A stretch of 64,000 nt of DNA from Perkinsus chesapeaki (taxonomy: Eukaryota; Perkinsozoa; Perkinsida; Perkinsidae), in NCBI GenBank assembly GCA_013115145.1, contig JAAPAO010000088.1, forward strand, positions 1 to 64,000, given 5' to 3'. Below, piece by piece: positions 1 through 64,000 of this stretch. Numbering within the stretch: position 1 is the first letter of the stretch; the number at the start of each line of letters is the position of its first letter. The position numbers were made by a program, and so were the translations under genes. Under the pieces are notes generated by a model. That model made no database searches and was not told the origin of the DNA. It saw only the letters and a list, made by a program, of their open reading frames with translations.

Positions 1-73
1 TAGTGGTGGTTTAGTATCGGCCACTTCAATATACCCTGGGAGGTGGTAGTGGTGGTTTAGTATCGGCCACTTC
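1..73. repeat. 26-nt direct repeat, two copies
   Basis: A 26-nt unit beginning TAGTGGTGGTTTAGTATCGG occurs at 1-26 and again at 48-73, separated by 21 nt. It lies upstream of the first zinc-finger gene. Nothing else is recognisable in the first 300 nt; the repeat may continue beyond the left edge. Confidence 0.8.
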
Positions 74-324
74 TCAACTCGATAAGGATGGCGAGCAATC
101 CGAGTGGTATTGTTAGTAACATTTTTGGCAATAACAGAGAGTCATCTAGCCAATGAGACATTGACCATGTCACATGGCTAAGTCATGTAAAGTTGTAAGT
201 AAATATATGAAACAATCCATATCCCGTTTTTCGATGCCATACGAGATCATCTGAGTCACGCTTGGTGCTCCTCGGGCTGATCGTCGGTAACCTCACCCTG
301 CACTTAGTTTGTTTTCTTTCCTTC

Positions 325-1578
325 ATGGATACGGCACGTTCTGAGACGGCTTTGCAATACGGCAACCAAAGTCGCTTCATCGGCCGCAACTCAGAGGGCT
401 TTTGGGAATGTAGTTTGTGTGGCGTAAGGCATGTTTCAATGTCGGATAATTGTGTGGATCTCCACAGGTAAGTGTCTGCTATGAGGGAATGTTGGAAGAT
501 CATCTGGCTGGGAAGCTGCATTTGAGGAACCTCCGGAACTCTCAGTGGGAGAAATCAGTGGTCGACGTACCTCTTGGCTCAGGTGGGACGTGTCTCGGCG
601 CGATCGTCGTTGCATTTTGTCACCCTCCCTCAGCCCCAGTCAGTACTGCTAGTAATGTGTCAACCCCCACGGTTGCTACAACGCATCCATCCATTACGCT
701 CCCCACGGCACAAATGTTGTCATGGCGAAACGATCCACAATATAGTGGTTATCGTGAACTTACAGAGCAGTGCTGTCGGCAATTCTATCCTGGTAAGGAG
801 AGGGATCAGTTACGAGGTTGGCAGACGTGAAAACAGCCTGCGTAATCTTGACTAGACGCCAGCCTCGAATGTATGGACGTAGTCGCCTGTATGTATTTAT
901 CAAGGAGTGTGAATGCTACAGAAATTCCGAGGAAATTCCGACATATTTTGTCACTACCGGTGCAAGCGCCATAGAACCGTTTTCCAAACGGGTGACCAAT
1001 GGTGACACCTGTATGGGAAAGTTAATCGCCGCAGTGTTGAAAGTTTAAACAGTGCGGCGATCAACTCGAAACCGTACACCTATTCTTACGGTGCCAGATG
1101 GTGAGACATTATGCACCTTTGGCGTCATCCCGGTGATCGGAGAACGCCCCTCTACCGTGTGGGGGGAATCACCAGCCATGGATGATGCGTGGGACAGCGT
1201 AAGAGCGGTTTCGACAGTCTTAGTTACCATGTCTTCATATAGGCGTGTAAGTTGTGCGACGCGCAGCTTGGTGATTGGTTTCAATGGGCTCAGCATATGC
1301 AAGGTCGAAAGCACAGGGAGAACGTGAAGGCGGCAAGATGGTCGTGTGCCCAATTCTGGCAGAGGCTCGTTGCCGGCAAAGTAGGGGAAGCTGCAAGTTG
1401 ATCGTCCTCATAGTTTCAGTTTCCATATTACTACGAACATCTTACCGGCACATGGTGTCTCGAGCCTCCCACGGATCCGTTTCCCGATAACGACGTCTAT
1501 ATCGATGCTCTAAAGCAGAACTCCAAGTCCCACGGAACGAGCAAATGTAACGCTCGAGTCTTCGGACTCCTTCTGTGA
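325..1578 (+). CDS. Two-zinc-finger protein, upstream copy (zf A)
   Basis: Multi-exon gene, paralogue of the one at 2813-4020. Exon 1 (325-423) encodes an N-terminus ending CSLCG; a 44-nt intron (424-467) follows, then VSVCYEG and a spaced H/H pair, giving a CxxC...H...H finger like those of the U1C/matrin class. A later exon encodes a WRNDPQYSGYREL block ending QFYPG. The penultimate coding exon has a second finger, CDAQLGDWFQWAQHMQGRKH. The last exon starts at the acceptor before FPYYYEHLTG and ends at TGA 1576-1578. Matrin-type fingers usually bind double-stranded or structured RNA in splicing factors, so an RNA-related role is inferred only. Middle exon borders are uncertain. Confidence 0.6.
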
Positions 1579-1866
1579 TCGATCCATGATATATCGACCT
1601 TTCGTTATTTGGCAGCGTGGAAATTGTTCTTCCAGGTTCGGAGGAGTCGACGGAGTCTCTGGGTCCTAGTCGTGCCGGTGCGTGGGAGTAACGTTTCCTT
1701 GTCGTTGAATTCAACTAACTTTTTACCAAAATCTGTACCGGGTGGTGGTGCACCAGTGGTTGGTGTGTGTGGCCTGTGATTTTCCTGCTTGAAGTCGTGT
1801 CGAGTTCTACACCGCAACCAGCTATTCCCATCTTCGATTTATCCTCTCAGGCAGAACTTTTCTCTT

Positions 1867-2679
1867 ATGGTGTATTCTTCCGATGTGAAGCCATTGCCTG
1901 GTAAGGATTCGCTTCAACTACGCTGGATTTTACCCGAGAGCTCGGTTGAACTTGAGTACGATTCTGATGGTGACCTCGTTCGCCGCCAACGGACGGTCGA
2001 CTACACTCTTCAATGCGGGTCTACTTGTACAGACTTGACCAGTGTTGGGGGTCAGCTGTGGAGTGGCGCTCTTTTCTTGGGCTGTTTCCTTGCCTCGATT
2101 CCCAGCATAATACGTGGGAAGACGGTACTGGAGCTGGCGAGTGGCGTTGGTGCACTCGGCGGCCTCTATCACGCTTTGAGCGCGAAGAAGGCAACTCTTA
2201 CTGACTGCTGTGATGCAGCGCTGTCTCTGTGTACAGCCAACAACTCGAAGTATTCAGAGATCACCGTCAAGCGGCTCGACTTCAAAGAGGCCAACACTTT
2301 CACAGAAACGTTTGGTGAAAAGGAAGAAGTTGATTTGATATTGGCATCGGATGTCTGGTATGACTTTGACATAAATGTCGCCCTAGGTGGTGCCCTCGAG
2401 GTTCTGATGGTGAGGTTTCCAAAAGCTAGAGTCATCCTGTGCTGTGAGGAAAGGCTTAATATCGTCCATCCAGCCGTTCCTCCGATAGATGTATTTGCAC
2501 AGCATTTCATGGATGAGTATACAACTGGTAAAGATGCTCGCTTCCGTATCCGGGAACTAGCGGCGCCAGCGGGCTCGTTGAAGAGATTAGCATTGGAGCA
2601 ACAGCATGCAAGAAGAGTCTTCGATCATTGCAAACTATATGAGCTATCTTTGTGTCGGAACGAATGCAAAGTTACGTGA
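1867..2679 (+). CDS. Class I SAM-dependent methyltransferase, METTL21-like family 16
   Basis: Single-exon ORF between the two zinc-finger paralogues. I chose the ATG at 1867 because the preceding codons do not resemble the family; an in-frame ATG at 1789 is possible. SAM-binding motif I is visible as VLELASGVGALGG, followed by an acidic strand end (LTDCCDAAL) and the post-I motif DLILASDVWYD, which resembles the D-[VI]-x-Y signature of METTL21/EEF2KMT-type lysine methyltransferases. The N-terminal GGQLWSGALFLGCFL also matches the [T/G]GxxxWxxxxxL pattern of that family. About 270 residues is normal for it. The protein substrate cannot be read from sequence. Confidence 0.8.
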   Translation: MVYSSDVKPLPGKDSLQLRWILPESSVELEYDSDGDLVRRQRTVDYTLQCGSTCTDLTSVGGQLWSGALFLGCFLASIPSIIRGKTVLELASGVGALGGLYHALSAKKATLTDCCDAALSLCTANNSKYSEITVKRLDFKEANTFTETFGEKEEVDLILASDVWYDFDINVALGGALEVLMVRFPKARVILCCEERLNIVHPAVPPIDVFAQHFMDEYTTGKDARFRIRELAAPAGSLKRLALEQQHARRVFDHCKLYELSLCRNECKVT

Positions 2680-2812
2680 GAAAGGATAAGTTTGCGTTTT
2701 CGTGTTGGGCAACCAGTGCCCTTCTGCAGTATGAGACACGAGGACTTTTGAGTGGAACTAAGTCGGTTAAGGACGACTCGCGCATCCTTTACTTTTGTTA
2801 GTATCATTTGTG

Positions 2813-4020
2813 ATGGATTCTCCAGGGGATGACCGCGGCTTCTTCGCCGGGCGAGACGAGGACGGCTCCTGGCGCTGCACTCTCTGTGATGTGAGACCCC
2901 TATGCTCAGTAGTCGGTGACTCGGTGTCCGTGTGTAGGTCTCGGTGTGCCACGAGGGGATATTTCTATCGCACATGCAGGGCGAAAAACATGCTAAACGG
3001 CTCAGAAGTCTTCAATGGGAAGAACAAGAAAGGCGAAAAGGTGTGTTGGCCGTCAGCCTATCTGTCATGGTCAGGAGGAGGAGGGTGCAGCTAGTCGAAA
3101 GCCCGCAGTTACCATAATTAATGGAATAATGCGCGGAAAGAGGCAAATGATATTTGCGATTGACCGTCTGAGTGTTCAACCTTCAGTTTTTTCTCGGGAG
3201 TTGTTGTGAATCGCGTCCTTCAGTCGCCACATCCACATCCTGTGCTCCGGAGACCGAAGTTGAGGCTTGCGAGCCTCTATGGCGAAAAGACGCGCAGTAT
3301 ACAGGGTTCAGAGACATGTCCGAGCAGTGCGCTCGGCAGTTCTTTCCAGGTCAGAAGGGGGTAACAGCAGTGCTTCATGATGAGTATCAGAAACTTCTTA
3401 TCAGCTGATCGATTGCTTTCAGATGGACGATCGATGGCCTTCTGTGGGATTATTGCCCCGTTTGAAGAGAGGCCACCAAATACGTGGGGAGAAGTGCCAG
3501 CTGTCGACGATGGCTGGGATGTTGTAAGATCGTTTATCACTCTTCACCGTGTTAATATCATCTACGGTTGCAATTCCAGACTTGCCGCTTATGCGACGCT
3601 CAGCTGGGTGATTGGTACCAATGGTCACTGCACATGCAAGCCAAGAAGCACCGAGCGAATGTCAAGTCCTGCAGGTGGTCCTATGCTACCTTCTGGCAGA
3701 AGTTAACCGCTGGAGGGGTAGGAGGTCAGAGGTCTCTTCAACCAACCCTTGAGCTATTCTCATGCAGTTCCCTTACTACTACGAGCATCTCACCGGTATG
3801 TGGACGTTGGAGCCCCCATCCGCTGTCTTCAATGGTGACGTATTCATCGAACCATTTGTCAGGAATGCCTTCTGCAACCCGGATTCTGACTTTGGTTAGT
3901 CTTCGGCAAAGTGCTAGCTCAGAAAATCTTTTTAGAGAGATCCCACGAGATGACTCCTCTCGAACCTGGAAGAGATGGCACGTGGAAATGACGGAGTTCT
4001 CCATTTGCACGCTTCGCTGA
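2813..4020 (+). CDS. Two-zinc-finger protein, downstream copy (zf B)
   Basis: Tandem paralogue of zf A. Exon 1 starts at ATG 2813 and ends CTLCD before a GTGAGA donor. After a 47-nt intron the frame resumes VSVCHEGIFLSHMQGEKH, completing the first C2H2 finger. A later exon repeats the WRKDAQYTGFRDM...QFFPG block. Another carries ...WGEVPAVDDGWD, and the next has the second finger CRLCDAQLGDWYQWSLHMQA followed by KKH. The last exons encode FPYYYEHLTGMW and end at TGA 4018-4020. The exon order is the same as in zf A, so the duplication copied the whole gene around the methyltransferase, or the methyltransferase was inserted between them. An RNA-binding role is inferred. Confidence 0.65.
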
Positions 4021-4346
4021 TGCACCTTGTTAACTCGACAACATTGGGAATTGATAGGAGAGTTTCGAAAGACCCCCTTGAGTGGTGTTGTATAGTCAAA
4101 CTGATAGCGCGATGAAGATGGCATGATGCTGATGGCCGGATGAAGAGTCTAAATGAACATGGGATCATCCCATTGGGATGTTCATATAGAGAACCCAATG
4201 CTTAATGGAAAGAAGAACAAGTCTTGAGCAAGTTTAACTGAATGATACTATGACTACACCGGTTGACTCGGTGTATCCACTATTGTACCGTACAATGGTT
4301 GGGTGTTATTCCTGTTCAAGTTGGATATGAAGATTCAGTATGATGG

Positions 4347-5027
4347 TTAAGTGGTATAACACATTAACTCAAAAAACACCATCAAGAGACAGATAATGTT
4401 TGAAATTGAGACAACAAAATTGCGGCTGGTATGACCGTGAATCGTGAAACTAGCTACCACACCAACTGAGAGAATGAAGGATTGACCACGTGGTAGGTGA
4501 CGAAGGCATGAGTAGGCCGCCTCGGAGATATGGACAAGAGGCACCCTTGAGGCCAAAGAGAACTCCGCATTACCCACGAAAGGCTCGGTACTCTGTTGTA
4601 AGTGAACGAGCATCGGACCGTTACCTATGGTTATATGAACTTGAGAAACCTCAACTCCCAACCACCAAGGGTTATTATCAACAGCGAGCGTCAGCGATAT
4701 GTTGGCATACTTGCTCGATCCTGACGGCAGGTGCAGAAAATCATCTGGAGGATCATCTAGCCATATTGGGGGAAGGCCGAGATCGAGGCTTCTCAATTCA
4801 ACCTTCCACCTACTAACAGATAGTTTTACGATACAAGGCATCATTATTATGAGCAATATATTGAGCACTATGTATATGCTCATGCCATAGAGAGTGATCG
4901 AGAAAAGCCAGGGAAGGGATTTGTATGAGACATCTGCCGTCACTCGGTTAGTCTCGTCCAGCACAGAAAAGCGCATCCTACGAGGCAGACGAGGAACTTG
5001 TCCAATGTCCATCGGCGGCATAGTCAT
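4347..5027 (-). CDS. Single-pass membrane protein, LEA2/NDR1-like ectodomain, paralogue 1
   Basis: First of four minus-strand paralogues. The ATG at 5027 is preferred because it aligns with paralogue 3 (GQV.RLP...RFS.LD); the frame stays open upstream to about 5207. A hydrophobic segment LFSITLYGMSIYIVLNILLI is followed by a beta-rich region with YANISLTLAVDNNPWWLGV. The NPWW tract after an alternating hydrophobic strand resembles the NPN-type motif of LEA2/NDR1-like domains. I infer a type II topology with a lumenal or outer ectodomain. The C-terminus departs from paralogue 3 after SRNFVV and reads instead into sequence homologous to the 3' flank of paralogue 3, so it is shorter or mosaic. 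Function unknown. Confidence 0.6.
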   Translation of the reverse strand: MTMPPMDIGQVPRLPRRMRFSVLDETNRVTADVSYKSLPWLFSITLYGMSIYIVLNILLIIMMPCIVKLSVSRWKVELRSLDLGLPPIWLDDPPDDFLHLPSGSSKYANISLTLAVDNNPWWLGVEVSQVHITIGNGPMLVHLQQSTEPFVGNAEFSLASRVPLVHISEAAYSCLRHLPRGQSFILSVGVVASFTIHGHTSRNFVVSISNIICLLMVFFELMCYTT

Positions 5028-5207
5028 TCTGAAAAAGAATACCTCCGCACAAGGCTGGACATGATATATGCGGAGACGTGAAACCTTCGCGGGGGAATCC
5101 CACGCGCGTTGTGACGCGCACGTGTTCCTCTTGGCGGATGGATGGTTGCGCGGTATTGTTCGTTTGGTGTCAGCATAATGAACTGAGTTCATTTGGCACC
5201 CATACAA

Positions 5208-6710
5208 TAAATCATGGATAATACATCGGCATTGAAGACGTTGGGATTATTTGCGTAGTTAACTGTCTCATCTTATGGTAGTTTGAGGAGGGATTTTATG
5301 CACAGCGTTCACTTCAGGAACAGCCCCAATAGCATCTAACTTAGATGATCTAAGTAGCATCTAAGTGCATATAATATAGGCAAAAGTGCGAGCATATCTC
5401 AATTGTAAAGTCTGGAATCCAAAAGCCCGCCGATTACACGAATCCTTTCTCTGATTATGATAAACTTGACGTTGGTACACAGTTGTTCGACCACACGAAT
5501 TCTATAGCTTTCCAGTCCTCTTCGTGAGCCTCCGTCATGAGCAGCCTACTTTAGGGATTCCCGTGGCCCACACCCATTGTGCACCCCAGTACCGGTGCTC
5601 AATGAGCTGCTCGGCTCGGCTGGCTCGCGATACATTTCCCAGACAAAGGTTGCATGCGCCCAGGCGGCGACCATGCACATTTCCCCTTTTTCATGCGTAA
5701 TAGTCACAAGTGGGGTATCAGCTGGATTCAGCCCACTCGATGAACCGCGTGGGCCTCTTACCCTTAGCATCATTGGAGGTAACTTGTCGGGTTACATCTT
5801 GCTTGTCCGCTTTTTAACACAATATTCCAGAGATCCCCGAATGATAGTCGATTGGGAAGGTGCTCGGAACTGATCTGAGCTATAATAGATATCAGCACTC
5901 CGTTAGCTAGCACGGTCAATCCTCCAAGTTAATCCCGTGTTTTCCAAGAGGATGAGAACCTTGGCTACAGGTTGACCCTTCGCTGAGGGTGTGAAAATCG
6001 GCTGTGAACTACATCATAATCACCACGGAAATTCTCACCGACAATCTGGTTCTTCCGGGTTGGCAGAACTACCCAGCGCCTAGCGTACGCCGTACGCCCC
6101 AGCGCCCTTGGTGATAAATTCTTCACGACCTATCGAAAGTGGTACTATGATCCGCCTTTCCGTGCGGATTTTGAATCCAATGCCGCGACTCGGCAAAGTT
6201 AGGGGGAATTCGAAAAAGTCTCGTGCTATGTTCCCACTTCGCGCCCAGGGGATATATACCGATGTAGGTATATATGCTTATATAGTCTCCAGTGCGGTGA
6301 CAACACAAACCACGCCAATGCTAGAAAAGGGAACAAACCCGGAAGAGTCTTTTCGGCGAACTCAATGCGTGAAGGCCTACATGAAGCGGCTCCACTGAAG
6401 TCATCAGAGGAATACTTAATAATTGCTGATCGCCCAAGCTATTTCCAAATGGCTTCCTCTGGGGTATTAGTGCGCTAAGCGATTCGGTGTGGAATAGTTA
6501 ACAGGAAGTATTACATTCTTTAGCAAGACCAGCGGGGCAGCAGAACCGCACAATCTGGAAAGCTTGATAATAACAAAGAGCTCGGATAACAAACTCCATG
6601 GAGGCCAGAAGAATCTTAGGGGAAAGATCGTAAATTAACAAAGAAATTTGCAACAAAGCGTTCTGCCTCCAGGCTTGGCAAGTTGGTTAGTAGGCTAGCT
6701 CGGTAACTAC
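5208..6710. other. Gene-poor spacer between membrane paralogues
   Basis: About 1.5 kb with only short overlapping ORFs and no recognisable family or coding periodicity. A short imperfect repeat of 'ATCTAAGT' type occurs near 5335-5365. I see no supported gene. Confidence 0.5.
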
Positions 6711-7547
6711 TCAAAGAGCGGGAAGTGGAAGCGCGGTCTCAAACAAGGGAAACTTGTTTACCGCTGCTATTTTGCCAAGGGCTTGTGGTACATGCTGCTT
6801 CATATGACGCAAACACCCTTTTCCGAATGTTTTGCCCAGGTTGGGAGCAATCACGTCACGCCCCTGTGAACGGTCACGTACCGATGTCAATAGTCTGTAA
6901 CGTCCACTATTATAGCCGAGGACATAGACATGGGCACCGAGCTGCAAGTTCAGAACGACACTGTGACTGAAGCTCCTTGCATAGGCTAGACACACACATG
7001 CAGCTTCGTTCAAACCGGCCCATGGAACAGACCAATGAAACTGATATGTCCCATTGTTGTACAGTGGCATGCTGTGTGGATACATGAAGAATTTTCCCAG
7101 TCGCCCAATACTTATTTCAGTCGTGAATACATTTACCATCAGCCACCAAGGGTTGTTGGCAATTGCCAATGAAAAGGAGATATTGGCATAGCGATCTGTT
7201 CCTGGTGGAAGATGCCGGAAATCGATTAGTGGGTTATTTTTCCATATCGGAGGGAAACTTATATCAAAGTTGATAACTTCGACTTCCCACCTCGAAGCAC
7301 AAGCTTCTATTATGTGTGGCATAGAACATATTAGCAAGATACTTAATAGAATGTATATTCCAATAATAACCATGATAATAGACATACAAAGGCGGAAGGC
7401 ATTAGGTTTCTCACAGGGTTGCGGTCGAGGTTCTCGATAAGGGAACGAACGCTTCGACAAGTTACCGTACCGTTGAGTTCTTAAAGTATGACCTAGGTAA
7501 AAGTGATTGGCAGAACTCCAGGAACAGCACTTGGTTGATGTTGGCAT
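6711..7547 (-). CDS. Single-pass membrane protein, LEA2/NDR1-like ectodomain, paralogue 2
   Basis: Starts at a true ATG (7545-7547). One transmembrane segment (LCMSIIMVIIGIYILLSILL) precedes the family block PPIWKNNPLIDFRHLPPGTD, then RYANISFSLAIANNPWWLMV and AGLNEAACVCLAYARSF. It is the most diverged member. The basic, tyrosine/proline-rich N-terminal 50 residues are unlike paralogue 3. The C-terminal 60 residues (from about RDRSQGRDV) are also unlike its relatives. The 5' flank at 7615-7920 is nonetheless strongly similar to that of paralogue 3. Function unknown; an ectodomain outside the cytosol is inferred. Confidence 0.6.
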   Translation of the reverse strand: MPTSTKCCSWSSANHFYLGHTLRTQRYGNLSKRSFPYREPRPQPCEKPNAFRLCMSIIMVIIGIYILLSILLICSMPHIIEACASRWEVEVINFDISFPPIWKNNPLIDFRHLPPGTDRYANISFSLAIANNPWWLMVNVFTTEISIGRLGKFFMYPHSMPLYNNGTYQFHWSVPWAGLNEAACVCLAYARSFSHSVVLNLQLGAHVYVLGYNSGRYRLLTSVRDRSQGRDVIAPNLGKTFGKGCLRHMKQHVPQALGKIAAVNKFPLFETALPLPAL

Positions 7548-7614
7548 GCAGGAGACCCAACTAAATTGTTTCGATTCAGCCCTGAGAACTCCTATGTGGA
7601 CAAATCAACGACAG

Positions 7615-7920
7615 TCCAGGCGGTTTGTTCAGGTCACGTCGCGTTCCGTGACCGCCGTTTTGTCTACCTGGTTGAAACCCTATGGCGCTGCTAGGTTCGA
7701 CTCCGCGGGGTGAGAGGCGATGAATACGAGCCTCAGATAACCTCTAATGCGACTTCGGTTATTCTAGCTTGACGGAAGATCATAATATTGCTACTTCCCA
7801 TTGTAGTCTCTGAGTTTTCAATTCTTCACAGTATGTGGTGGCTGCATTTTGGTCTGCGGAATCGTGCACGTAGTGCACCATGCCGTGTACAGTGTTCAAT
7901 CGCTATTACTTTATAATATT
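7615..7920 (-). promoter_or_regulatory. Duplicated 5' flank of membrane paralogue 2
   Basis: About 300 nt upstream of paralogue 2, homologous to 9247-9564 upstream of paralogue 3. Both contain the tract GGGGTGAGAGGCGATGAATA and the tract CTTCCCATTGTAGTCTCTGA. It starts about 70 nt from the ATG in one case and 80 nt in the other. This fits a shared promoter or 5' UTR, but promoter function is inference. Confidence 0.55.
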
Positions 7921-8063
7921 ACTAATTCTCATGCAAGTGAGAATCTAACTGAGATATGAAGATTCAGTATGATGGGTAAGTGGTATAACACATGAACTCA
8001 AAAAACACAATTATGAGATAGACAATGTTTGGAATTGAGGAATGATAGAATGACATAGTGAAT

Positions 8064-8310
8064 GGTCAAGCACTAGCAATCGACAACCAGCTTCCCCGTA
8101 GCGAAGGTCGCTCACGGTCAAGCACTAGCAATCGACAACCAGCTTCCCCGTAGCGAAGGTCGCTCACGGTCAAGCACTAGCAATCGACAACCAGCTTTCC
8201 CGTAGCGAAGGTCGCTCACGGTCAAGCACTAGCAATCGACATCCAGCTTTCCCGTAGCGAAGGTCGCTCACGGTCAAGCTCTAGCCGACGCAGCTTTCCC
8301 GTACGAATGT
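8064..8310. repeat. 52-bp tandem repeat, about 4.7 copies
   Basis: Unit begins GGTCAAGCACTAGCAATCGA and ends GAAGGTCGCTCAC. Full copies start at 8064, 8116, 8168 and 8220, with a degraded partial copy from 8272. Copies differ at only a few bases (CCCC/TCCC, AACC/ATCC). It lies just 3' of membrane paralogue 3 and is absent from the matching place next to paralogue 1. Confidence 0.9.
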
Positions 8311-8314
8311 TACT

Positions 8315-8347
8315 GTCTACCTACGTATAACTTATACGTAGGTAGAC
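8315..8347 (-). terminator. Perfect 16-bp inverted repeat over the stop codon of paralogue 3
   Basis: 8315-8330 (GTCTACCTACGTATAA) is the exact reverse complement of 8332-8347, with a single-base centre at 8331. The stop codon of paralogue 3 is at 8332-8334, so the last coding codons form one arm of the potential hairpin. It may be a 3'-end processing or stability element, or a recombination scar; no function can be assigned. Confidence 0.7.
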
Positions 8348-9168
8348 TTATACGGTATAAGGAGTCCGATAGGCTTCGGTCCCGCCTCCTTTATAGTTAT
8401 CTTTTGGAGACCACCGTCTGATGCTTCCACATCGAATTTGGCACTGATCTCTATGCAAAACCGAAGAAACCCTTCAATCTTAGAGTTCCCGCGCACACCA
8501 CCTTCCTTGGTACCATGGTAAAGAGTGTTTACCCAGACAACGAAATTGCGGCTGGTATGACCGTAGATTGTGAAACTAGCTTCCATGCCAACTGACAGAA
8601 TGAACGACTGATCATGCGGTAGGTGTCGAAGGCATGAGTAGGCCGCCTCGGAGATATGGACAAGAGGCACCCTTGAGGCCAAAGAGAACTCCGCATTACC
8701 CACGAAAGGCTCGCTATTCTGATGTAAGTAAACCAGCATCGGACCATTACCGATCATTATTTGAGCTTCGGAGACTTCAACTTTCAACCACGAAGGGTTA
8801 TTATCAACAGCAAGCGTCAGCGATATGTTGGCATACTTGCTCGATCCTGACGGCAGGTGCAGAAAATCACCTGGAGGATCATCTAGCCATATTGGGGGAG
8901 GGCCGAGATCGAGGCTTCTCAATTCAACCTTCCACCTACTAACAGATAGTTTTACGATACAAGGCATCATTATTATGAGCAATATATTGAACACTATGTA
9001 TATGCTCATGCCATAGAGAGTGATCGAGAAAAGCCAGGGGATGCATTTGAGAGATAGCTGTTTGGTCTTGTCGAGCGCAGAAAAGCGCACCCACCAGGGG
9101 AGACGAGAAACCTGTCCATAGTAGAGATTCGCAGAGCTATAGATATTGTACTCTGCTTTTATTGGCAT
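8332..9168 (-). CDS. Single-pass membrane protein, LEA2/NDR1-like ectodomain, paralogue 3
   Basis: 278 codons from ATG 9166-9168. The transmembrane segment (LFSITLYGMSIYIVFNILLI) is followed by the family blocks PPIWLDDPPGDFLHLPSGSS, YANISLTLAVDNNPSWL and HISEAAYSCLRHLPHDQSF. From the membrane segment to SRNFVV it is nearly identical to paralogue 1. Here NNPWW reads NNPSW, a change in the family's most constant motif. The C-terminal 55 residues (from WVNTLYHGTK) have no counterpart in paralogue 1, and the stop sits inside a perfect inverted repeat. Function unknown. Confidence 0.6.
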   Translation of the reverse strand: MPIKAEYNIYSSANLYYGQVSRLPWWVRFSALDKTKQLSLKCIPWLFSITLYGMSIYIVFNILLIIMMPCIVKLSVSRWKVELRSLDLGPPPIWLDDPPGDFLHLPSGSSKYANISLTLAVDNNPSWLKVEVSEAQIMIGNGPMLVYLHQNSEPFVGNAEFSLASRVPLVHISEAAYSCLRHLPHDQSFILSVGMEASFTIYGHTSRNFVVWVNTLYHGTKEGGVRGNSKIEGFLRFCIEISAKFDVEASDGGLQKITIKEAGPKPIGLLIPYKSTYV

Positions 9169-9246
9169 GTATAAAAATCTACTGATTTACAATAACTGAA
9201 TCATGAGTAAATAAACGAAACGTGTCATAGCAGACCTCTCCGAATT

Positions 9247-9564
9247 CAGGCTGTTAGTTCAAGTCACGTCACGCTCCATGACCGCCGGTTATGTCTATTT
9301 GGTTGTCACCCTGTGGCGCTACTAGTTCGGAGCCCGAACTTCAGACTGCGCGGGGTGAGAGGCGATGAATACGAGCCTCAGATAACCTCTACTCCGACTC
9401 CGGTTATCCTAGCTTGACGGAAGATCATTATATTGCTACTTCCCATTGTAGTCTCTGAGTTTCCAATTCTCCACAGTATGTGGTGGCTGCAATTTGGTCT
9501 GCGGGATTGTGCACGTACTGCAGCCTGCCGTGTACAGTATTCAATCGCCATTACTTTATAATAT
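9247..9564 (-). promoter_or_regulatory. Duplicated 5' flank of membrane paralogue 3
   Basis: Homologue of 7615-7920; see that entry. Similarity extends from about 80 nt upstream of the ATG to an AT-rich TTACTTTATAATAT tract. Confidence 0.55.
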
Positions 9565-9648
9565 CATAAATGTTACTCGGGTCTCGTTCTATTTACTATT
9601 GAACACAGCAATGCTATCCATGGGAGAATTAAGATGCAATAAGTGTGC

Positions 9649-10512
9649 TTATGAATGAGCGTAACGTGCCTTCTTTGATGCGTCGTCCCTATAGACCCCA
9701 AGCACCCAACTCTTGTATGACTTATCATCCTCTATCGTGACCTTCCCAATTTTATGAACTTCTGAGGGAGCCTCATCGCGATTACATGTTCGCAGTATTG
9801 CTTTATTACGTCGACTGAGGGAGTTAGGGAAATCATAGTGGCTCTTCACTGGAGTGAAGACGTGTGTTGTTAGGCTTAGAGGCTTGCTCGGGTGACCAAA
9901 TATTGATATGCTTGCCGTGAGATCGATACGGATAACCGTAGCATTACGACTATTCGGCATGGTGGCAAGACACACTGTCCAAAACTCTCCTAGCGCGCTC
10001 CAAGGGACACGTTCATTGACCGTTAGTGCACCATTATTGCCCAAGACTGCACCGTTCGTGTAGACAGTAGAAGTCCCCGTTGACCCGATTCCAACTGCGA
10101 TGGAGTCAGTTTTCATCTTCAACCACCAAGGATTTCCCTACACTGATAATGAAATTGAGAAGTTGGCATATTTACTCGCTCCTTCTGTAATATGTCGAAA
10201 GTCGTAGGCATCGCTATGCAGCCATTCTGGTGGGACTTTAAGACTTATGTGCGTCAGTTTAACCTCCCATCCGCTCACGGACACCTGAACGATATAAGGC
10301 TTCAATACCATGATCACCATGTTGAATAAGATGAATAGACCGATACTGTATATGGTGAGAAACATACAACCAGCGAAAAGCTGCCGTGTACGGTGCTCTT
10401 CTCTAGGGTCTTCAGCATTTGATAGTAACCCATGTCTTTGCACGCATGTTGGACACTCTTCGGCGGGAGTTACTCCAGAGCTGCGCGAGTAGGTAAGAGT
10501 CGACCGGCGCAT
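9649..10512 (-). pseudogene. Membrane paralogue 4, interrupted by an in-frame TAG
   Basis: The 5' half runs from ATG 10512 through a hydrophobic segment (FLTIYSIGLFILFNMVIMVL), PPEWLHSDAYDFRHITEGAS and KYANFSISLSV, then meets TAG at 10138-10140. The same frame continues at once with GNPWWLKMKTDS and 150 more open codons to 9649. Homology to the other copies is continuous across the stop (they read LAVDNNPWW here), so this is a nonsense mutation rather than an intron. The downstream half carries no frameshift and may be recent, so stop readthrough or a sequencing error cannot be excluded. Confidence 0.6.
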
Positions 10513-10599
10513 GGTAGTGTTGGGTGAGAATCCAATTCCTAGGACACAAGTAGCTTGACACCCTCTGGATTCGCTCGTATAATCGAACAAGAGAAACCC

Positions 10600-10839
10600 T
10601 TACAGTAAGCCCTTACAAAAAGCTACGTAAAGAGCGAAATGCGCATCAGTAGCGCGCTGATCCAGCAGTTCCATTCGACACGTGGGCGCCTTTCCGCACA
10701 GAAGCGCCGTGGGCCGTGGCGCGTGGCGCGACTCGCTCCACATGTGCGACAAGACGGCACTTTCAGGAGTTGCCGTCGATCTGCAAACCAAAACCTCCAA
10801 ACCAGCAGAGATGGCGAGCAGCACGGCTACGACCGCCAT
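10600..10839 (-). CDS. Possible small secreted protein
   Basis: 79-codon ORF from ATG 10839, just upstream of membrane paralogue 4 on the same strand. Its N-terminus, MAVVAVLLAISAGLEVLVC, looks like a signal peptide, and four further cysteines follow. No homologue recognised. It could equally be a chance ORF or a lost 5' exon of the neighbouring gene. Confidence 0.22.
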   Translation of the reverse strand: MAVVAVLLAISAGLEVLVCRSTATPESAVLSHMWSESRHAPRPTALLCGKAPTCRMELLDQRATDAHFALYVAFCKGLL

Positions 10840-12246
10840 CAATGGCAACCAGGACCACGCCTGCCGTACTGATCGTGTCCTGGCTTACTAGGATTCTCAA
10901 GTATTGTTACGGGGAATCCCTATTAGAGAGTTCTGCAGGTTGGCTAGCTCTCGAACGGTTTCTCATACCGGCATTGTTGGATTCTTAAGTGTCAGTGGGT
11001 TAAGTGTGTCTGCACTCCCCATTTTTAACGCTTACAATTGTCACAATGTAGTTTGCGTGGCTTTCCTTGTGCGCATGCGTCGCGTAAGGTGAGTTTGGCA
11101 GATTTAAGTAAGTAGATTCAGCAGATCTTACAATTCACGTACAGTTCCAGGCTCTCGGCTTATAATTCGCCTTCCCCGATCAATCTCATCCCAGCAATTG
11201 GGTGGCAACCGACCTTTATAATATAAAGTTTTTATCTGCCACTAACAATCGTTTTGAGAGGTCACTTGTGCGGATTGTCTTATCGCGTTGTGCGGTTTGC
11301 CACGGGTTTGGGCGAAGTTGTGGTGGAAAAGCGATGACCGGCCCGAGTAGCACACTCTCAAGGGCTTCTCTACGGAGAAGTGCTTAGCGGGCGAGCAATA
11401 TAGCTTTGAGGCGCAACAGCTTGATACATCGAAGACAGGCAATAAAGCGTAGGAGAAGCTACTCCTTCACGAACAGTAACGATACACAGGGTTGAGTCCA
11501 CGACACCGGGTCTTCTCTCGTTCAATGTGGTATACTTACGTCACGCAGCCCTATGTTAAGGTTCTGGTAAGAGCCGTGCTGCAAGTCCTGAGCGACATAT
11601 TCTATTCTAGATAGACGATGGGAAGGGGCGGATGCCGATCGGTTGTACAATAGTCTGGGAAGTTGGTAATCTAGGCTAGCTGAAGTGTCAGTTCGCACTC
11701 CATGCGATTGGTGTCTGATATGTCACTCACGGAAAAGTCTGACATTCAGTAAACCGTCTTCAATAAAGAGTAATACATGATACAGGAAATGACGGTCTTT
11801 ACAGTAATCATCAGAGCGAAACTTTCCTAACCGAAGCAGTTTTCCAGTATTCATCATAAAAACTAATGAATTTTATCTTTGCGAAGATTAGAAATGTCGC
11901 TCGCCACAACCGTTTCATTGTACTGAAACCGCGCTTGGCCGTTTTCCCTAGTGTTCATTTACTAACTCAACAGAATGACGGTATAAGGCAGCCCTTAATG
12001 AACAGACACGTGGCGTGTTATCCTGCTCAGATAATGACATCCCTCCTTCAATTGGTAAAACCTTCGATGACATCGTCAATCCTAGCTGGCAAGATGCTGC
12101 TGCAGTTTATTATACTTAACGGTACAAGAGTTTGTTATTAATAGTACTTGTTATTATAACCACGGTCTTACCACGAACGTGCCGCGTTATGTTGTTAAGG
12201 ACATGTGAATAAACATGATACATTGTGAGATCTCCATAGGAGATGC
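10840..12246. other. No gene recognised
   Basis: About 1.4 kb with scattered short ORFs on both strands, none with a recognisable motif or paired splice sites. Nothing repeated was noticed. Confidence 0.4.
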
Positions 12247-12826
12247 TTAGACGAACTCGGCATACTGGCGTGATGGAAAAAGCTGCTGTTGAAACGACGC
12301 CATACTGCCGCTTGGTGACTTGTAAGGCTGTGAAGACCTCGGCGGTCGGGGCTGAATAGCAATTAGTGCTTCACGGGGAGCACTGCCTTACACTATGTCT
12401 GAAGGGGCCTCGCATAGACTGATAACCGGCGGCTCCTGCCGATCGTTGTTGTTGATGGCGAAGGAGATTGTATTCCTGAAATCGCACTAAGGACATTCTC
12501 CTAGCTAATAGAACTTACGGTTTGTTTTCTGATGTGTCTTATCTCATCAGCTATGGTGGCTAGTTCATGTAGTTCCTCATGGCTAAGGCCGGGCTCTAGA
12601 ATGACATCTCCGGGCATTGACAAAGTGTCGGAGGTATCAGTTGCAAGTCCGGATTGATCTGCGAGCTCGCACAAGCGTTGAACGAGATCTCTCTTGCCAC
12701 CTGAGATAGCTGCCTACTCGCCGCAGTTCCCTCCCTCTTACCATCTGAGGCTATGCCCTTCTGTTTACATAAAGTACGCAACTGCCCCACGCGCATTGCA
12801 CCATATTGTTGATGAAGGTCGGCCAT
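12247..12826 (-). CDS. Small SAP-domain protein
   Basis: Four-exon reconstruction. Exon 1 from ATG 12826 encodes MADLHQQYGAMRVGQLRTLC and ends ASDG before a GTAAGA donor. A 45-nt intron is removed, restoring GGKRDLVQRLCELADQSG and so a complete SAP motif (two amphipathic helices, G-x-K-x-[DE]-L-V). Exon 2 runs on to a GTAAGT donor at 12518. Exon 3 encodes EYNLLRHQQQRSAGAAG, and exon 4 encodes a basic, Ser/Gln-rich tail ending QYAEFV at TAA 12247-12249. SAP domains bind DNA or RNA in chromatin and mRNA-export factors. At about 130 residues it resembles the small Tho1/SARNP class, though family assignment beyond SAP is uncertain. Confidence 0.65.
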
Positions 12827-13332
12827 TCTTGAAACACTATCGTACTAGGCTTGATGAGGCCGCTATTCAACGAGGTGTACGTATATTGGCGTTGAGGAAA
12901 TGCAAGATAGCAAGTGACGATTCATAGCGAAGACACTTTGAAACTATTATTTTTATTGCTTGTTAATTGACAACGAAACTCTTTGTTTAAAGTTTGTACG
13001 GTATCAGTGGTATTGAGAGCAATTGTATTCAGAATAATATATTAAATATGATGTGATTGAACCAGTTTCCAGTGGTGTAATCGATCATTTGTGGGCGAGC
13101 GAGATTATTGTTTGTTATTGTGTGAACTAGCCGACGATTAGTGGCGGCTTGTGTGATAGTACTGGGAACTAGTACTGGGAGTACTGGAATCTTTGTGATG
13201 AGGTTGTCCTTGACTTTGACATGTTGAAAAGATACTCTATATTTTGGTGGTATTATTTAGCTATGTATTCGCAACGATATCATTGAGGTTAACTTTTAAG
13301 ATGCTTATAGGGTCGGAGTGATGTGACTTTTG

Positions 13333-14198
13333 ATGGCAGCTGCTTCTGCATTATTAAATATGGCAACATCTGAATTCGAGAAGACTGCTGAGGCGACCGC
13401 AACCGCTGAGAAGACCGACGTGATCGAGAAGGTTGATGAAGAGGAGGTAAGATACTCTTCTAGCCGAGCCATTCTGGTGTTAAGGAGTGTTTCAGGTTAC
13501 CGAGGTCGAGGGCTGGGCTCCATCCGTTTCACTTGAGGTCAACGATAGGATAGAGACTGGTGAAGAGGGAGAGGAAGAGCTCTACCGTCAGAGGAGCAAG
13601 CTTTACAGGTAGCTAAGGGAAAGCCAGTTGGTGTTTATAATACTGATGTAGATGGGTTGCCAAGGATGAAGGCAGCGGCGAATGGAAGGAACGCGGTACT
13701 GGTGAGATGCGACTTTTAAAGGAAAAGAAAAGCGGAAGAGTAAATTGTTTTATGTGGTTTATGGTGTTCTCACGCGTGTTTTAGGTACGTGCTTTGATGC
13801 GTCAGGAAAAGACATTGAAGATCATAGCCAACCATTACGTTGTCGAGAACGGTCCCTACTGCAGCCTCAAGCCTAACGCTGGGTATTAGTGGTGCAGCTA
13901 GAGGTGTCAGAAAGTGATTGTTGCTGTCAGATCTGAGAAGTGCTGGGTTTGGATGGCCAGCGACTATGCTGATGGTGCCGAGAACACCGAGCAGTTCGCC
14001 CTGAAGTTCGGCAACCCTGATCTGGCCAAGGCTTTCGAGAAGGCATTCAACGAGGTTGGTTAACTTTCGGTAATTATCGGTATGATGGTGGATCCATTTC
14101 AGGCTAAGCAGTCGAACGCTGAGATAATCTCGGGTGAGAAGGCCGCAAAGAAGGAAGAGAAAAAGGAGGAGGAAAAGGAAGAGAAAAAGGAGGAGTAA
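13333..14198 (+). CDS. RANBP1: Ran-binding protein 1 (RanBP1)
   Basis: Six exons restore a clear Ran-binding domain. Blocks in order: EEELYRQRSKLYR, then WVAKDEGSGEWKERGTGEMR, then VRALMRQEKTLKIIANHYV, SLKPNAG, SEKCWVWMASDYADGAENTE, QFALKFGNPDLAKAFEKAF, and a Lys/Glu-rich tail ending at TAA 14196-14198. The W-K-E-R-G-x-G and K-P-N-A-G motifs are family signatures. RanBP1 binds Ran-GTP in the cytosol and stimulates RanGAP, so it releases transport receptors after nuclear export. Introns are 42-48 nt or slightly longer. The one after PNAG carries motif E (AGCTAGAGGTGTCAGAAA), shared with unrelated genes here. The start is the ATG at 13333; a second in-frame ATG lies nine codons on. Confidence 0.9.
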
Positions 14199-14383
14199 AG
14201 TGATGGGCAAGAACACTGTGTAGCAATGCCGGACTTGGCTACTGCTACGACTTGCCACTATTGCTGCTGCTGATGCATTGTACGACGTTTCTCCCGCTAT
14301 AACAAAGACCTATTAAAACCGATGAAGTGTGGTGTTGGTTAAGTGGGAGGGGTAGCAGCAGCAGCAGGTGTTGTTAGTAGGCA

Positions 14384-15008
14384 ATGACAGGCAATGATCA
14401 GCATTTCTGGGATGAGACCAGGAAGCCATGGAATGACTTGGAGAACGAGAGGAGGCCTGTGAAGCCACAGAAGAAGGCTAGTGGCAGTCGAGTCACCGAG
14501 GATACTGGTAAGAGGAGGAGATAGTTGCACTGCGTCATCACCGTGGCTCTCGAGGGTACGGTAATCGACGTAAGATGCAGATTAAGTCAAACAGTATCTT
14601 TGGTCAGAGTGAAGAAAGTTGGATTGCCTCCGAAATGGGGACTTGGAGGGCTCGGCTACTCGTGACTTTGTTGCTAGTATACTTAATGCTAGCTGTTACC
14701 GCTCAACGTGGGGCGAGTCGTACAAGTTCTACAATAACCACATTTCACCTTACTTTCATAAGGGGGCTTTGATCTGGCAACTTACAATATATTATTCATT
14801 ATTATGATTGGCTGCCATGATAGCGGAATGGTTATTTCGCTCACTTTGACTTAACATTTTTCAAGGTAAAGCCTCCCAAGCGATGGCAGGGTACTTTGCC
14901 GATATGGTGATGCAGCAAGCCATCAGTGACAAGCTGAAGGGGTCTAGTGGGGGAGTTGGAGACCACGGGATGGCTAAGGTGATAAATGGTTCACGGGGAT
15001 ACATCTAG
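14384..15008 (+). CDS. Unidentified multi-exon gene
   Basis: Exon 1 from ATG 14384 encodes a charged segment (QHFWDETRKPWNDLENERRP) and ends before a GTAAGA donor. A last exon after an AG acceptor near 14865 encodes KASQAMAGYFADMVMQQAIS and a Gly-rich tail, stopping at TAG 15006-15008. Middle exons near 14560-14780 are ambiguous, with several open frames including YNNHISPYFHKGALIW. I do not recognise the family. Confidence 0.35.
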
Positions 15009-15227
15009 CATTGAGGGAATGTAGTCAGAGTTTTCGCTAGTGATACGAAGGAGGAGATATAATAGAAACTCTCCTAGGAAATATGTCACCGAAAGCACGA
15101 AGACATATCAAATGCATTTCTGCTGGGCTCAGCCTTCGGTGTATCGCGAAGACTGCCGGGTGGCGGAATTGAACCTGTGCGGGTTTGATAATGGCAGATT
15201 TCGTGTTAGTACTCGCTGCCTCCCCAA

Positions 15228-16491
15228 ATGGCGCTGCCGAGTAGGAAGAAGAAAAGCGGTGGATCATCGGATGAAGATACGGATTCTGATAACGACGAAA
15301 AGGGCGCAAAGGGCGAGGATTTCGACCTCGAAGAGATTCGAGCACGACGTAATAGCTGAGCGGAATAACTGTTAGGCTTCCATGCTAGAGGTCGCTGGTT
15401 CGAATCTTCGGTCTGTTATTTAGAGGTATTTTCGACTAGGTCTCGCCCAGTTGAAGGCACAGCAGAAAAATGTGGCGGAAAACAAAGCCAAAGGCCACGG
15501 AGAGTTGAGCGAGATCACCGAGGGTGAATTCTTGGATGCTGTAACGAAGAGCGACAAAGCCATTGTAGCGCCGGAGGGCTGGGCGGCGGAGATAGTGGGA
15601 TGGCAGGTCCACTTCTATCACAGGAGTTTTCAAAAGTGCAAAATCATCGATAAGCATCTGGGCAGACTTGCGCGCCATTTATTGGGTGTTAAAATGGTCA
15701 AGGTAGATTCCGAGTGAGGAGGAAGGCAGAGCGTTGGATGATTCAGTTAAATGCTGAGAAGGCACCGTTCTTTGTGGATAAGCTGCGCGTGAGAGTGCTG
15801 CCTACTACGGTGCTGTTTGTCAAGGGAATAGCAGTAATAAAGGAATGGGGCGACAGATTGGAGTTGCTGTTTAATATGTGCTAGTTAGAGCTTTGTTCAT
15901 TCTCGAATGTGGGGTGATAAGTAACAAGGTTTAACGTGTGTATATCTCCGAGCTCCGTCAATGGCAGCGCAATCGAGCTGGATTCCACTAGGCTCCAAAC
16001 CGGCATACATTTGGGTCATTGAAAAACGTCGGATTCTAGGCCCAGAGGGAATGCATCTGATGTTTCGTTTTGGTCTAGGAAAATGTAAATTGTACCTCCT
16101 CTTCATTGGGAACGCTTTTTCGATCCCGAGGGAGGCATGTGGTGGTTCAGGTCCATCATATAGTAGGATTTGAAGGCCTTCGCTGTATTGACGGCGAAGA
16201 CATCACTTCTCTGAGCTTGGCAAAAGTAAAACCGCGCGCCACGAAATTGGTTATGATGCATTCCCATACCAGGTGTTGTATGAGAACGATATGATTTCCG
16301 ATGGAGAACTTGACCGTCTTGAACGTGAGGATTGGGGCTCCAGATTTATCATTAAACATTGCATTCGTCCAGCATTTCTGTTATCTTCGGGTGAGGTGTT
16401 CGTAGGTGTATACGGCGAAGAGCATAATAGTGCTGATCCGAACAGGGCGTTGATGGGAAATGCTGATGAGGATGATTATGAGTTTAATTAG
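15228..16491 (+). CDS. TXNDC9: Thioredoxin-domain protein 9 (TXNDC9 / phosducin-like family)
   Basis: Six exons: 15228-15348, 15440-15564, 15607-15702, 15747-15833, 16151-16225 and 16273-16491. The N-terminus is acidic and basic by turns (SSDEDTDSDNDEKG). Next come GHGELSEITEGEFLDAV and the thioredoxin-like core KAIVHFYHRSFQKCKIIDKH, then LNAEKAPFFVDKLRVRVLPT and IVGFEGL. The single Cys after FYHRSFQK replaces the CxxC of true thioredoxins, as is normal for TXNDC9. The family assists CCT chaperonin folding of tubulin and actin in the cytosol. Intron 1 contains a tRNA-like T-arm (motif D), and intron 5 contains motif A reversed. The 42-nt intron 2 is stopless and a multiple of three, so its retention would insert 14 residues without a frameshift. 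Confidence 0.85.
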
Positions 16492-18179
16492 GGTATCATG
16501 GTTGACTTAGTAGTAAATGCTTCAGTCATTGGGAAGGTGTTTTGTTTAGTGAGTTATTGCTATAGGCGATCATCTGATCAGTCAGCGCCATAATTATCGC
16601 CACCCCAGGCAGTCGTCGTTTAAAATGCACTTTGACGTGGAGAGCCTCGAAAGCTGATTGGAAATCTTTGTCATTGTCAACGTGTGCAAGCATTCTGTCA
16701 CAGATCAGATCAGGCTCTAGCAGGCATGGAGAACACCAGGGGGCTTTGCCAGCTCAAGTGCTCGGCTTGGGGTGGTAGTTGTCCACGTCATTATTTCACA
16801 TTCCTGTATCGTTCCGATGGGCGAGTGGTTGATTAGATGCACACCAACGCTGCATTCTGAGTCTTCCTGTCTTTATAAGATTGCTAAGGAAATGTAGGGA
16901 CTTCCCTACTACTTTTACGGAACACCGCCCGTGGTTCGAGTGAAGCTTTTGAAAGAATGAATCTATTCGATTGTAAGACTTTTTGAAAGTCTCCACAATA
17001 TGTCCATAAAATCACGGCGCCTATTCCTGGGGGGCCAGCTCGTGGCGGTTCGGACATTCGCGTCGAGGCCAACTGGAATACCCGAAGGAATGAGTAAGTG
17101 TAAGCTCTGAACCTGGAATTGGAGCCCTCGTTTGCTTACAGCTGCCTTCGACTGGCTTGTAATCAGTTTTATATATACATAAATATGGAGGGAGGGATAT
17201 AGGCTTCAGTCACTTCACAAGCTGCTTATTTCCGGTTCGACTTATGGTGTTTTTACAAAATGCAATTGAGCTCGAAAATTCTATCGATGGTCTGCGCTCC
17301 CGCAGTACGAAAGTGAGGTATGGACAATAATGACCTAATTACAATTATATGCAGTAATAATAAGCACTTGGCCAACTTTGCAAATTTCACTATGAGTATT
17401 CACCTGACCCCCTTCGATGACTCGGACTTGAGGAGTGCCTTATCAGAACGCCGCTACGCTCTATGCTGGTAGAATTGTTGTACTTGCAGTTTAACACCGG
17501 GGGCCTAGGCGTGAAGTTTTCAATGATAGAAAAGGTATCTAGGATGTCACTTCAGAGGTTGAGTCGATCGTCTAGGTTGCCACGGCGAGAGCTCGGGCCT
17601 TGATGTCGTTGAAAAACAGCTTTTATGAATGCGCTAAAAGATGTGTTATATTGTCTAGTATTCACGTGAGCATTCATATAATTCATTTACTGTATAGATA
17701 GAAAGTGCCATTGGGGAGGCTGGCGCATTCCCGGCATGGCAGCTGTGCACCTCGAAAAGGCTTAGGCTTTAAGCCCATGGAGGTTCAGGGCTTTATGAAT
17801 GCATATTGCAGTGGTAGTGTTTATTCAGATAGACCCCATCATTTGGATTCATCCTCGACAATAGTACCAGGCCAAGATAGGCCACCGATGGCTTCGGGAA
17901 GGGTGGCGTTGAAGACTGTAGGGAATAGTTATATTGGACTCGGTAATATGGGAAAGAGAGCAGGCATCTTGTTCGTCTCGGATTTAGCAATTGCTTGAAT
18001 TTGTTCAAGAGAGTTCGGAGTTTTGGTTGTTGTATTCGCCTCGTAAATGTGTATCCGCTTGGTGTCCTAAGTTGCTTCGAGTTGGGGTAGATGCCCCGAT
18101 CTATTGCCCGAGTACTTCGGTAAAAATTAAATAACTCCGGACTCATAACATTACAGTCGGTCACCGATTAACTACCAAA
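16492..18179. other. No gene recognised
   Basis: About 1.7 kb between TXNDC9 and the TPR gene. ORFs are short, and none has recognisable motifs or convincing splice partners. Confidence 0.4.
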
Positions 18180-20309
18180 ATGAACTGCCAGGATACTCAC
18201 CAATCACACCCGAAAGAATCTGCGATATCCCACCGGAAGTGATACCGAGTAAACTTGGTCAACTCCGTCACTTGTCATACTGTTACCGCATTCCAAGTGG
18301 AATAATTGTCCTTACGAGGTCAGCTGTCACAGAGGATAGTATTCGGTTGTTTAGGCAAGTTCGATGGGATTGGGGACGACCCAGTTCGGCTGGCACAAGC
18401 AATAGCATATCTTCAGGGTGCTATAGAGGCAGCTGGGAAGAATCCAACTGAGGGAGTTGTCGGTTGAAGCGTGCATTTCGTGTAGTGGAAAGATACTTCA
18501 GGCTAAGCTGTACCGTGACTTGGGAATGCATTATCATCGAGCCGAAAAGCTCCACAAGGCAGTCGAGGCGTACCGAGAGGCATGTGCCGTGCTAGACAGG
18601 TGAGCTTTGATCGATGAGTCAGCCACACTGCTTCAGGCTCGCGGACTTTTGGACATCTCGGTGACCAAGTACAAAAATTCACACAGTTAGTTTGCCCTGA
18701 GAAATTGCTTCTCGTCTCCTACTTGTGCATCTCCAGTATTTTTTTAAATAAAACTTTTCCGGTAGTCTCGCCGTGGTGTCGTAATACGTTCTGCGCCTTT
18801 CGATAGGTTTGCCGCGGATTTCCGATTCAACAGCGCCGAATATATCTAAGTTGGTGAACGGCATCTCAAACAAATTCTGGTCGTACTCGACTGGCTTATT
18901 CAGGCTCATCAGCGAGACTCCTCCAGAAAACACCGATCGTTTGCGGACGTTACGGTATCAATTGGCGTCGGCTTACAGCTGTCTGAGTGTCGCTGTTAGA
19001 GAGCGAGACGGCGATGAAGGTGAGGAAATGTTGTTATCTCATACACGGAGGTGGTTAGGGAAAATAGGAGAACTCGTGAACTTGTTCCTAGTGGTCCTGG
19101 TGATTCGCCAATGTCCTCTTTCCACTGAGGGCCTCGCCTAGACTCTTCCGGGCTTTGGGGGGGGTTGTGTCACATAGCTTGTATCATTGAAAGGAAAATG
19201 TAGATAGCGCGGCACTGGTGAAGGTCCTGTAGGCCGGCGGAAAGTCTGCGAGAGGTATACTCTTTGTATATCTTATTGTAAATTACAGCATTACAAATTG
19301 TAATGCTGATATATCATTCTGAATCAGCGAAGCTCGTTCCGTAGTCTAGTGAGCTTCTCTGGACTCCAGAGATTATTTGGACACCCAATCGCTACTGCAG
19401 GCCGCTGGTGATTGAACTTCAAATATTTATATAGCTCGTATTTTTATATAACCTTCCTGTCGTTTAGGTATCCCCGAAGCCCTCGCTTTGTGCAACAGGG
19501 CACTGGAGCTGAGGAAGGCCTGCGTTGGTGCCAAGCATCTGTCGGTGGCTGAATGCCTTAATAACGCGGCTGGGATGCTGCATGTTCAAGGTGAGGCAAT
19601 GGAATCTTGTTGATAAGATTCGGGCAGGCAGCAGCTTCTACTATCGGGTGTCATCTCTTTATCTTCTTTGTATCACGACAAGCAATCTCAGGATCATACG
19701 CCCGAGCAGCGGAGCTGTACTCGGAGGCTCTTCAAATACTCCTTACTCATACAGGCGGAAAGGAGGAGAATCGATTTGTTGCGATGACCTATTTTAATAT
19801 TGGTTTGGCGTACGAGAAGTTGGGCAAGTTGGAAGGCGCTGCTGATGCGGTAGGCGAATCTCCGGGGTGATTATTGAGCAGGAAACTTCCGACGTTGCGG
19901 TTTGCTCCTCGCTCCACTTCGGAACGTCATTCTCACTGTCTGATCACGTTGGTCGATGATCTGCGGACATCCCCGATGCTCATGTCGCCTTTGGGCAGGA
20001 TACCGACATGTCATTACGTTATATTCCGCTGCCTAATCTCGCTCGCCCTATATTCCCCAGCTGTTCGATCGGCTTTGAATTTGCCTCTGCTGTTTTGTTA
20101 AGGAATAGTCTGTCTAATGTCAGATGGAGAAGGCTGTGAATTTGTCGGCCCATTTGTGGGGTCCTTCAAACGAGAATGTGAAGGAGATGTTGAAGCAGCT
20201 GACTAGAGTGGTGGCCGAGATCAGGAAGGCCCGTCCGAAGGAGCCGGAGAATCGGCCAATGCAGGGCCCGCAGGACAACCCTGAAAAAAACAAATCACGT
20301 CTGTGGTGA
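18180..20309 (+). CDS. Tetratricopeptide-repeat protein (kinesin light chain-like repeats)
   Basis: Exon 1 is read from ATG 18180. Later exons carry helical TPR pairs: FDGIGDDPVRLAQAIAYLQG, then AKLYRDLGMHYHRAEKLHKA with VEAYREACAVLDR, then LRYQLASAYSCLSVAVRE. Further on come EALALCNRALELRKACVGAK with HLSVAECLNNAAGMLHVQ, YARAAELYSEALQILL, and FVAMTYFNIGLAYEKLGKLE. The last exon starts near 20124 and encodes MEKAVNLSAHLWGP, ending in a charged tail at 20309. The A-LYxxAL.ILL and HL.VAECLNN.A.....G.Y.EA pattern is that of kinesin light chain-type 42-residue repeats, which bind cargo or partner proteins. The intron at 18456-18501 carries motif G. Some internal exon borders are not resolved. Confidence 0.6.
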
Positions 20310-20356
20310 ATGTGAATGAGTTTCTGTTGGTGTATTGTTTGTCTGTTGAGTTGTGA

Positions 20357-20985
20357 GTGAAGTGCACGGGTGGAGTTAAGATTCCCGAACTGATGGAAAA
20401 GCTGGCGGGACTGGATACGGTGGGGGATATCTGGAAGGAGGCTATGATCGGCAGCAACTACCCCAGTAATCATCCGGTCTATGAGGAGAGAGTGGTATGG
20501 CAACTACTTCAACACAAAGACCTCAGACGAGCTCAGTAAGGGAAACCCATTCTGCCAATTCCTCGACTTCTCGTCAGCAGGTCACTTATACGAGAGCTGC
20601 CGTACACGGCTAAGCGCGAGCGCTGGCAAGCGTTGTGTAGTCTTGCCGATGGGCATCCGGAGGAGGCCGCCGATGCCCTTGTGAATGCCATACTCCTTTC
20701 CCTCGAGGAACACGACATTGTAAAATGCTCCCAGTGGATCGGTCTCAGGGAATATTAGGAAGTCCGGGCGGAGTGTCTGGCGCATCTCGGCCGTTTGCCG
20801 GAGGATTTGGTTCGTCGAGCTGTGGCGGAGATTTCAAGGACAGCAGTATTGGACAAGTCGGATGCCGCGGAGAAGAACCAAGCGAGGCTGGTGATTCTGT
20901 CTGTCTGTTTGTTGCGAAGGGTTTCTGATGTAGGTTGGAGATGTGCCGGATATGGTTGCAGCGAAGAATCAGACTACAGTTGATC
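20357..20985 (+). CDS. Unidentified helical protein, exon structure unclear
   Basis: A coding-looking exon near 20370-20495 (IPELMEKLAGLDTVGDIWKE) is followed by another at about 20583-20930. The second contains LADGHPEEAADALVNAILLS and, after an in-frame TAG at 20756-20758, VRAECLAHLGRLPEDLVRRA. Both are helix-rich with alternating Leu/Ala. Either an intron that I cannot place removes the stop, or the gene is broken. Family not recognised. Confidence 0.3.
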
Positions 20986-21029
20986 ATTCTGAAGAGCTGC
21001 TGCGTTTTATGCTGAATCGAGTAGGAAAA

Positions 21030-21111
21030 CGACAGCGGCAGGATTCGAACCTGCGCGGGCAGAGCCCAGTGGATTTCTAGTCCACCTCCTTAACCACTCG
21101 GACACGCTGTC
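21030..21111 (-). tRNA. tRNA-Ser (anticodon AGA)
   Basis: Read on the minus strand, GACAGCG at the 5' end pairs exactly with CGCTGTC at the 3' end, followed by discriminator G. The D arm contains the A-box-like GTCCGAGTGGTTAAGG. The anticodon loop is CTAGAAA, so the anticodon is AGA (reads UCU/UCC Ser codons). A long variable arm (GGGCTCTGCCC) is typical of tRNA-Ser, and the T arm is GCAGGTTCGAATCCTGC. TTTT follows directly, a standard RNA polymerase III stop. No intron. This is the only intact tRNA I see in the window and gives the reference for the many tRNA-like intron inserts. Confidence 0.95.
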
Positions 21112-21234
21112 GATGGAATCGATTCGCGTCATTGCTTCGTCCGTAAAACTTTCGGCTACTCATCTCGAGAACTCTCACGGTCCGAAATTGATGATCGGTT
21201 AAGGTGGCTGCTCTTGTTATGATGAAACTGATTC

Positions 21235-22196
21235 CCATTTCCAACACGGAAATCTGGTTGGGATGGTGTTCACTTTCGGGCCGTTGTCGCTGTCACCAGC
21301 TCTCCGGGCTACCACTGGAAAGATACGATAGTTCTAGGCGCTTCCTCGGTTATTCTCTGTCTTTCTCAGCCTACTGTGGGAGCATCCGAGACTATCGAGC
21401 GTGCCGCTCGTGCCACAGCGTTAACTAGCGGGCCGCGCTATCACAGGTGGCGCCTAGCCGAGCTGTTGAGGTCTATTGTTGCTCCTAGACACACAACGGC
21501 TGCGGCACTTGCTGCGCTGGAGAGGGCTGTGAAGGAGAAGTCTATACCAGGTATTCATACAAGCTTGGTCCGCATCAGAAATGCTATAAGGAGAGTGAGC
21601 CAGGATGGGGAAGGAAGCTGGCAGCAGCGCGCCACAGGTAGGAGCTCACCTTTCGCGCGCCACGAAACTGATGCGTGTGTATAGGTAACGAACTCAGTGA
21701 AGCTGTGAAGTCGGTGCTGATAGAAGGTGGGGTGAACTCCGACTGCGTTGGCAGGATTCTCCGTGCTCTTGGCTGCGATGTCGACGGGGTGAGTGCGGCC
21801 ACTTCCAGGAGTACCGAGTGTCCTCAGGGGAAGGCTGCTGATGATAATGATGATGACGATCCTTTCATTGGAGGGAACGGCAGAGAGTCCCTGTGTGACC
21901 GGCCGGGGAATCTCGACATGACCAACACCTACTTGGCAGGAGGCACGCCCGTCTGGGGCTTCCCCGAGCCCGTGGGGCCCTTTGAATCTTCTCTATGGTC
22001 TAAAGCTCTGGTCGTCAGGTTCGCATTGCCGGACTCGACGGTCGCATATCATCCAGCAGCGCATACTCCTGTGGTCCCGAGTTCGAGGTACGCCGGTCTA
22101 GCCAACCTGGACAGGATCTGTCTTCTCCAGGGCACCGGCCTTGACTTGGCTGCGGAGAGCATGTATCACATCCTCAGCGACTTGCAATTTCCTTGA
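21235..22196 (+). CDS. Unidentified protein (3' exons clear)
   Basis: An exon starting at an acceptor near 21369 encodes PTVGASETIERAARATALTS and continues through LRSIVAPRHTTAAALAALER, IHTSLVRIRNAIRRVSQD and a GTAGGA donor. The next exon starts at 21682 with NELSEAVKSVLIEGGVNSDC and carries VGRILRALGCDVDG, an acidic run and a Pro-rich C-terminus ending HILSDLQFP at 22196. The intron at about 21637-21682 contains motif A in reverse orientation. The helical segment with ...VKSVLIEGGV...RILRALGC loosely resembles PUB/UBA-type folds, but I cannot assign a family. The start is not determined. Confidence 0.45.
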
Positions 22197-22427
22197 TTCC
22201 TTGGCGTTGCGTGCACCCTTCATGGCTCTACTCGCCCCCCATCCACAGCCGTACAGGAAGGCTCAGCCTTCAAAGCTCTAACGGTCCCTGACTTGAGAGA
22301 AGGAATATTACATTCACATCTTGTTCGTCTCTGAGCCCTTCTTACGCCTCATCCTCATGTCACCCGTTGCGTCGGCGATATTCCCTTCAAGGTCTGCACG
22401 CATGCGCACCATTGTTCCTCACCCGGA

Positions 22428-24285
22428 ATGTCACCTGCTGCTAGTGTCGCATCCTCCCTTGTAGTTAGTACAGCTTCCCCGTGGCCTTCTATGCCGTTAT
22501 CTAACACTCCCCGCACTACCGAGGTTTCCGATGTGATTGAGGTAACCGGAGAGACATGCCCACAGCGTCGAGAGCCCACTGTACACATGATGCTCAACGC
22601 CATGGACTTCAAGCTTGTGGCTAAAGGTGGGCATCGCTCTCGCTTGCTCGGTCTAGGAATTATGGCATGGCCTAGTCGGCACGTAACTCCACCGTCGGCT
22701 TTATTAGACTATCGCTGGCAAGCCATTCTCTCAGGCAAGCTTCCCCAGGAGAGTTGGGACTACCTGTATTCGGGTGCCGGTGACGAATTCACCTTTCAAG
22801 AGAACGAGGCTATGTTTTCACGGTGAGTTCCTTGCCTTCTACTCCCATCCGAGCACGTTGCTTTCTCAGGATAGCCTTCGTTCCGAGAGTGTTACGTAAC
22901 GTGACCAATGTCACTTGCACAACAACTGTGTTGGGCAACGCCTTTGATGTGCCTTTTTATGTCACTGGTATGGCCATGGGGAAGCTCTTCCATGAAGATG
23001 GTGAGATTGCAACGAAGGGCTTCGAATGGATTACATTCAACTTGAATGATTCAAGTTCCGTTTCGAGAGCTCTTTCTGTGGACTTTCCTCTTCCTCGTAG
23101 CACGTGCCATGGTATCCTCCCACGTGCGTCGGTGGAGGGCATGGTTGATGTTTCCATCAGGCGAGAAATGTATGGCTAGCGGTGTCAGCAAATGTGGTGT
23201 TGCTATGGGCTATATGGTTCCAACCCTAGCAAGCTGCGGTGAGGAGCCTTCCCCCTTTCCCCGCCGCCGCCTCCGAGTCCCATTCAGGTTTGCGAAGCAT
23301 TGTTTCTTCAATGGGGCCAGCACTGCCCCGATGGTATCAGCTATGCGCTCATCCTGATGCAAGTGTGACTGATAAAATGATAACACGAATTATTAATTCT
23401 GATTTTACTGCTATGTTCATTACTGTTGACTGCCCTGGAGTCGGCCTTCGTGAACGGGACATGCGCCACAAAGTTGCACAGAATGGGGGCCCACAGGTGG
23501 CCGGATACTCGATAGCCGTGAGCAAGTACCTGGCTTTGGGTATGGACTGGGACACTGTGGCCGAGCTCGCGAAATCAACTAAGACGAAGGCGCAGGGTCG
23601 TGGAAAGGATATTGATATCTTTATTAAAGGGATATCTGCTCGTAAGTGTACTCCTTCTGACTTGGGCTTTTTCTCCCGGCTCGGCCCTTTCAAGCGCTTT
23701 TTCATTGGTTCTTCTATATTCACATTAAATCTCTGTCGTATGAGATAGTATAATATCGGCAGTAGTTATATTATTATACACTTTTCTTCAGCCGCTGATG
23801 CCGTTAAGGCCTACACAGAGCGGGACAGACTGTCCATTCGTGGTATCGTTATATCTAACCACGGCGCCAGGCAGATCGACACTATGAAGAGCGCCGTGCA
23901 ACTACTTTACGAATGTACTCGAGCTCTGAAAAAAGTGAGTGTATCTTTAACGAATAAACGTATGCTTGTATTTCAGGCCGGTTGGCGCGGCCGAGAGGAT
24001 CCACAATTTTCCGTGTTCATGGACGGTGGCGTTCGCCGTGGCACTGACGTGCTGAAGTGCGTCGCTTTGGGAGCCCGAGCTGTCGGCACGGGCAGACCAT
24101 TTATGACCGCCATGGCCGCTTTTGGCGAAGAGGGAATCGCCAGGTTTGTCCGTATTTTACACGAAGAGATTATTACTACTATGAGACTACTGGGTTGCCA
24201 TTCCCTCGAGGAACTTACTGAGGACTTCCTCGACACGAGGGCACTTGACTTCCCTCTTCGAGGATACATCCGTTCTTATCTTTGA
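22428..24285 (+). CDS. FMN-dependent L-2-hydroxyacid oxidase / L-lactate dehydrogenase
   Basis: Seven exons: 22428-22626, 22723-22822, 22870-23000, 23161-23238, 23288-23641, 23792-23934 and 23977-24285. Spliced blocks: LPQESWDYLYSGAGDEFTFQ, IAFVPRVLRNV, YVTGMAMGKLFHEDGEK, MVPTLASCG, MFITVDCPGVGLRERDMRHK, FIKGIS, GIVISNHGARQID, VFMDGGVRRGTDVLKCVALG and ARAVGTGRPF. The catalytic His and substrate Arg (SNHGAR), the active-site Lys (FIKG) and the phosphate-binding DGGVRRG are all present. The family oxidises L-2-hydroxyacids such as lactate or glycolate using FMN. The TVDxPxxGxRExDMR stretch is closest to the fungal cytochrome b2 type. No cytochrome b5 domain precedes it, so electron acceptor and location (cytosol, peroxisome or mitochondrion) are open. 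An ATG at 22358 could be an alternative start. Confidence 0.85.
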
Positions 24286-24872
24286 GGTAACCCTCATACA
24301 CGACGATCACCACCAATTCTGTCACTAATGGCTTCCGACGCCAATTTTATCTAGGAGGCTCCTATTCAAACATCTAATGATCGGCTTGCTCATATCATCA
24401 GCCTGCTTTGTCTATAAGTGTTATTGCGTTACCGAGTGAAATGGGCAGTACTATCGTTCGATAAGCTGATACCTCTATCAGTCACAAACCCTTTATGATG
24501 ATAAGTACCATCAAATGTGCTCCCTTCCTCAAAGACTCCTACGTGTAGCTATTTCATACAGTTACCTCCTCCTGTGCTTTGGACCATGATGTATATTGTA
24601 CCCTTGCCTGCTCGCAAGTTGTTTCGGAGGGAATGCTTTTCGATTTACCTGTTGCATTCACGAGTGCTGCCGACATTTTAATATCAAGTGCAACCCATTT
24701 AGACAGGATTGTATTCTGGCTCATCCAAAGGGAGTTACTGCAATAGTTATGTGAGGTTATGATTCCAGCTGTTGTGTTTTCCTGCGTTCGAGCTCTAGAT
24801 GCTTTACTGCAAGCAACTCAACAAGCATGTGAAATACACGTAACAATCAAATGCTTAGAAAATTGAGCCATC
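24286..24872. other. Convergent intergenic spacer
   Basis: About 590 nt between the 3' ends of the FMN oxidase (plus) and LUC7-like gene 1 (minus). No ORF or repeat of note. Confidence 0.5.
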
Positions 24873-27135
24873 TTACTCCCGGCTGCGATCTTTGCGATCT
24901 CGAGATCGCGAACGGTGATGACGGCGGCTCTTCTCGCTGCTGCTATGACGGTGCTTAGACTTTTTCGACCCTGGAAAATCATCGTATTCTCAACCGTGAA
25001 GCGGCGGAATATCTTACGCATTTTTGAGAGGTGCGTTCTCCAGTCCTCAACCTCGCATTTATAATCTTCCGCCTTCCGCTGACCTTCAGTTCCATTCTTT
25101 GGCTGCGGACTCTCCTCAACTGGCGGAGCTGCCGGTTGTGGCTGAGCTGCTGGCGGGGACCTACAAACCATGTTTACATTGTTAAAGGAGCGCACGAGGC
25201 ACCTGGGCTCGACGGGGCGCCTTTCGTGAGGAGCCTCTCTTGTAGAGGAAGCGATGCCGCGATTCGAGGCGAACTTTTCTTTGAGTAGCTTACTGGTCTC
25301 TTTGATCTTGGCCCAACCTTGGTGCTGTTTACCTCTGCCATAGATGAGATAACAATAACAATATTAACAACAAGCGGAACGGATCCTCCACTCACTCCTG
25401 TGGACAACTGCGTGTATTAAAGATTCCCTGCTCACAGAACAGCAGCCCCATCAATACTGAGGAAGCAAATGCTTCTCTTCAAACCATCTTCACCGACGCC
25501 CCAACCGCCATCGAGACCTCGCCGCCCTTCCTCACCTTGCATGCTCGTGGGTCTCCAAGGTGATACGGGAATCATTCTCATTAAGCGTGACCAGGCAGCC
25601 GCAGACGTCACACACGAATTCAGTGCGAGTCATATTAAGATATTTCTCGCCGCTTAGCTCACGAATTTTATCATTTAACGGGTCGATCTGGCAAGGAAGA
25701 AAAGTCACGCGCCACGAAATTCAAAACGTTGTTGCCTGTCCCATCTTCTGCTCGGACTCAATTAGACGTCCTTGTTCAGCGAGGCCTTCCGCGTCCTTCA
25801 CCACCTTCCGAATTCTAGTCTAAAAACAGGTAACAGAATATCTATCTCATCTACTCGTGAAGGACAATAAAGAGAGAGGCAACTGCACTATGGCCGTTGT
25901 AGAGACCGGTAATGATGACCAACGCCTTAAAACAGGAACCTTGCATTGCCCGAATGCCTCCGAAAAAATAAGTTCGGAGAAGTCCATTCTATTTCTGTGC
26001 TTAATAATTCTCCTGCGAAGTAGCGCCTGTACTATATAATGTAGTATATAGGTACTCAATACATACCAACTTACCGACTAGAAATTCACCCTTCTGGGGT
26101 TTTGCGTTCTGAGTACCACCGGGGCCTCCTCGCTCTCTCTTAGCATGTCCTACGTGTTCCTCCTCCCCGAAAACATATATGCACTCATTTTCAGCTTCTA
26201 ATTGCCTCTCTTAGAGGTTAGAATCACAACCCTCTTTTCCAAATCATCGAAACAACCTCGAAAAGTTTCCAAAGCAGCGCTCGCTTTGGACCCTTGTTTA
26301 CTATTAGTTAACTTATTCACTCATAATTCATATAAGTATAACTACTCCCCCACCCACCTTAAGCTCCTCTATTTTTTCCACATTCTGAGCAGGGACCTCT
26401 ATATCAGGTATCTCAGTAGTAACCCTGGCCTTTGCTGAGCATCAATGACAGTAAGCCCTTCTTCATCTTCTGTGCCCTGTCCCTCTGCTCACCTCTTCGT
26501 ATTTTCTGTGCCAACTGTGTCTCCATGTATTCACAATAGCTCAACAATTTACGTTCATACCTACCATCACAATTTATCATTCCATAACAATTATTAGCCT
26601 CACGGAAGGCTCCACCGAGTCACCATAACAAATACGCTCTATAGTGCTGGAAAATGCAGAAGGTCTATAGTGCTGGAAAATGCAGAAGGTCTTTAATTTA
26701 GGAAAATGCAGAATTTGGGAAAATGCAGAAAATCCGTTCATGTGAGGTCAGTGTGAAAATCGACCACATGTCTTTTTTCGTTGAGACAGGTAGGTGACCG
26801 CATGCATTCCGACTCTGCCCGTCCCTTACCTGTCGATGATAGCTTGCTTTTCACGACCGTCTTCCATTTGATCGAATTGGAACTTGGTGTACTCACAATG
26901 CTCCTTGCCGCATGATCCCATATAAGCTCGAGTGTTCACAAACAGCTCGTTGGGGCTGAAAAATGCCATAGTGGGGGAAGGGCGGCAGATTACCGTACCA
27001 GAAATCCACGAGATAATACGGGCAGTATTGATCCTGAGTAAACCAATTAATCTTTTTTTCGGACCCTTTGGACTTCGCCGTAGCGTTCCGGTCTCTCCCC
27101 ATCAACTGGTCGAGAAGGGCTCGAGCTTCCTCCAT
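24873..27135 (-). CDS. LUC7L: LUC7-like U1 snRNP-associated splicing factor, copy 1
   Basis: Starts at ATG 27135 with MEEARALLDQLMGRDRN. Removing a 43-nt intron restores the first zinc finger, CPYYLVDFCPNELFVNTRAY, with the C and H of SCGKEHCEYTKFQFD. Later exons give YERKLLSYCEYMETQLAQKI, then KARVTTEIPDIEVPAQNVEK, then a coiled-coil helix, and IDPLNDKIRELSGEKYLN-like sequence leading to the second C2H2 finger. The last exon is an RS-type tail, SRRHHRSRSRDRKDRSRE, with TAA at 24873-24875. LUC7 proteins sit in U1 snRNP and influence 5' splice-site choice in the nucleus. One intron (about 25693-25740) begins GC rather than GT and contains motif A. The intron between the first finger and the Y-E-R-K exon holds a short tandem repeat. 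Confidence 0.85.
26638..26740. repeat. 26-bp tandem repeat in LUC7-like 1 intron
   Basis: Two exact 26-bp copies (CTATAGTGCTGGAAAATGCA core), followed by two more degenerate GGAAAATGCAGAA units. All lie within the longest intron of LUC7-like copy 1. Confidence 0.75.
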
Positions 27136-27372
27136 TGTACGGTAGAAATAAAATCGCTCTCGAAAAGTGAGGTCATGTGCATGCGTGCAGAATCATACCG
27201 TAATTCTCACAAGTAAAGAGCATATGGCATGCAGGTATTCCTAGGCGCGCGAGAATTCTGCTTGCTCATGCGTGCAGAAATTAGCCTCGTGAATAAGCGT
27301 GGTTCGTAATGCTGACACCATCGGTGATCCACTGAACTGATATAAAGCCGACTGGGAGATAGTTAACAACAG

Positions 27373-27398
27373 ACAGTAGTAGTAGTAGTAGTAGTAGC

Positions 27399-27448
<50 letters not shown>

Positions 27449-27449
27449 A
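27373..27449. repeat. TAG/CTA trinucleotide microsatellite
   Basis: About 25 TAG units with one CAG interruption, between the two LUC7-like genes. It is therefore 3' of copy 2 and 5' of copy 1. Confidence 0.95.
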
Positions 27450-27539
27450 GGTTATTGTTGTTATTAGGTACTGAGCGCAAGAAGGTGAGTGGTAGAAGGA
27501 AACGCGTAAAGGCTATTTGACAGAATAAGGTAAAAGCAA

Positions 27540-30500
27540 CTAAGCTGAAGGAGGTGGCGGCAATTCCTGAGATTCCTTAGTGGTAGAATGTACGCTATCT
27601 CGACTTCTACTTCGAGTTCTGCTCTCCGCTCGAGAGGAGGAGGAAGCATTCTTGCTCGCATCGTGGTCATCATGGTGATGGTGGTGACGATGATGTCTCT
27701 TTTGCCGAGTACCTGCCATCGAATTCAAGGTTGAATGATTGACCTCCGCCGGCAGTAGACCAAACCCGCTCATAATAAGGTCGGATGATAAACAGTTAAT
27801 CGATCACATAAGCAACGAACATATGGTGCTCAAAAAAAGATGTCTATCGATCGGAGACTTTGCAAAGCCGTTCTCCATACCCAGTCGGACGACGAGCATG
27901 GCATCCAAGAATTGTAGGCGATTTTAGAAAAATACGGTATGAAACCTACGCATTTTAGCTAGGTAGTCCCTCCAGTCCTCGACCTTCTCCTTGTACTCCT
28001 CAGACGTCCGCGATATGCTAGCGCTGGCCGTCGACCCATTCCGACGTGATGAAGTTGATGCCTCCGAAGCCGGCGGGGGTGATGATGGCCTGATCAGAAC
28101 AGGTCCGCGGTAAAATGCGCATGCGTGCAAAGATTCTTCCAACTTTTTAAGTGGGCGGATGCTGCACGAGACGCGTTAGGATATATGCCAAATGGTCGTC
28201 TGTAAATCCGAGTCAACTCCAAAAAATCGCGATCGATTTCGCAAACTGCTTCGGAAAGGAATTCCTGCCGAGGAAGACAAACAGACAAGCCAGCGCTCGG
28301 TGTGAGAGGGAAAAATTCGCTGCGTCGGAAAAGCTACTGTAAAGATCCTTTACTGAAAAGTGCAGCGAGTTCTTACGGCTGCTCCTCGTTGGCTGCTGGG
28401 GCCTCGCGGGTGGGGACTGGAGTGGCTGGGGTTGAAGAGAGAGGTGGGCGGTTGTTCAAGAATTTCTCCCGAAGAATGGAGATTGTCTCACGAATCTTAG
28501 CCCACCCTTGATGCTGTTTACCCCTGAACGAGAAAAGAATCCAAGGTCGAGCGTGCAACATACAAAGAACGTCAACCTTGCACGAGATGAAAAAGCCAAG
28601 CACGCGATATAAGTTGAGCAAGCAAAGAGGCCAACCGAGAAAGAAAGAGGTAGACAATGCAAGATACAAAAAAGGTTAATCATGCAAGATACAGAAGAGG
28701 TTGATCATGCAAGATACAAAAGAGGTTGCCCATGCAAGATACAAGAGAGCTTGATCATGCAAGATACAAAAGAAGTAAGCCGCCGTTCTTACCGTGCATG
28801 CTCATGATTCTCTACGTTAGCTTTCGGATCATTCTCATTAAGTGTGACCAGAACTCCACAGACGTCACAGACAAACTCCGTACGCGTCATCATCATATAC
28901 TTCTCGCCACTCAACTCACGAATCTTCGCATTTAACGGCTCTGCCTGAAACACATGCACAAGACTAAACTTCCCGCGCGCCACAAAATTCAGCTCTCCAC
29001 CTGTCCCATTTTCTTTTCCGATTGAGCAATGTGCCCTTTCTCGGCGAGCTCCTCCGCATCTTTGACGATTTTATGAATGCGGACCTGAGGAAAGATGAAA
29101 CCGTCACAACCAGCCAAACGGAAGAATCCAAAAAAAGTTGGACGGGAAGCAAATAAAAAATAAAATCGATCAACCGTTTCAAATACTAATCAACTGCTCA
29201 CATCACCCGACTCATCAAATTGCCATCGAGCAGATTGCTCCACGTTATTTTTGGGAGAGCGGGACAAAGCCTCCCGGTACAGCATCGAGTATGATACAGA
29301 TATTAAGATATACTTTTCCCTATGAAGGTCGTCATAGGGAAATGATTTTCATCTTTGTGGGGGATGTTAGCTCACCTTGAGTCCTTCAATCTGTTCCTTG
29401 TTCTGCGGAGGAATCTCTATATCCGGTATTTCAGCAGTCACTCTAGCTTTACCTGAGAGACAATAACAACAACAGTCCATCTCAACTGGGAAGAATTTAA
29501 ACGACTTAATAATAACTATTGTACAAGGAATCATCCAATATAGCGTTGTTCATCCGTATGTGGCATTCATCAAGTAATGTCAAATTTGGAGCAGCCCAGG
29601 CGCAGTGTGTTCGCGGATCGTTATTCTTCCACTAGTAACATATTTCCTATCAAACTCCTCTCTATTATATCTCCTCCTCTGTATCACTAGTAACATATTT
29701 CCTATCAAACTCCTCTCTATTATATCTCCTCCTCTGTATCACTAGTAACATATTCCCCATCAAACTCCTTTCTATTATATCTCCTCCTCCTTCTCTGTAT
29801 CACTAGTACTACTTCCTCTCTTTACCTCCCCCTTTTACCTCTCCTTATCTTGTGTGCCAACTGTGTCTCCAAGTACTCCAGGAAGCTTAGTAGTTCTCGA
29901 GAATATCTGATACCAAAAACATCAAATCTAATAATGCAAAAAATTCATGTGAAGTAGGAAAATTTTTTCTTAAGAAATATATAACGCAGTTTTCACTATC
30001 ATTTACGTTTAATAATATAATATACGAAACTAAATATATTCGTTGATAAATCAATAATTAGACATGATAATATACTATTATTCCGTCACGCGCCACTTAA
30101 TTCCTCCAGTGCTACTACTACTACTTGTCCACAACAGCTCTCTTCTCTGGACAATCCTCCCATTCATCGAAGCGTGATTTGGTGTACTCGCAATGCTCCT
30201 TCCTGCAAGGGCCCATGTCAGCTTTGGTGTTAACGAAGAGATCGTGGGGGCTGAACAAAGTCGAAGAATTATCATTTCCCGTCCTAGTGCCAATCAGACT
30301 TGTCGCTAGAAGGACCTGGTCATGAAAGCGCGATTTTGCTGATGTCAAATGCGGGGAGCGATACCATCTTCATTTTGGTAGACTGATTATCCCTCTCTCC
30401 AAGACCTACCAAAAGTCGACTAAGTAAAATGGGCAGTATCTGGTCTGTGTCATCCAATCTATCTTCCTCTCAACAGTCTTCTTTTTCTCAGCTGCTGAGG

Positions 30501-30552
30501 CATTCCTATCCCTGCCCATGAGTTGGTCCAATAATGCTCTGGCCTCCTCCAT
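27540..30552 (-). CDS. LUC7L: LUC7-like U1 snRNP-associated splicing factor, copy 2
   Basis: Tandem paralogue directly upstream of copy 1. ATG 30552 opens MEEARALLDQLMGRDRN; exon 1 ends at 30410. Exon 2 (30250-30125) encodes PHDLFVNTKADMGPCRKEHC and EYTKSRFDEWEDCPEK. Next come YSRELLSFLEYLETQLAHKI, KARVTAEIPDIEIPPQNKEQ and the helix VRIHKIVKDAEELAEKGHIA. Then follow AEPLNAKIRELSGEKYMMMT and the second finger CDVCGVLVTLNE...HEHARGKQHQGW. The tail is Pro/Ser-rich, then His-rich, then RS-rich (RTRSRSRD), stopping at 27540-27542. The N- and C-terminal fingers recognise U1 snRNA and the 5' splice site in the family. Introns contain motif A at two places and motif C at one. Divergence from copy 1 is moderate in the domains and complete in the tail, so the duplication is not recent. 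Confidence 0.85.
28655..28785. repeat. 25-nt tandem repeat in LUC7-like 2 intron
   Basis: About five copies of a unit around CATGCAAGATACAAAAGAGG. It lies in the intron just after the EHAR exon. A related single copy occurs at about 35440-35470 (CGTGCAAGATACAATAGAGG). Confidence 0.8.
29632..29805. repeat. 55-bp tandem repeat in LUC7-like 2 intron
   Basis: Three copies of a unit starting CACTAGTAACATATTTCCTA. The first two are almost identical and the third is slightly diverged. On the gene strand the repeat is purine-rich. Confidence 0.85.
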
Positions 30553-30769
30553 AACAACAAGTAAAGGGAAATATACGTTAACTGTGTAAGAGGACAATAA
30601 TACACCAGCTACAGTATAATCGAAGGCTCCACAGGGCATCGATATACTCGAGGGAGTTGGTGTTAATGTGGCAAAACTTCAACGCGAGAGATCGATGAGG
30701 CGGTGAAAAAATCAAGTGATTCAACGAATTAAATAAGTAAACCTAAGAACGCTTCAGAATGGTTCCGTC

Positions 30770-32260
30770 AGACATCGTGCGGCTTAGGACAGTGAGAAGA
30801 TGCGCCAGCGCACGCGTGCGCGAAATGGCACAAGAATTAACCTCGACCGTATCTTGTACGCTTAGCCCCAAGATACGTCAATACGTACATACAAGGATCC
30901 CACTTACTAAAACAAACTCTACCGAGACGACTGCCCGTGCGAGAAGCTTCTACAATACCGCGCGCCACGAAATTATGTTACGAAGTGTCATATACACATT
31001 GGTTGCTGCACGCGTGCGCTTTTGCCGTCTCTCTTCTTCGATTGGGGCTTCGATGCTGGCGCCTTGTTGTCGGTCGATAGAACTCGCAAAGATCTGATGG
31101 TCTCAGCAGCAGGAGAATGAGCTGAGAAATACCTCTCCTGGGATTCGAACCGGGGACCTTTTGCTTACCCCACTTCCCAACAAACGGGTTTCCTTTATCG
31201 AGCGAGCGAAGCCCTGCCGGCTCGAGAGCCCGCGAGCTTGCACTGATCGCCTGAAACTTGCATTCAAGCTCCACAGAAAGATTCCGTTTCTCACCTTGCG
31301 CGGTGCGCACTCTGTAGATTTTGCGCATGCGTGCGGTTGAGGATACTCATCCGGCACTTTGCGGCCTCCCACGGTACTCTACCAATAACATGCTCGAAAA
31401 TCTTCCTTTCCGTTTACCCACCGTCGAGGTGTGTCCGTTCGATCGCCGCCGAATCATCAGCGTTTGCAGGGAGACTGGAGATACGTGAGCAGACGCCACT
31501 CGGGACGCGCTCGGAGTTGACCTGCAGAATGCCTCATAGGAAATCGGCGGGTTAGTCGTATTTTGATCTCCGCAAATTCAATTGCTTAGAAAAATGCGAA
31601 TGTCTACTAGACACGGGGAGGCACAGAGGAACTTCAAACGGTTGATGCCATCAACCGTTACCGTAAGGAATGTGCTTGAGGCGAACAAGTCAAGCTTCTA
31701 CACATCCAGACTGGTCAAAAGAAACTCAGAGCGGCGCCATCTTTTCGACCAGTCTATAATAATTTCGCCAAGGAATGCGACTTCTCTTTTAAGTCCATAA
31801 ACTTATTTTCCAAGCGCGGCAGCTCATTCCACGGAGGCTCACCTCGTTCGGCCATCAAACACATGTCCAAGAGGCGTCAACAGTTCACTCGCACGAGGTG
31901 GAGCTCTGAAAGATACGCATACTGAGAATCTTGCGAGTGCGATCTTAGCCTCACCGGATGCTCCCAAACGTAAGTAGAGGGTCTCCACCCGACGGAAAGA
32001 GAATCGAGTCCTGAAAACTCGTGAGTAATTTCGTGGCGCAGTGACAAACTGACCATATCCGGTGTCGTAGATGTTCTCCTTGGCGCATTATTCGCCACAG
32101 TCCCCAACGGCGTAGTTATTGTATTTTGCTCCAAGCAAAAATGGAACGCGCAATACCTAAAATACACCTGCTGGGATTCGAACCCGGGACCGTCTCTACC
32201 CAACTCGTAAACGTACTATAATATAATACTCGCGGCTAGCCTACATCGAACGGAGTTTCA
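30770..32260 (-). CDS. Unidentified multi-exon gene, each intron with a different shared motif
   Basis: Coding exons inferred on the minus strand from paired splice sites. An exon at about 32156-32067 encodes YCAFHFCLEQNTITTPLGTV; the next (about 32023-31955) encodes LDSLSVGWRPSTYVWEHP; the next starts YAYLSELHLVRV. Further down, ...SLDKGNPFVGKW is joined across the intron 31122-31168 to AHSPAAETIRSLRVLSTDNK and a basic segment. Introns 32157-32199 and 31122-31168 are tRNA-like (D). About 32023-32066 is motif A reversed, 31922-31954 is motif F, and about 30950-31010 combines C and A. I do not recognise the protein; it may be two genes. Confidence 0.35.
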
Positions 32261-32429
32261 TATCAGATATCTTCTTCTACTAGGAAACAGAAGCCCTCTC
32301 TGTATATATCAACGACTTAACGATACAAAAAATATGTACGGTACAAATTGTACCTTGCTCTACCATATGTCCCTACCATAATGCCTTCCGTATCTTGAGT
32401 CGTCGACGAAAAATGAAAAAAATGTATAG

Positions 32430-33540
32430 CAATCTGGCTCGCACTGTAGAACCGCTAGGCCTACTTCTGACACCGGATTGCACTGATAGCATTCCTCGTT
32501 TCTATTTCCCCAACAGGCACAAAATAATTAATTTGAGATATCGTACGCAAGTGACCCCCTGCTATCTTACTCATGAGACTTTATATTTACGTTCCACTGC
32601 AGCACGTCCGCCAATACAAATGCCTCCAACTTCTTAAGGCGATACAGCGGAGGGCCACCACCATAGGCACCAAGGTGAATCAATCCACATCTGATAGAAA
32701 AAGGGATAATAGCGTCACGCGCCACGAAACCTACTTGCTGAGATAAATAAAACAATCTTGCAAATTGGACAAAAACAAACAATAATCCTCCCACACCTGA
32801 AACGACAAAACGCCTCGACTAGGATTTGAACTCACGCCCTTTTGGTAAACAAATCAAGTTATTACCTTGCAGGCCAAAAAGACGCTAATTGCGACGATAA
32901 TACGCCAGTTCCAATCCCTCATGCATACGTTCTCAGCGAACCGACAGGCATAAACGGCTGCTACGACTATAAGCTCATTGCAGCAGGAGAAAAACCTAAT
33001 AACACAGAAATGACAAAAACCCGAAACCCACGAAATTCGGGTTTCCCGAGCGAATGAAAAATCCAATGTAAGGACCACTGTTACCAATCGTGCACCCCCC
33101 TTAGAGATACGGGCTAGTTACGACAATGAAGACCACCCAAGAGGGAGTTAGAAGTAATAGGAAATAAAAGGTAATAGAAAATAAAAGGCAATAGGAAATA
33201 AAAGGTAATAGGAAATAAAAGGTAATAGGAAATAAAAGGTAATAGGAAATAAAAGGTAATAGAAAATAAAAGGTAATAGGAAATAAAAGGTAATAGGAAA
33301 TAAAAGGTTTCACTTGTTGTTGATGTTGTTATTGCTATTCCTGTTCCTCCCATACCTAACACACTCCCTTAGATAGCCTTGTATCTCATATAGCGGCACT
33401 GGTACTGGTGGACCACTCAATAACTTCCTTTTATGTTCCAACTCAGAATGTGCTGCCAATGGATTCAAACATGCGCAACATTCTTTAATAGAGAATGCAG
33501 GCACCGAACGAAACCTGACCTCAAAAATGACCGGATTCAT
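32430..33540 (-). CDS. Cyclin-box protein (cyclin Y / Pho80-like)
   Basis: ATG 33540 opens MNPVIFEVRFRSVPAFSIKE; the exon ends VPLYEIQGYLRECVR before a GTATGG donor. After a repeat-filled intron the cyclin box follows: LIVVAAVYACRFAENVCM, then RDWNWRIIVAISVFLACK, then VWEDYCLFLSNLQDCFIYLS, then LKKLEAFVLADVLQWNVNIK. The order (x-I-V-A-x-V-Y...NWR...FLACKVWED...FLxxLxWNVN) is that of the cyclin Y and Pho80/PCL groups, which activate PCTAIRE/Pho85-type kinases. Intron 32797-32865 holds a tRNA-like T-arm and the next intron holds motif A. The 3' end below about 32560 is not resolved. Confidence 0.7.
33154..33309. repeat. 17-bp tandem repeat in cyclin intron
   Basis: About nine copies of a unit near AGGAAATAAAAGGTAAT, with single-base variants (AGAAAAT). 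It makes up most of the cyclin gene's first intron, pyrimidine-rich on the gene strand. Confidence 0.9.
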
Positions 33541-33910
33541 TGAGTCACTTCCGTACAGCAAGAAAGTCGGATCCTATATAAGCAGTACTCTACTTAAGAA
33601 TATCGCTGGAGGCCGCCAAAGATCCGTCTACCTCAGCGCTGCTAATTTCCGTATATAGCTGCGTCGAGAACGAGAAGAATGCTCAAGCCGTTTTGAAAAA
33701 TCTTGATGAAAGCGAAGATTCCACAAAGCCCATCTGCGGATAATCCCGACCAGATTTATACCAGCATCCAACTACTCACATTTTCCATCACTAAAATCCC
33801 ACAAATGGTTGACTTTGGCAAGCGAATTCTCTACAATGTGCAATTTCCTATAAATCCACAAAAATGCGCTTGTTTTCCTCAAAGATTGGCTCAATCGTAA
33901 AGTTGATGAC

Positions 33911-35207
33911 TCAGTACATTTTCTGATCCAACATAAGACATTTCTGTCCACATCTAGGATGATCAATGCACCGTCGAGGGCACGATCTCATATGCCTATA
34001 AAACAGTACCTGATAATCACATAGACGTGTAGACATCCCATCCAATACGACTGATAGGAATATATAATTACGGTCGGCACGTTTCGCGCTAACTGTCAAA
34101 CGATAAAAACAGTAAATGTAGAAATCTCCGCCGATATCCCCGGGCGGGGTTCCACGACCCTTCGAAAATTCAGCAGGTCGATTCAAACATCGATTTTTTG
34201 GAACAGATATTTTATAATCACCTGGAAGAACCATAACGACCTACGCGAGTGGATTTAAAATTGTAATCACAAATCGCTTCGCTCCGCTGCTATTACTGCT
34301 GACTGGCGTAATATAGTAGACTTCCTGCACCTGCCAAGTTCTCTCAACTCCGTTGGAAGTGATCGAGGATCCATCGTCGCTCTGAAAAATTGGGATAACA
34401 TTTCCTTAATTTTTCAGAAGCCACCGAGTCCGCTCTAATATATCGAAGGTTCAATTGAACGGGAGTGACATTCGGGCCAATTGAATTTAAAACAAACAAT
34501 TTAAAACGTGTACAATTGCCGTCGATTCTTCCTGCCGCGTCGAACGAACACACCGGCAGCAGCAGAGTTGCAAGATTCACCGATGGGCAAATCGGTGTAG
34601 AACCGATTAAAGATTTTTTTCGGTTCCTGCGGTTCTGGAAGTTTTATATAATCCCAGACAAGAGTGCGCGATGAGCGTAATATTTCCAAGACTCCTGAAG
34701 TGCTGGCATATGTATTTGGTTGCCTTCGGTTAAGCCGTGAAATTCACCAACGAAATGTTAACAGAAATTTTTTTCCTGATGGCCGGTGCGGAAGTCGACC
34801 GTGCTTCTGGCATTACGAAAAGATATTCATAGATTCGCACCAATGCACTAGAAATCGTAAGACGTGGAGAGAACAGAAATTTCAATTTTGGTTGAGAAAG
34901 TACGACACAGAAGATTAAGTCTTCGATGGTGGAACTAATTTCAATCGAAAAAGATACTTTTGAGGTTGATTGGCGTACCACTGGCCGAAACTCGAGAGTT
35001 CCACAGGAGCAAGTTTCCCATTTAATAATCCAGAACTCCAGTCTTTGAAAATACTCCTTAACAAGCAGATGCATCCTTGTTAACCTCCGAAGAATCTTTT
35101 AACCTCTACCAGTAGTACCCCCTATGTAAATTCCCGCCGAGGTAGTCCGCCGCAGCCGCTCGGTCGTCATCATAATCGCGATTCAACACGGAGATGTCTC
35201 CTCCCAT
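33911..35207 (-). CDS. Possible minus-strand gene, unidentified
   Basis: Three open stretches on the minus strand might be exons of one gene. One starts at ATG 35207 (MGGDISVLNRDYDDDRAAAA) and ends before a GTAGAG donor. One covers 35070-34730. One at 34234-33911 has a Cys-rich end (RSCPRRCIDHPRCGQKC). No domain is recognised and the exon joins are not established. The 34271-34290 segment carries motif B reversed, which elsewhere marks introns. Confidence 0.25.
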
Positions 35208-35521
35208 TATGGACGAGGAAACACCGTCAAGGACGAGTCTGGTCACCAGACTTTTGCGGGGCGCGTGACAGGATAGACGTTGAAGAAATGCAAGATCTTG
35301 CAAGACTATCAAGTGGCGTTTGTCGCGTGTCAATGGAGCGGCAAGGCAGGAGTATCTAGAGATGCAGAGTGTGCTTGCTCACGCACAGACTTGTACGCCA
35401 ACGAGTGTAGGTATAGCTATTTCAGGCAGGAGTATCTAGAGGTTGACCGTGCAAGATACAATAGAGGTGAAGTTGAGTGCATGTCAGATTTTTCGTATAC
35501 TTTGGTGGGCACTTTTTGAAT

Positions 35522-38500
35522 ATGTCTGGTGTCGGCACTAACAGCTCAGTTGTCCCAGACCATCAGCCTGGTGGAGGCCCACAAGGATGCACTCTACTTA
35601 TCTATTACGATAAAGGGGTGCCACCAACACAACAGGAACTACAAAAGCGTATTGAGAATGTAATAATGTTATTTAGTCAACAATCCTGCCAAACACATTT
35701 AATATTTTCGGAACGTTTTTTTCTATTTAAAAATCCCCTTGGTCCTAGATGTGAGATAGACCTTGATTTCGAGGACATGTTGTTGTCGCTGACAAGGACG
35801 GCGGGCAGCCATTATGCTGGTTAACTTGGTAAATATTGGGCACCTCAATTGTTATATTTATGTACATTATTAGTAGAATTATTTATTCTAATGACATTAA
35901 AATATGCATTGTTAGTTTATATAGCAATACCCGGTATTGGTTATCCATAAATAGGCTAATATATCGCTCTGCGCTTGGCAAGGTTCGTATAGATGTCGAT
36001 TTATTAAAGATTCATATAAAGGTCGATTTGATAAAGATTCGTATTGAGGTCGATTTGATAAAGATTCATATTGAGGTCGATTTGATAAAGATTCATATAG
36101 AGGTCGATTTGATAAAGATTCATATAGAGGTCGATTTGATAAAGATTCACATAGATGTCGATTTATTAAAGATTCATATAGAGGTCGATTTGATAAAGAT
36201 TCATATAGATGTCGATTTATTAAAGATTCATATAGAGGTCGAATTAATAAAGATTCATATTGAGGTCGATTCCAGCTTTTCCGGTTTTTTCATAACTATT
36301 ATCTTTCTCAGGCGTGTGCGGCCAACCAGCGTAACTCAGACAAGTTGATTGCCGTTCTCGAGGAACTGTTGCTGCTTATGATCAATGGCGAGTCATATCC
36401 TAGGTTGCTCATGACAATGATAAGGTAATTTCATGGCGCGCGTGAAAGCATCTCTTAGATACTTTTCGGCTCAGGTTCGTAGTTCCCAAGCAGGATCATC
36501 GTGTAAAGAAGCTCTTAATGATGTAATACCGGCGGACCTTAACTCTGAGTTTCACTGGCGCTTTCGGGCGGTATCGCACTAGCAAGAATTTCAACTGAGG
36601 CGTCCCGTGCCTTAGCATCCCATGCATTATCGGAATAGACGTTGGCTTCCCTCGCTCGTCAAATTTCATCGTCGATTCGTCATAGTAAATACGTTGCTGG
36701 GAGATGACGAACTCTACCGGAATTGGGCGAAGCTTCGATCAAATTCTTGCTCCTTGGGAATGTTCATTGTAAACTGCGCGCGTGAGATGCTGGTTATATA
36801 GTGCTATATATTTCGTACCACACTTTGATGCGATTGGGGAGCTTACCTCGAATGTTAGCTACTGGGAGCTCTGTGAGAAGACTAATGAAGATGGCAGTCT
36901 TAAGGAGGAGATGATTCTGGTTGTCAATGCCCTCAGAAACGACCTTATGCATCCGAATGAATATGTTCGGGGAAGTAAGGCTCTAAGGCATTTTCGTGGC
37001 GCGTGAAGTTGGTTTATAGGTACTTTGCGATTGCTGTGTAAACTGAAGTATTATCGGATCCTCGAGCCGTTGACTGAGGCAATCCTCCGTAATTTAACCC
37101 ACCGTCACAGTTACGTCCGGAGGAACGCGGTGATGTGCGTGTAGGAATTCTGATAAGGTATTTCGCAACTGTTTGAGGGTCTGTTGGTAGGTACGCTATA
37201 GTGAGCACTTTCGGGGAGGAAATGATGCCAACAGCTTCCCAAGAGGTGGAGAATTTACTATTGGTAGTGGTGCATCGCTCCGCTAAGATTTGAGTTTTAT
37301 TTGGCGTTTTTAGGTTGAAGGGGACTTGTCTACGAAGCGTAATGCATTTTTGATGTTGATGTTGACGCCACATAATGAGGAGAAGGCTATGAACTATGTT
37401 TTCTCTATGCAGGTGAGTAGCAGGAGGAGATTAGTCACCTTCTGGGAAATATTAAATTCGCATGAGTTTTGCATAAGCGACGCTTTCCTGGGTTATATGC
37501 GGGACATTAAGTGTCGCTTGTGTAGAGTTAGGTTATAGGAGGGGAAGTAAATTCCCCTGATTCCAGATGCTTTCATAACCTCTACGGTCTCCCTTGTGAG
37601 CCGAGCTTGCTCGAATGCATGGAGGGGATGCATGAGACTTTCGAATCTATAAGATAGAGGCTTTTTAGTTTTACTATACATAACTTCCAGACAATGTATT
37701 GTGGGAACGCTTCTTTAACGGATACGTTCTCACTGTTCATATTTCAGGACCAAGTGGCTACATTGGGCGACATCTGCCAACTGGTTATTCTGGAGTTGAT
37801 CAGGAGAGTTAATAAACACCATCCTGAGATGAAGGGACAACTTTTAAAGGTGAAATAGTCTAGTTGGTTATACTGTTGGCATTTGAATCGTACAGTCGTT
37901 GGTTCTAATCCTAGGAGCGTCGTTTTAGGTTGTATATACTTTGAGGGAAGCTCCAAGCCCAGCAGTGCAATATGAAACCGCTAACACTTTGGTTATTTTA
38001 TCGAAGTCCCATGTTGCCATTGGAGCCGGTAAGCCTCTTGCTGTTTCCCGTACGTCAGTGGGTCGGTGCCGAGAGTGCCGTTGGGTAGCTGTGGAACGGA
38101 TGATTGATTTTTACGAGAAGGATAGATCGTAGTATCCATTGGCGAGGCCAATGATTAATGAGAATCATAGAGTGCGAGAAGGCATTTTAAAGGAACTTGG
38201 AGCATATTTTATATCTGGGTTAAATCTCCTTACATCCAGCATCTGCTCTAGCATCACTGGGTGCATATATATTAGATCTACCTTTGCAATGTAATCTCCG
38301 CGCTGCTGCGTGATTGAAGTACGGACGGTGAATTCCTACAGCCTTCCTTTTACGTGTGCAATCAACTGTTGTTTTGTTTCAGCGGCCGAGGCTTATGTGA
38401 ATCTTGTTATTACACAAGCTGATAATAACGTCAAGCTCATCGTCCTCGATAAGATAGATCTCCTGAGGAAGCGCTATAAACAAGTAATAGGCTTTATGCA

Positions 38501-41500
38501 TTGTGCCATCGCGAGCCATTTGTATTGTAGGCGTTGGAGCCATTGGTGATGGATTTGCTCAGGGGCCTGTCGTGCCCTGCTGTGGAGGTTAGGAGGAAGA
38601 TTCTAGATATCTGCACACCACTGGTAGTAATCTTGTTGGGTACATTCGGGGCTACTGTTTATGAGGAAATATATTTTTTGCGTGGAAGATGCATGGTTGA
38701 ATGCGTTGGTGGGCCGCATGGCGCTCGAAAGCTTGCGGTGATATAGTTATCGGTGGTGCTCAACTTTGACCGTGTCCGGTCTGAGTCATCATTGCATTTA
38801 CGATAATGTGAATCCAAACAGGTGCAAGATATATATTTATTATGAGATTCATATTATTAGCTAGGCCGTCGTGACGAGGAGGCTAGGCGCGCGAATTCAG
38901 TTACTTAATTTTTTCCAACCAGTAATAAATAGTTCGGATTTTTCAGGTCAACAGTCGTAACATTGGAGACGTTGTTGGCCTCCTTAAAAAGGAGCTTGTT
39001 AAGACTCAGGATACGAGTACCTCTGAGGGCAACACTGAGGTGCTGAAAAGATCCTTCCTAAGTGGAGCGGAGTGAATGTCATCATCATTGTCAGTATCGT
39101 CGTTTGCTTATTCGAGCACTTCACTTGTGCACTATACGCGTTGGTGATGCTAGCTATGCCAATCAAGTGGTGTCGGTGCTGTTGGATATACTTACTGAGC
39201 AGACGGACGCTAAAGCATCTGGTAGTAGATTTGAGAGGGTTGTGCAGTATTATAGCCGCATATAACAGTATCTTATTTTAATATAATCTTTATGGGTATT
39301 ATATGTATGCTATTAGTAGTGCCAATTGTATGTGATATAATGGTAAAGAGAATAAACTAAGTATGATAGTGGAGGCGGATGGAAGGCATCTTTGCGCACT
39401 GGGAATATTTCATCTTCAGATTCGGCGGCAGTTGCGGCTGATATTGTTATGTTTATAAGGGAGACGATTATCCGACATGCGCAGCTTCGTGAGAGTATCT
39501 TGACCAGATTGGTAATGCATGGGTTAACCTTGGATACTCCAAGAGAGTTGTTGCATTTCAGTCGGAGAGTTTACCCGAGATTCGACAGTCTCGTGTTATT
39601 AGAGGCTGCCTCTGGCTGCTGGGAGAGTTCTCGCCAGGTAAGTCGTCCTTTGCGCATGCGTGCAGAATTATTGTGTCGGTGATTGTAGACTGCGGTAAGG
39701 AGGTGTCCCAGAGTGTGCTGGAGGGCATCGTTGAATGTGTGTCACCGTTGCCGATCAAACCGAAGGCTGGTGAAGCCGAGAAGGAGGAGAAGCCTGAGGC
39801 GAGTGCGGACACCGGTAGGGCTCGGTTGATGGCGAGGGAGAGGATCTTGTTGTGAGATAAGTGTGGTCTGAATTCGAGAGGGGCAGTACGAGTTTTTGAT
39901 TGGATTACATCAATGTTGTCCCGCACGTGGGTGAATGGAATCGTTGAGGAAAAATCTGGATATATTACTTTTCTCGGGAAGATTGTTTTCGATTGTCGCA
40001 GCAGGAAGTGAATTTTTATTTTGTTAGGTACTAAGGTTACCACTAGAACGGTTGTTTTGGCCGATGGTACGTATGCGAACGAGACAGTGTAGGTTTGAGG
40101 GGATCTTAGCTTGAAGGTTGCACTTGTTAATTTTCAAGATACGATGGAGGTGCAGCAGCTGAGGAGGATAAGAATGATAAGGACTCGAAGACACCTATGC
40201 GTAAGGAAGGGTATCTTAGGTCCATGCGTGCAGGATACGAAATAGTTGAACTATATGTGATGTTTGCTCACACTTTGGTTATGTTAGGAATTTATTTTGG
40301 TATGCGTTTTAGGTAAACTCATCGCGGAAGGAGATTCTTTGTTATGTACCATGGTGGGAGTGACGGCCACTAAGTTGTTGGTTAAAGGAGGATTACGTAG
40401 GCTAGACGGAGCGAAGTTTTTTATTTATTTCTCAGTTGGAGACTGCCCTGTTTCTCTGAAGAATCAGGTCTGTTTTTTATTGGCCAACTTGGTTAAGCTT
40501 TGCGAGAATACATCAAAGCAGGAAGGTAAGCGTTAAACTTGACCTGTTTTGTATCTTACGTGCTTCAACCTGAGATACTCTTTGATGACTTAGGTGCTAC
40601 TTATGCGGACTCATCTGCCGGTGGTAATATCAACGGCACCGTCACAGACACTGATGCGGTGAGCCGCTTGACCCAGTGCGTTCGGGCCATTATCACTTCT
40701 AATAAGAGCGTAAGTCCCGGGTTCGATCCTCGCACTTGTCATTCTTCATGCATTTATATCTCAGATCGAACGCAGTTGCAAACGCGAGTGGGGCTCTGGT
40801 AACGATGCTCGGAACGCTCTCAAGCAGGTATGGAGGAGATCGCGGGTTCGAATCCTGGGAGGGGCATTTTATTAGGTGTTGGAAGTGGAGGCGGGCGAGG
40901 ACCCGGCTTATGCTGATGACGGCAGTTCGCGAGAAACCAGCAAGCAGCCCGATGATCTTATTTTCTTTAGACAACTCAAGCCAGGTAGTGTCCTGGTGGA
41001 TGAGCGGCTGGTTGCTGTGTCGAAGGTCGTGGGTTCGAGTCCCAGGTGAGGTGTTTTTCAGGCGCTACTGTCGATGATGATGGTGATGACTCGGGATGTG
41101 ATCTATTCCAGAGTGATGACAGTTCCATGATAACTGCATCAACCATGGATGGTTCATCTGCTAGCGAACTGGAGTCTGGCGCGCTCTTTGCTGAGAGACT
41201 TGACAAGTAAGGAACAGTGGCTACTGTATAGCTGCATTCTCTCTTCCGAACGTTCCTTGGATGTATTGGTTGGTCCTGCACATGGTCACCGCAGGAGTAA
41301 TTACAGGGGCTCCACTCGACCTATTCAGAAAACCCAGATTAGCTTATTTAACCGGGTTTTGGGTTCTGGGTTTTGGGTTTTCGGGTTTTCAAGTCTGTCC
41401 AGGGTTGGTGGGATTTGATGTCACTATCTCGTGTTTAGGGTATTGCCGATGACTGGTCTAGCGGACCCAGTGTATGTGGAGGGCTTCCTCAGAGTTCATA

Positions 41501-43250
41501 GTTTCGACCTGGTAAGGGCGGAGCGAAGCGATTACTCTTTCGCATTTTTCGTGCACAGGTTTTGGAACTGAACGTATTTAACCGCACAAATACGACTTTA
41601 CAGAACATCCAAGTCGAGCTCAGCACTCAAGGTAAGCAGTGGCGGTTGATGTTATCGCAGAGGGCGCACGCTCTGGTGATCGATTTTAGGTGACTTGAAG
41701 ATCGTTGAAAGGCCGCAATGCGTGACTTTGGCTCCGGGGGCTAATGCTGTGGTTTATGCCACCATTAAGGTGTCCTCTACAGAGACTGGTGTGATTTATG
41801 GTTATGTGGCTTATGATATGAAGTCTGCTGATGATAAGGTAAGGGAGGTTGAAGCGTGCATTTCGCGGAATGAAAGATACTTTTGTTCAGGAATCTTTGG
41901 TGCTTAATGAGCTCCATGTTGATATTTTGGACTACATTGAAAGGGCTTGGGTGAACGAGCTCAACTTCAGGACAATGTGGTAGGAATAATCTGTGCTTCG
42001 CTCCGCCTGCGAAATCGGCATTTTTCGTAGGTCTGAATTTGAGTGGGAGAACAAGATCAACATCACTAATACAAGTGTGGGGCCTCGCGAGTTTTTGGCG
42101 AACCTTATGGAGAACACTAATATGAGTATAGTCGGCAGAAGAGAGGTAAATGATCTCAGCGGAGCGAAGCGATTCATGTTTTACGGTTTTTAGGTTCGAG
42201 TTGGTGTGAAGGCTGGGGATGAGAATCATACGGCTAAGAAGGTAGTTTTTGGTAGGATGTCCAGTATCGCCAATTTCAGTAGAGATCAGTACTTTAATAA
42301 GGGAGAAAAATGGTTTTTTATCAAGTATTGAAATTCCTGTCACCAATTGTAAATATTGTCAACTAAGAATATATTACAGTTTAAAAGCTACGGGCATACT
42401 TGACGACGCAGCTGCGAGGGGTGCCGGTGGATGCTTTCGAGTTTCCGTGCGCGATATGTAAAACGTCGACGAGACACGTGATGTGCATTTGCCATCTCTG
42501 AATAGGCTCATATGCGTATGGCGAAAAGCATCAGATCGGCCTTGACGGTAGAACTCCAATAGATGTGTTAAAGTGGTCAATTATATATATTCCTTGTATA
42601 TGTAAAATAGATGGGATGGTATTACAGAGCAGTCCTGCGCTGAACCTGTAGAGCTTCACGGAGCTTCATTTATGAAAACTCCTATATAGTATTGCATATC
42701 TTAGAGTAATGGCTCTTATGATTAGTTTGCCGGTGGTGCAATAGTGTGGAGGATAATGTAGTGTATAGCGGTAACCGTTTAAACACTTTAATAGAATGCA
42801 TGTCAACATTGGACTTGGGAAGCTGGCTGGATTTCACAGAATTGTTTTTAGGCACAAGTGAAGGCGGAAGTTGACAGGGAATTGAACGAGTCGAGTAGTC
42901 TTTCTAAGCTTTTAGGACCACAGTCGAAGTTCGTGGCTGTTAACTTGTAATAATTGGGAATCTTGCGAGTGCGATGGAGTATCTTTGTGACGGAGCTTGA
43001 CCTTAGATACGCCCGTTCTATCTTCGGGGAGGATGCTTTGGCCAATGTTTCTCTCGAGAAGAATCCAGATGGATCGCTGAGCGGATCGGTGCGCATCCGA
43101 TCCAGAACACAGGGCATTGCGTTGAGCCTCGGTGACCGCATTACGCTCATTCAAAGGAAGCAGCAGCAAAAGCAAAATCAAAAGAAGCCGACGGCTAAGC
43201 GGAGCGAAGGAGTGAAGGCTGCTGCTGCTGAGGCACCACAGCTGTTGTAA
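35522..43250 (+). CDS. COPB1: Coatomer subunit beta (COPI)
   Basis: Large multi-exon gene. Exon 1 (35522-35659) encodes [20 protein letters not shown]. Exon 2 (36312-36424) encodes [19 protein letters not shown], and exon 3 (36475-36522) [15 protein letters not shown]. Then [12 protein letters not shown]...HPNEYVRGS and [87 protein letters not shown] and [20 protein letters not shown]. The end is [11 protein letters not shown] and [20 protein letters not shown]...[10 protein letters not shown] plus a low-complexity tail. Order and content match beta-COP (HEAT-like N-terminus, appendage-like C-terminus), part of the COPI coat of Golgi vesicles. The gene has more than 20 introns, many carrying families A, B, D, F or G. 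The TAA at 43248-43250 overlaps a possible donor (see findings). Confidence 0.9.
35995..36264. repeat. 27-bp tandem repeat in coatomer beta intron 1
   Basis: Ten copies of a unit GTCGATTTGATAAAGATTCA plus TATAGAG, with few variants. The intron runs 35660-36311. Because 27 is a multiple of three the array keeps an open frame (repeated VDLIKIHIE), but it lies between two well-supported coatomer exons and is not conserved in the family, so I treat it as intronic. Confidence 0.9.
36425..36474 (+). repeat. Motif A intron in coatomer beta
   Basis: 50-nt intron whose donor is directly followed by the element (GTAATTTCATGGCGCGCGTG). Exon joining ATGATAAG to GTTCGTAG restores IRFVVPKQ. It is a clean example of family A in sense orientation. 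The next-but-one intron (36975-37019) carries it too. Confidence 0.85.
37850..37928 (+). repeat. Full-length tRNA-like intron in coatomer beta
   Basis: 79-nt intron containing an A-box-like AGTCTAGTTGGTTATAC and, 35-40 nt later, a B-box-like GGTTCTAATCC flanked by a T-stem-like context. The outer ends do not pair as an acceptor stem, so it is not a working tRNA. Splicing restores [19 protein letters not shown]. Confidence 0.7.
40710..41061 (+). repeat. Three consecutive tRNA-like introns in coatomer beta
   Basis: Introns 40710-40764, 40828-40875 and 40985-41061 each contain a T-arm/B-box core: CCCGGGTTCGATCC, CGCGGGTTCGAATCCTGG and GTGGGTTCGAGTCCCAGG. The third is long enough (77 nt) to hold a D-arm-like segment (GTGGATGAGCGGC). 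The exons between them are only about 63 and 109 nt long. All three are in sense orientation. Confidence 0.75.
41512..41558 (+). repeat. Motif B intron in coatomer beta
   Basis: 47-nt intron starting GTAAGGGCGGAGCGAAGCG, nearly the same over its whole length as the intron 44552-44600 in the phosphatase gene (shared GCATTTTTCGTG-type 3' half). Further B introns in this gene: 37264-37313 and 41980-42030 (both reversed), 40397-40435 and 42146-42193. Confidence 0.85.
41839..41890 (+). repeat. Motif G intron in coatomer beta
   Basis: 52-nt intron with GGTTGAAGCGTGCATTTCG followed by AAGATACTT. The TPR gene intron at 18456-18501 has the same elements in the same order. Confidence 0.8.
42947..43006 (+). 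repeat. Motif F intron in coatomer beta
   Basis: 60-nt intron containing GAATCTTGCGAGTGCGAT. The same 18-mer appears, reversed relative to its gene, in the 33-nt minus-strand intron 31922-31954. Splicing restores [16 protein letters not shown]. Confidence 0.8.
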
Positions 43251-43451
43251 ATGGCGGGAAATTTTGTGGCGCGTTTTTATCGGTGAATGAAGGCGGGCTA
43301 TTTTAGGTGAACAGTTTCAATGGAGAGTGTTTGGCTTTGTGTTGATGAGGTTTTCACAATGGGATAGCTAGAGGTGTCAGAATAATAGGCGGAGCGAAGT
43401 TTTTCTGGCAGTTTTTTGAAGGAAAGATTGTCAATATTGCACGGGATAATA

Positions 43452-43680
43452 TGTCAGTGGCGATCAGCCCGCAGACCGCAATAGGCCCGGCGAGTTATGA
43501 TGCATTGGAAAAGGAATATAAAGAGCATGGAGGGAAGGTAATGAAGAGGGGTGGCGGATGGATAGTGGAGGGGTGATTGATGGTAGATGGTAAAGGAAGA
43601 GAGACGGTCTAGTGGCAGCAGCGGCAGCAGTCCTTCTAGCTCTTATTTGGACGATTTGCATCCCAGTCAGGTAGGATAGA
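43452..43680 (+). CDS. Short coding exons, unidentified
   Basis: ATG 43452 opens MSVAISPQTAIGPASYDALE and continues to EHGGK before a GTAATG donor. A Ser-rich exon (RSSGSSGSSPSSSYLDDLHP) follows at about 43600-43670. They lie upstream of the phosphatase and could be its 5' exons or a separate small gene. Confidence 0.3.
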
Positions 43681-44446
43681 GGTGGTGGTCAGATTTATCT
43701 GGGTTCCTTATGGTGAGTTGGACTTCGAGTCGAGGAAATTGGTCATTATAACTGTGATAGTCGATGAATTGTTTTACCCCGAATGGCCTCACTTGCATCT
43801 GTTTTTTATCTGTTGTATGGACACAGGCCAACTGTTCGGTTATCTTATAACTCTTGCTTTTATAAGAACGTGAAGTAATCTCATTATTCCGACGGCATCA
43901 TCCCAAAAAGTTGTTGAAGGCTGTTGGCTTATTCAACGGAGCTGGATGGGAAATATAATCACCAATAGAGTCAGTGATGACATGTGCGGGTGTTATCCAA
44001 TATTAAACTACTCTTTTTGTCTATAGCCCATGTAAGGATTTTACACACACGAAACGGCTGATCGATTTAGAGTCGTGTTTTCAGTTTTCATTTTAGTACT
44101 CGTGCTTGATATTTCGCTTGACAACGCTCAGTGTTGAGTGCGGAATTGGGAAAATACGAATTATTCTGTTTTATGTATATGGATATCGTAATTGTATATA
44201 ATACAATCTATCTGAAGTCAATAATCTGTTCGTCAATGTGACTAGTAGTCCGTGTCTAGTAGGTCCCTATATGTGTCTATGTACGTGTATGTGTCTAGTA
44301 GGTGCCGTTCCATAACGTCGATACTAAAACGAAGAAGTCAATGTTAAGAGGTTTGATGGTCCTTCAGAGGGTCAAGGCAGATAACCGTAATAGTTGGAAG
44401 CTGCTGGGAGCTGTGGTGTAGATGGTTGGTTGGTAGATGTCCACAA

Positions 44447-45869
44447 GGTGGCTGATCGATTGTATATCGGATCGATTGGTGGAGCATTGAATGTAGAGGA
44501 GCTACAAAAGAACGGTATTACACATATACTGTGTGTGGCGACTGGAATCAAGTAAGGGCGGAGCGAAGCGTTTTTGGTTCTGCATTTTTGGTGTTTTCAG
44601 GCCCATGCACACGGACAAGTTTACGTATTATTCAGTGCAAATTCTGGACTCGGAATCAGAGAGTCTTTTGGACGTAAGAATCGGGCCAATGTGGGGGAGA
44701 TGATTAGGCCATAGTCGAAATTGATAGGAGGCTCGGCTGGCACGGTGCGAACTAGGTCTCTATGTGTAGTAAAAGTGCTAGCCTTGGACCTGTTCATATT
44801 ACTGTGTGATAAATGTAAATAGTCATTCTATCTGGTTTTGGGACCTACAGATAGAACGTTGAATGTGGGAATAAAACAGTGTAGAGTTAGTGACCAGCTC
44901 CTGAGGTTGGCTGCGTGTTTGTGGCGATTGGGAGATAATTAATCGCCAACAAGTTAATTGGAGGTGTTCGCCAGAAGAGGTTGTGGGGGGATATTGCAGA
45001 TATTCAGATATTGCCTGAGTGCTTGGCGTGGATAGCATCGTCTCTTAATGGGAGTGATAAGAACTCTGTTTTTGTACATTGCTTTGCGGGAAGGTAAGAT
45101 CTGAGGAAGGAGCGGTATGGCTGGATATCGGCAGCCTGGCTTTTATAAAGTTTGAAGGTGTGTTGGAGAAGCCAATGAGAAAGGAGAAGTTACGATGAAT
45201 CTATATAAAATTTAGTTGTAAATTTGGTGTTAGAAATAATGTATCATTCTAGTACTAATGAGTGCAGTATCGGAGCTATTTAAGAGGGTGGTGAGTATAA
45301 AAAATGAAGACCACCGTTTAAAGGACCGTTTATTATTGATATATAAGATAGTTAAAGTGAATGTCTGATAGTAGTATACTGTAACGAGTATATCGGATAA
45401 GGGGTGTATGGTCCTCCTGTGTCTAGTATGCATGTTCAGGTCCCGGTCTGTTGCTGTAGTCCTGGCCTATTTGGTGTATGCTCGTCACATGCCTTTGAGG
45501 CTAGCTTTCACGCACGTAATAGGTGTCTCGGATGCGGCTGCTCTTTATACTTTGGACTTATACGAGTATATCGATTATAGATTATGTATGTAGTTTGAAT
45601 TAGAACATCTATCAACCCGAAGAAACAGTCGTGGCTCGAAATAACAATTGATTAGTGTCACCAAAGGGATCAAGCATTGTTGGGAAGTGCTTCCTACTAG
45701 TACACTTTTTATAGAAATTTTATTAGAGTATTTATTATCCCTTTTATGTCAATGTGTATTATCTGTAATATAGCTGGTGTTGTTTCAGATTCGTCGAGTG
45801 CGGCCAGAAAGCTCGCCGAACTCGGGATTCATGCGCCAGTTGTCGGCCTTCGAGCAGAGTATGTTGGCA
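44447..45869 (+). CDS. Dual-specificity protein phosphatase
   Basis: Exons 44447-44551, 44601-44673, 45000-45093, 45440-45532 and 45789-45869. They encode VADRLYIGSIGGALNVEELQ, ILCVATGIKPMHTDKFTYYS, LPECLAWIASSLNGS, VFVHCFAGRSRSVAVVLAYL, MPLRLAFTHV, and IRRVRPESSPNSGFMRQLSA followed by FEQSML. The HCxxGxSRS P-loop is split by an intron between G and R and contains the catalytic Cys and Arg. The RPxxxPNxGFxxQLxxFE tail is characteristic of DSPs. The size (about 145 residues) suits a small atypical DSP acting on phospho-Ser/Thr/Tyr or RNA/lipid substrates. The first exon is probably missing. Intron 44552-44600 is motif B; the intron after the P-loop Cys exon carries motif H. Confidence 0.8.
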
Positions 45870-46139
45870 TGTAGTAGATATGAGGAAGATTCCCGGGTAC
45901 CCGTGGGGAGATAGTTCATCAGAGCGTGGCACGATGGCGCTGCAGGGCCGAACGCATTTTAAGAAGTCATTTAATGACAACCGAAGGAATGCGCTCGCAG
46001 TTTCCCTTCGGAGCTTGTTTAATGGATGATGAGTGTGTCTCCGCACTAAGAACACTCTATAGGCTTCGACAAATCTCAGCTATGCTTCATGGGAACCTTC
46101 CAAGCTGGCCTTGAGCTTTATGGTGACCGATGGGGTCAG

Positions 46140-46851
46140 AAGTGATTGTGTAGAGGAAGATTTGTCTAGGCTCTTTTAACTGTAGAGGTTTCCAGGGAGC
46201 CGTTTTATAGTTGCACCTGAGAAGACTCTGTGAAGTTCGTAATGCAAAGATATTGGGAGATAACTCTACAATGCTGCTAGAGGCAATCGAAGATACATCT
46301 AGAATTCTGGTTAGGAGCCTCGTGTGCTTCCTATGAGCTGGAGTATCTGCGTGTATCATCAGGGGGGGGGAATATCGGGTCCTATGGCAGACTAGGACCA
46401 TATAACGGATTCTTAATTCACTTAGTGTTATTATATCCACTATTTGGGAAGTGTGTGCTTTAGGTAGAAGGTTCGAGTAAGAGCCAGGAGGAGATAAGGG
46501 AGGATGTCGCTGAGCTTGTTCCGGAGGCCAAGGAAATCTTACGTAGCTCAACTTTGGGGAGCGTGGGGTATTGATTTGTTAGACTCTATGGACAGTGATG
46601 GTGGTGGTAAGAGTGATGCACAGGAAGCTCCAACTGAGGCTGAAATAGAGGAGCTGTGGGTTAGGGTTAGGAACGCGGCTGATGTAGGTGGGAGAGGATA
46701 TAGTAGGTAGTTCGCGGGTAGCTGTTCATCGGAGTTCCTTCCGCTATATATAAACCGCCGGTTTGAAGGTGAATTTACATTATTTCCAATTTCACGTATA
46801 CGTGCTGGCGAAATACAGCAAGTCATCGTTTATGTGAAGCTCGGTTTATAG
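46140..46851 (+). CDS. Unidentified gene, 3' part
   Basis: An open exon near 46200-46335 (LCEVRNAKILGDNSTMLLEA) and one from about 46464 (VEGSSKSQEEIREDVAELVP) precede an exon with EIEELWVRVRNAADVGG. They lead to FLPLYINRRFEGEFTLFPIS and a stop at 46849-46851. Between GYSR and the last block the frame holds a TAG, removable only by a 15-nt GT-AG segment (46711-46725), so either an unusually small intron or a nonsense codon is present. Family not recognised. It is unclear whether this is the continuation of the phosphatase gene. Confidence 0.3.
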
Positions 46852-48752
46852 GGCGGGTTTGCGATGGTATAAGATCAAGGACAGGAGGTTATGGTTACGA
46901 AATTTGTGGGGTATTGAAGATAATAAATCTGGTCGGTTTTTGTAACGTATGGCTCGAGGCAGCAGATCTGAGGGAAGTTCGGGGATAGAAACGTTTGAAT
47001 CCCGATATTACCAGACTAGCCGGACCTCTGATGGATTGATCCTAATTAGAAACGAATAATATCAGTTGCATTCCTTCGCCGTGAAATTGCTGACAATGTT
47101 AATAGTGTTTGTTTATCTGTCAGATGGTCGAAACTCGTAGACGTAGTTGCTCCACGTGTGATGATATCGGCTGTGGTGGGACATGTGGCAGGTCATTGAA
47201 CAACTACTCAAAGGTAGTGAGAAGTATCCCGCTCATCGATTAGCTGAGCACGGATGGGCAGGATGTGTTTTATTATACTTGTATAGGCATTATATGCACT
47301 AAGTGTATGATACCTATTCAGTGTTATGTTTGTATAACCATTAACGAGCTGCAAGCCCCCATTCGTGGTCGCTGCTACAGGCCAGGGTTCGATTGAGCAG
47401 CTTGATTAAACCCTCATCGGCTAGTTCCTTTCCTTACGGCAGCGTGTTCGTCGATTGTTATTAATTCTTGAGAGATATAATAGAAACCTGAAAAAACGTA
47501 GGAAATTATGATATTGATTTATATTACTTCTCAGAATTATATTGTATTGGAAATTTCTGATAAGTTCGTCGCCTTCGTCTGGAAGTTTAGATCCTAAATA
47601 GAGGCTTGCATGTTCAACGTCCAACACTATTTTACTGTGCAAGCATATCGAACCAGTGAATATAACGTATCATTGAGGGCCTCCATCTTCCTTGTTGTTC
47701 AGGGAGGTCGCCATAAGGACTCTCGTAATCGCTCCTCATCGTCCCCATGTGCATTTGGTTTCCTTCGTCGACGCCATCAAGCCCCGCCAGTGAGACGATG
47801 TAGACCGGATAGTGCTGTAGATGATGGGGTGGAAGGCAAGGATGGAATAGAACCAAGAGGTGGCCACCGACGAGCCAGGGACTTTATTAAAATGTTGCTG
47901 TTGGCTGTTGCTGCTGTTATCGCTGTAAGTGGGAGGGGGGCAAGGCGATTGAATGGCCAGAGCGGGAGTAGGGAAAAGTTTGGTACTGGCTGGTTGCGTG
48001 CGATATATTTTATCATGTACTTTATATATTATAATAATTCATGAATTTAAAATACTGCATTTATACTACAAGTTCGGATATATTGTGTGTAAGATTGAAC
48101 CGTTTCAGATTCTGAAACGGTCGATCGATTTGTTGTGATTATCAGTATATCCGTTCATGGGTTTTTGGAAGGCGTAAAAATAGTATTTAGCAGGCGATAA
48201 TCCAATAATCATGTTATTGGTATATTTATTACTAAGCACATTGTGGAACTTATAATAGTGTTAGTAGTATATAGTTGTGATCAGTCTAAGTTAAATCGGG
48301 TTTACATTATACGAATGAATATTTCCCCCACCCATTTGTAGTAGGTGTCCTACCTATCATGTGAAATGCAACAACTGAAATGCCATATAGAATGCACCAA
48401 ATCGCGCTTGTCTGGTGATACTCAGTTTAGTTCTTTCCTCTATTATAATTTCTCAATCTTCCACTATGACAGGTTCTGATTATTCAACGGAACGTCGAGT
48501 CCCTTATGCCAATAACGCCTGGATGAGTCATATGTTATAATGGAACACTGTCTACTGTACGTATCACCAACGTATCTTAGGTTGAACTGCGCACCCGAAA
48601 GATTTCTGAAATCTAACATTGTATTATTGCATTGGCCATCTCATTTCGCTTGGGCTGCGGCCGGTATTTATTTTATTGCGCGCCTCGAGTTTGAGTGTCT
48701 CAATTTTTCACTGGTTGGTTGTAGTTGCACTAACGTTGACTGCACTTGACTA
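46852..48752. other. Intergenic, no gene recognised
   Basis: About 1.9 kb with AT-rich stretches and unsupported ORFs on both strands (for example around 47610-48044). No repeats of note. Confidence 0.4.
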
Positions 48753-51700
48753 ATGACAACACGATCGAGGGTGGCTGCCAAGTCAAAGCCAAAACCAGAT
48801 ACTGTAGAGGGTCTGACGGAGGAGGATGAGATACTACAGGGACTGGCATTACATGAAGATGAGGAGGAGGAAGAGGAGGAAGAAGAAGTGGTAATAGAGG
48901 GATTTGGATGGGTGGCGGCAGCATTGTATAGTTCACGTTAACAGTTATTACGTTATCATTTACGTTATTAGTTGTATGCATTTTGTTCGGGTTTATATTT
49001 ATGCTGATATAGGCAGTACTATCATCGGCAAGGATACAATGTAGAGGTGGCGACTTGATAATAATAATCTTATATAAATTCACATCTATACGGTCTATGT
49101 ACAATTCCTTATACGTATGTATACATTATAGCACTTCACTGGTTGGAAGAAAATCGAAAGAGTCGCGTAGACGACCTCTAATGAATCTGCTCCATTGTTC
49201 CCGTCAGCCTCCTCAAACTCGAGCAACTGATCTAAGCACACCGGGTCACGTGAAGGAGTCTTTCTTCGGTATTTCGTATAGGGCGGGATATATTAACTAT
49301 AATATCCATTAATGTGTATAATTACTGGTAGCTAAGGAACGTATGACTAAGTTATATCAGTAGATATTATATATAGAAAGTAAGCTCTGATAACTTGCTC
49401 GATCTGTTTCATCGAGTCGAAACAATATTAATATTATTGTGGGATTTGATACTTCACTCGAAAGCCCTCCCCTGTTATCAGTTGGGTCCCCGTAGACTTT
49501 CTCAGAAATTGGTGTTAATTGGTATGTTTCACGTTTGGTTGTCATTCTTACTGTAGACAAGAATGCTGTATATAGAAGTAGCTAGGCTATAGAGTGCACG
49601 CTTGACAATGGATACGCTGAAGCGGACAGTTTGCGGTATTTAGGATGATACCGTTATGGGGGAGATTGTCGAGGAGGAGGAGCAGGAGCGGGAAGAGGTT
49701 GCTGCGCCAGAGGAGGTAGAGGGTGGAGGCAGCTTCCCTGTAGCGGTGGAGGAGGACCAACAACAGGAGGACGTAAGGGAAGCATGCGGGGGTTGTAGTT
49801 TCAACTTGAGCTTGACTTCTATGCTATGAGAAGCTTCGGAATGTTGGTCGCAGCTTGTTGGATAGAAAACTTTTGGAGGGAAAATGCGCGAAATTGTCGT
49901 GTCGTATGGGAAGTAAAATGTTTTGTTATGTGATTGGTGTTTTTAGAGTAATGGATCGGAAGTTGTTTTGGAGGAGAGTCCGGAGATCGACGCCTCGCGT
50001 ACTGGGGAGGCGGGGGACCCGGTAGAGGTGGATGGAGGAGAGACGAGGGAAGAAGAAACCGGAGCTGATGTTGAGTTGGATGAAGAGGAGCAGCAAGAGG
50101 AAGTAATCGAAAGGTCCCTGGTTCGAATCCCGGAGAGGGTATTTTAGGTTGACTATGGAACTGACGTGGTAATGGAGAGCACGGAGGTGTCTGTTAAAGA
50201 GACGCCTGAAAAGGAGGAGAACCCGGAGGTGGAGGCAGAATGTGAAAAACCGAAACCGAAAGTAGGCGGAGCGAAGCGCTATTTTCTCGGTGTTGAAGGA
50301 GTATAATAATTGAAAAATCAAATGATAATAAAATAATCAATTCTGGAATTAGTCGCTAAACATCTAAGATGGTATGGGATCATCGTCACGCGCCATGAAA
50401 TTATTTCAGGGTTTCGTGGAGGAGGAAGACTGCGAAGCTGTAGAGGATGATGACGCTATCGAAACGGTGTGCGAATTTGGGCCGGCCGATTCGACCTTGG
50501 ATACCACATTCGATAGAACAGGAGGGATCATCAGCAGTTATTCTACAGAGGGGTTTCAATATCTCTTAAGTGGTGTGAGAGCTAATGTTGGTGCTAAACC
50601 AGGCAGCAAGAATATATTTGTATTTGAGGTGAGATAGGATGATGATTAGAGGAAGGAGCGGTATGATAATGTTAGGTGAGGATTGTGGAGATGCTTACAC
50701 CGTTGGATGCGCCGAGCTCAAGCCATGCTCATTTGCCTGCTAAAAAGTAAGGATAGGGCGAGCTAACTCTGCAGTACCCGGAGTATCTTCAACGGTTATC
50801 TTCTCTGGACATTCCCCAGTTGAATCATAAGCTTTCCAGTCGAGCCTAAAATTATCAACGACTCTTTCGGTAAAGGATTCTGCTATACAAAGATGTGCAG
50901 GGCAGCTGCGGCTCATGCGTGGACTAAAAGTCCTTGAACAATACCTTGCAACCTGAGTTACGTTTGAGCTCGAGAAGCACACAACTTGACCGTCTTGGCT
51001 CGCGCGGGGTCATTATGGAGGTCAGGTGGTGAACCCCAGATAACCGCTGACGACAAAAGCTTGAAAATTGACCGGAATTTTATATCAAAAATGTTACCTC
51101 CTCGCCACTAGGGCGCACTGTCGTGTGCTGTTTTGAAACTGTGCAGGCACACGTTGAACAGCGGTAAGCTCGGCCGAGTCCCTCTCTCTGCGAAGTGGTA
51201 GAAAATACGCTCTTTAGTGTTGAGAAATTACCGGGATTCCGCGAAAAACATTTTTTCCTTGCGGACGTATGAGCTCATTCGCTTCTTATTCCGTGCACTA
51301 TGCAGGCACACTTTGAGGGTGGGGTTTGGTACTCTGGCTGCTGGGGTGTTGTTGGGGGCACATGAACAGACGATAAGTTTTGATTGTGATGGTGGAATTT
51401 GGGAAGGAAAACGTCGACAGAACCACGGTGGAACGAGATTTGGTAGGCGGAGCGAAGCGATTCAGGAATAGCGGATTTGGATTGGTGGATGATGATGATT
51501 GTTAGGTTTGAATGAAACTGTGGCTGTGGTATTGAACTTGGATGAGAATGCGGAGCATGGTAACACAATATCATTATTTAAAAATGGTGTAAGAGCATGT
51601 GAACCGGTGAAGTTAAATAATAATATAATTGGGAAAGAACTTTATCCGACAATAACATTTAAGAATATTAGAATTCAAGCTAATCTTGGATATAATAAAG

Positions 51701-54700
51701 ATGATAATAGAATAAATGACATCAGCCCATTTGGTGGATTATTACTTTCATTACCATTTAAGATAAGATCATTCCAACAAAGTAGTAAAAATGATATTTC
51801 TATGAATCCGCGGTATATAAATAATAATAATAAACCAGCTGAAGCTGTTATGGTTATTGGTTTACCGGATGAAGGGGTATTTGATTATGTTGATTATATT
51901 ATTAAACAGAATCCATATAAATATGTTGAACTATCAGAAAGGACTATGTTCGATTGGTAACATCACCACCACCACCATCGAACAATCTTCGGCGCCACTT
52001 CTTCAATAGGTTGAAAAAATCCGGATTAAAAACCCTTCGGAGGACCGGATTAGGCTCGAACGATCGTCCAGCCCACCAATATGGTGTAAAGCCTCTAGAT
52101 GTCCACACGGGAATGATCAGGCAGCTTCGAAGGTTCTTGGATAATGCTCAGCACGAGAGATCTGTGGTAGGTTGGGGAAGGAGGGAACGGTACTAGCGTA
52201 CTTGGCATACACCTACTGCGAGTGATGTATAAATTCAAGATATACTGGCCTATTTAGCGGTGGCTTTCACATGACTGTGATACATTTCAAAATTAGTGTT
52301 TCCATTCGTCGAAATGCAACAGTTATGGCAAAATACCTGATTTGTATAACAGTTTAGGTCGCACTGTATACCTAGTCTTTGGGGCATTAGTAATGGCGCG
52401 AAAATTTAATTTTTAATTTTTGATGTGACTCGTTACGAAAATTGCAGTTGAAGAATCTTGGATAGGTAACACGGTGCTTGGTAGAAAGTTACGTGGTGGG
52501 GGTTTTCGCATCAAAAGAAAATTGTCTCGAGAGAAATCTTCCTGGGGATAATTGAGGACGTAATTGAAATGTATTAAGATGAAGCGTGCGCTGAAGCCGA
52601 GGATTTTTTGTTATACTTTTCCCTGTGCCTTCCCGCTTTGGCCTGCTGTTACCCTTTTCGTTCAGTTGCATGTTGAAATTGAACGAGGGCTCTCGGCAAC
52701 CGAGAGGAAGAAGCTCATGTCGGATTACACCACAAAGAAACGTAAGAAAGGGTCAGTTGGTGGATTTGGAAAGTGCTGGTGTGTCAGGCGTGGCGGTGGT
52801 ATGCGTTGGGCGACCAGATGAGGGTTATCTGGACTACACTAGAGGGTTGGTGAGGGCTGATTTGGAGAGGAAGAAAGGAACGAAGGCTAGGGCGGAATAT
52901 AAGAAGAAGCTTACTGAGTTTAATAAGAAAAAGGCGGAGAGAGAGGCACAGAAGAAGCGTAAAAATATAGGCTACTTGCCGAGTGTGTTTTTCTCCTTTA
53001 ACTGCATCACTTGTTTTTCCTATCTTTTATGTGTGTTTGTACTCTTTGGCTTATTTATTTAATTTGCCTTGTTCATCATACTGTATATTCCTAAAGTGTC
53101 ATTGGTTCTGTGTAGGTGAGTCTCTAATGGAAGCAGCTGCTAAAGCTCGTAAGGATGCAGCTGAGGAAGCAAGGCAGAAGAGGCAGGAGGCAGCGGCGAG
53201 GGCAGCAGCTGCTAAGAAGGCAGCGGAGGCTCGGACTTCGGGAGCAGGAACTGGAGACACAGTGAGCCCGGTGAGATTATTGACGAGATCGATATTCCAT
53301 TATAGTATTGGTAAATAATGTGGGCCAAGACCTCTCCCACTGTTACACCCACCGCTATCCGGACGGCGTTTCGCTGGCTCGAAATAATGTCCAAGTCCGA
53401 TAGACATTTGTTAGTTAACATACTGTGATTATTGGAAAGGTTAATGGTAGTGTTTTTAGACTGCTGGAGGTAGCGGCCATAGCGTTGGTGGTGCGGAGAT
53501 GGGCGCTGATGGTGGGGAAGAAGCTAGTGGAGAGAAGAAAGAGGAGGAGGAGCGTCAGCCGCAGATGCCTGACGTAGAGGTTACTGTGGAGGAGATAACA
53601 GCTAAGATGTAATAGGAGGGGAACGTTGGGACTGGAACCAAACCCATCAAGTGCTGAGATATCTGTCGGCAGACTTAATTTAAGCTGACTTTAGCCTAAG
53701 AACAGTCTTCAACGGGTGAGAGATGTGAAGATCTCCAGCTCGACGGAACTATCCTCCTCCGCCGGCGACATACTAGCCAAACCCGTTCGAGTATCACTTA
53801 CTTCAGCGTCATTCACTGCTCATCATGATCATCGTGTACATGTAGCTCTTCAAGGATGCTACCAATCTTGGAATGCACAAGACAGAAAATTTTCATCGTT
53901 TTTTCGTACGACTCTCCGCTGGAGGGCAGTGTTGAGAAAAGCAGGTTTTTGCTTTTAGGTCGGGCAATGGTCGTTTCCGGCAGCTCTCTCTGCCTGACAT
54001 GACCCACGATGCGGTATCATCGTCGTATCTGCGATTTTCGCTGCCGTCACCAACGGATGAATTAAAGCCTGGAATACCGGTATTTAACGAAATTAGATTT
54101 GTGTGGGATGAGGAGGAGGAAGCTAGAAGGTGGGGGGGGTCTGAGGGGTCAAGAGTAGCGGGAGAAACGGTATGAGATTTCACACAGTGAGAGCGTAAAA
54201 TTTTCGACCTCTCTGTGGTGCGACCGACTGCGGTTTGAGCATGCAGTGGAAAATCTTACACAGTTTTCGTATCCGAATGAGTGTCGATTTGGGGGGATCA
54301 GAATGACGTAAAAGCGGCAGGTTTCTCTGTGGAAATTTTTCGGAGGTGAGAATGGCTGGAGCTAGATGATGACATTATTATTGAACTGCCAACACGCTCC
54401 AATTTGATCGAGAAGTACTATTTCTAAGTTTCTCGGTTATTTGGTAGTTACGCCATAACCATTGGTTTGTTGGAGTTGGGGAACTCAGTTTGAAACTGTC
54501 ATAGAAAAAATTAAACCAACGGGGGGTGCAGGAGTTCGCGGGGTATCCATTTCCGAAAAGTTGGTGGTGTGGGGGACATGGTGATTGTGTGTTAGGTATC
54601 TGTCGGATTGGATTCGCAAGCATAAGATAGTGGAAAAAGTGGCGTCGATAAAGGGGCCCAGTGAATGGTTCACCAAGCAGTTTGAGTCCTGGGCCCAGGC

Positions 54701-56553
54701 TAAGGTGGAATGGAGGAAGCTAGATAGGATGTATAGGGACAAGAAGGGGAGCGAGGATAAAAAGGGTAAGAAATGCCGCAGGGGGGAATCGAACCTGGGT
54801 TCGATAGGTGGGGAAGAGCAGAGCACAGAGGAGGAGGATGTCTGGGCTGCCGAGGACATTGATAATGTCGATGGCGAGCAGACGCCGCTGTACGGTCGAT
54901 TCGAGGCTGTTGACTGGAATCTGCTGGGCACGCGGTTTGAGCTGCACTTGCTGTGTCACTCGTTCAAGAAGGACTGCTCTGATGAGGATATTACCGGAAT
55001 TCATCGGAGCCTGTTGGAGTACTATTATCATCTTTACTTCAAGAAATCTTTAGTGCCGGGACTATGCGGAGCGAAGAGCATAAATGAGTTGCTGGATCGG
55101 CTGGTAACTGACACTATTATGGTTGGAGTTGATGGGGTACTGGCTGCTGTCCACGAAGTCGATACGCCATTCTCGACCTTTGTGAGGTTGACGGAGGCGG
55201 CCAGGAGAGAACGGCAGAAGTTGATAGAAGCAGGGGATAAGTCGGTTGTGTTGGTTGTGAAGGAGCCGGTTGAAAATCATCATCACCATCATCATGATGA
55301 GCGGAGCGAAGCTAAGAGCAATTCGGTGCGAAGGCGGCCGTCTGGTGGATCCAGGAGAGGACCATCGGATGGACGTTGGAGGAGCACAGTGCCGCGTGGA
55401 GGGAAGGGTATGGGAGGAGGAGGAGGACCAAGGCGAAGCGACAGCTCAGGTGGGAAAGGGAAATTGTGTCGGGGAAGTATTTTACCTTTATATATTTTGT
55501 GGCGCGCAGTTTTTATCTTGTCAGTTTCCCTGCGTCCCGCTCCTACAGCTCCTCCACCCCAGGCATCAGCTATGCCGTATCGACAAGCCCCTCCTATGCA
55601 GACAGTTCGCCGGCCACGTTCTCCCCCTCCCCCTCGAGGCCCACCACAACATGTCTCGCATGCCCCTACAAGAATAGACCATCGGCCAGCGGTGCCGCCA
55701 CAGTTTAGTGGTCCACCGGGCCAACCGAGAGTTATCGCTTATAATAGATTCTCGGCGAGTGCGAAGGCTATGCCGAGCCAGCAACAGCAGCAGATTATGA
55801 GACCACAATATGGGACTAATCAGTATAATAGCGGGTAGCACCGCACTGGGGAGATTCTTAAGGATTCACTGTATCTGCGCACTGTGAAGATTTTCAGGAT
55901 TCACTATATCTGCGCACTGTCAAGATTCTTGAGGATTTACTGTATCTGCGCACTGTGAAGATTCTTGAGGATTTACTATATCTGCGCACTGTGAAGATTT
56001 TCAGGATTTACTGTATCTGCGCACTGTGAAGATTCTTGAGGATTTACTATATCTGCGCACTGTGAAGATTTTTGTGTACAGGTACAAGCGTGCGTATCCA
56101 AGCGCATCTTCTTCCACTCTCCCTCCTCCAGCAGCAGCAGCTTCGGGCCAACAGCAATACTATGTTTCCAACGAGAGCCCGAATAAACGCTATAGAGGCT
56201 ATGGGGAAGGAGGAGGAGGAGGGAAAGGAGGGGCATCATGGGAGCAACCTAGAGGTAGACATGGGCTATCGTCACTGCGCCACGAAATTATTACCTCGGC
56301 AGGGTTTTATTTCGGAGTGCCGGTGGCTGTACAGTGTACATGCATTGTTTTGTGAGATCTTCCAAATTCGTAATTTCCTGTCAAATTTTTCCTAGTGTGA
56401 ATCTCGGCGGTTTGACGACCGTCACGCACTTTTCGAGCTTGTTTTCTCCCAACAGGTGGTCCGAGCAATACCGGCAACCCAGGTTACCATTATCGACGCT
56501 TCTCTGGAGGACCTCCTCCCCCGGCAGCAGCTGCCCAGCCTCGACGGTATTAG
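48753..56553 (+). CDS. SPRY-domain, RGG-tailed RNA-binding protein (hnRNP U-like), copy X
   Basis: Order of parts: a possible acidic 5' exon (ATG 48753, MTTRSRVAAKSKPKPDTVEG then poly-Glu), acidic exons from 49640 on, then a SPRY domain split over exons. SPRY blocks: ISSYSTEGFQYLLSGVRANV, VRIVEML, LRVGFGTLAAGVLLG, and GLNETVAVVLNLDENAEHGN to IIGKELYPTITFKNIRIQAN. Next is a degenerate P-loop-like GLPDEG lacking GK[ST]. Basic and coiled segments follow, then YLSDWIRKHKIVEKVASIKG, VDWNLLGTRFELHLLCHSFK, STFVRLTEAARRERQK and an Arg/Gly/Gln/Pro-rich tail ending AAAAQPRRY (TAG 56551-56553). SPRY plus failed kinase plus RGG tail matches hnRNP U-type nuclear RNA-binding proteins. The true start could instead be ATG 49608. 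Confidence 0.65.
50103..50147 (+). repeat. tRNA 3'-half intron in gene X
   Basis: 45-nt intron: GTAATCGAAAGGTCCCTGG, then the T-arm/B-box GGTTCGAATCCCGGAGAGGG, then TATTTTAG. It aligns over most of its length with the minus-strand introns 31122-31168 and 32157-32199 and with 40828-40875. Confidence 0.85.
50262..50409 (+). repeat. Composite intron of gene X: motif B then reversed motif A
   Basis: 148-nt intron with GTAGGCGGAGCGAAGCGC at its 5' end and TCACGCGCCATGAAATT just before the acceptor (ATTTCAG). Two families therefore lie in one intron, each at an end that would suit a splice site. Confidence 0.75.
51548..51999 (+). other. AT-rich SPRY tract of gene X nearly identical to gene Y
   Basis: About 450 nt (end of SPRY domain, GLPDEG segment and the first part of the next intron) match 58869-59325 of gene Y with only two differences that I can find. 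Codons here end mostly in A or T, unlike the flanking exons. Similarity stops abruptly inside the following intron, after GGCGCCACT. Confidence 0.8.
54766..54807 (+). repeat. Reversed tRNA-like intron in gene X
   Basis: 42-nt intron containing GGGAATCGAACCTGGGTTCG, a T-arm/B-box read antisense. It is stopless and a multiple of three, so retention adds 14 residues. Gene Y has an unrelated 42-nt intron at the matching place (GTGATT...AAATCAC ends pair). Confidence 0.7.
55855..56075 (+). repeat. 36-37-nt tandem repeat in gene X intron
   Basis: Six copies of a unit with ATCTGCGCACTGTGAAGATT, differing by one or two bases. They fill the intron before the exon that begins YKRAYPSASSS. The same intron in gene Y is short (about 45 nt) and lacks the array. 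Confidence 0.9.
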
Positions 56554-56909
56554 TTGTGATAGAGTTAATAGTATAGACAGTGGTATGTAAGACGTTTTAT
56601 GCACACAAAGGAGGAGACAGTTTGTGTTAAGGACGGGCAGGGCGGCGGGGTCATGTGTGCAGTGGTGGCTCGGGAAATGGCGATGACTGTCGGTTGCCTC
56701 CCTCAGTGGAGGTCTACACTGGTCAGGTGGCGTGAGAATATATACTCTGGGGGAGGAGACGAAGAGGGAAATTTCACGGGGTTTCCTTTCCTGGGCAACA
56801 AGGGTGGATTCTAGTACGGTTCTTCGGGGAGTGGAGGGTCAGGGAAAGTTATTTACTGCTCAAGGCTCCCATCAGTCAATTGTCCACCTACACCTTTCAT
56901 CCCATTTCA

Positions 56910-59900
56910 ATGGAGACCGCCACGGACATAGGTGAAGTAAAGCTGCTGCCAACGCCGCCAGTGGAAGGTCAGACGACCGAGGTGGTGAGTTGGTGATGGG
57001 GAGAGGGGGGATAAGATGGTGGTCAGGCTGCTCAGGCAGCTGGTAGTAATAAGGACGTTGAGATGGCCGATGCTGCTGGAAGCGACAAGCCGACTGAGAA
57101 GGCGGTAGAGGAACCGGTAGGCTGGGTTGGCCAGGGGGCGCGGGTAAATGTGTTTAAGATGATAATATAAAAGGCGATGGGATTGATAAGAAGTGGATGT
57201 GCTGAGGACATTAAAGTACCGTTCTTTGGGCATCTTCTGCATTATCCACCCCATGAACACTGGATTAAGGACATTCCACGTAGTGCACTTGGTGAGGTAG
57301 AAATCCTCTTATGGCCAAAAAGGCTACACTCGTCGAGCGTCGAACAAAATGTAGTGTGTAGATTGCCAGTTGTTAATTGTGATATAAGTGCTTGAGCATC
57401 TGTCGACTCCACCGACCTGGTTCTGTCTGTAGGTGTTCCAGGAGGAGTCTGATTGCGCGGAGGACAAGAGTGCGAGAGTGAATGTGAAGTGCGAATTTGG
57501 CACTTTTGACTCGACCTTGGATACCTATTTCGATGAGACCAACGGCGTCATCAGCAGTTATTCTACAGAGGGGTTCCAATATCTGTTAAGTGGTGTGAGA
57601 GCTAATGTTGGTGCTAAACCAGGCAGTAAGAATATATTTGTATTTGAGGTGAGATAGGATGATGATTAGAGGAAGGAGCGGTATGATAATGTTAGGTGAG
57701 GATTGTGGAGATGTTGTCGGTATTGGATTCCCCTTGCAATGCTCAAGCTCAGCTGCCTCCGCATAGGTAAGACCACAGGGGCACTGAGGATTTAAGGGAT
57801 GGCGCTTCGTTGAAGGAGCGCCGACGAAGGGGATAGAAACGTGGAGAGGCTTGGGTTGTGCGAGAATGAACAAAGGTCCGCCAGGGGCATGGGTATCTTG
57901 GCAGCATCGGAAAACGGTCAAGAGGGGCGTAACGCACGTACCGACGAGACACCTGAGGAAGGTCGGACGCTTCGGCTTGGCGATACACGGTCGGTGGTTA
58001 AGCGGAGGAATTTTTTCATCTAGAGACCGAGAAGAGTCCTTGGCGCATTAAACTGTAGGCTGTGAGATTTGACTTATATCGTAACACATGACAAATATTA
58101 ATGTGTGGTTGTTGTGTTACTGTCTCTGCAGCTTCTTGGCTGTCTCCCCTGCTGCTTTATCTGGAGCCCATTGAGGTGGCTGAGATGGTAAGGAAAAGTA
58201 CGGGGAAGGAAAATGCATCATAATTTTCATTCGTGCGAGGGCACCCCCGGTTGAGCTTTCTGCCTGAGCCACACTAGCACCCACCACGGGCACGATACCA
58301 GGGGAACGCGCCACTATAGAAGCCGAACGGTCACGACACAAAACAAGGAGAGGAAGCAAACGCCATAGCAGGCAGAAACTCGGCTGGGGATGGAGGCCAC
58401 TGAAGATCGGAGCGCTAGACAGATTCGATGAAAATTAATATATAAAGTCTGTTAGTAGAGATGATTAATGTAGAGGAGGGAGATAGTTTATATATATTAT
58501 TTTGAATAGGAATGAACTGCTGGATGTGGCTCTATTCATCATTGCTCAGGCATGTGATGAGAGTTGGCTTCACTACCCTCGACGGTGGTCTGCTATTGGG
58601 GGACTCCGAATTGGGGGTTGGTTTTGATGCTGGTTTGGATAACAGGATGTATGCCCCAGGGACACCAGGTGGGAATCTTGCAATCTTGATAAATCTTGCA
58701 CTTTCTCAATGTGTTCAGCGGCCCCTAGTATAATAATGGGAACTAATGTTGCACCGAATGCTCCCACTGCAGCTTTTGGTGAGTCTTGAAGAAATGCGGG
58801 CGGTGGGGATCGAACCTGCGTGGTCCTGCAGGTCTCAATGACGTGGTGGCTGTGGTATTAAACTTGAATGAGAATGCGGAGCATGGTAACACAATATCAT
58901 TATTTAAAAATGGTATAAGAGCATGTGAACCGGTGAAGTTAAATAATAATATAATTGGGAAAGAACTTTATCCGACAATAACATTTAAGAATATTAGAAT
59001 ACAAGCTAATCTTGGATATAATAAAGATGATAATAGAATAAATGACATCAGCCCATTTGGTGGATTATTACTTTCATTACCATTTAAGATAAGATCATTC
59101 CAACAAAGTAGTAAAAATGATATTTCTATGAATCCGCGGTATATAAATAATAATAATAAACCAGCTGAAGCTGTTATGGTTATTGGTTTACCGGATGAAG
59201 GGGTATTTGATTATGTTGATTATATTATTAAACAGAATCCATATAAATATGTTGAACTATCAGAAAGGACTATGTTCGATTGGTAACATCACCACCACCA
59301 CCATCGAACAATCTTCGGCGCCACTAACTTCTGTTCAGGTTCAAAGCCTCGGCTCTCCGCCCTATCAGACGGGGCCCGGTGGCGTCCAACGACAGGCCGG
59401 ACTTTCTTTTTGGTATTCAACCGATGGACGAAGGCTTCGTTCGCCAGCAGCTGAGGGAGTTTGCGAAAATGCCTCACGGGAAGAAAAACTTGGTAGGCGG
59501 AGCGAAGCGGCTGGTTGCATAGGTTATGGTAGGTTATGGTGGAGATACGAGGAGGGTTGTTGGAGGAGGAAAGAGATAAGATAGTGGAACAGTTCCCAAA
59601 TAGAGAACGTAAGCTACCTGAGGGTGTTGGGTATGTTACGCTAATCGGGATAGAGGGGGGATAGAAAGTAGGAGCAATGGGAACTCGATGGATGGTCCCC
59701 GAGTGGGTTTGTTATCTTCAAGGGCAATTCCTATAGGATTACTATATAATAACCGTCAAAGCATCATACTGATTACCGCAATTCCTATATACATTCTTGG
59801 CGATGCACTACTGAAGTGAATGGAAGTGAGCCTTATAGTGAAGCTTCCTCTTTATAAAGGGAGATGGAGCGTCTGGTAAGGTTGTTATTGATTTTAGGCA

Positions 59901-62190
59901 CTGCTGTGGTGTGCGTTGGTAAGCCTAATGAAGAGTATCTTAAGTACGTGAAGGACATAGTGAAAGATGAGATATTCGCGGAGAAGGAGCTGGTGAGGGA
60001 AAGGAAGCTGAATGTCATGAAGCAGGAGTTCAATATAAGGCAGGCGGAAAGGGAAAGGCTTAAAAAAGGTAGGGTGTGGGAATCGAACCTGCGTGGAGAA
60101 ATTGACTGATTAGTGCGTGAGGCTGCGAAGGCGGCTGAGAAGGCCCGAGTAGAGGCTGCGGAGGAGGCTAGAAGGAAGAGGGAGGAAGCTGCGAAGGCAG
60201 AGGGGAAGGAGGAAGGGGAAGAGGCGTCGACTGAGGAGGATCAGAAAATGCCAGAGACTACTGAAGAAACGGAGGTACTGGGGGTTGAACCGGGGACCTA
60301 TCCAGAGGAGGCCAAGAACCGTTCCTGAGCGAAGTGGGGAGTTCAAACCGGTTATACGACGTGAATGGCTTTTGGATGGGTAGCTCCAGAGCTGTGGTTG
60401 ATGTGGTTATTTTCATGAAGGGTAGCCAACTGGAGGGCTACTAGGTGGCCGTCATTGCTGTCGTTGGCGCGGAGATAGTAGCAAGTGGTTTAAAGTATTC
60501 TTGGAGTAGCTCGTGAGGGAGTGAGGTCGTTAAGGTGCCTTTGTGTGCTCAGGAAGCCGCTCAGGGAGAGAAGAAGAAAGAGGCTGAAGAGAAAAAGGAG
60601 GAAGAGGTCGAAGAGGAGGAAGAGCCCGAGCCTACTTTGCCTCCTACGGAAGTTACGGATGAGGAGATCAATCAGAGAATGTAGTTGAAGAGATGAAGGC
60701 AAAGGATTCTAGCATAGTTGGGGCTTTCAGGTCGAATGGGATGTATAGGAAGATGCCCTTTAGTGACATAAGCCACAGGGCGCTCTCTGAATGCTATCTA
60801 AACTTCACGTTGCCGAAGGATGCGGAGAAAACTCCTAAGGGATTGAAGGCTTTCGATAAGGTTAAGTTCGTGTGGGAAAAAAGAGCTGCGGCTGAGAAGT
60901 AGGTAATTTCGTGGGGCAGTGAAAAAGTTTTCACTTCAGGAAGCTGCAAGGGTGGGTCAAGGGCCACAAAGTCGTTGAGAAGGTCGCTAGTATAACTGGA
61001 CCGACCGACTGGTTTAAGCAGCAAATGGAGGCTTGGATGAACACTAAGCTCGAGTGGCGGAAGGCGCAGAGGATCTATCAGGAGGAACAAGCCAAGGAGA
61101 AGGTTAAGAAGACAGAGGAGGAGAAGGAAACTAAGGAGGAGACCGAAGGTGATTTGGGGAAAAATCGGTATGAGAAATCACTGCTATTAGATGAGAAAAT
61201 GCCGGAGAAGACCGAGGAGGAAAGCTTTGCCGAAGTGGACGTTTGGGCACCTGAGAACGTATGCGATGTGGACGGCAAGAAGACGCCATTATTCTCGAAG
61301 TTCCAGCTGGTCGATTGGCAGCTGATGAATCTTCGCTATGAGCTCCATCTCCTCTGCCACGCATTTGAGCGCGACGCTACCTCCCAGGACGCGGACCTGA
61401 AGGGCATACATAAAACACTGTTGCAGCATTATTATCAGACGTATGTGATGAGGGGGGTGCTGGTACCGTCTCTATATGGAGCTCACAGCCTGGAGCAAAT
61501 CTTGGACAGTCTACTGGTGGATAGTATTATGGTTGACCAGAATGGGGTATTGAAGGCGGTTCACGATATTGACGCTCCTTTGTCTACTTTTGTGCGGTTG
61601 ACGGAAGCGGCGAGGAGGGAAAGGGAGGCAAAGGTCGCTGGTGGTGACGAGAGCGCGAAGCTGACGGTTATTCAGCCAGTAGCGTCACATTATGGGAAGG
61701 GAGGAGCTAGACGGTCGGACTACTCTAGAGGAGGAGGAAGCTACCAAAGCTATCAGCAGCATAGCGGGCCTTATCACCAAAGATGTAGTTAGGGTTGAAG
61801 GCTTTTGTTGTGGTGATGGTTTACGTCAGATAATCCGGCTTCGAGTAGAGGGTCTGGTGGAGGCCAATACCAGAGAGGGTGAGTTATGGAGGGATGTGAC
61901 TTTCTGACACCTCTAGCTGTTAAGGTATCAATCGAGCGGTAAGGGATATGCTAGTGGAGGGCCTCAGCAACAGCCACAATACCACACGTGAGGGGGGCGT
62001 GGGGTGAGGGATTGAGGGAAGGTGGTGTTTCAGGTACAAACGGCCATATGACAGCGCGCCCTATGATCAATCTAAGAGGCAAAAAGGAGGTAGTGCATGG
62101 GCAGGTTTCACGCGCCACGAAATTGGTGTTGCAGGCGGAGCACCTTACTATCCTGGTGGTGGCGGCAAGGGGTACAGTAGACAGTATTAA
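56910..62190 (+). CDS. SPRY-domain, RGG-tailed RNA-binding protein (hnRNP U-like), copy Y
   Basis: Tandem paralogue of gene X, starting about 360 nt after it. ATG 56910 opens METATDIGEVKLLPTPPVEG; acidic/Ala-rich exons follow. SPRY blocks: CEFGTFDSTLDTYFDETNGV, the shared ISSYSTEGFQYLL exon, VGFTTLDGGLLLGDSELGVG and GLNDVVAVVLNLNENAEHGN. Then come the shared AT-rich exon, SNDRPDFLFGIQPMDEGFVR, VVCVGKPNEEYLKYVKDIVK, a long Lys/Glu-rich helix and MPFSDISHRALSECYLNFTL. The later part is VVEKVASITGPTDWFKQQME, VDWQLMNLRYELHLLCHAFE, STFVRLTEAARRERE and a Gly/Tyr-rich tail ending GGGGKGYSRQY (TAA 62188-62190). Outside two tracts it is well diverged from X. The nuclear RNA-binding role is inferred from architecture. 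Confidence 0.65.
58785..58833 (+). repeat. Reversed tRNA-like insert in gene Y intron
   Basis: Contains GGGGATCGAACCTGCGTGG just before the acceptor that opens GLNDVVAVV. At the same position gene X has a motif B intron (51443-51505). Gene Y introns 60069-60113 and 60275-60305 carry similar reversed T-arm sequences (GGGAATCGAACCTGCGTGG; GGTTGAACCGGGGACC). Confidence 0.75.
62105..62134 (+). repeat. 30-nt intron made almost only of reversed motif A
   Basis: GT, then TTCACGCGCCACGAAATT, then GGTGTTGCAG. Removal joins GSAWA to GGAPYYPGGG in the C-terminal tail of gene Y. It is one of the shortest introns in the window and shows the element as an autonomous intron unit. Confidence 0.75.
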
Positions 62191-62590
62191 AAGGTCGATA
62201 CTGATTTAAGGTGTAGGGCTACCTTAGATAAAGAATATTACGATTCTCATAGCATTTGGATTGCGTTGGTAGGGGCTAGACTGTGATGGAGGAGAGGGCC
62301 CCGTATCTTTTTTAGTGGGTCTTTGTGTACCATTTGCTACCTTGACAAGATAGGTCCTCTCAGGCGAATCTATTTCCTTGGGCAGCTCTCGACATTTTTC
62401 GTACAGTGTAGCGAATCTCAGGGGGATATTTGGGAGGTCATTGGCAGTAGTAGTTTGATAGACTGCGAAGTAAGCTCATTGCTTTAGTTATTTTATATTT
62501 AGCATAGTAATTGGATAGATAAAGCGGTCACTAAGCAAGGGCGCAGCTTGTTGGTCGGTGTATTGCTAAGGTTATAGTTATTTGTTAAAA

Positions 62591-63619
62591 ATGGTACAGC
62601 TATCACCAGCACCTCCGCCCCCTAGAGGGGAGATATCGCCAACTGAAAGTGAACGAGAGGAGACAGCATTACCGCATCACGAAGAGGAGCTCTTGGACTT
62701 GCGAAAGGAGGTTATGCTGTCTATTGAGAAGCTATGTAATAGGGATTGCTCAGAGAGGGAGAGGTTGGGGCGGTCGGTCTTCCTGAACTGAGAATTCTCT
62801 AGCGTGACGGTTGCAGGAAGTGCATTTTTCAATGCTGAGGGATGTAATAATGATTATTAAATAATCGGCCGTAATTTCGGGGAATTTTCTCCAAAGCTTG
62901 CGAACAGTCAGCCAGATGTATATATTTTAAAGCTTAGACGAGTCGAATGATGCGATGGCAGAGGAGATCCGATCCGCGCCGGAGAGCAATTTAACGGAGG
63001 CAAGAGAACTGTAATACTGGTGGTGGGGAAACGAATCTCGTGGAAATGTTATCGGGTAGACGAAGAAATGTTGAGGGTTCGGGTTGTGGAGGGTGCTCTA
63101 CAATGCAGGGTGTCAATCGGTGAGGGGAAATAGGTAGCTGGTGAATGGAGAGCGTTGAAGAGCACCAGTGGTGGCGACTCTCCAGCATTAGGTGTATTAT
63201 GAGTGGCATGAGTTGTGGTAGGTATTCCTATATCGAGGAGAATATGGACGTGCTCGAGAGGAAGTTCCGAAAGCTTCGAGCAATCAATAGGAAATTGGGC
63301 CTTCCAGAGGAGGACGGTTGTTGTGGACAACCGAGAATGAAGTTACCTATAGGACCTAAAGATCATAGAATAGACGAGGAGGGGGAAAAGGGCATTTATC
63401 TTTGAAAACATAGTGTTGAGTTGGGGGAGAGGAGTTGGTCCAACCGCAGTGTTACTGTAGTAGGGGAATGAAATATTTCATATGGTGCTGAGATATAATA
63501 GGGATCCTCTATTAGAGTATATTACTGGTCGATTGTGTGCGTTGGTCTGGGAACATTTGGAGCATCGAACTTTCGCCAATTCGATCGCCGCTGTAGCTAC
63601 TAAAATGAAGAGCGCTTGA
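62591..63619 (+). CDS. Unidentified acidic/coiled protein, multi-exon
   Basis: ATG 62591 opens MVQLSPAPPPPRGEISPTES followed by a Glu-rich helix (EEELLDLRKEVMLSIEKL). Likely further exons: about 62936-63011 (DESNDAMAEEIRSAPESN), 63220-63350 (YIEENMDVLERKFRKLRAIN) and 63482-63619 (LLEYITGRLCALVWEHLEHR), stopping at TGA 63617-63619. Joins are unproven. No family recognised. Confidence 0.3.
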
Positions 63620-63739
63620 CGCCTCGCTCATAATGTGCCTATTCCAGTTTTTAATCATTGATGGTATTGGCGATAACTCCACTAGGAGGGCGGCGATGTC
63701 CGACTGTTGTGGCGGTGGTGCCATGCCGGTGTTGCTCGA

Positions 63740-64000
63740 CGTTGGTGCAGCGAGTGCCCGACGGTCGGCTGCTGTTCACATGGGAGGGAAAAAGAGATGG
63801 AAGCAAGCTGCGGAAGGCGGAGATATTAGTGGCTCTATCGGAGGATAAGATCGGCGGGCTTTCTAATGAGGAGCTGAAGCAATATGTGTTGGCCGCGGTG
63901 AAGGGTCGAGGGGACTTCGATCGAGCCAGCCGCCTGTGGTCGACCGTTCGAGACGAGATTTTGCGGCGCGTGACGGATTTGCATCCGGCTGATTTAACGG
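63740..64000 (+). CDS. Partial helical-repeat protein, cut by the window end
   Basis: An open frame runs to the right edge: LRKAEILVALSEDKIGGLSN, EELKQYVLAAVKGRGDF and DRASRLWSTVRDEILRRVTD, then LHPADL. The pattern LW..V..EIL.R...L.P.DL resembles the helical repeats of FASTK/heptatricopeptide-type organellar RNA-binding proteins, but one repeat is too little for assignment. The start is uncertain. Confidence 0.35.

Follow-up and report, generated by a model that had tools for sequence, protein, structure and literature searches.

Very short repeat families, one of them laid out like a tRNA 3' end, are shared by mini-introns of unrelated genes in Perkinsus chesapeaki

The window analysed here, the 64,000-nt stretch at positions 1 to 64,000 of contig JAAPAO010000088.1 (assembly GCA_013115145.1, 35.4 Mb), contains genes that were called RanBP1, TXNDC9, TPR, cyclin, phosphatase and SPRY in a first-pass annotation, as well as coatomer-beta and LUC7-like genes, also presented there as hosts of motif-bearing introns and whose names were tool-supported. 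The motif introns of these genes and two minisatellite arrays are listed in Table 1. The families described below were rediscovered de novo from predicted introns, and the earlier motif letters A-H were not used as input.

Introns were predicted with a self-trained gene finder, using coding composition and splice signals alone. Its length prior leans to short introns and it admits GT-AG introns only, so that non-canonical introns would escape it. The first settings over-split introns; settings 4/4 were retained and three others dropped. A permissive splice test, which let 20 of 20 sites through in three separate sets, was abandoned. The intron sample covered 312 kb, that is, the window and 248 kb from 25 other stretches, which were picked on contigs with tRNA matches and whose tRNA density is therefore no genome estimate. 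Within this sample 726 introns were predicted, 495 of them no longer than 120 nt, with a median of 46 nt.

Table 1. Motif-bearing introns and minisatellite arrays in the window (sense and antisense are relative to the host gene).
Feature	Position	Strand	Basis
RanBP1-like gene, 48-nt intron, F3 (CTAGAGGTGTCAGAAAG) sense	13883..13930	+	gene finder; BLAST pairs; motif scan
TXNDC9-like gene intron, longer tRNA-like (D-arm-like part, T-arm, T-run), sense	15349..15439	+	gene finder; motif scan
Intron, F1 (AATTTCGTGGCGCG) antisense	16226..16272	+	gene finder; BLAST pairs; motif scan
TPR intron, F6/9 (TGCACGCTTCAACC, minisatellite-like) antisense	18459..18501	+	BLAST pairs; motif scan
Intron, F1 antisense	21638..21684	+	gene finder; BLAST pairs; motif scan
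25-nt minisatellite array, unit resembles F6/F9/F10	28644..28773		array-unit comparison
LUC7-like 2 intron, F1 sense	28945..29000	-	gene finder; motif scan
Cyclin-like gene, 47-nt intron, mostly tRNA-like 3' end (GGTTCGAATCC), sense	31122..31168	-	gene finder; layout profile; motif scan
Intron, F7 (AATCTTGCGAGTGCGA) antisense	31906..31954	-	BLAST pairs; motif scan
Intron, F1 sense	32691..32734	-	gene finder; BLAST pairs; motif scan
Intron, degenerate tRNA-like T-arm and downstream T-run, sense	32797..32865	-	gene finder, by eye; outside motif-scan count
Coatomer-beta intron, F1 sense	36425..36474	+	gap-free junction; motif scan
Coatomer-beta intron, F1 sense	36975..37019	+	gap-free junction; motif scan
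Coatomer-beta intron, F2 antisense	37264..37313	+	gap-free junction; motif scan
Coatomer-beta 79-nt intron, like a whole degenerate tRNA gene, sense	37850..37928	+	gap-free junction; motif scan
Coatomer-beta intron, F10 (TTCAACCTTGGATACTC) sense	39512..39561	+	gap-free junction; BLAST pairs; motif scan
Coatomer-beta intron, minisatellite-like F10/F9	40526..40593	+	array comparison; motif scan; variable protein part
Coatomer-beta intron, tRNA-like T-arm sense	40710..40764	+	BLAST pairs; outside motif scan; variable protein part
Coatomer-beta 48-nt intron, tRNA-like 3' end sense	40828..40875	+	gap-free junction; motif scan
Coatomer-beta 77-nt intron, longer tRNA-like sequence, sense	40985..41061	+	motif scan; variable protein part
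Coatomer-beta 47-nt intron, F2 (GGCGGAGCGAAGCG...TTTT) sense	41512..41558	+	gap-free junction; BLAST pairs; motif scan
Coatomer-beta intron, F6/9 antisense	41839..41890	+	gap-free junction; BLAST pairs; motif scan
Coatomer-beta intron, F2 antisense	41980..42030	+	gap-free junction; BLAST pairs; motif scan
Coatomer-beta intron, F2 sense	42146..42193	+	BLAST pairs; motif scan; variable protein part
Coatomer-beta gene model intron, F7 sense	42947..43006	+	BLAST pairs; motif scan
Phosphatase-like gene intron, F2 sense	44552..44600	+	BLAST pairs; motif scan
SPRY copy 1, 45-nt intron, tRNA-like 3' end sense	50103..50147	+	BLAST pairs; layout profile; motif scan
SPRY copy 1 intron, F5 (AGGAGCGGTATGA); identical intron at 57649	50629..50675	+	gene finder; BLAST pairs; motif scan
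SPRY copy 1, position A (FG|LN, phase 1), intron begins with F2, sense	51443..51505	+	paralogue comparison
SPRY copy 1, 42-nt intron, antisense tRNA-like 3' end, A-run adjoins donor	54766..54807	+	gene finder; motif scan
36-nt minisatellite array, unit resembles F7	55842..56074		array-unit comparison
SPRY copy 2 intron, F5	57649..57695	+	gene finder; BLAST pairs; motif scan
SPRY copy 2, position A (FG|LN, phase 1), antisense tRNA-like 3' end	58779..58831	+	motif scan; paralogue comparison
SPRY copy 2, position B (phase 0, before VMVEI), 40-nt F2 intron, sense	59493..59532	+	motif scan; paralogue comparison
SPRY copy 2, position C (KK|V, phase 1), antisense tRNA-like 3' end	60069..60113	+	motif scan; paralogue comparison
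Intron, F1 (at most 2 mismatches) sense	60899..60939	+	motif scan
Intron, F3 antisense	61879..61924	+	BLAST pairs; motif scan
Intron, F1 antisense	62090..62134	+	BLAST pairs; motif scan

When the predicted short introns were compared all against all on both strands, an excess of similar introns between genes was found: 58 BLAST pairs linked different gene models among the 495 introns, compared with 0, 0, 0, 2 and 1 in shuffles, showing that several short families do coexist in the introns of unrelated genes, as the first-pass annotation had proposed. Controls of four sets each gave 2-9 pairs for exon pieces, 3-7 for intergenic pieces and 1-8 for long-intron pieces. Likewise, 45 11-mers were present in at least three gene models in the introns of the 312-kb sample, compared with at most one in any of three shuffles, 1-2 per exon-piece set (two sets) and none in two intergenic sets. 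The earlier observation that five families occur in both orientations was also reproduced, in five of eight groups in the short introns of the window and in seven of nine once the other sample loci were included; 35 of the 58 pairs lay on the same strand and 23 on opposite strands. Two pairs represented the same intron of tandem SPRY paralogues (50629/57649 and 51782/59108), the latter being coding sequence miscalled as intron, so that the gene finder output holds at least two false introns. A further pair (54766/60069) joined different positions of two SPRY copies, and one three-member cluster was ACC-repeat low complexity.

From 13 kb on, 33 of the 105 short introns of the window bore one of nine motif groups (shuffle mean 0.6, exon pieces 0-1, intergenic 1-4), a figure that is circular since part of the motif definitions came from the window, whereas the genome-wide counts and the fetched places are not. 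At the other sample loci the scan detected a motif in 30 of 378 short introns (shuffle 1.5, exon 1-4, intergenic 5-10). The window itself is unusually rich. Across the genome, the family word outnumbered its reversed word for the tRNA-like family (368 vs 8), F1 (529 vs 6), F2 (838 vs 16), F3 (361 vs 2), F5 (124 vs 2) and F9 (69 vs 0). Motif density proved higher in introns than elsewhere, with 25 of 71 fetched family places, 13 sense and 12 antisense, falling inside predicted short introns as against 131 of 1482 random places. Exons were depleted (6/71 vs 559/1482), and 34 of the 71 places had no gene assignment (715/1482 at random), indicating that the elements also lie outside predicted genes.

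The proposal that the motif often makes up most of its intron held for the tRNA-like element, some 35 nt long, and for F2 at some 32 nt, whose edges are close to the intron edges, but not for F1 (about 17 nt), whose edges are not. The F1 core kept sharp edges even with a relaxed search word; F2 ends in a T-run and F1 has none. The median length of family introns was 47.5 nt, compared with 46 nt for the others, suggesting that the element brings no extra length, and the AG|G exon context was alike (0.154 vs 0.14). F8 is palindromic and, by eye, some F9 copies (L004 9876 and L004 6987) have inverted GTATCTT / AAGATA ends. By comparison with the human molecule, F2 was considered as a possible 3' end of U6 snRNA. 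An Rfam U6 search had zero matches in the assembly and also zero in 14 control genomes, making it uninformative, the U6 core pattern occurred at one place in the assembly that is not U6, and the search for U6 or another Pol III parent of F2 found none. The idea that all families are minisatellite monomers was rejected: at a score of at least 15, matches to array units were seen for 19 introns, 11 exon pieces and 4 shuffled sequences, and at a score of at least 14 for 22, 22 and 12. Strong matches were few and confined to F6/F7/F9/F10.

The coatomer-beta gene allowed predicted introns to be judged against four coatomer proteins. Exact removal of the predicted introns at 36425, 36975, 37264, 37850, 40828, 41512, 41839 and 41980 restored the conserved protein, while the motif introns at 40526, 40710, 40985 and 42146 are in variable protein parts where the junction test is weak. 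The motifs are spread over the whole gene, and the consecutive introns 40710, 40828 and 40985 are all tRNA-like. No second (allelic) copy of the 3.9-kb coatomer stretch was found in the assembly, only short matches.

One intron family is laid out as the 3' end of a tRNA, with T-arm, A73 and T-run, as in the cyclin-like gene, where the intron comprises GGTTCGAATCC, an acceptor-like part, A73 and a T-run. The layout was profiled at 67 non-tRNA sites using the B box as search word; A was found at position 73 in 48 of them, at least three T within positions 74-77 in 44, and C48 in about 90%. The element spans about 35 nt, beyond which the profile is flat and contains no conserved A-box region or tRNA-unrelated body. 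The T-stem pairs 49:65, 50:64 and 51:63 were present in 35, 23 and 30 of the 67 sites (shuffled means 30.0, 25.8 and 32.1), compared with 41, 40 and 41 of 41 ARAGORN tRNAs; the T-stem is thus unpaired, marking the family as tRNA-like rather than as a fresh copy of a tRNA. At position 64, 52% of the elements carry A, as against 2% of the 41 tRNAs. The similarity of the short elements to these tRNAs was barely higher than that of column-shuffled sequences (10.65 vs 10.43, sd 0.12), suggesting that their parent is perhaps an unknown tRNA-like family, whereas outside the core the elements resembled one another more than shuffled columns did (12.66 vs 11.94, sd 0.16, 65 sites).

A sense copy places its T-run before the AG, and an antisense copy places an A-run next to the GT donor. 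Sense and antisense lists were chosen by hand (28 of the 67 sites); among 12 antisense introns, A73 was present in 8 and the T-run in 7, implying that the T-run is not merely a pyrimidine tract. The distance from A73 to the splice site was 6-10 nt in 9 of 12 introns (21, 16 and -1 in the rest, one of the 12, in L002, having a doubtful gene model), a closeness that is less telling because a 35-nt element has little room in a 46-nt intron. Longer tRNA-like cases occur at 37850, 40985, 15349 and in L047, and a few longer copies look D-arm-like by eye. Intron 37850 combines a D-arm-like ATAGTCTAG and, by eye, a T-arm at tRNA spacing with a T-run and AG, and in 15349..15439 an earlier AG may be the actual 3' splice site. 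These longer introns were not taken as tRNA genes, with no Rfam tRNA match in the whole window (E up to 10), in L047 and L062 or in 37830-37950. A tRNA-Cys in L002 was likewise discarded as an entire intron, the surrounding gene model being unconvincing. Intact tRNA genes do occur in predicted introns, in sense in L024, L016, L008 and L009, and also in antisense; an NSF-like intron, supported by its protein junction, contains an intact tRNA-Val gene with TTTTGTATTATTTTAG after it.

The SPRY paralogues allowed intron positions to be compared. All three positions checked in detail have an intron in another copy, in the same phase and with other content. Over three copies, position A holds F2, the antisense tRNA-like element or neither (the gene finder's own call in copy 1 was 51164-51505). 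At position B, copy 2 has F2 and copy 3 (L132 167-213) the antisense tRNA-like element; at position C the intron of copy 1 measures 157 nt and lacks the tRNA-like motif seen in copy 2. This speaks against the first-pass view that element insertion created the introns, as a paralogue holds an intron at the same place and phase, and gives no support to de novo gain, the defining sense of 'introner', at these positions. As far as sequence comparison goes, the pattern can be read as older mini-introns having been overwritten again and again; separate, parallel insertions into one site may also account for it in the three copies compared.

The reading that we prefer, with a probability of roughly 0.55, is that dispersed very short repeats enter noncoding DNA and overwrite the interiors of mini-introns, whose position, phase and size are kept. 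The genome would carry a population of such repeats (about 17-35 nt where profiled), including the tRNA-3'-end-like element with its Pol III-type T-run, F2, F1, F3, F5 and minisatellite monomer-like pieces, which would go into noncoding DNA in either orientation. In tiny introns the interior would be replaced and its content swapped, probably by insertion and loss of the old interior, with the old position, phase and small size retained. The donors may be RNA copies of Pol III-type 3' ends, and the T-run may help splicing. A tentative extension would make mini-introns replaceable cassettes in which 5'-truncated 3' ends of Pol III-type transcripts, tRNA-like and possibly F2 too, are repeatedly captured, the U-run serving as a ready pyrimidine tract and turnover proceeding through exchange of the content of introns that stay in place, instead of through introns being gained and lost.

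True introners, inserted into exons to form new introns with splice sites from element edges and target, would explain why F2 and tRNA-like edges lie near intron edges, with an intron length of about the element plus its splice sites, and why both orientations are observed; several families per genome, with family medians from 30 nt, are on record (PMC9860276), and the F9 inverted ends and F8 palindrome resemble, by eye, terminal inverted repeats. We nevertheless consider this rather unlikely, given that SPRY positions A, B and C hold a paralogue intron of the same phase and other content and that the AG|G context equals that of other introns. Decayed tRNA genes, having landed in introns and lost their 5' part as the intron shrank while 3' end and terminator stayed, would account for the tRNA-like family only and are compatible with overwriting. 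The intact tRNA genes in introns, the longer tRNA-like cases and the high tRNA gene copy number described for P. marinus (PMC3706591) are in their favour; the unpaired T-stem, the excess of A at position 64 and a likeness to the 41 tRNAs no closer than shuffled columns allow leave this origin possible at best.

Still less probable are protein-binding DNA motifs, regulatory or structural, selected in any orientation where noncoding DNA permits. Such a role would suit the identity of GGTTCGAATCC with the Pol III B box, the F8 palindrome, the sharp F1 core edges and the orientation independence, but the motifs extend over the whole coatomer gene, beyond its start, unassigned DNA is not enriched, and a B box does not require A73 and a T-run at tRNA spacing. 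A gene prediction artefact or chance is very improbable: the introns come from our own gene finder, with two false ones known, but the shuffle, exon and intergenic controls, the word counts independent of gene models and the protein junctions argue against it.

Introners are studied as a source of new introns. A survey of eukaryotes (PMC9860276), the main text of which contains none of the words 'Perkinsus', 'tRNA' and 'SINE' and the species list of which sits in its supplement, describes introns that resemble one another across unrelated genes, with several families in a genome, takes both orientations into account and gives medians from 30 nt. The Perkinsus introns are alike in the first three respects and differ in families of about 17-35 nt, one of them tRNA-3'-end-like, and in SPRY positions shared with different content. 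Introner elements of Amoebophrya, a related alveolate lineage also with repeated introns, are reported to use non-canonical splice sites and to carry both inverted and direct repeats at their borders (PMC7789003), whereas here GT-AG introns alone were seen, by design of the gene finder, and inverted repeats were noticed by eye in F8 and some F9 copies. With tRNA-derived SINEs the tRNA-like element shares the B box, tRNA-like spacing and a Pol III-type T-run, but it has no conserved body past about 35 nt or A-box region. P. marinus is described as having large tRNA gene sets that are targets of Dada transposons (PMC3706591); here, too, tRNA copies are many, some within introns, while the short elements are no tRNA genes.

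If mobile-like pieces overwrite old introns, the presence of one sequence in many introns is no proof that introns were gained, and surveys which deduce gains from similarity between introns would have to be backed by a test of position. An element like a tRNA 3' end making up nearly an entire intron would also offer a concrete molecular path by which Pol III genes could give rise to spliceosomal introns.

Short sequences were shared by introns of unrelated genes, as the first-pass annotation had proposed. Introns were predicted by a self-trained gene finder restricted to GT-AG introns, which relied on coding composition and splice profiles and was blind to the motifs. The material comprised the window, 25 further stretches totalling 248 kb, small places fetched individually, and searches across the whole assembly (35.4 Mb, 884 contigs). 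Of 726 introns predicted in 312 kb, 495 were of 120 nt or less (median 46 nt), and their all-against-all comparison on both strands gave 58 similar pairs across different gene models, from 52 introns; in two of these pairs an intron is matched with its counterpart in a SPRY paralogue, and one more pair links two SPRY copies. Five shuffled intron sets gave 0, 0, 0, 2 and 1 pairs, and control pieces of equal length (four sets each) gave 2-9 for exons, 3-7 for intergenic DNA and 1-8 for long introns. The proposal that copies lie in both orientations was also borne out, because 35 pairs had the same orientation and 23 the opposite one, and the fetched places in short introns (see below) were 13 sense and 12 antisense to the host gene. 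The share of introns having a relative rose from 2.3% at n=60 to 10.5% at n=495, indicating that the 312-kb sample underestimates it.

Sequence families and features in introns (positions in the window unless a contig or stretch elsewhere in the assembly, L, is named)
Feature	Location	Strand	Sequence or content
tRNA-like family			core GGTTCGAATCC
F1			AATTTCGTGGCGCG
F2			GGCGGAGCGAAGCG..TTTT
F3			CTAGAGGTGTCAGAAAG
F5			AGGAGCGGTATGA
F6/F9/F10			TGCACGCTTCAACC, TTCAACCTTGGATACTC
F7			AATCTTGCGAGTGCGA
F8			palindrome centred around ATCGATCA
SPRY position A (after FG, before LN or ID; phase 1), copy 1	51443-51505		F2
SPRY position A (phase 1), copy 2	58779-58831		tRNA-like, antisense
SPRY position A (phase 1), copy 3	L131		T-rich 42-nt intron, neither F2 nor tRNA-like
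SPRY position B (phase 0), copy 2	59493-59532		F2
SPRY position B (phase 0), copy 3	L132 167-213		tRNA-like, antisense
SPRY position B (alignment column), copy 1	52277-52665		long predicted intron
SPRY position C (after KK, phase 1), copy 1			157-nt intron without tRNA-like motif
SPRY position C (after KK, phase 1), copy 2	60069-60113		tRNA-like, antisense
Intact tRNA-Ser(aga)	21029-21112	minus	antisense in predicted intron, gene model 20393-22196

Exact words of six families greatly outnumbered the reversed words in the whole genome (F1, 529 vs 6; F2, 838 vs 16; F3, 361 vs 2; F5, 124 vs 2; F9, 69 vs 0; and the tRNA-like family), with similar counts forward and reverse; the tRNA-like count (368 vs 8) includes non-elements, since 9 of 40 fetched places were ARAGORN tRNA genes. 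The remaining 31 tRNA-like places, together with 20 F2 and 20 F1 places fetched by exact word with up to 321 bp of context, were not spread evenly: 25 of the 71 (12 tRNA-like, 7 F2 and 6 F1) fell in predicted short introns, compared with 131 among 1482 places drawn at random (odds ratio 5.6, P 3e-9), so that the motifs are not equally frequent outside introns. The corresponding figures were 6 vs 559 for exons, 34 vs 715 for unassigned DNA and 6 vs 77 for long predicted introns. Family-bearing short introns were more frequent in the part of the window beyond 13 kb (33/105) than at the other sample loci (30/378), the motifs having been partly defined within the window. F2 and F1 words were also seen in the seemingly coding C-terminal tail of SPRY genes (55302-55312 and L128), as if such pieces also entered disordered coding parts. 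F6, F7, F9 and F10 were similar to 25-nt and 36-nt minisatellite units, as a few strong matches showed, and the unit of the minisatellite at 28644-28773 resembles F6/F9/F10. By eye, this 25-nt minisatellite is similar to one on another contig (L012 5089-5232), and at L129 1-150 an inverted-repeat unit like AATCTTCACAGTGTGTAAAGATAT recurs at intervals and is similar to F7 and the 36-nt minisatellite.

The gene models were compared with known proteins. The predicted spliced coatomer-beta was 52-53% identical over 100% of its length to coatomer proteins, including the one from Alexandrium catenella, a dinoflagellate, and its predicted motif introns at 36425, 36975, 37264, 37850, 40828, 41512, 41839 and 41980 gave gap-free junctions of flanking residues against four proteins (MMETSP transcript, Alexandrium, Amoebophrya and Toxoplasma); those at 40526, 40710, 40985 and 42146 lie in variable protein parts, where this test is weak. 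The best matches of the predicted LUC7-like protein were from P. chesapeaki and P. olseni (81% identity, query coverage 92% and 83%), which assigns the window to the genus Perkinsus. Predicted introns at 51782 and 59108 are coding, because the third SPRY paralogue reads through at both, and certain introns were over-extended (51164 was called where 51443 is the start). P. marinus introns are reported to measure 39-1622 bp, most <100 bp (PMC3101222). The coatomer-beta region also contains a 27-nt minisatellite (about 11 copies, 35980-36271), taken as coding by the gene finder, and, within an intron, a telomere-like GGGTTTT-rich stretch (41340-41400). Four open frames at 4347-10590 (minus strand), each with a hydrophobic stretch, look alike by eye, as a local multigene family would; Pfam gave no match for the three scanned.

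The annotation had also described the elements as introner-like; creation of these introns by element insertion is not supported by the SPRY genes (two in tandem in the window, a third copy on contig C65), where paralogues carry an intron of other content at positions A, B and C. Between the LUC7 copies, introns at two or more positions agreed in alignment column and phase and were of very different length (43 vs 159 nt, 58 vs 386 nt). Intron positions therefore seem older than their content, unless the same site was hit independently several times. Insertion without loss would nearly double a 46-nt intron, and family introns were not longer than the others (47.5 vs 46, the length prior of the finder favouring short introns); we therefore conclude that the content of existing mini-introns was probably replaced. 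Over 300 nt (51504-51803 and 58830-59129) the two tandem SPRY genes are 97% identical. This stretch starts at the 3' end of an intron after a diverged exon; gene conversion between the two genes is possible.

The layout of the tRNA-like family, profiled over 67 sites outside tRNA genes and numbered from T54 of the T-loop, is that of a tRNA 3' end plus a Pol III terminator: position 73 was A in 48 sites and at least three T occupied positions 74-77 in 44, C48 was present in about 90%, positions 45-47 tended to GGT, and little was conserved upstream of about position 42. The T-run is more than a pyrimidine tract, because it was found in 7/12 antisense copies (a hand-picked set) and in 22/39 elsewhere. 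T-stem pairing was at the shuffled level (41, 40 and 41 paired in 41 ARAGORN tRNAs) and the short elements were hardly closer to those tRNAs (10.65) than column-shuffled ones (10.43, sd 0.12), while their mutual similarity was above chance (12.66 vs 11.94, sd 0.16; 65 of the 67 sites); they are accordingly classed as tRNA-like. Some longer copies (37850, 40985, 15349 and L047) showed, by eye, D-arm-like parts with tRNA spacing, and an Rfam search of them gave no tRNA match. A73 lay 6-10 nt from a splice site (3' if sense, 5' if antisense) in 9/12 measured introns, although short introns leave little room elsewhere and one of the nine, in L002, belongs to a doubtful gene model.

Intact tRNA genes were also found inside introns. 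The 127-nt intron of an NSF-like gene (L024 4078-4204, minus strand), whose junction aligned without gap against solved NSF, contains an intact tRNA-Val (4094-4166) followed by TTTTGTATTATTTTAG, with the T-run near the 3' splice site, and others lie within predicted introns of L008, L009 and L016. Among the matches listed for introners, intron gain, tRNA-derived SINEs and Perkinsus genomes, none described this family set, and spliceosomal introns with tRNA pseudogenes gave no literature match (searches of main texts in open-access journals). Neither 'Perkinsus' nor 'tRNA' occurs in the main text of PMC9860276, and among the papers searched introners and Perkinsus appeared together in a single one, on Amoebophrya.

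In the proposed mechanism, dispersed short copies would insert into noncoding DNA regardless of orientation. Where the target is a mini-intron, its flanking splice sites would stay and its old interior would be lost, and copies with splicing-compatible ends (a T-run before AG, or an A-run after GT) would be retained. Of the three families profiled, two finish in a T-run, which suggests that the donors were 3' ends of Pol III-type RNAs, with F1 as a misfit; given the likeness of F6/F7/F9/F10 to minisatellite units, the donors may be mixed.
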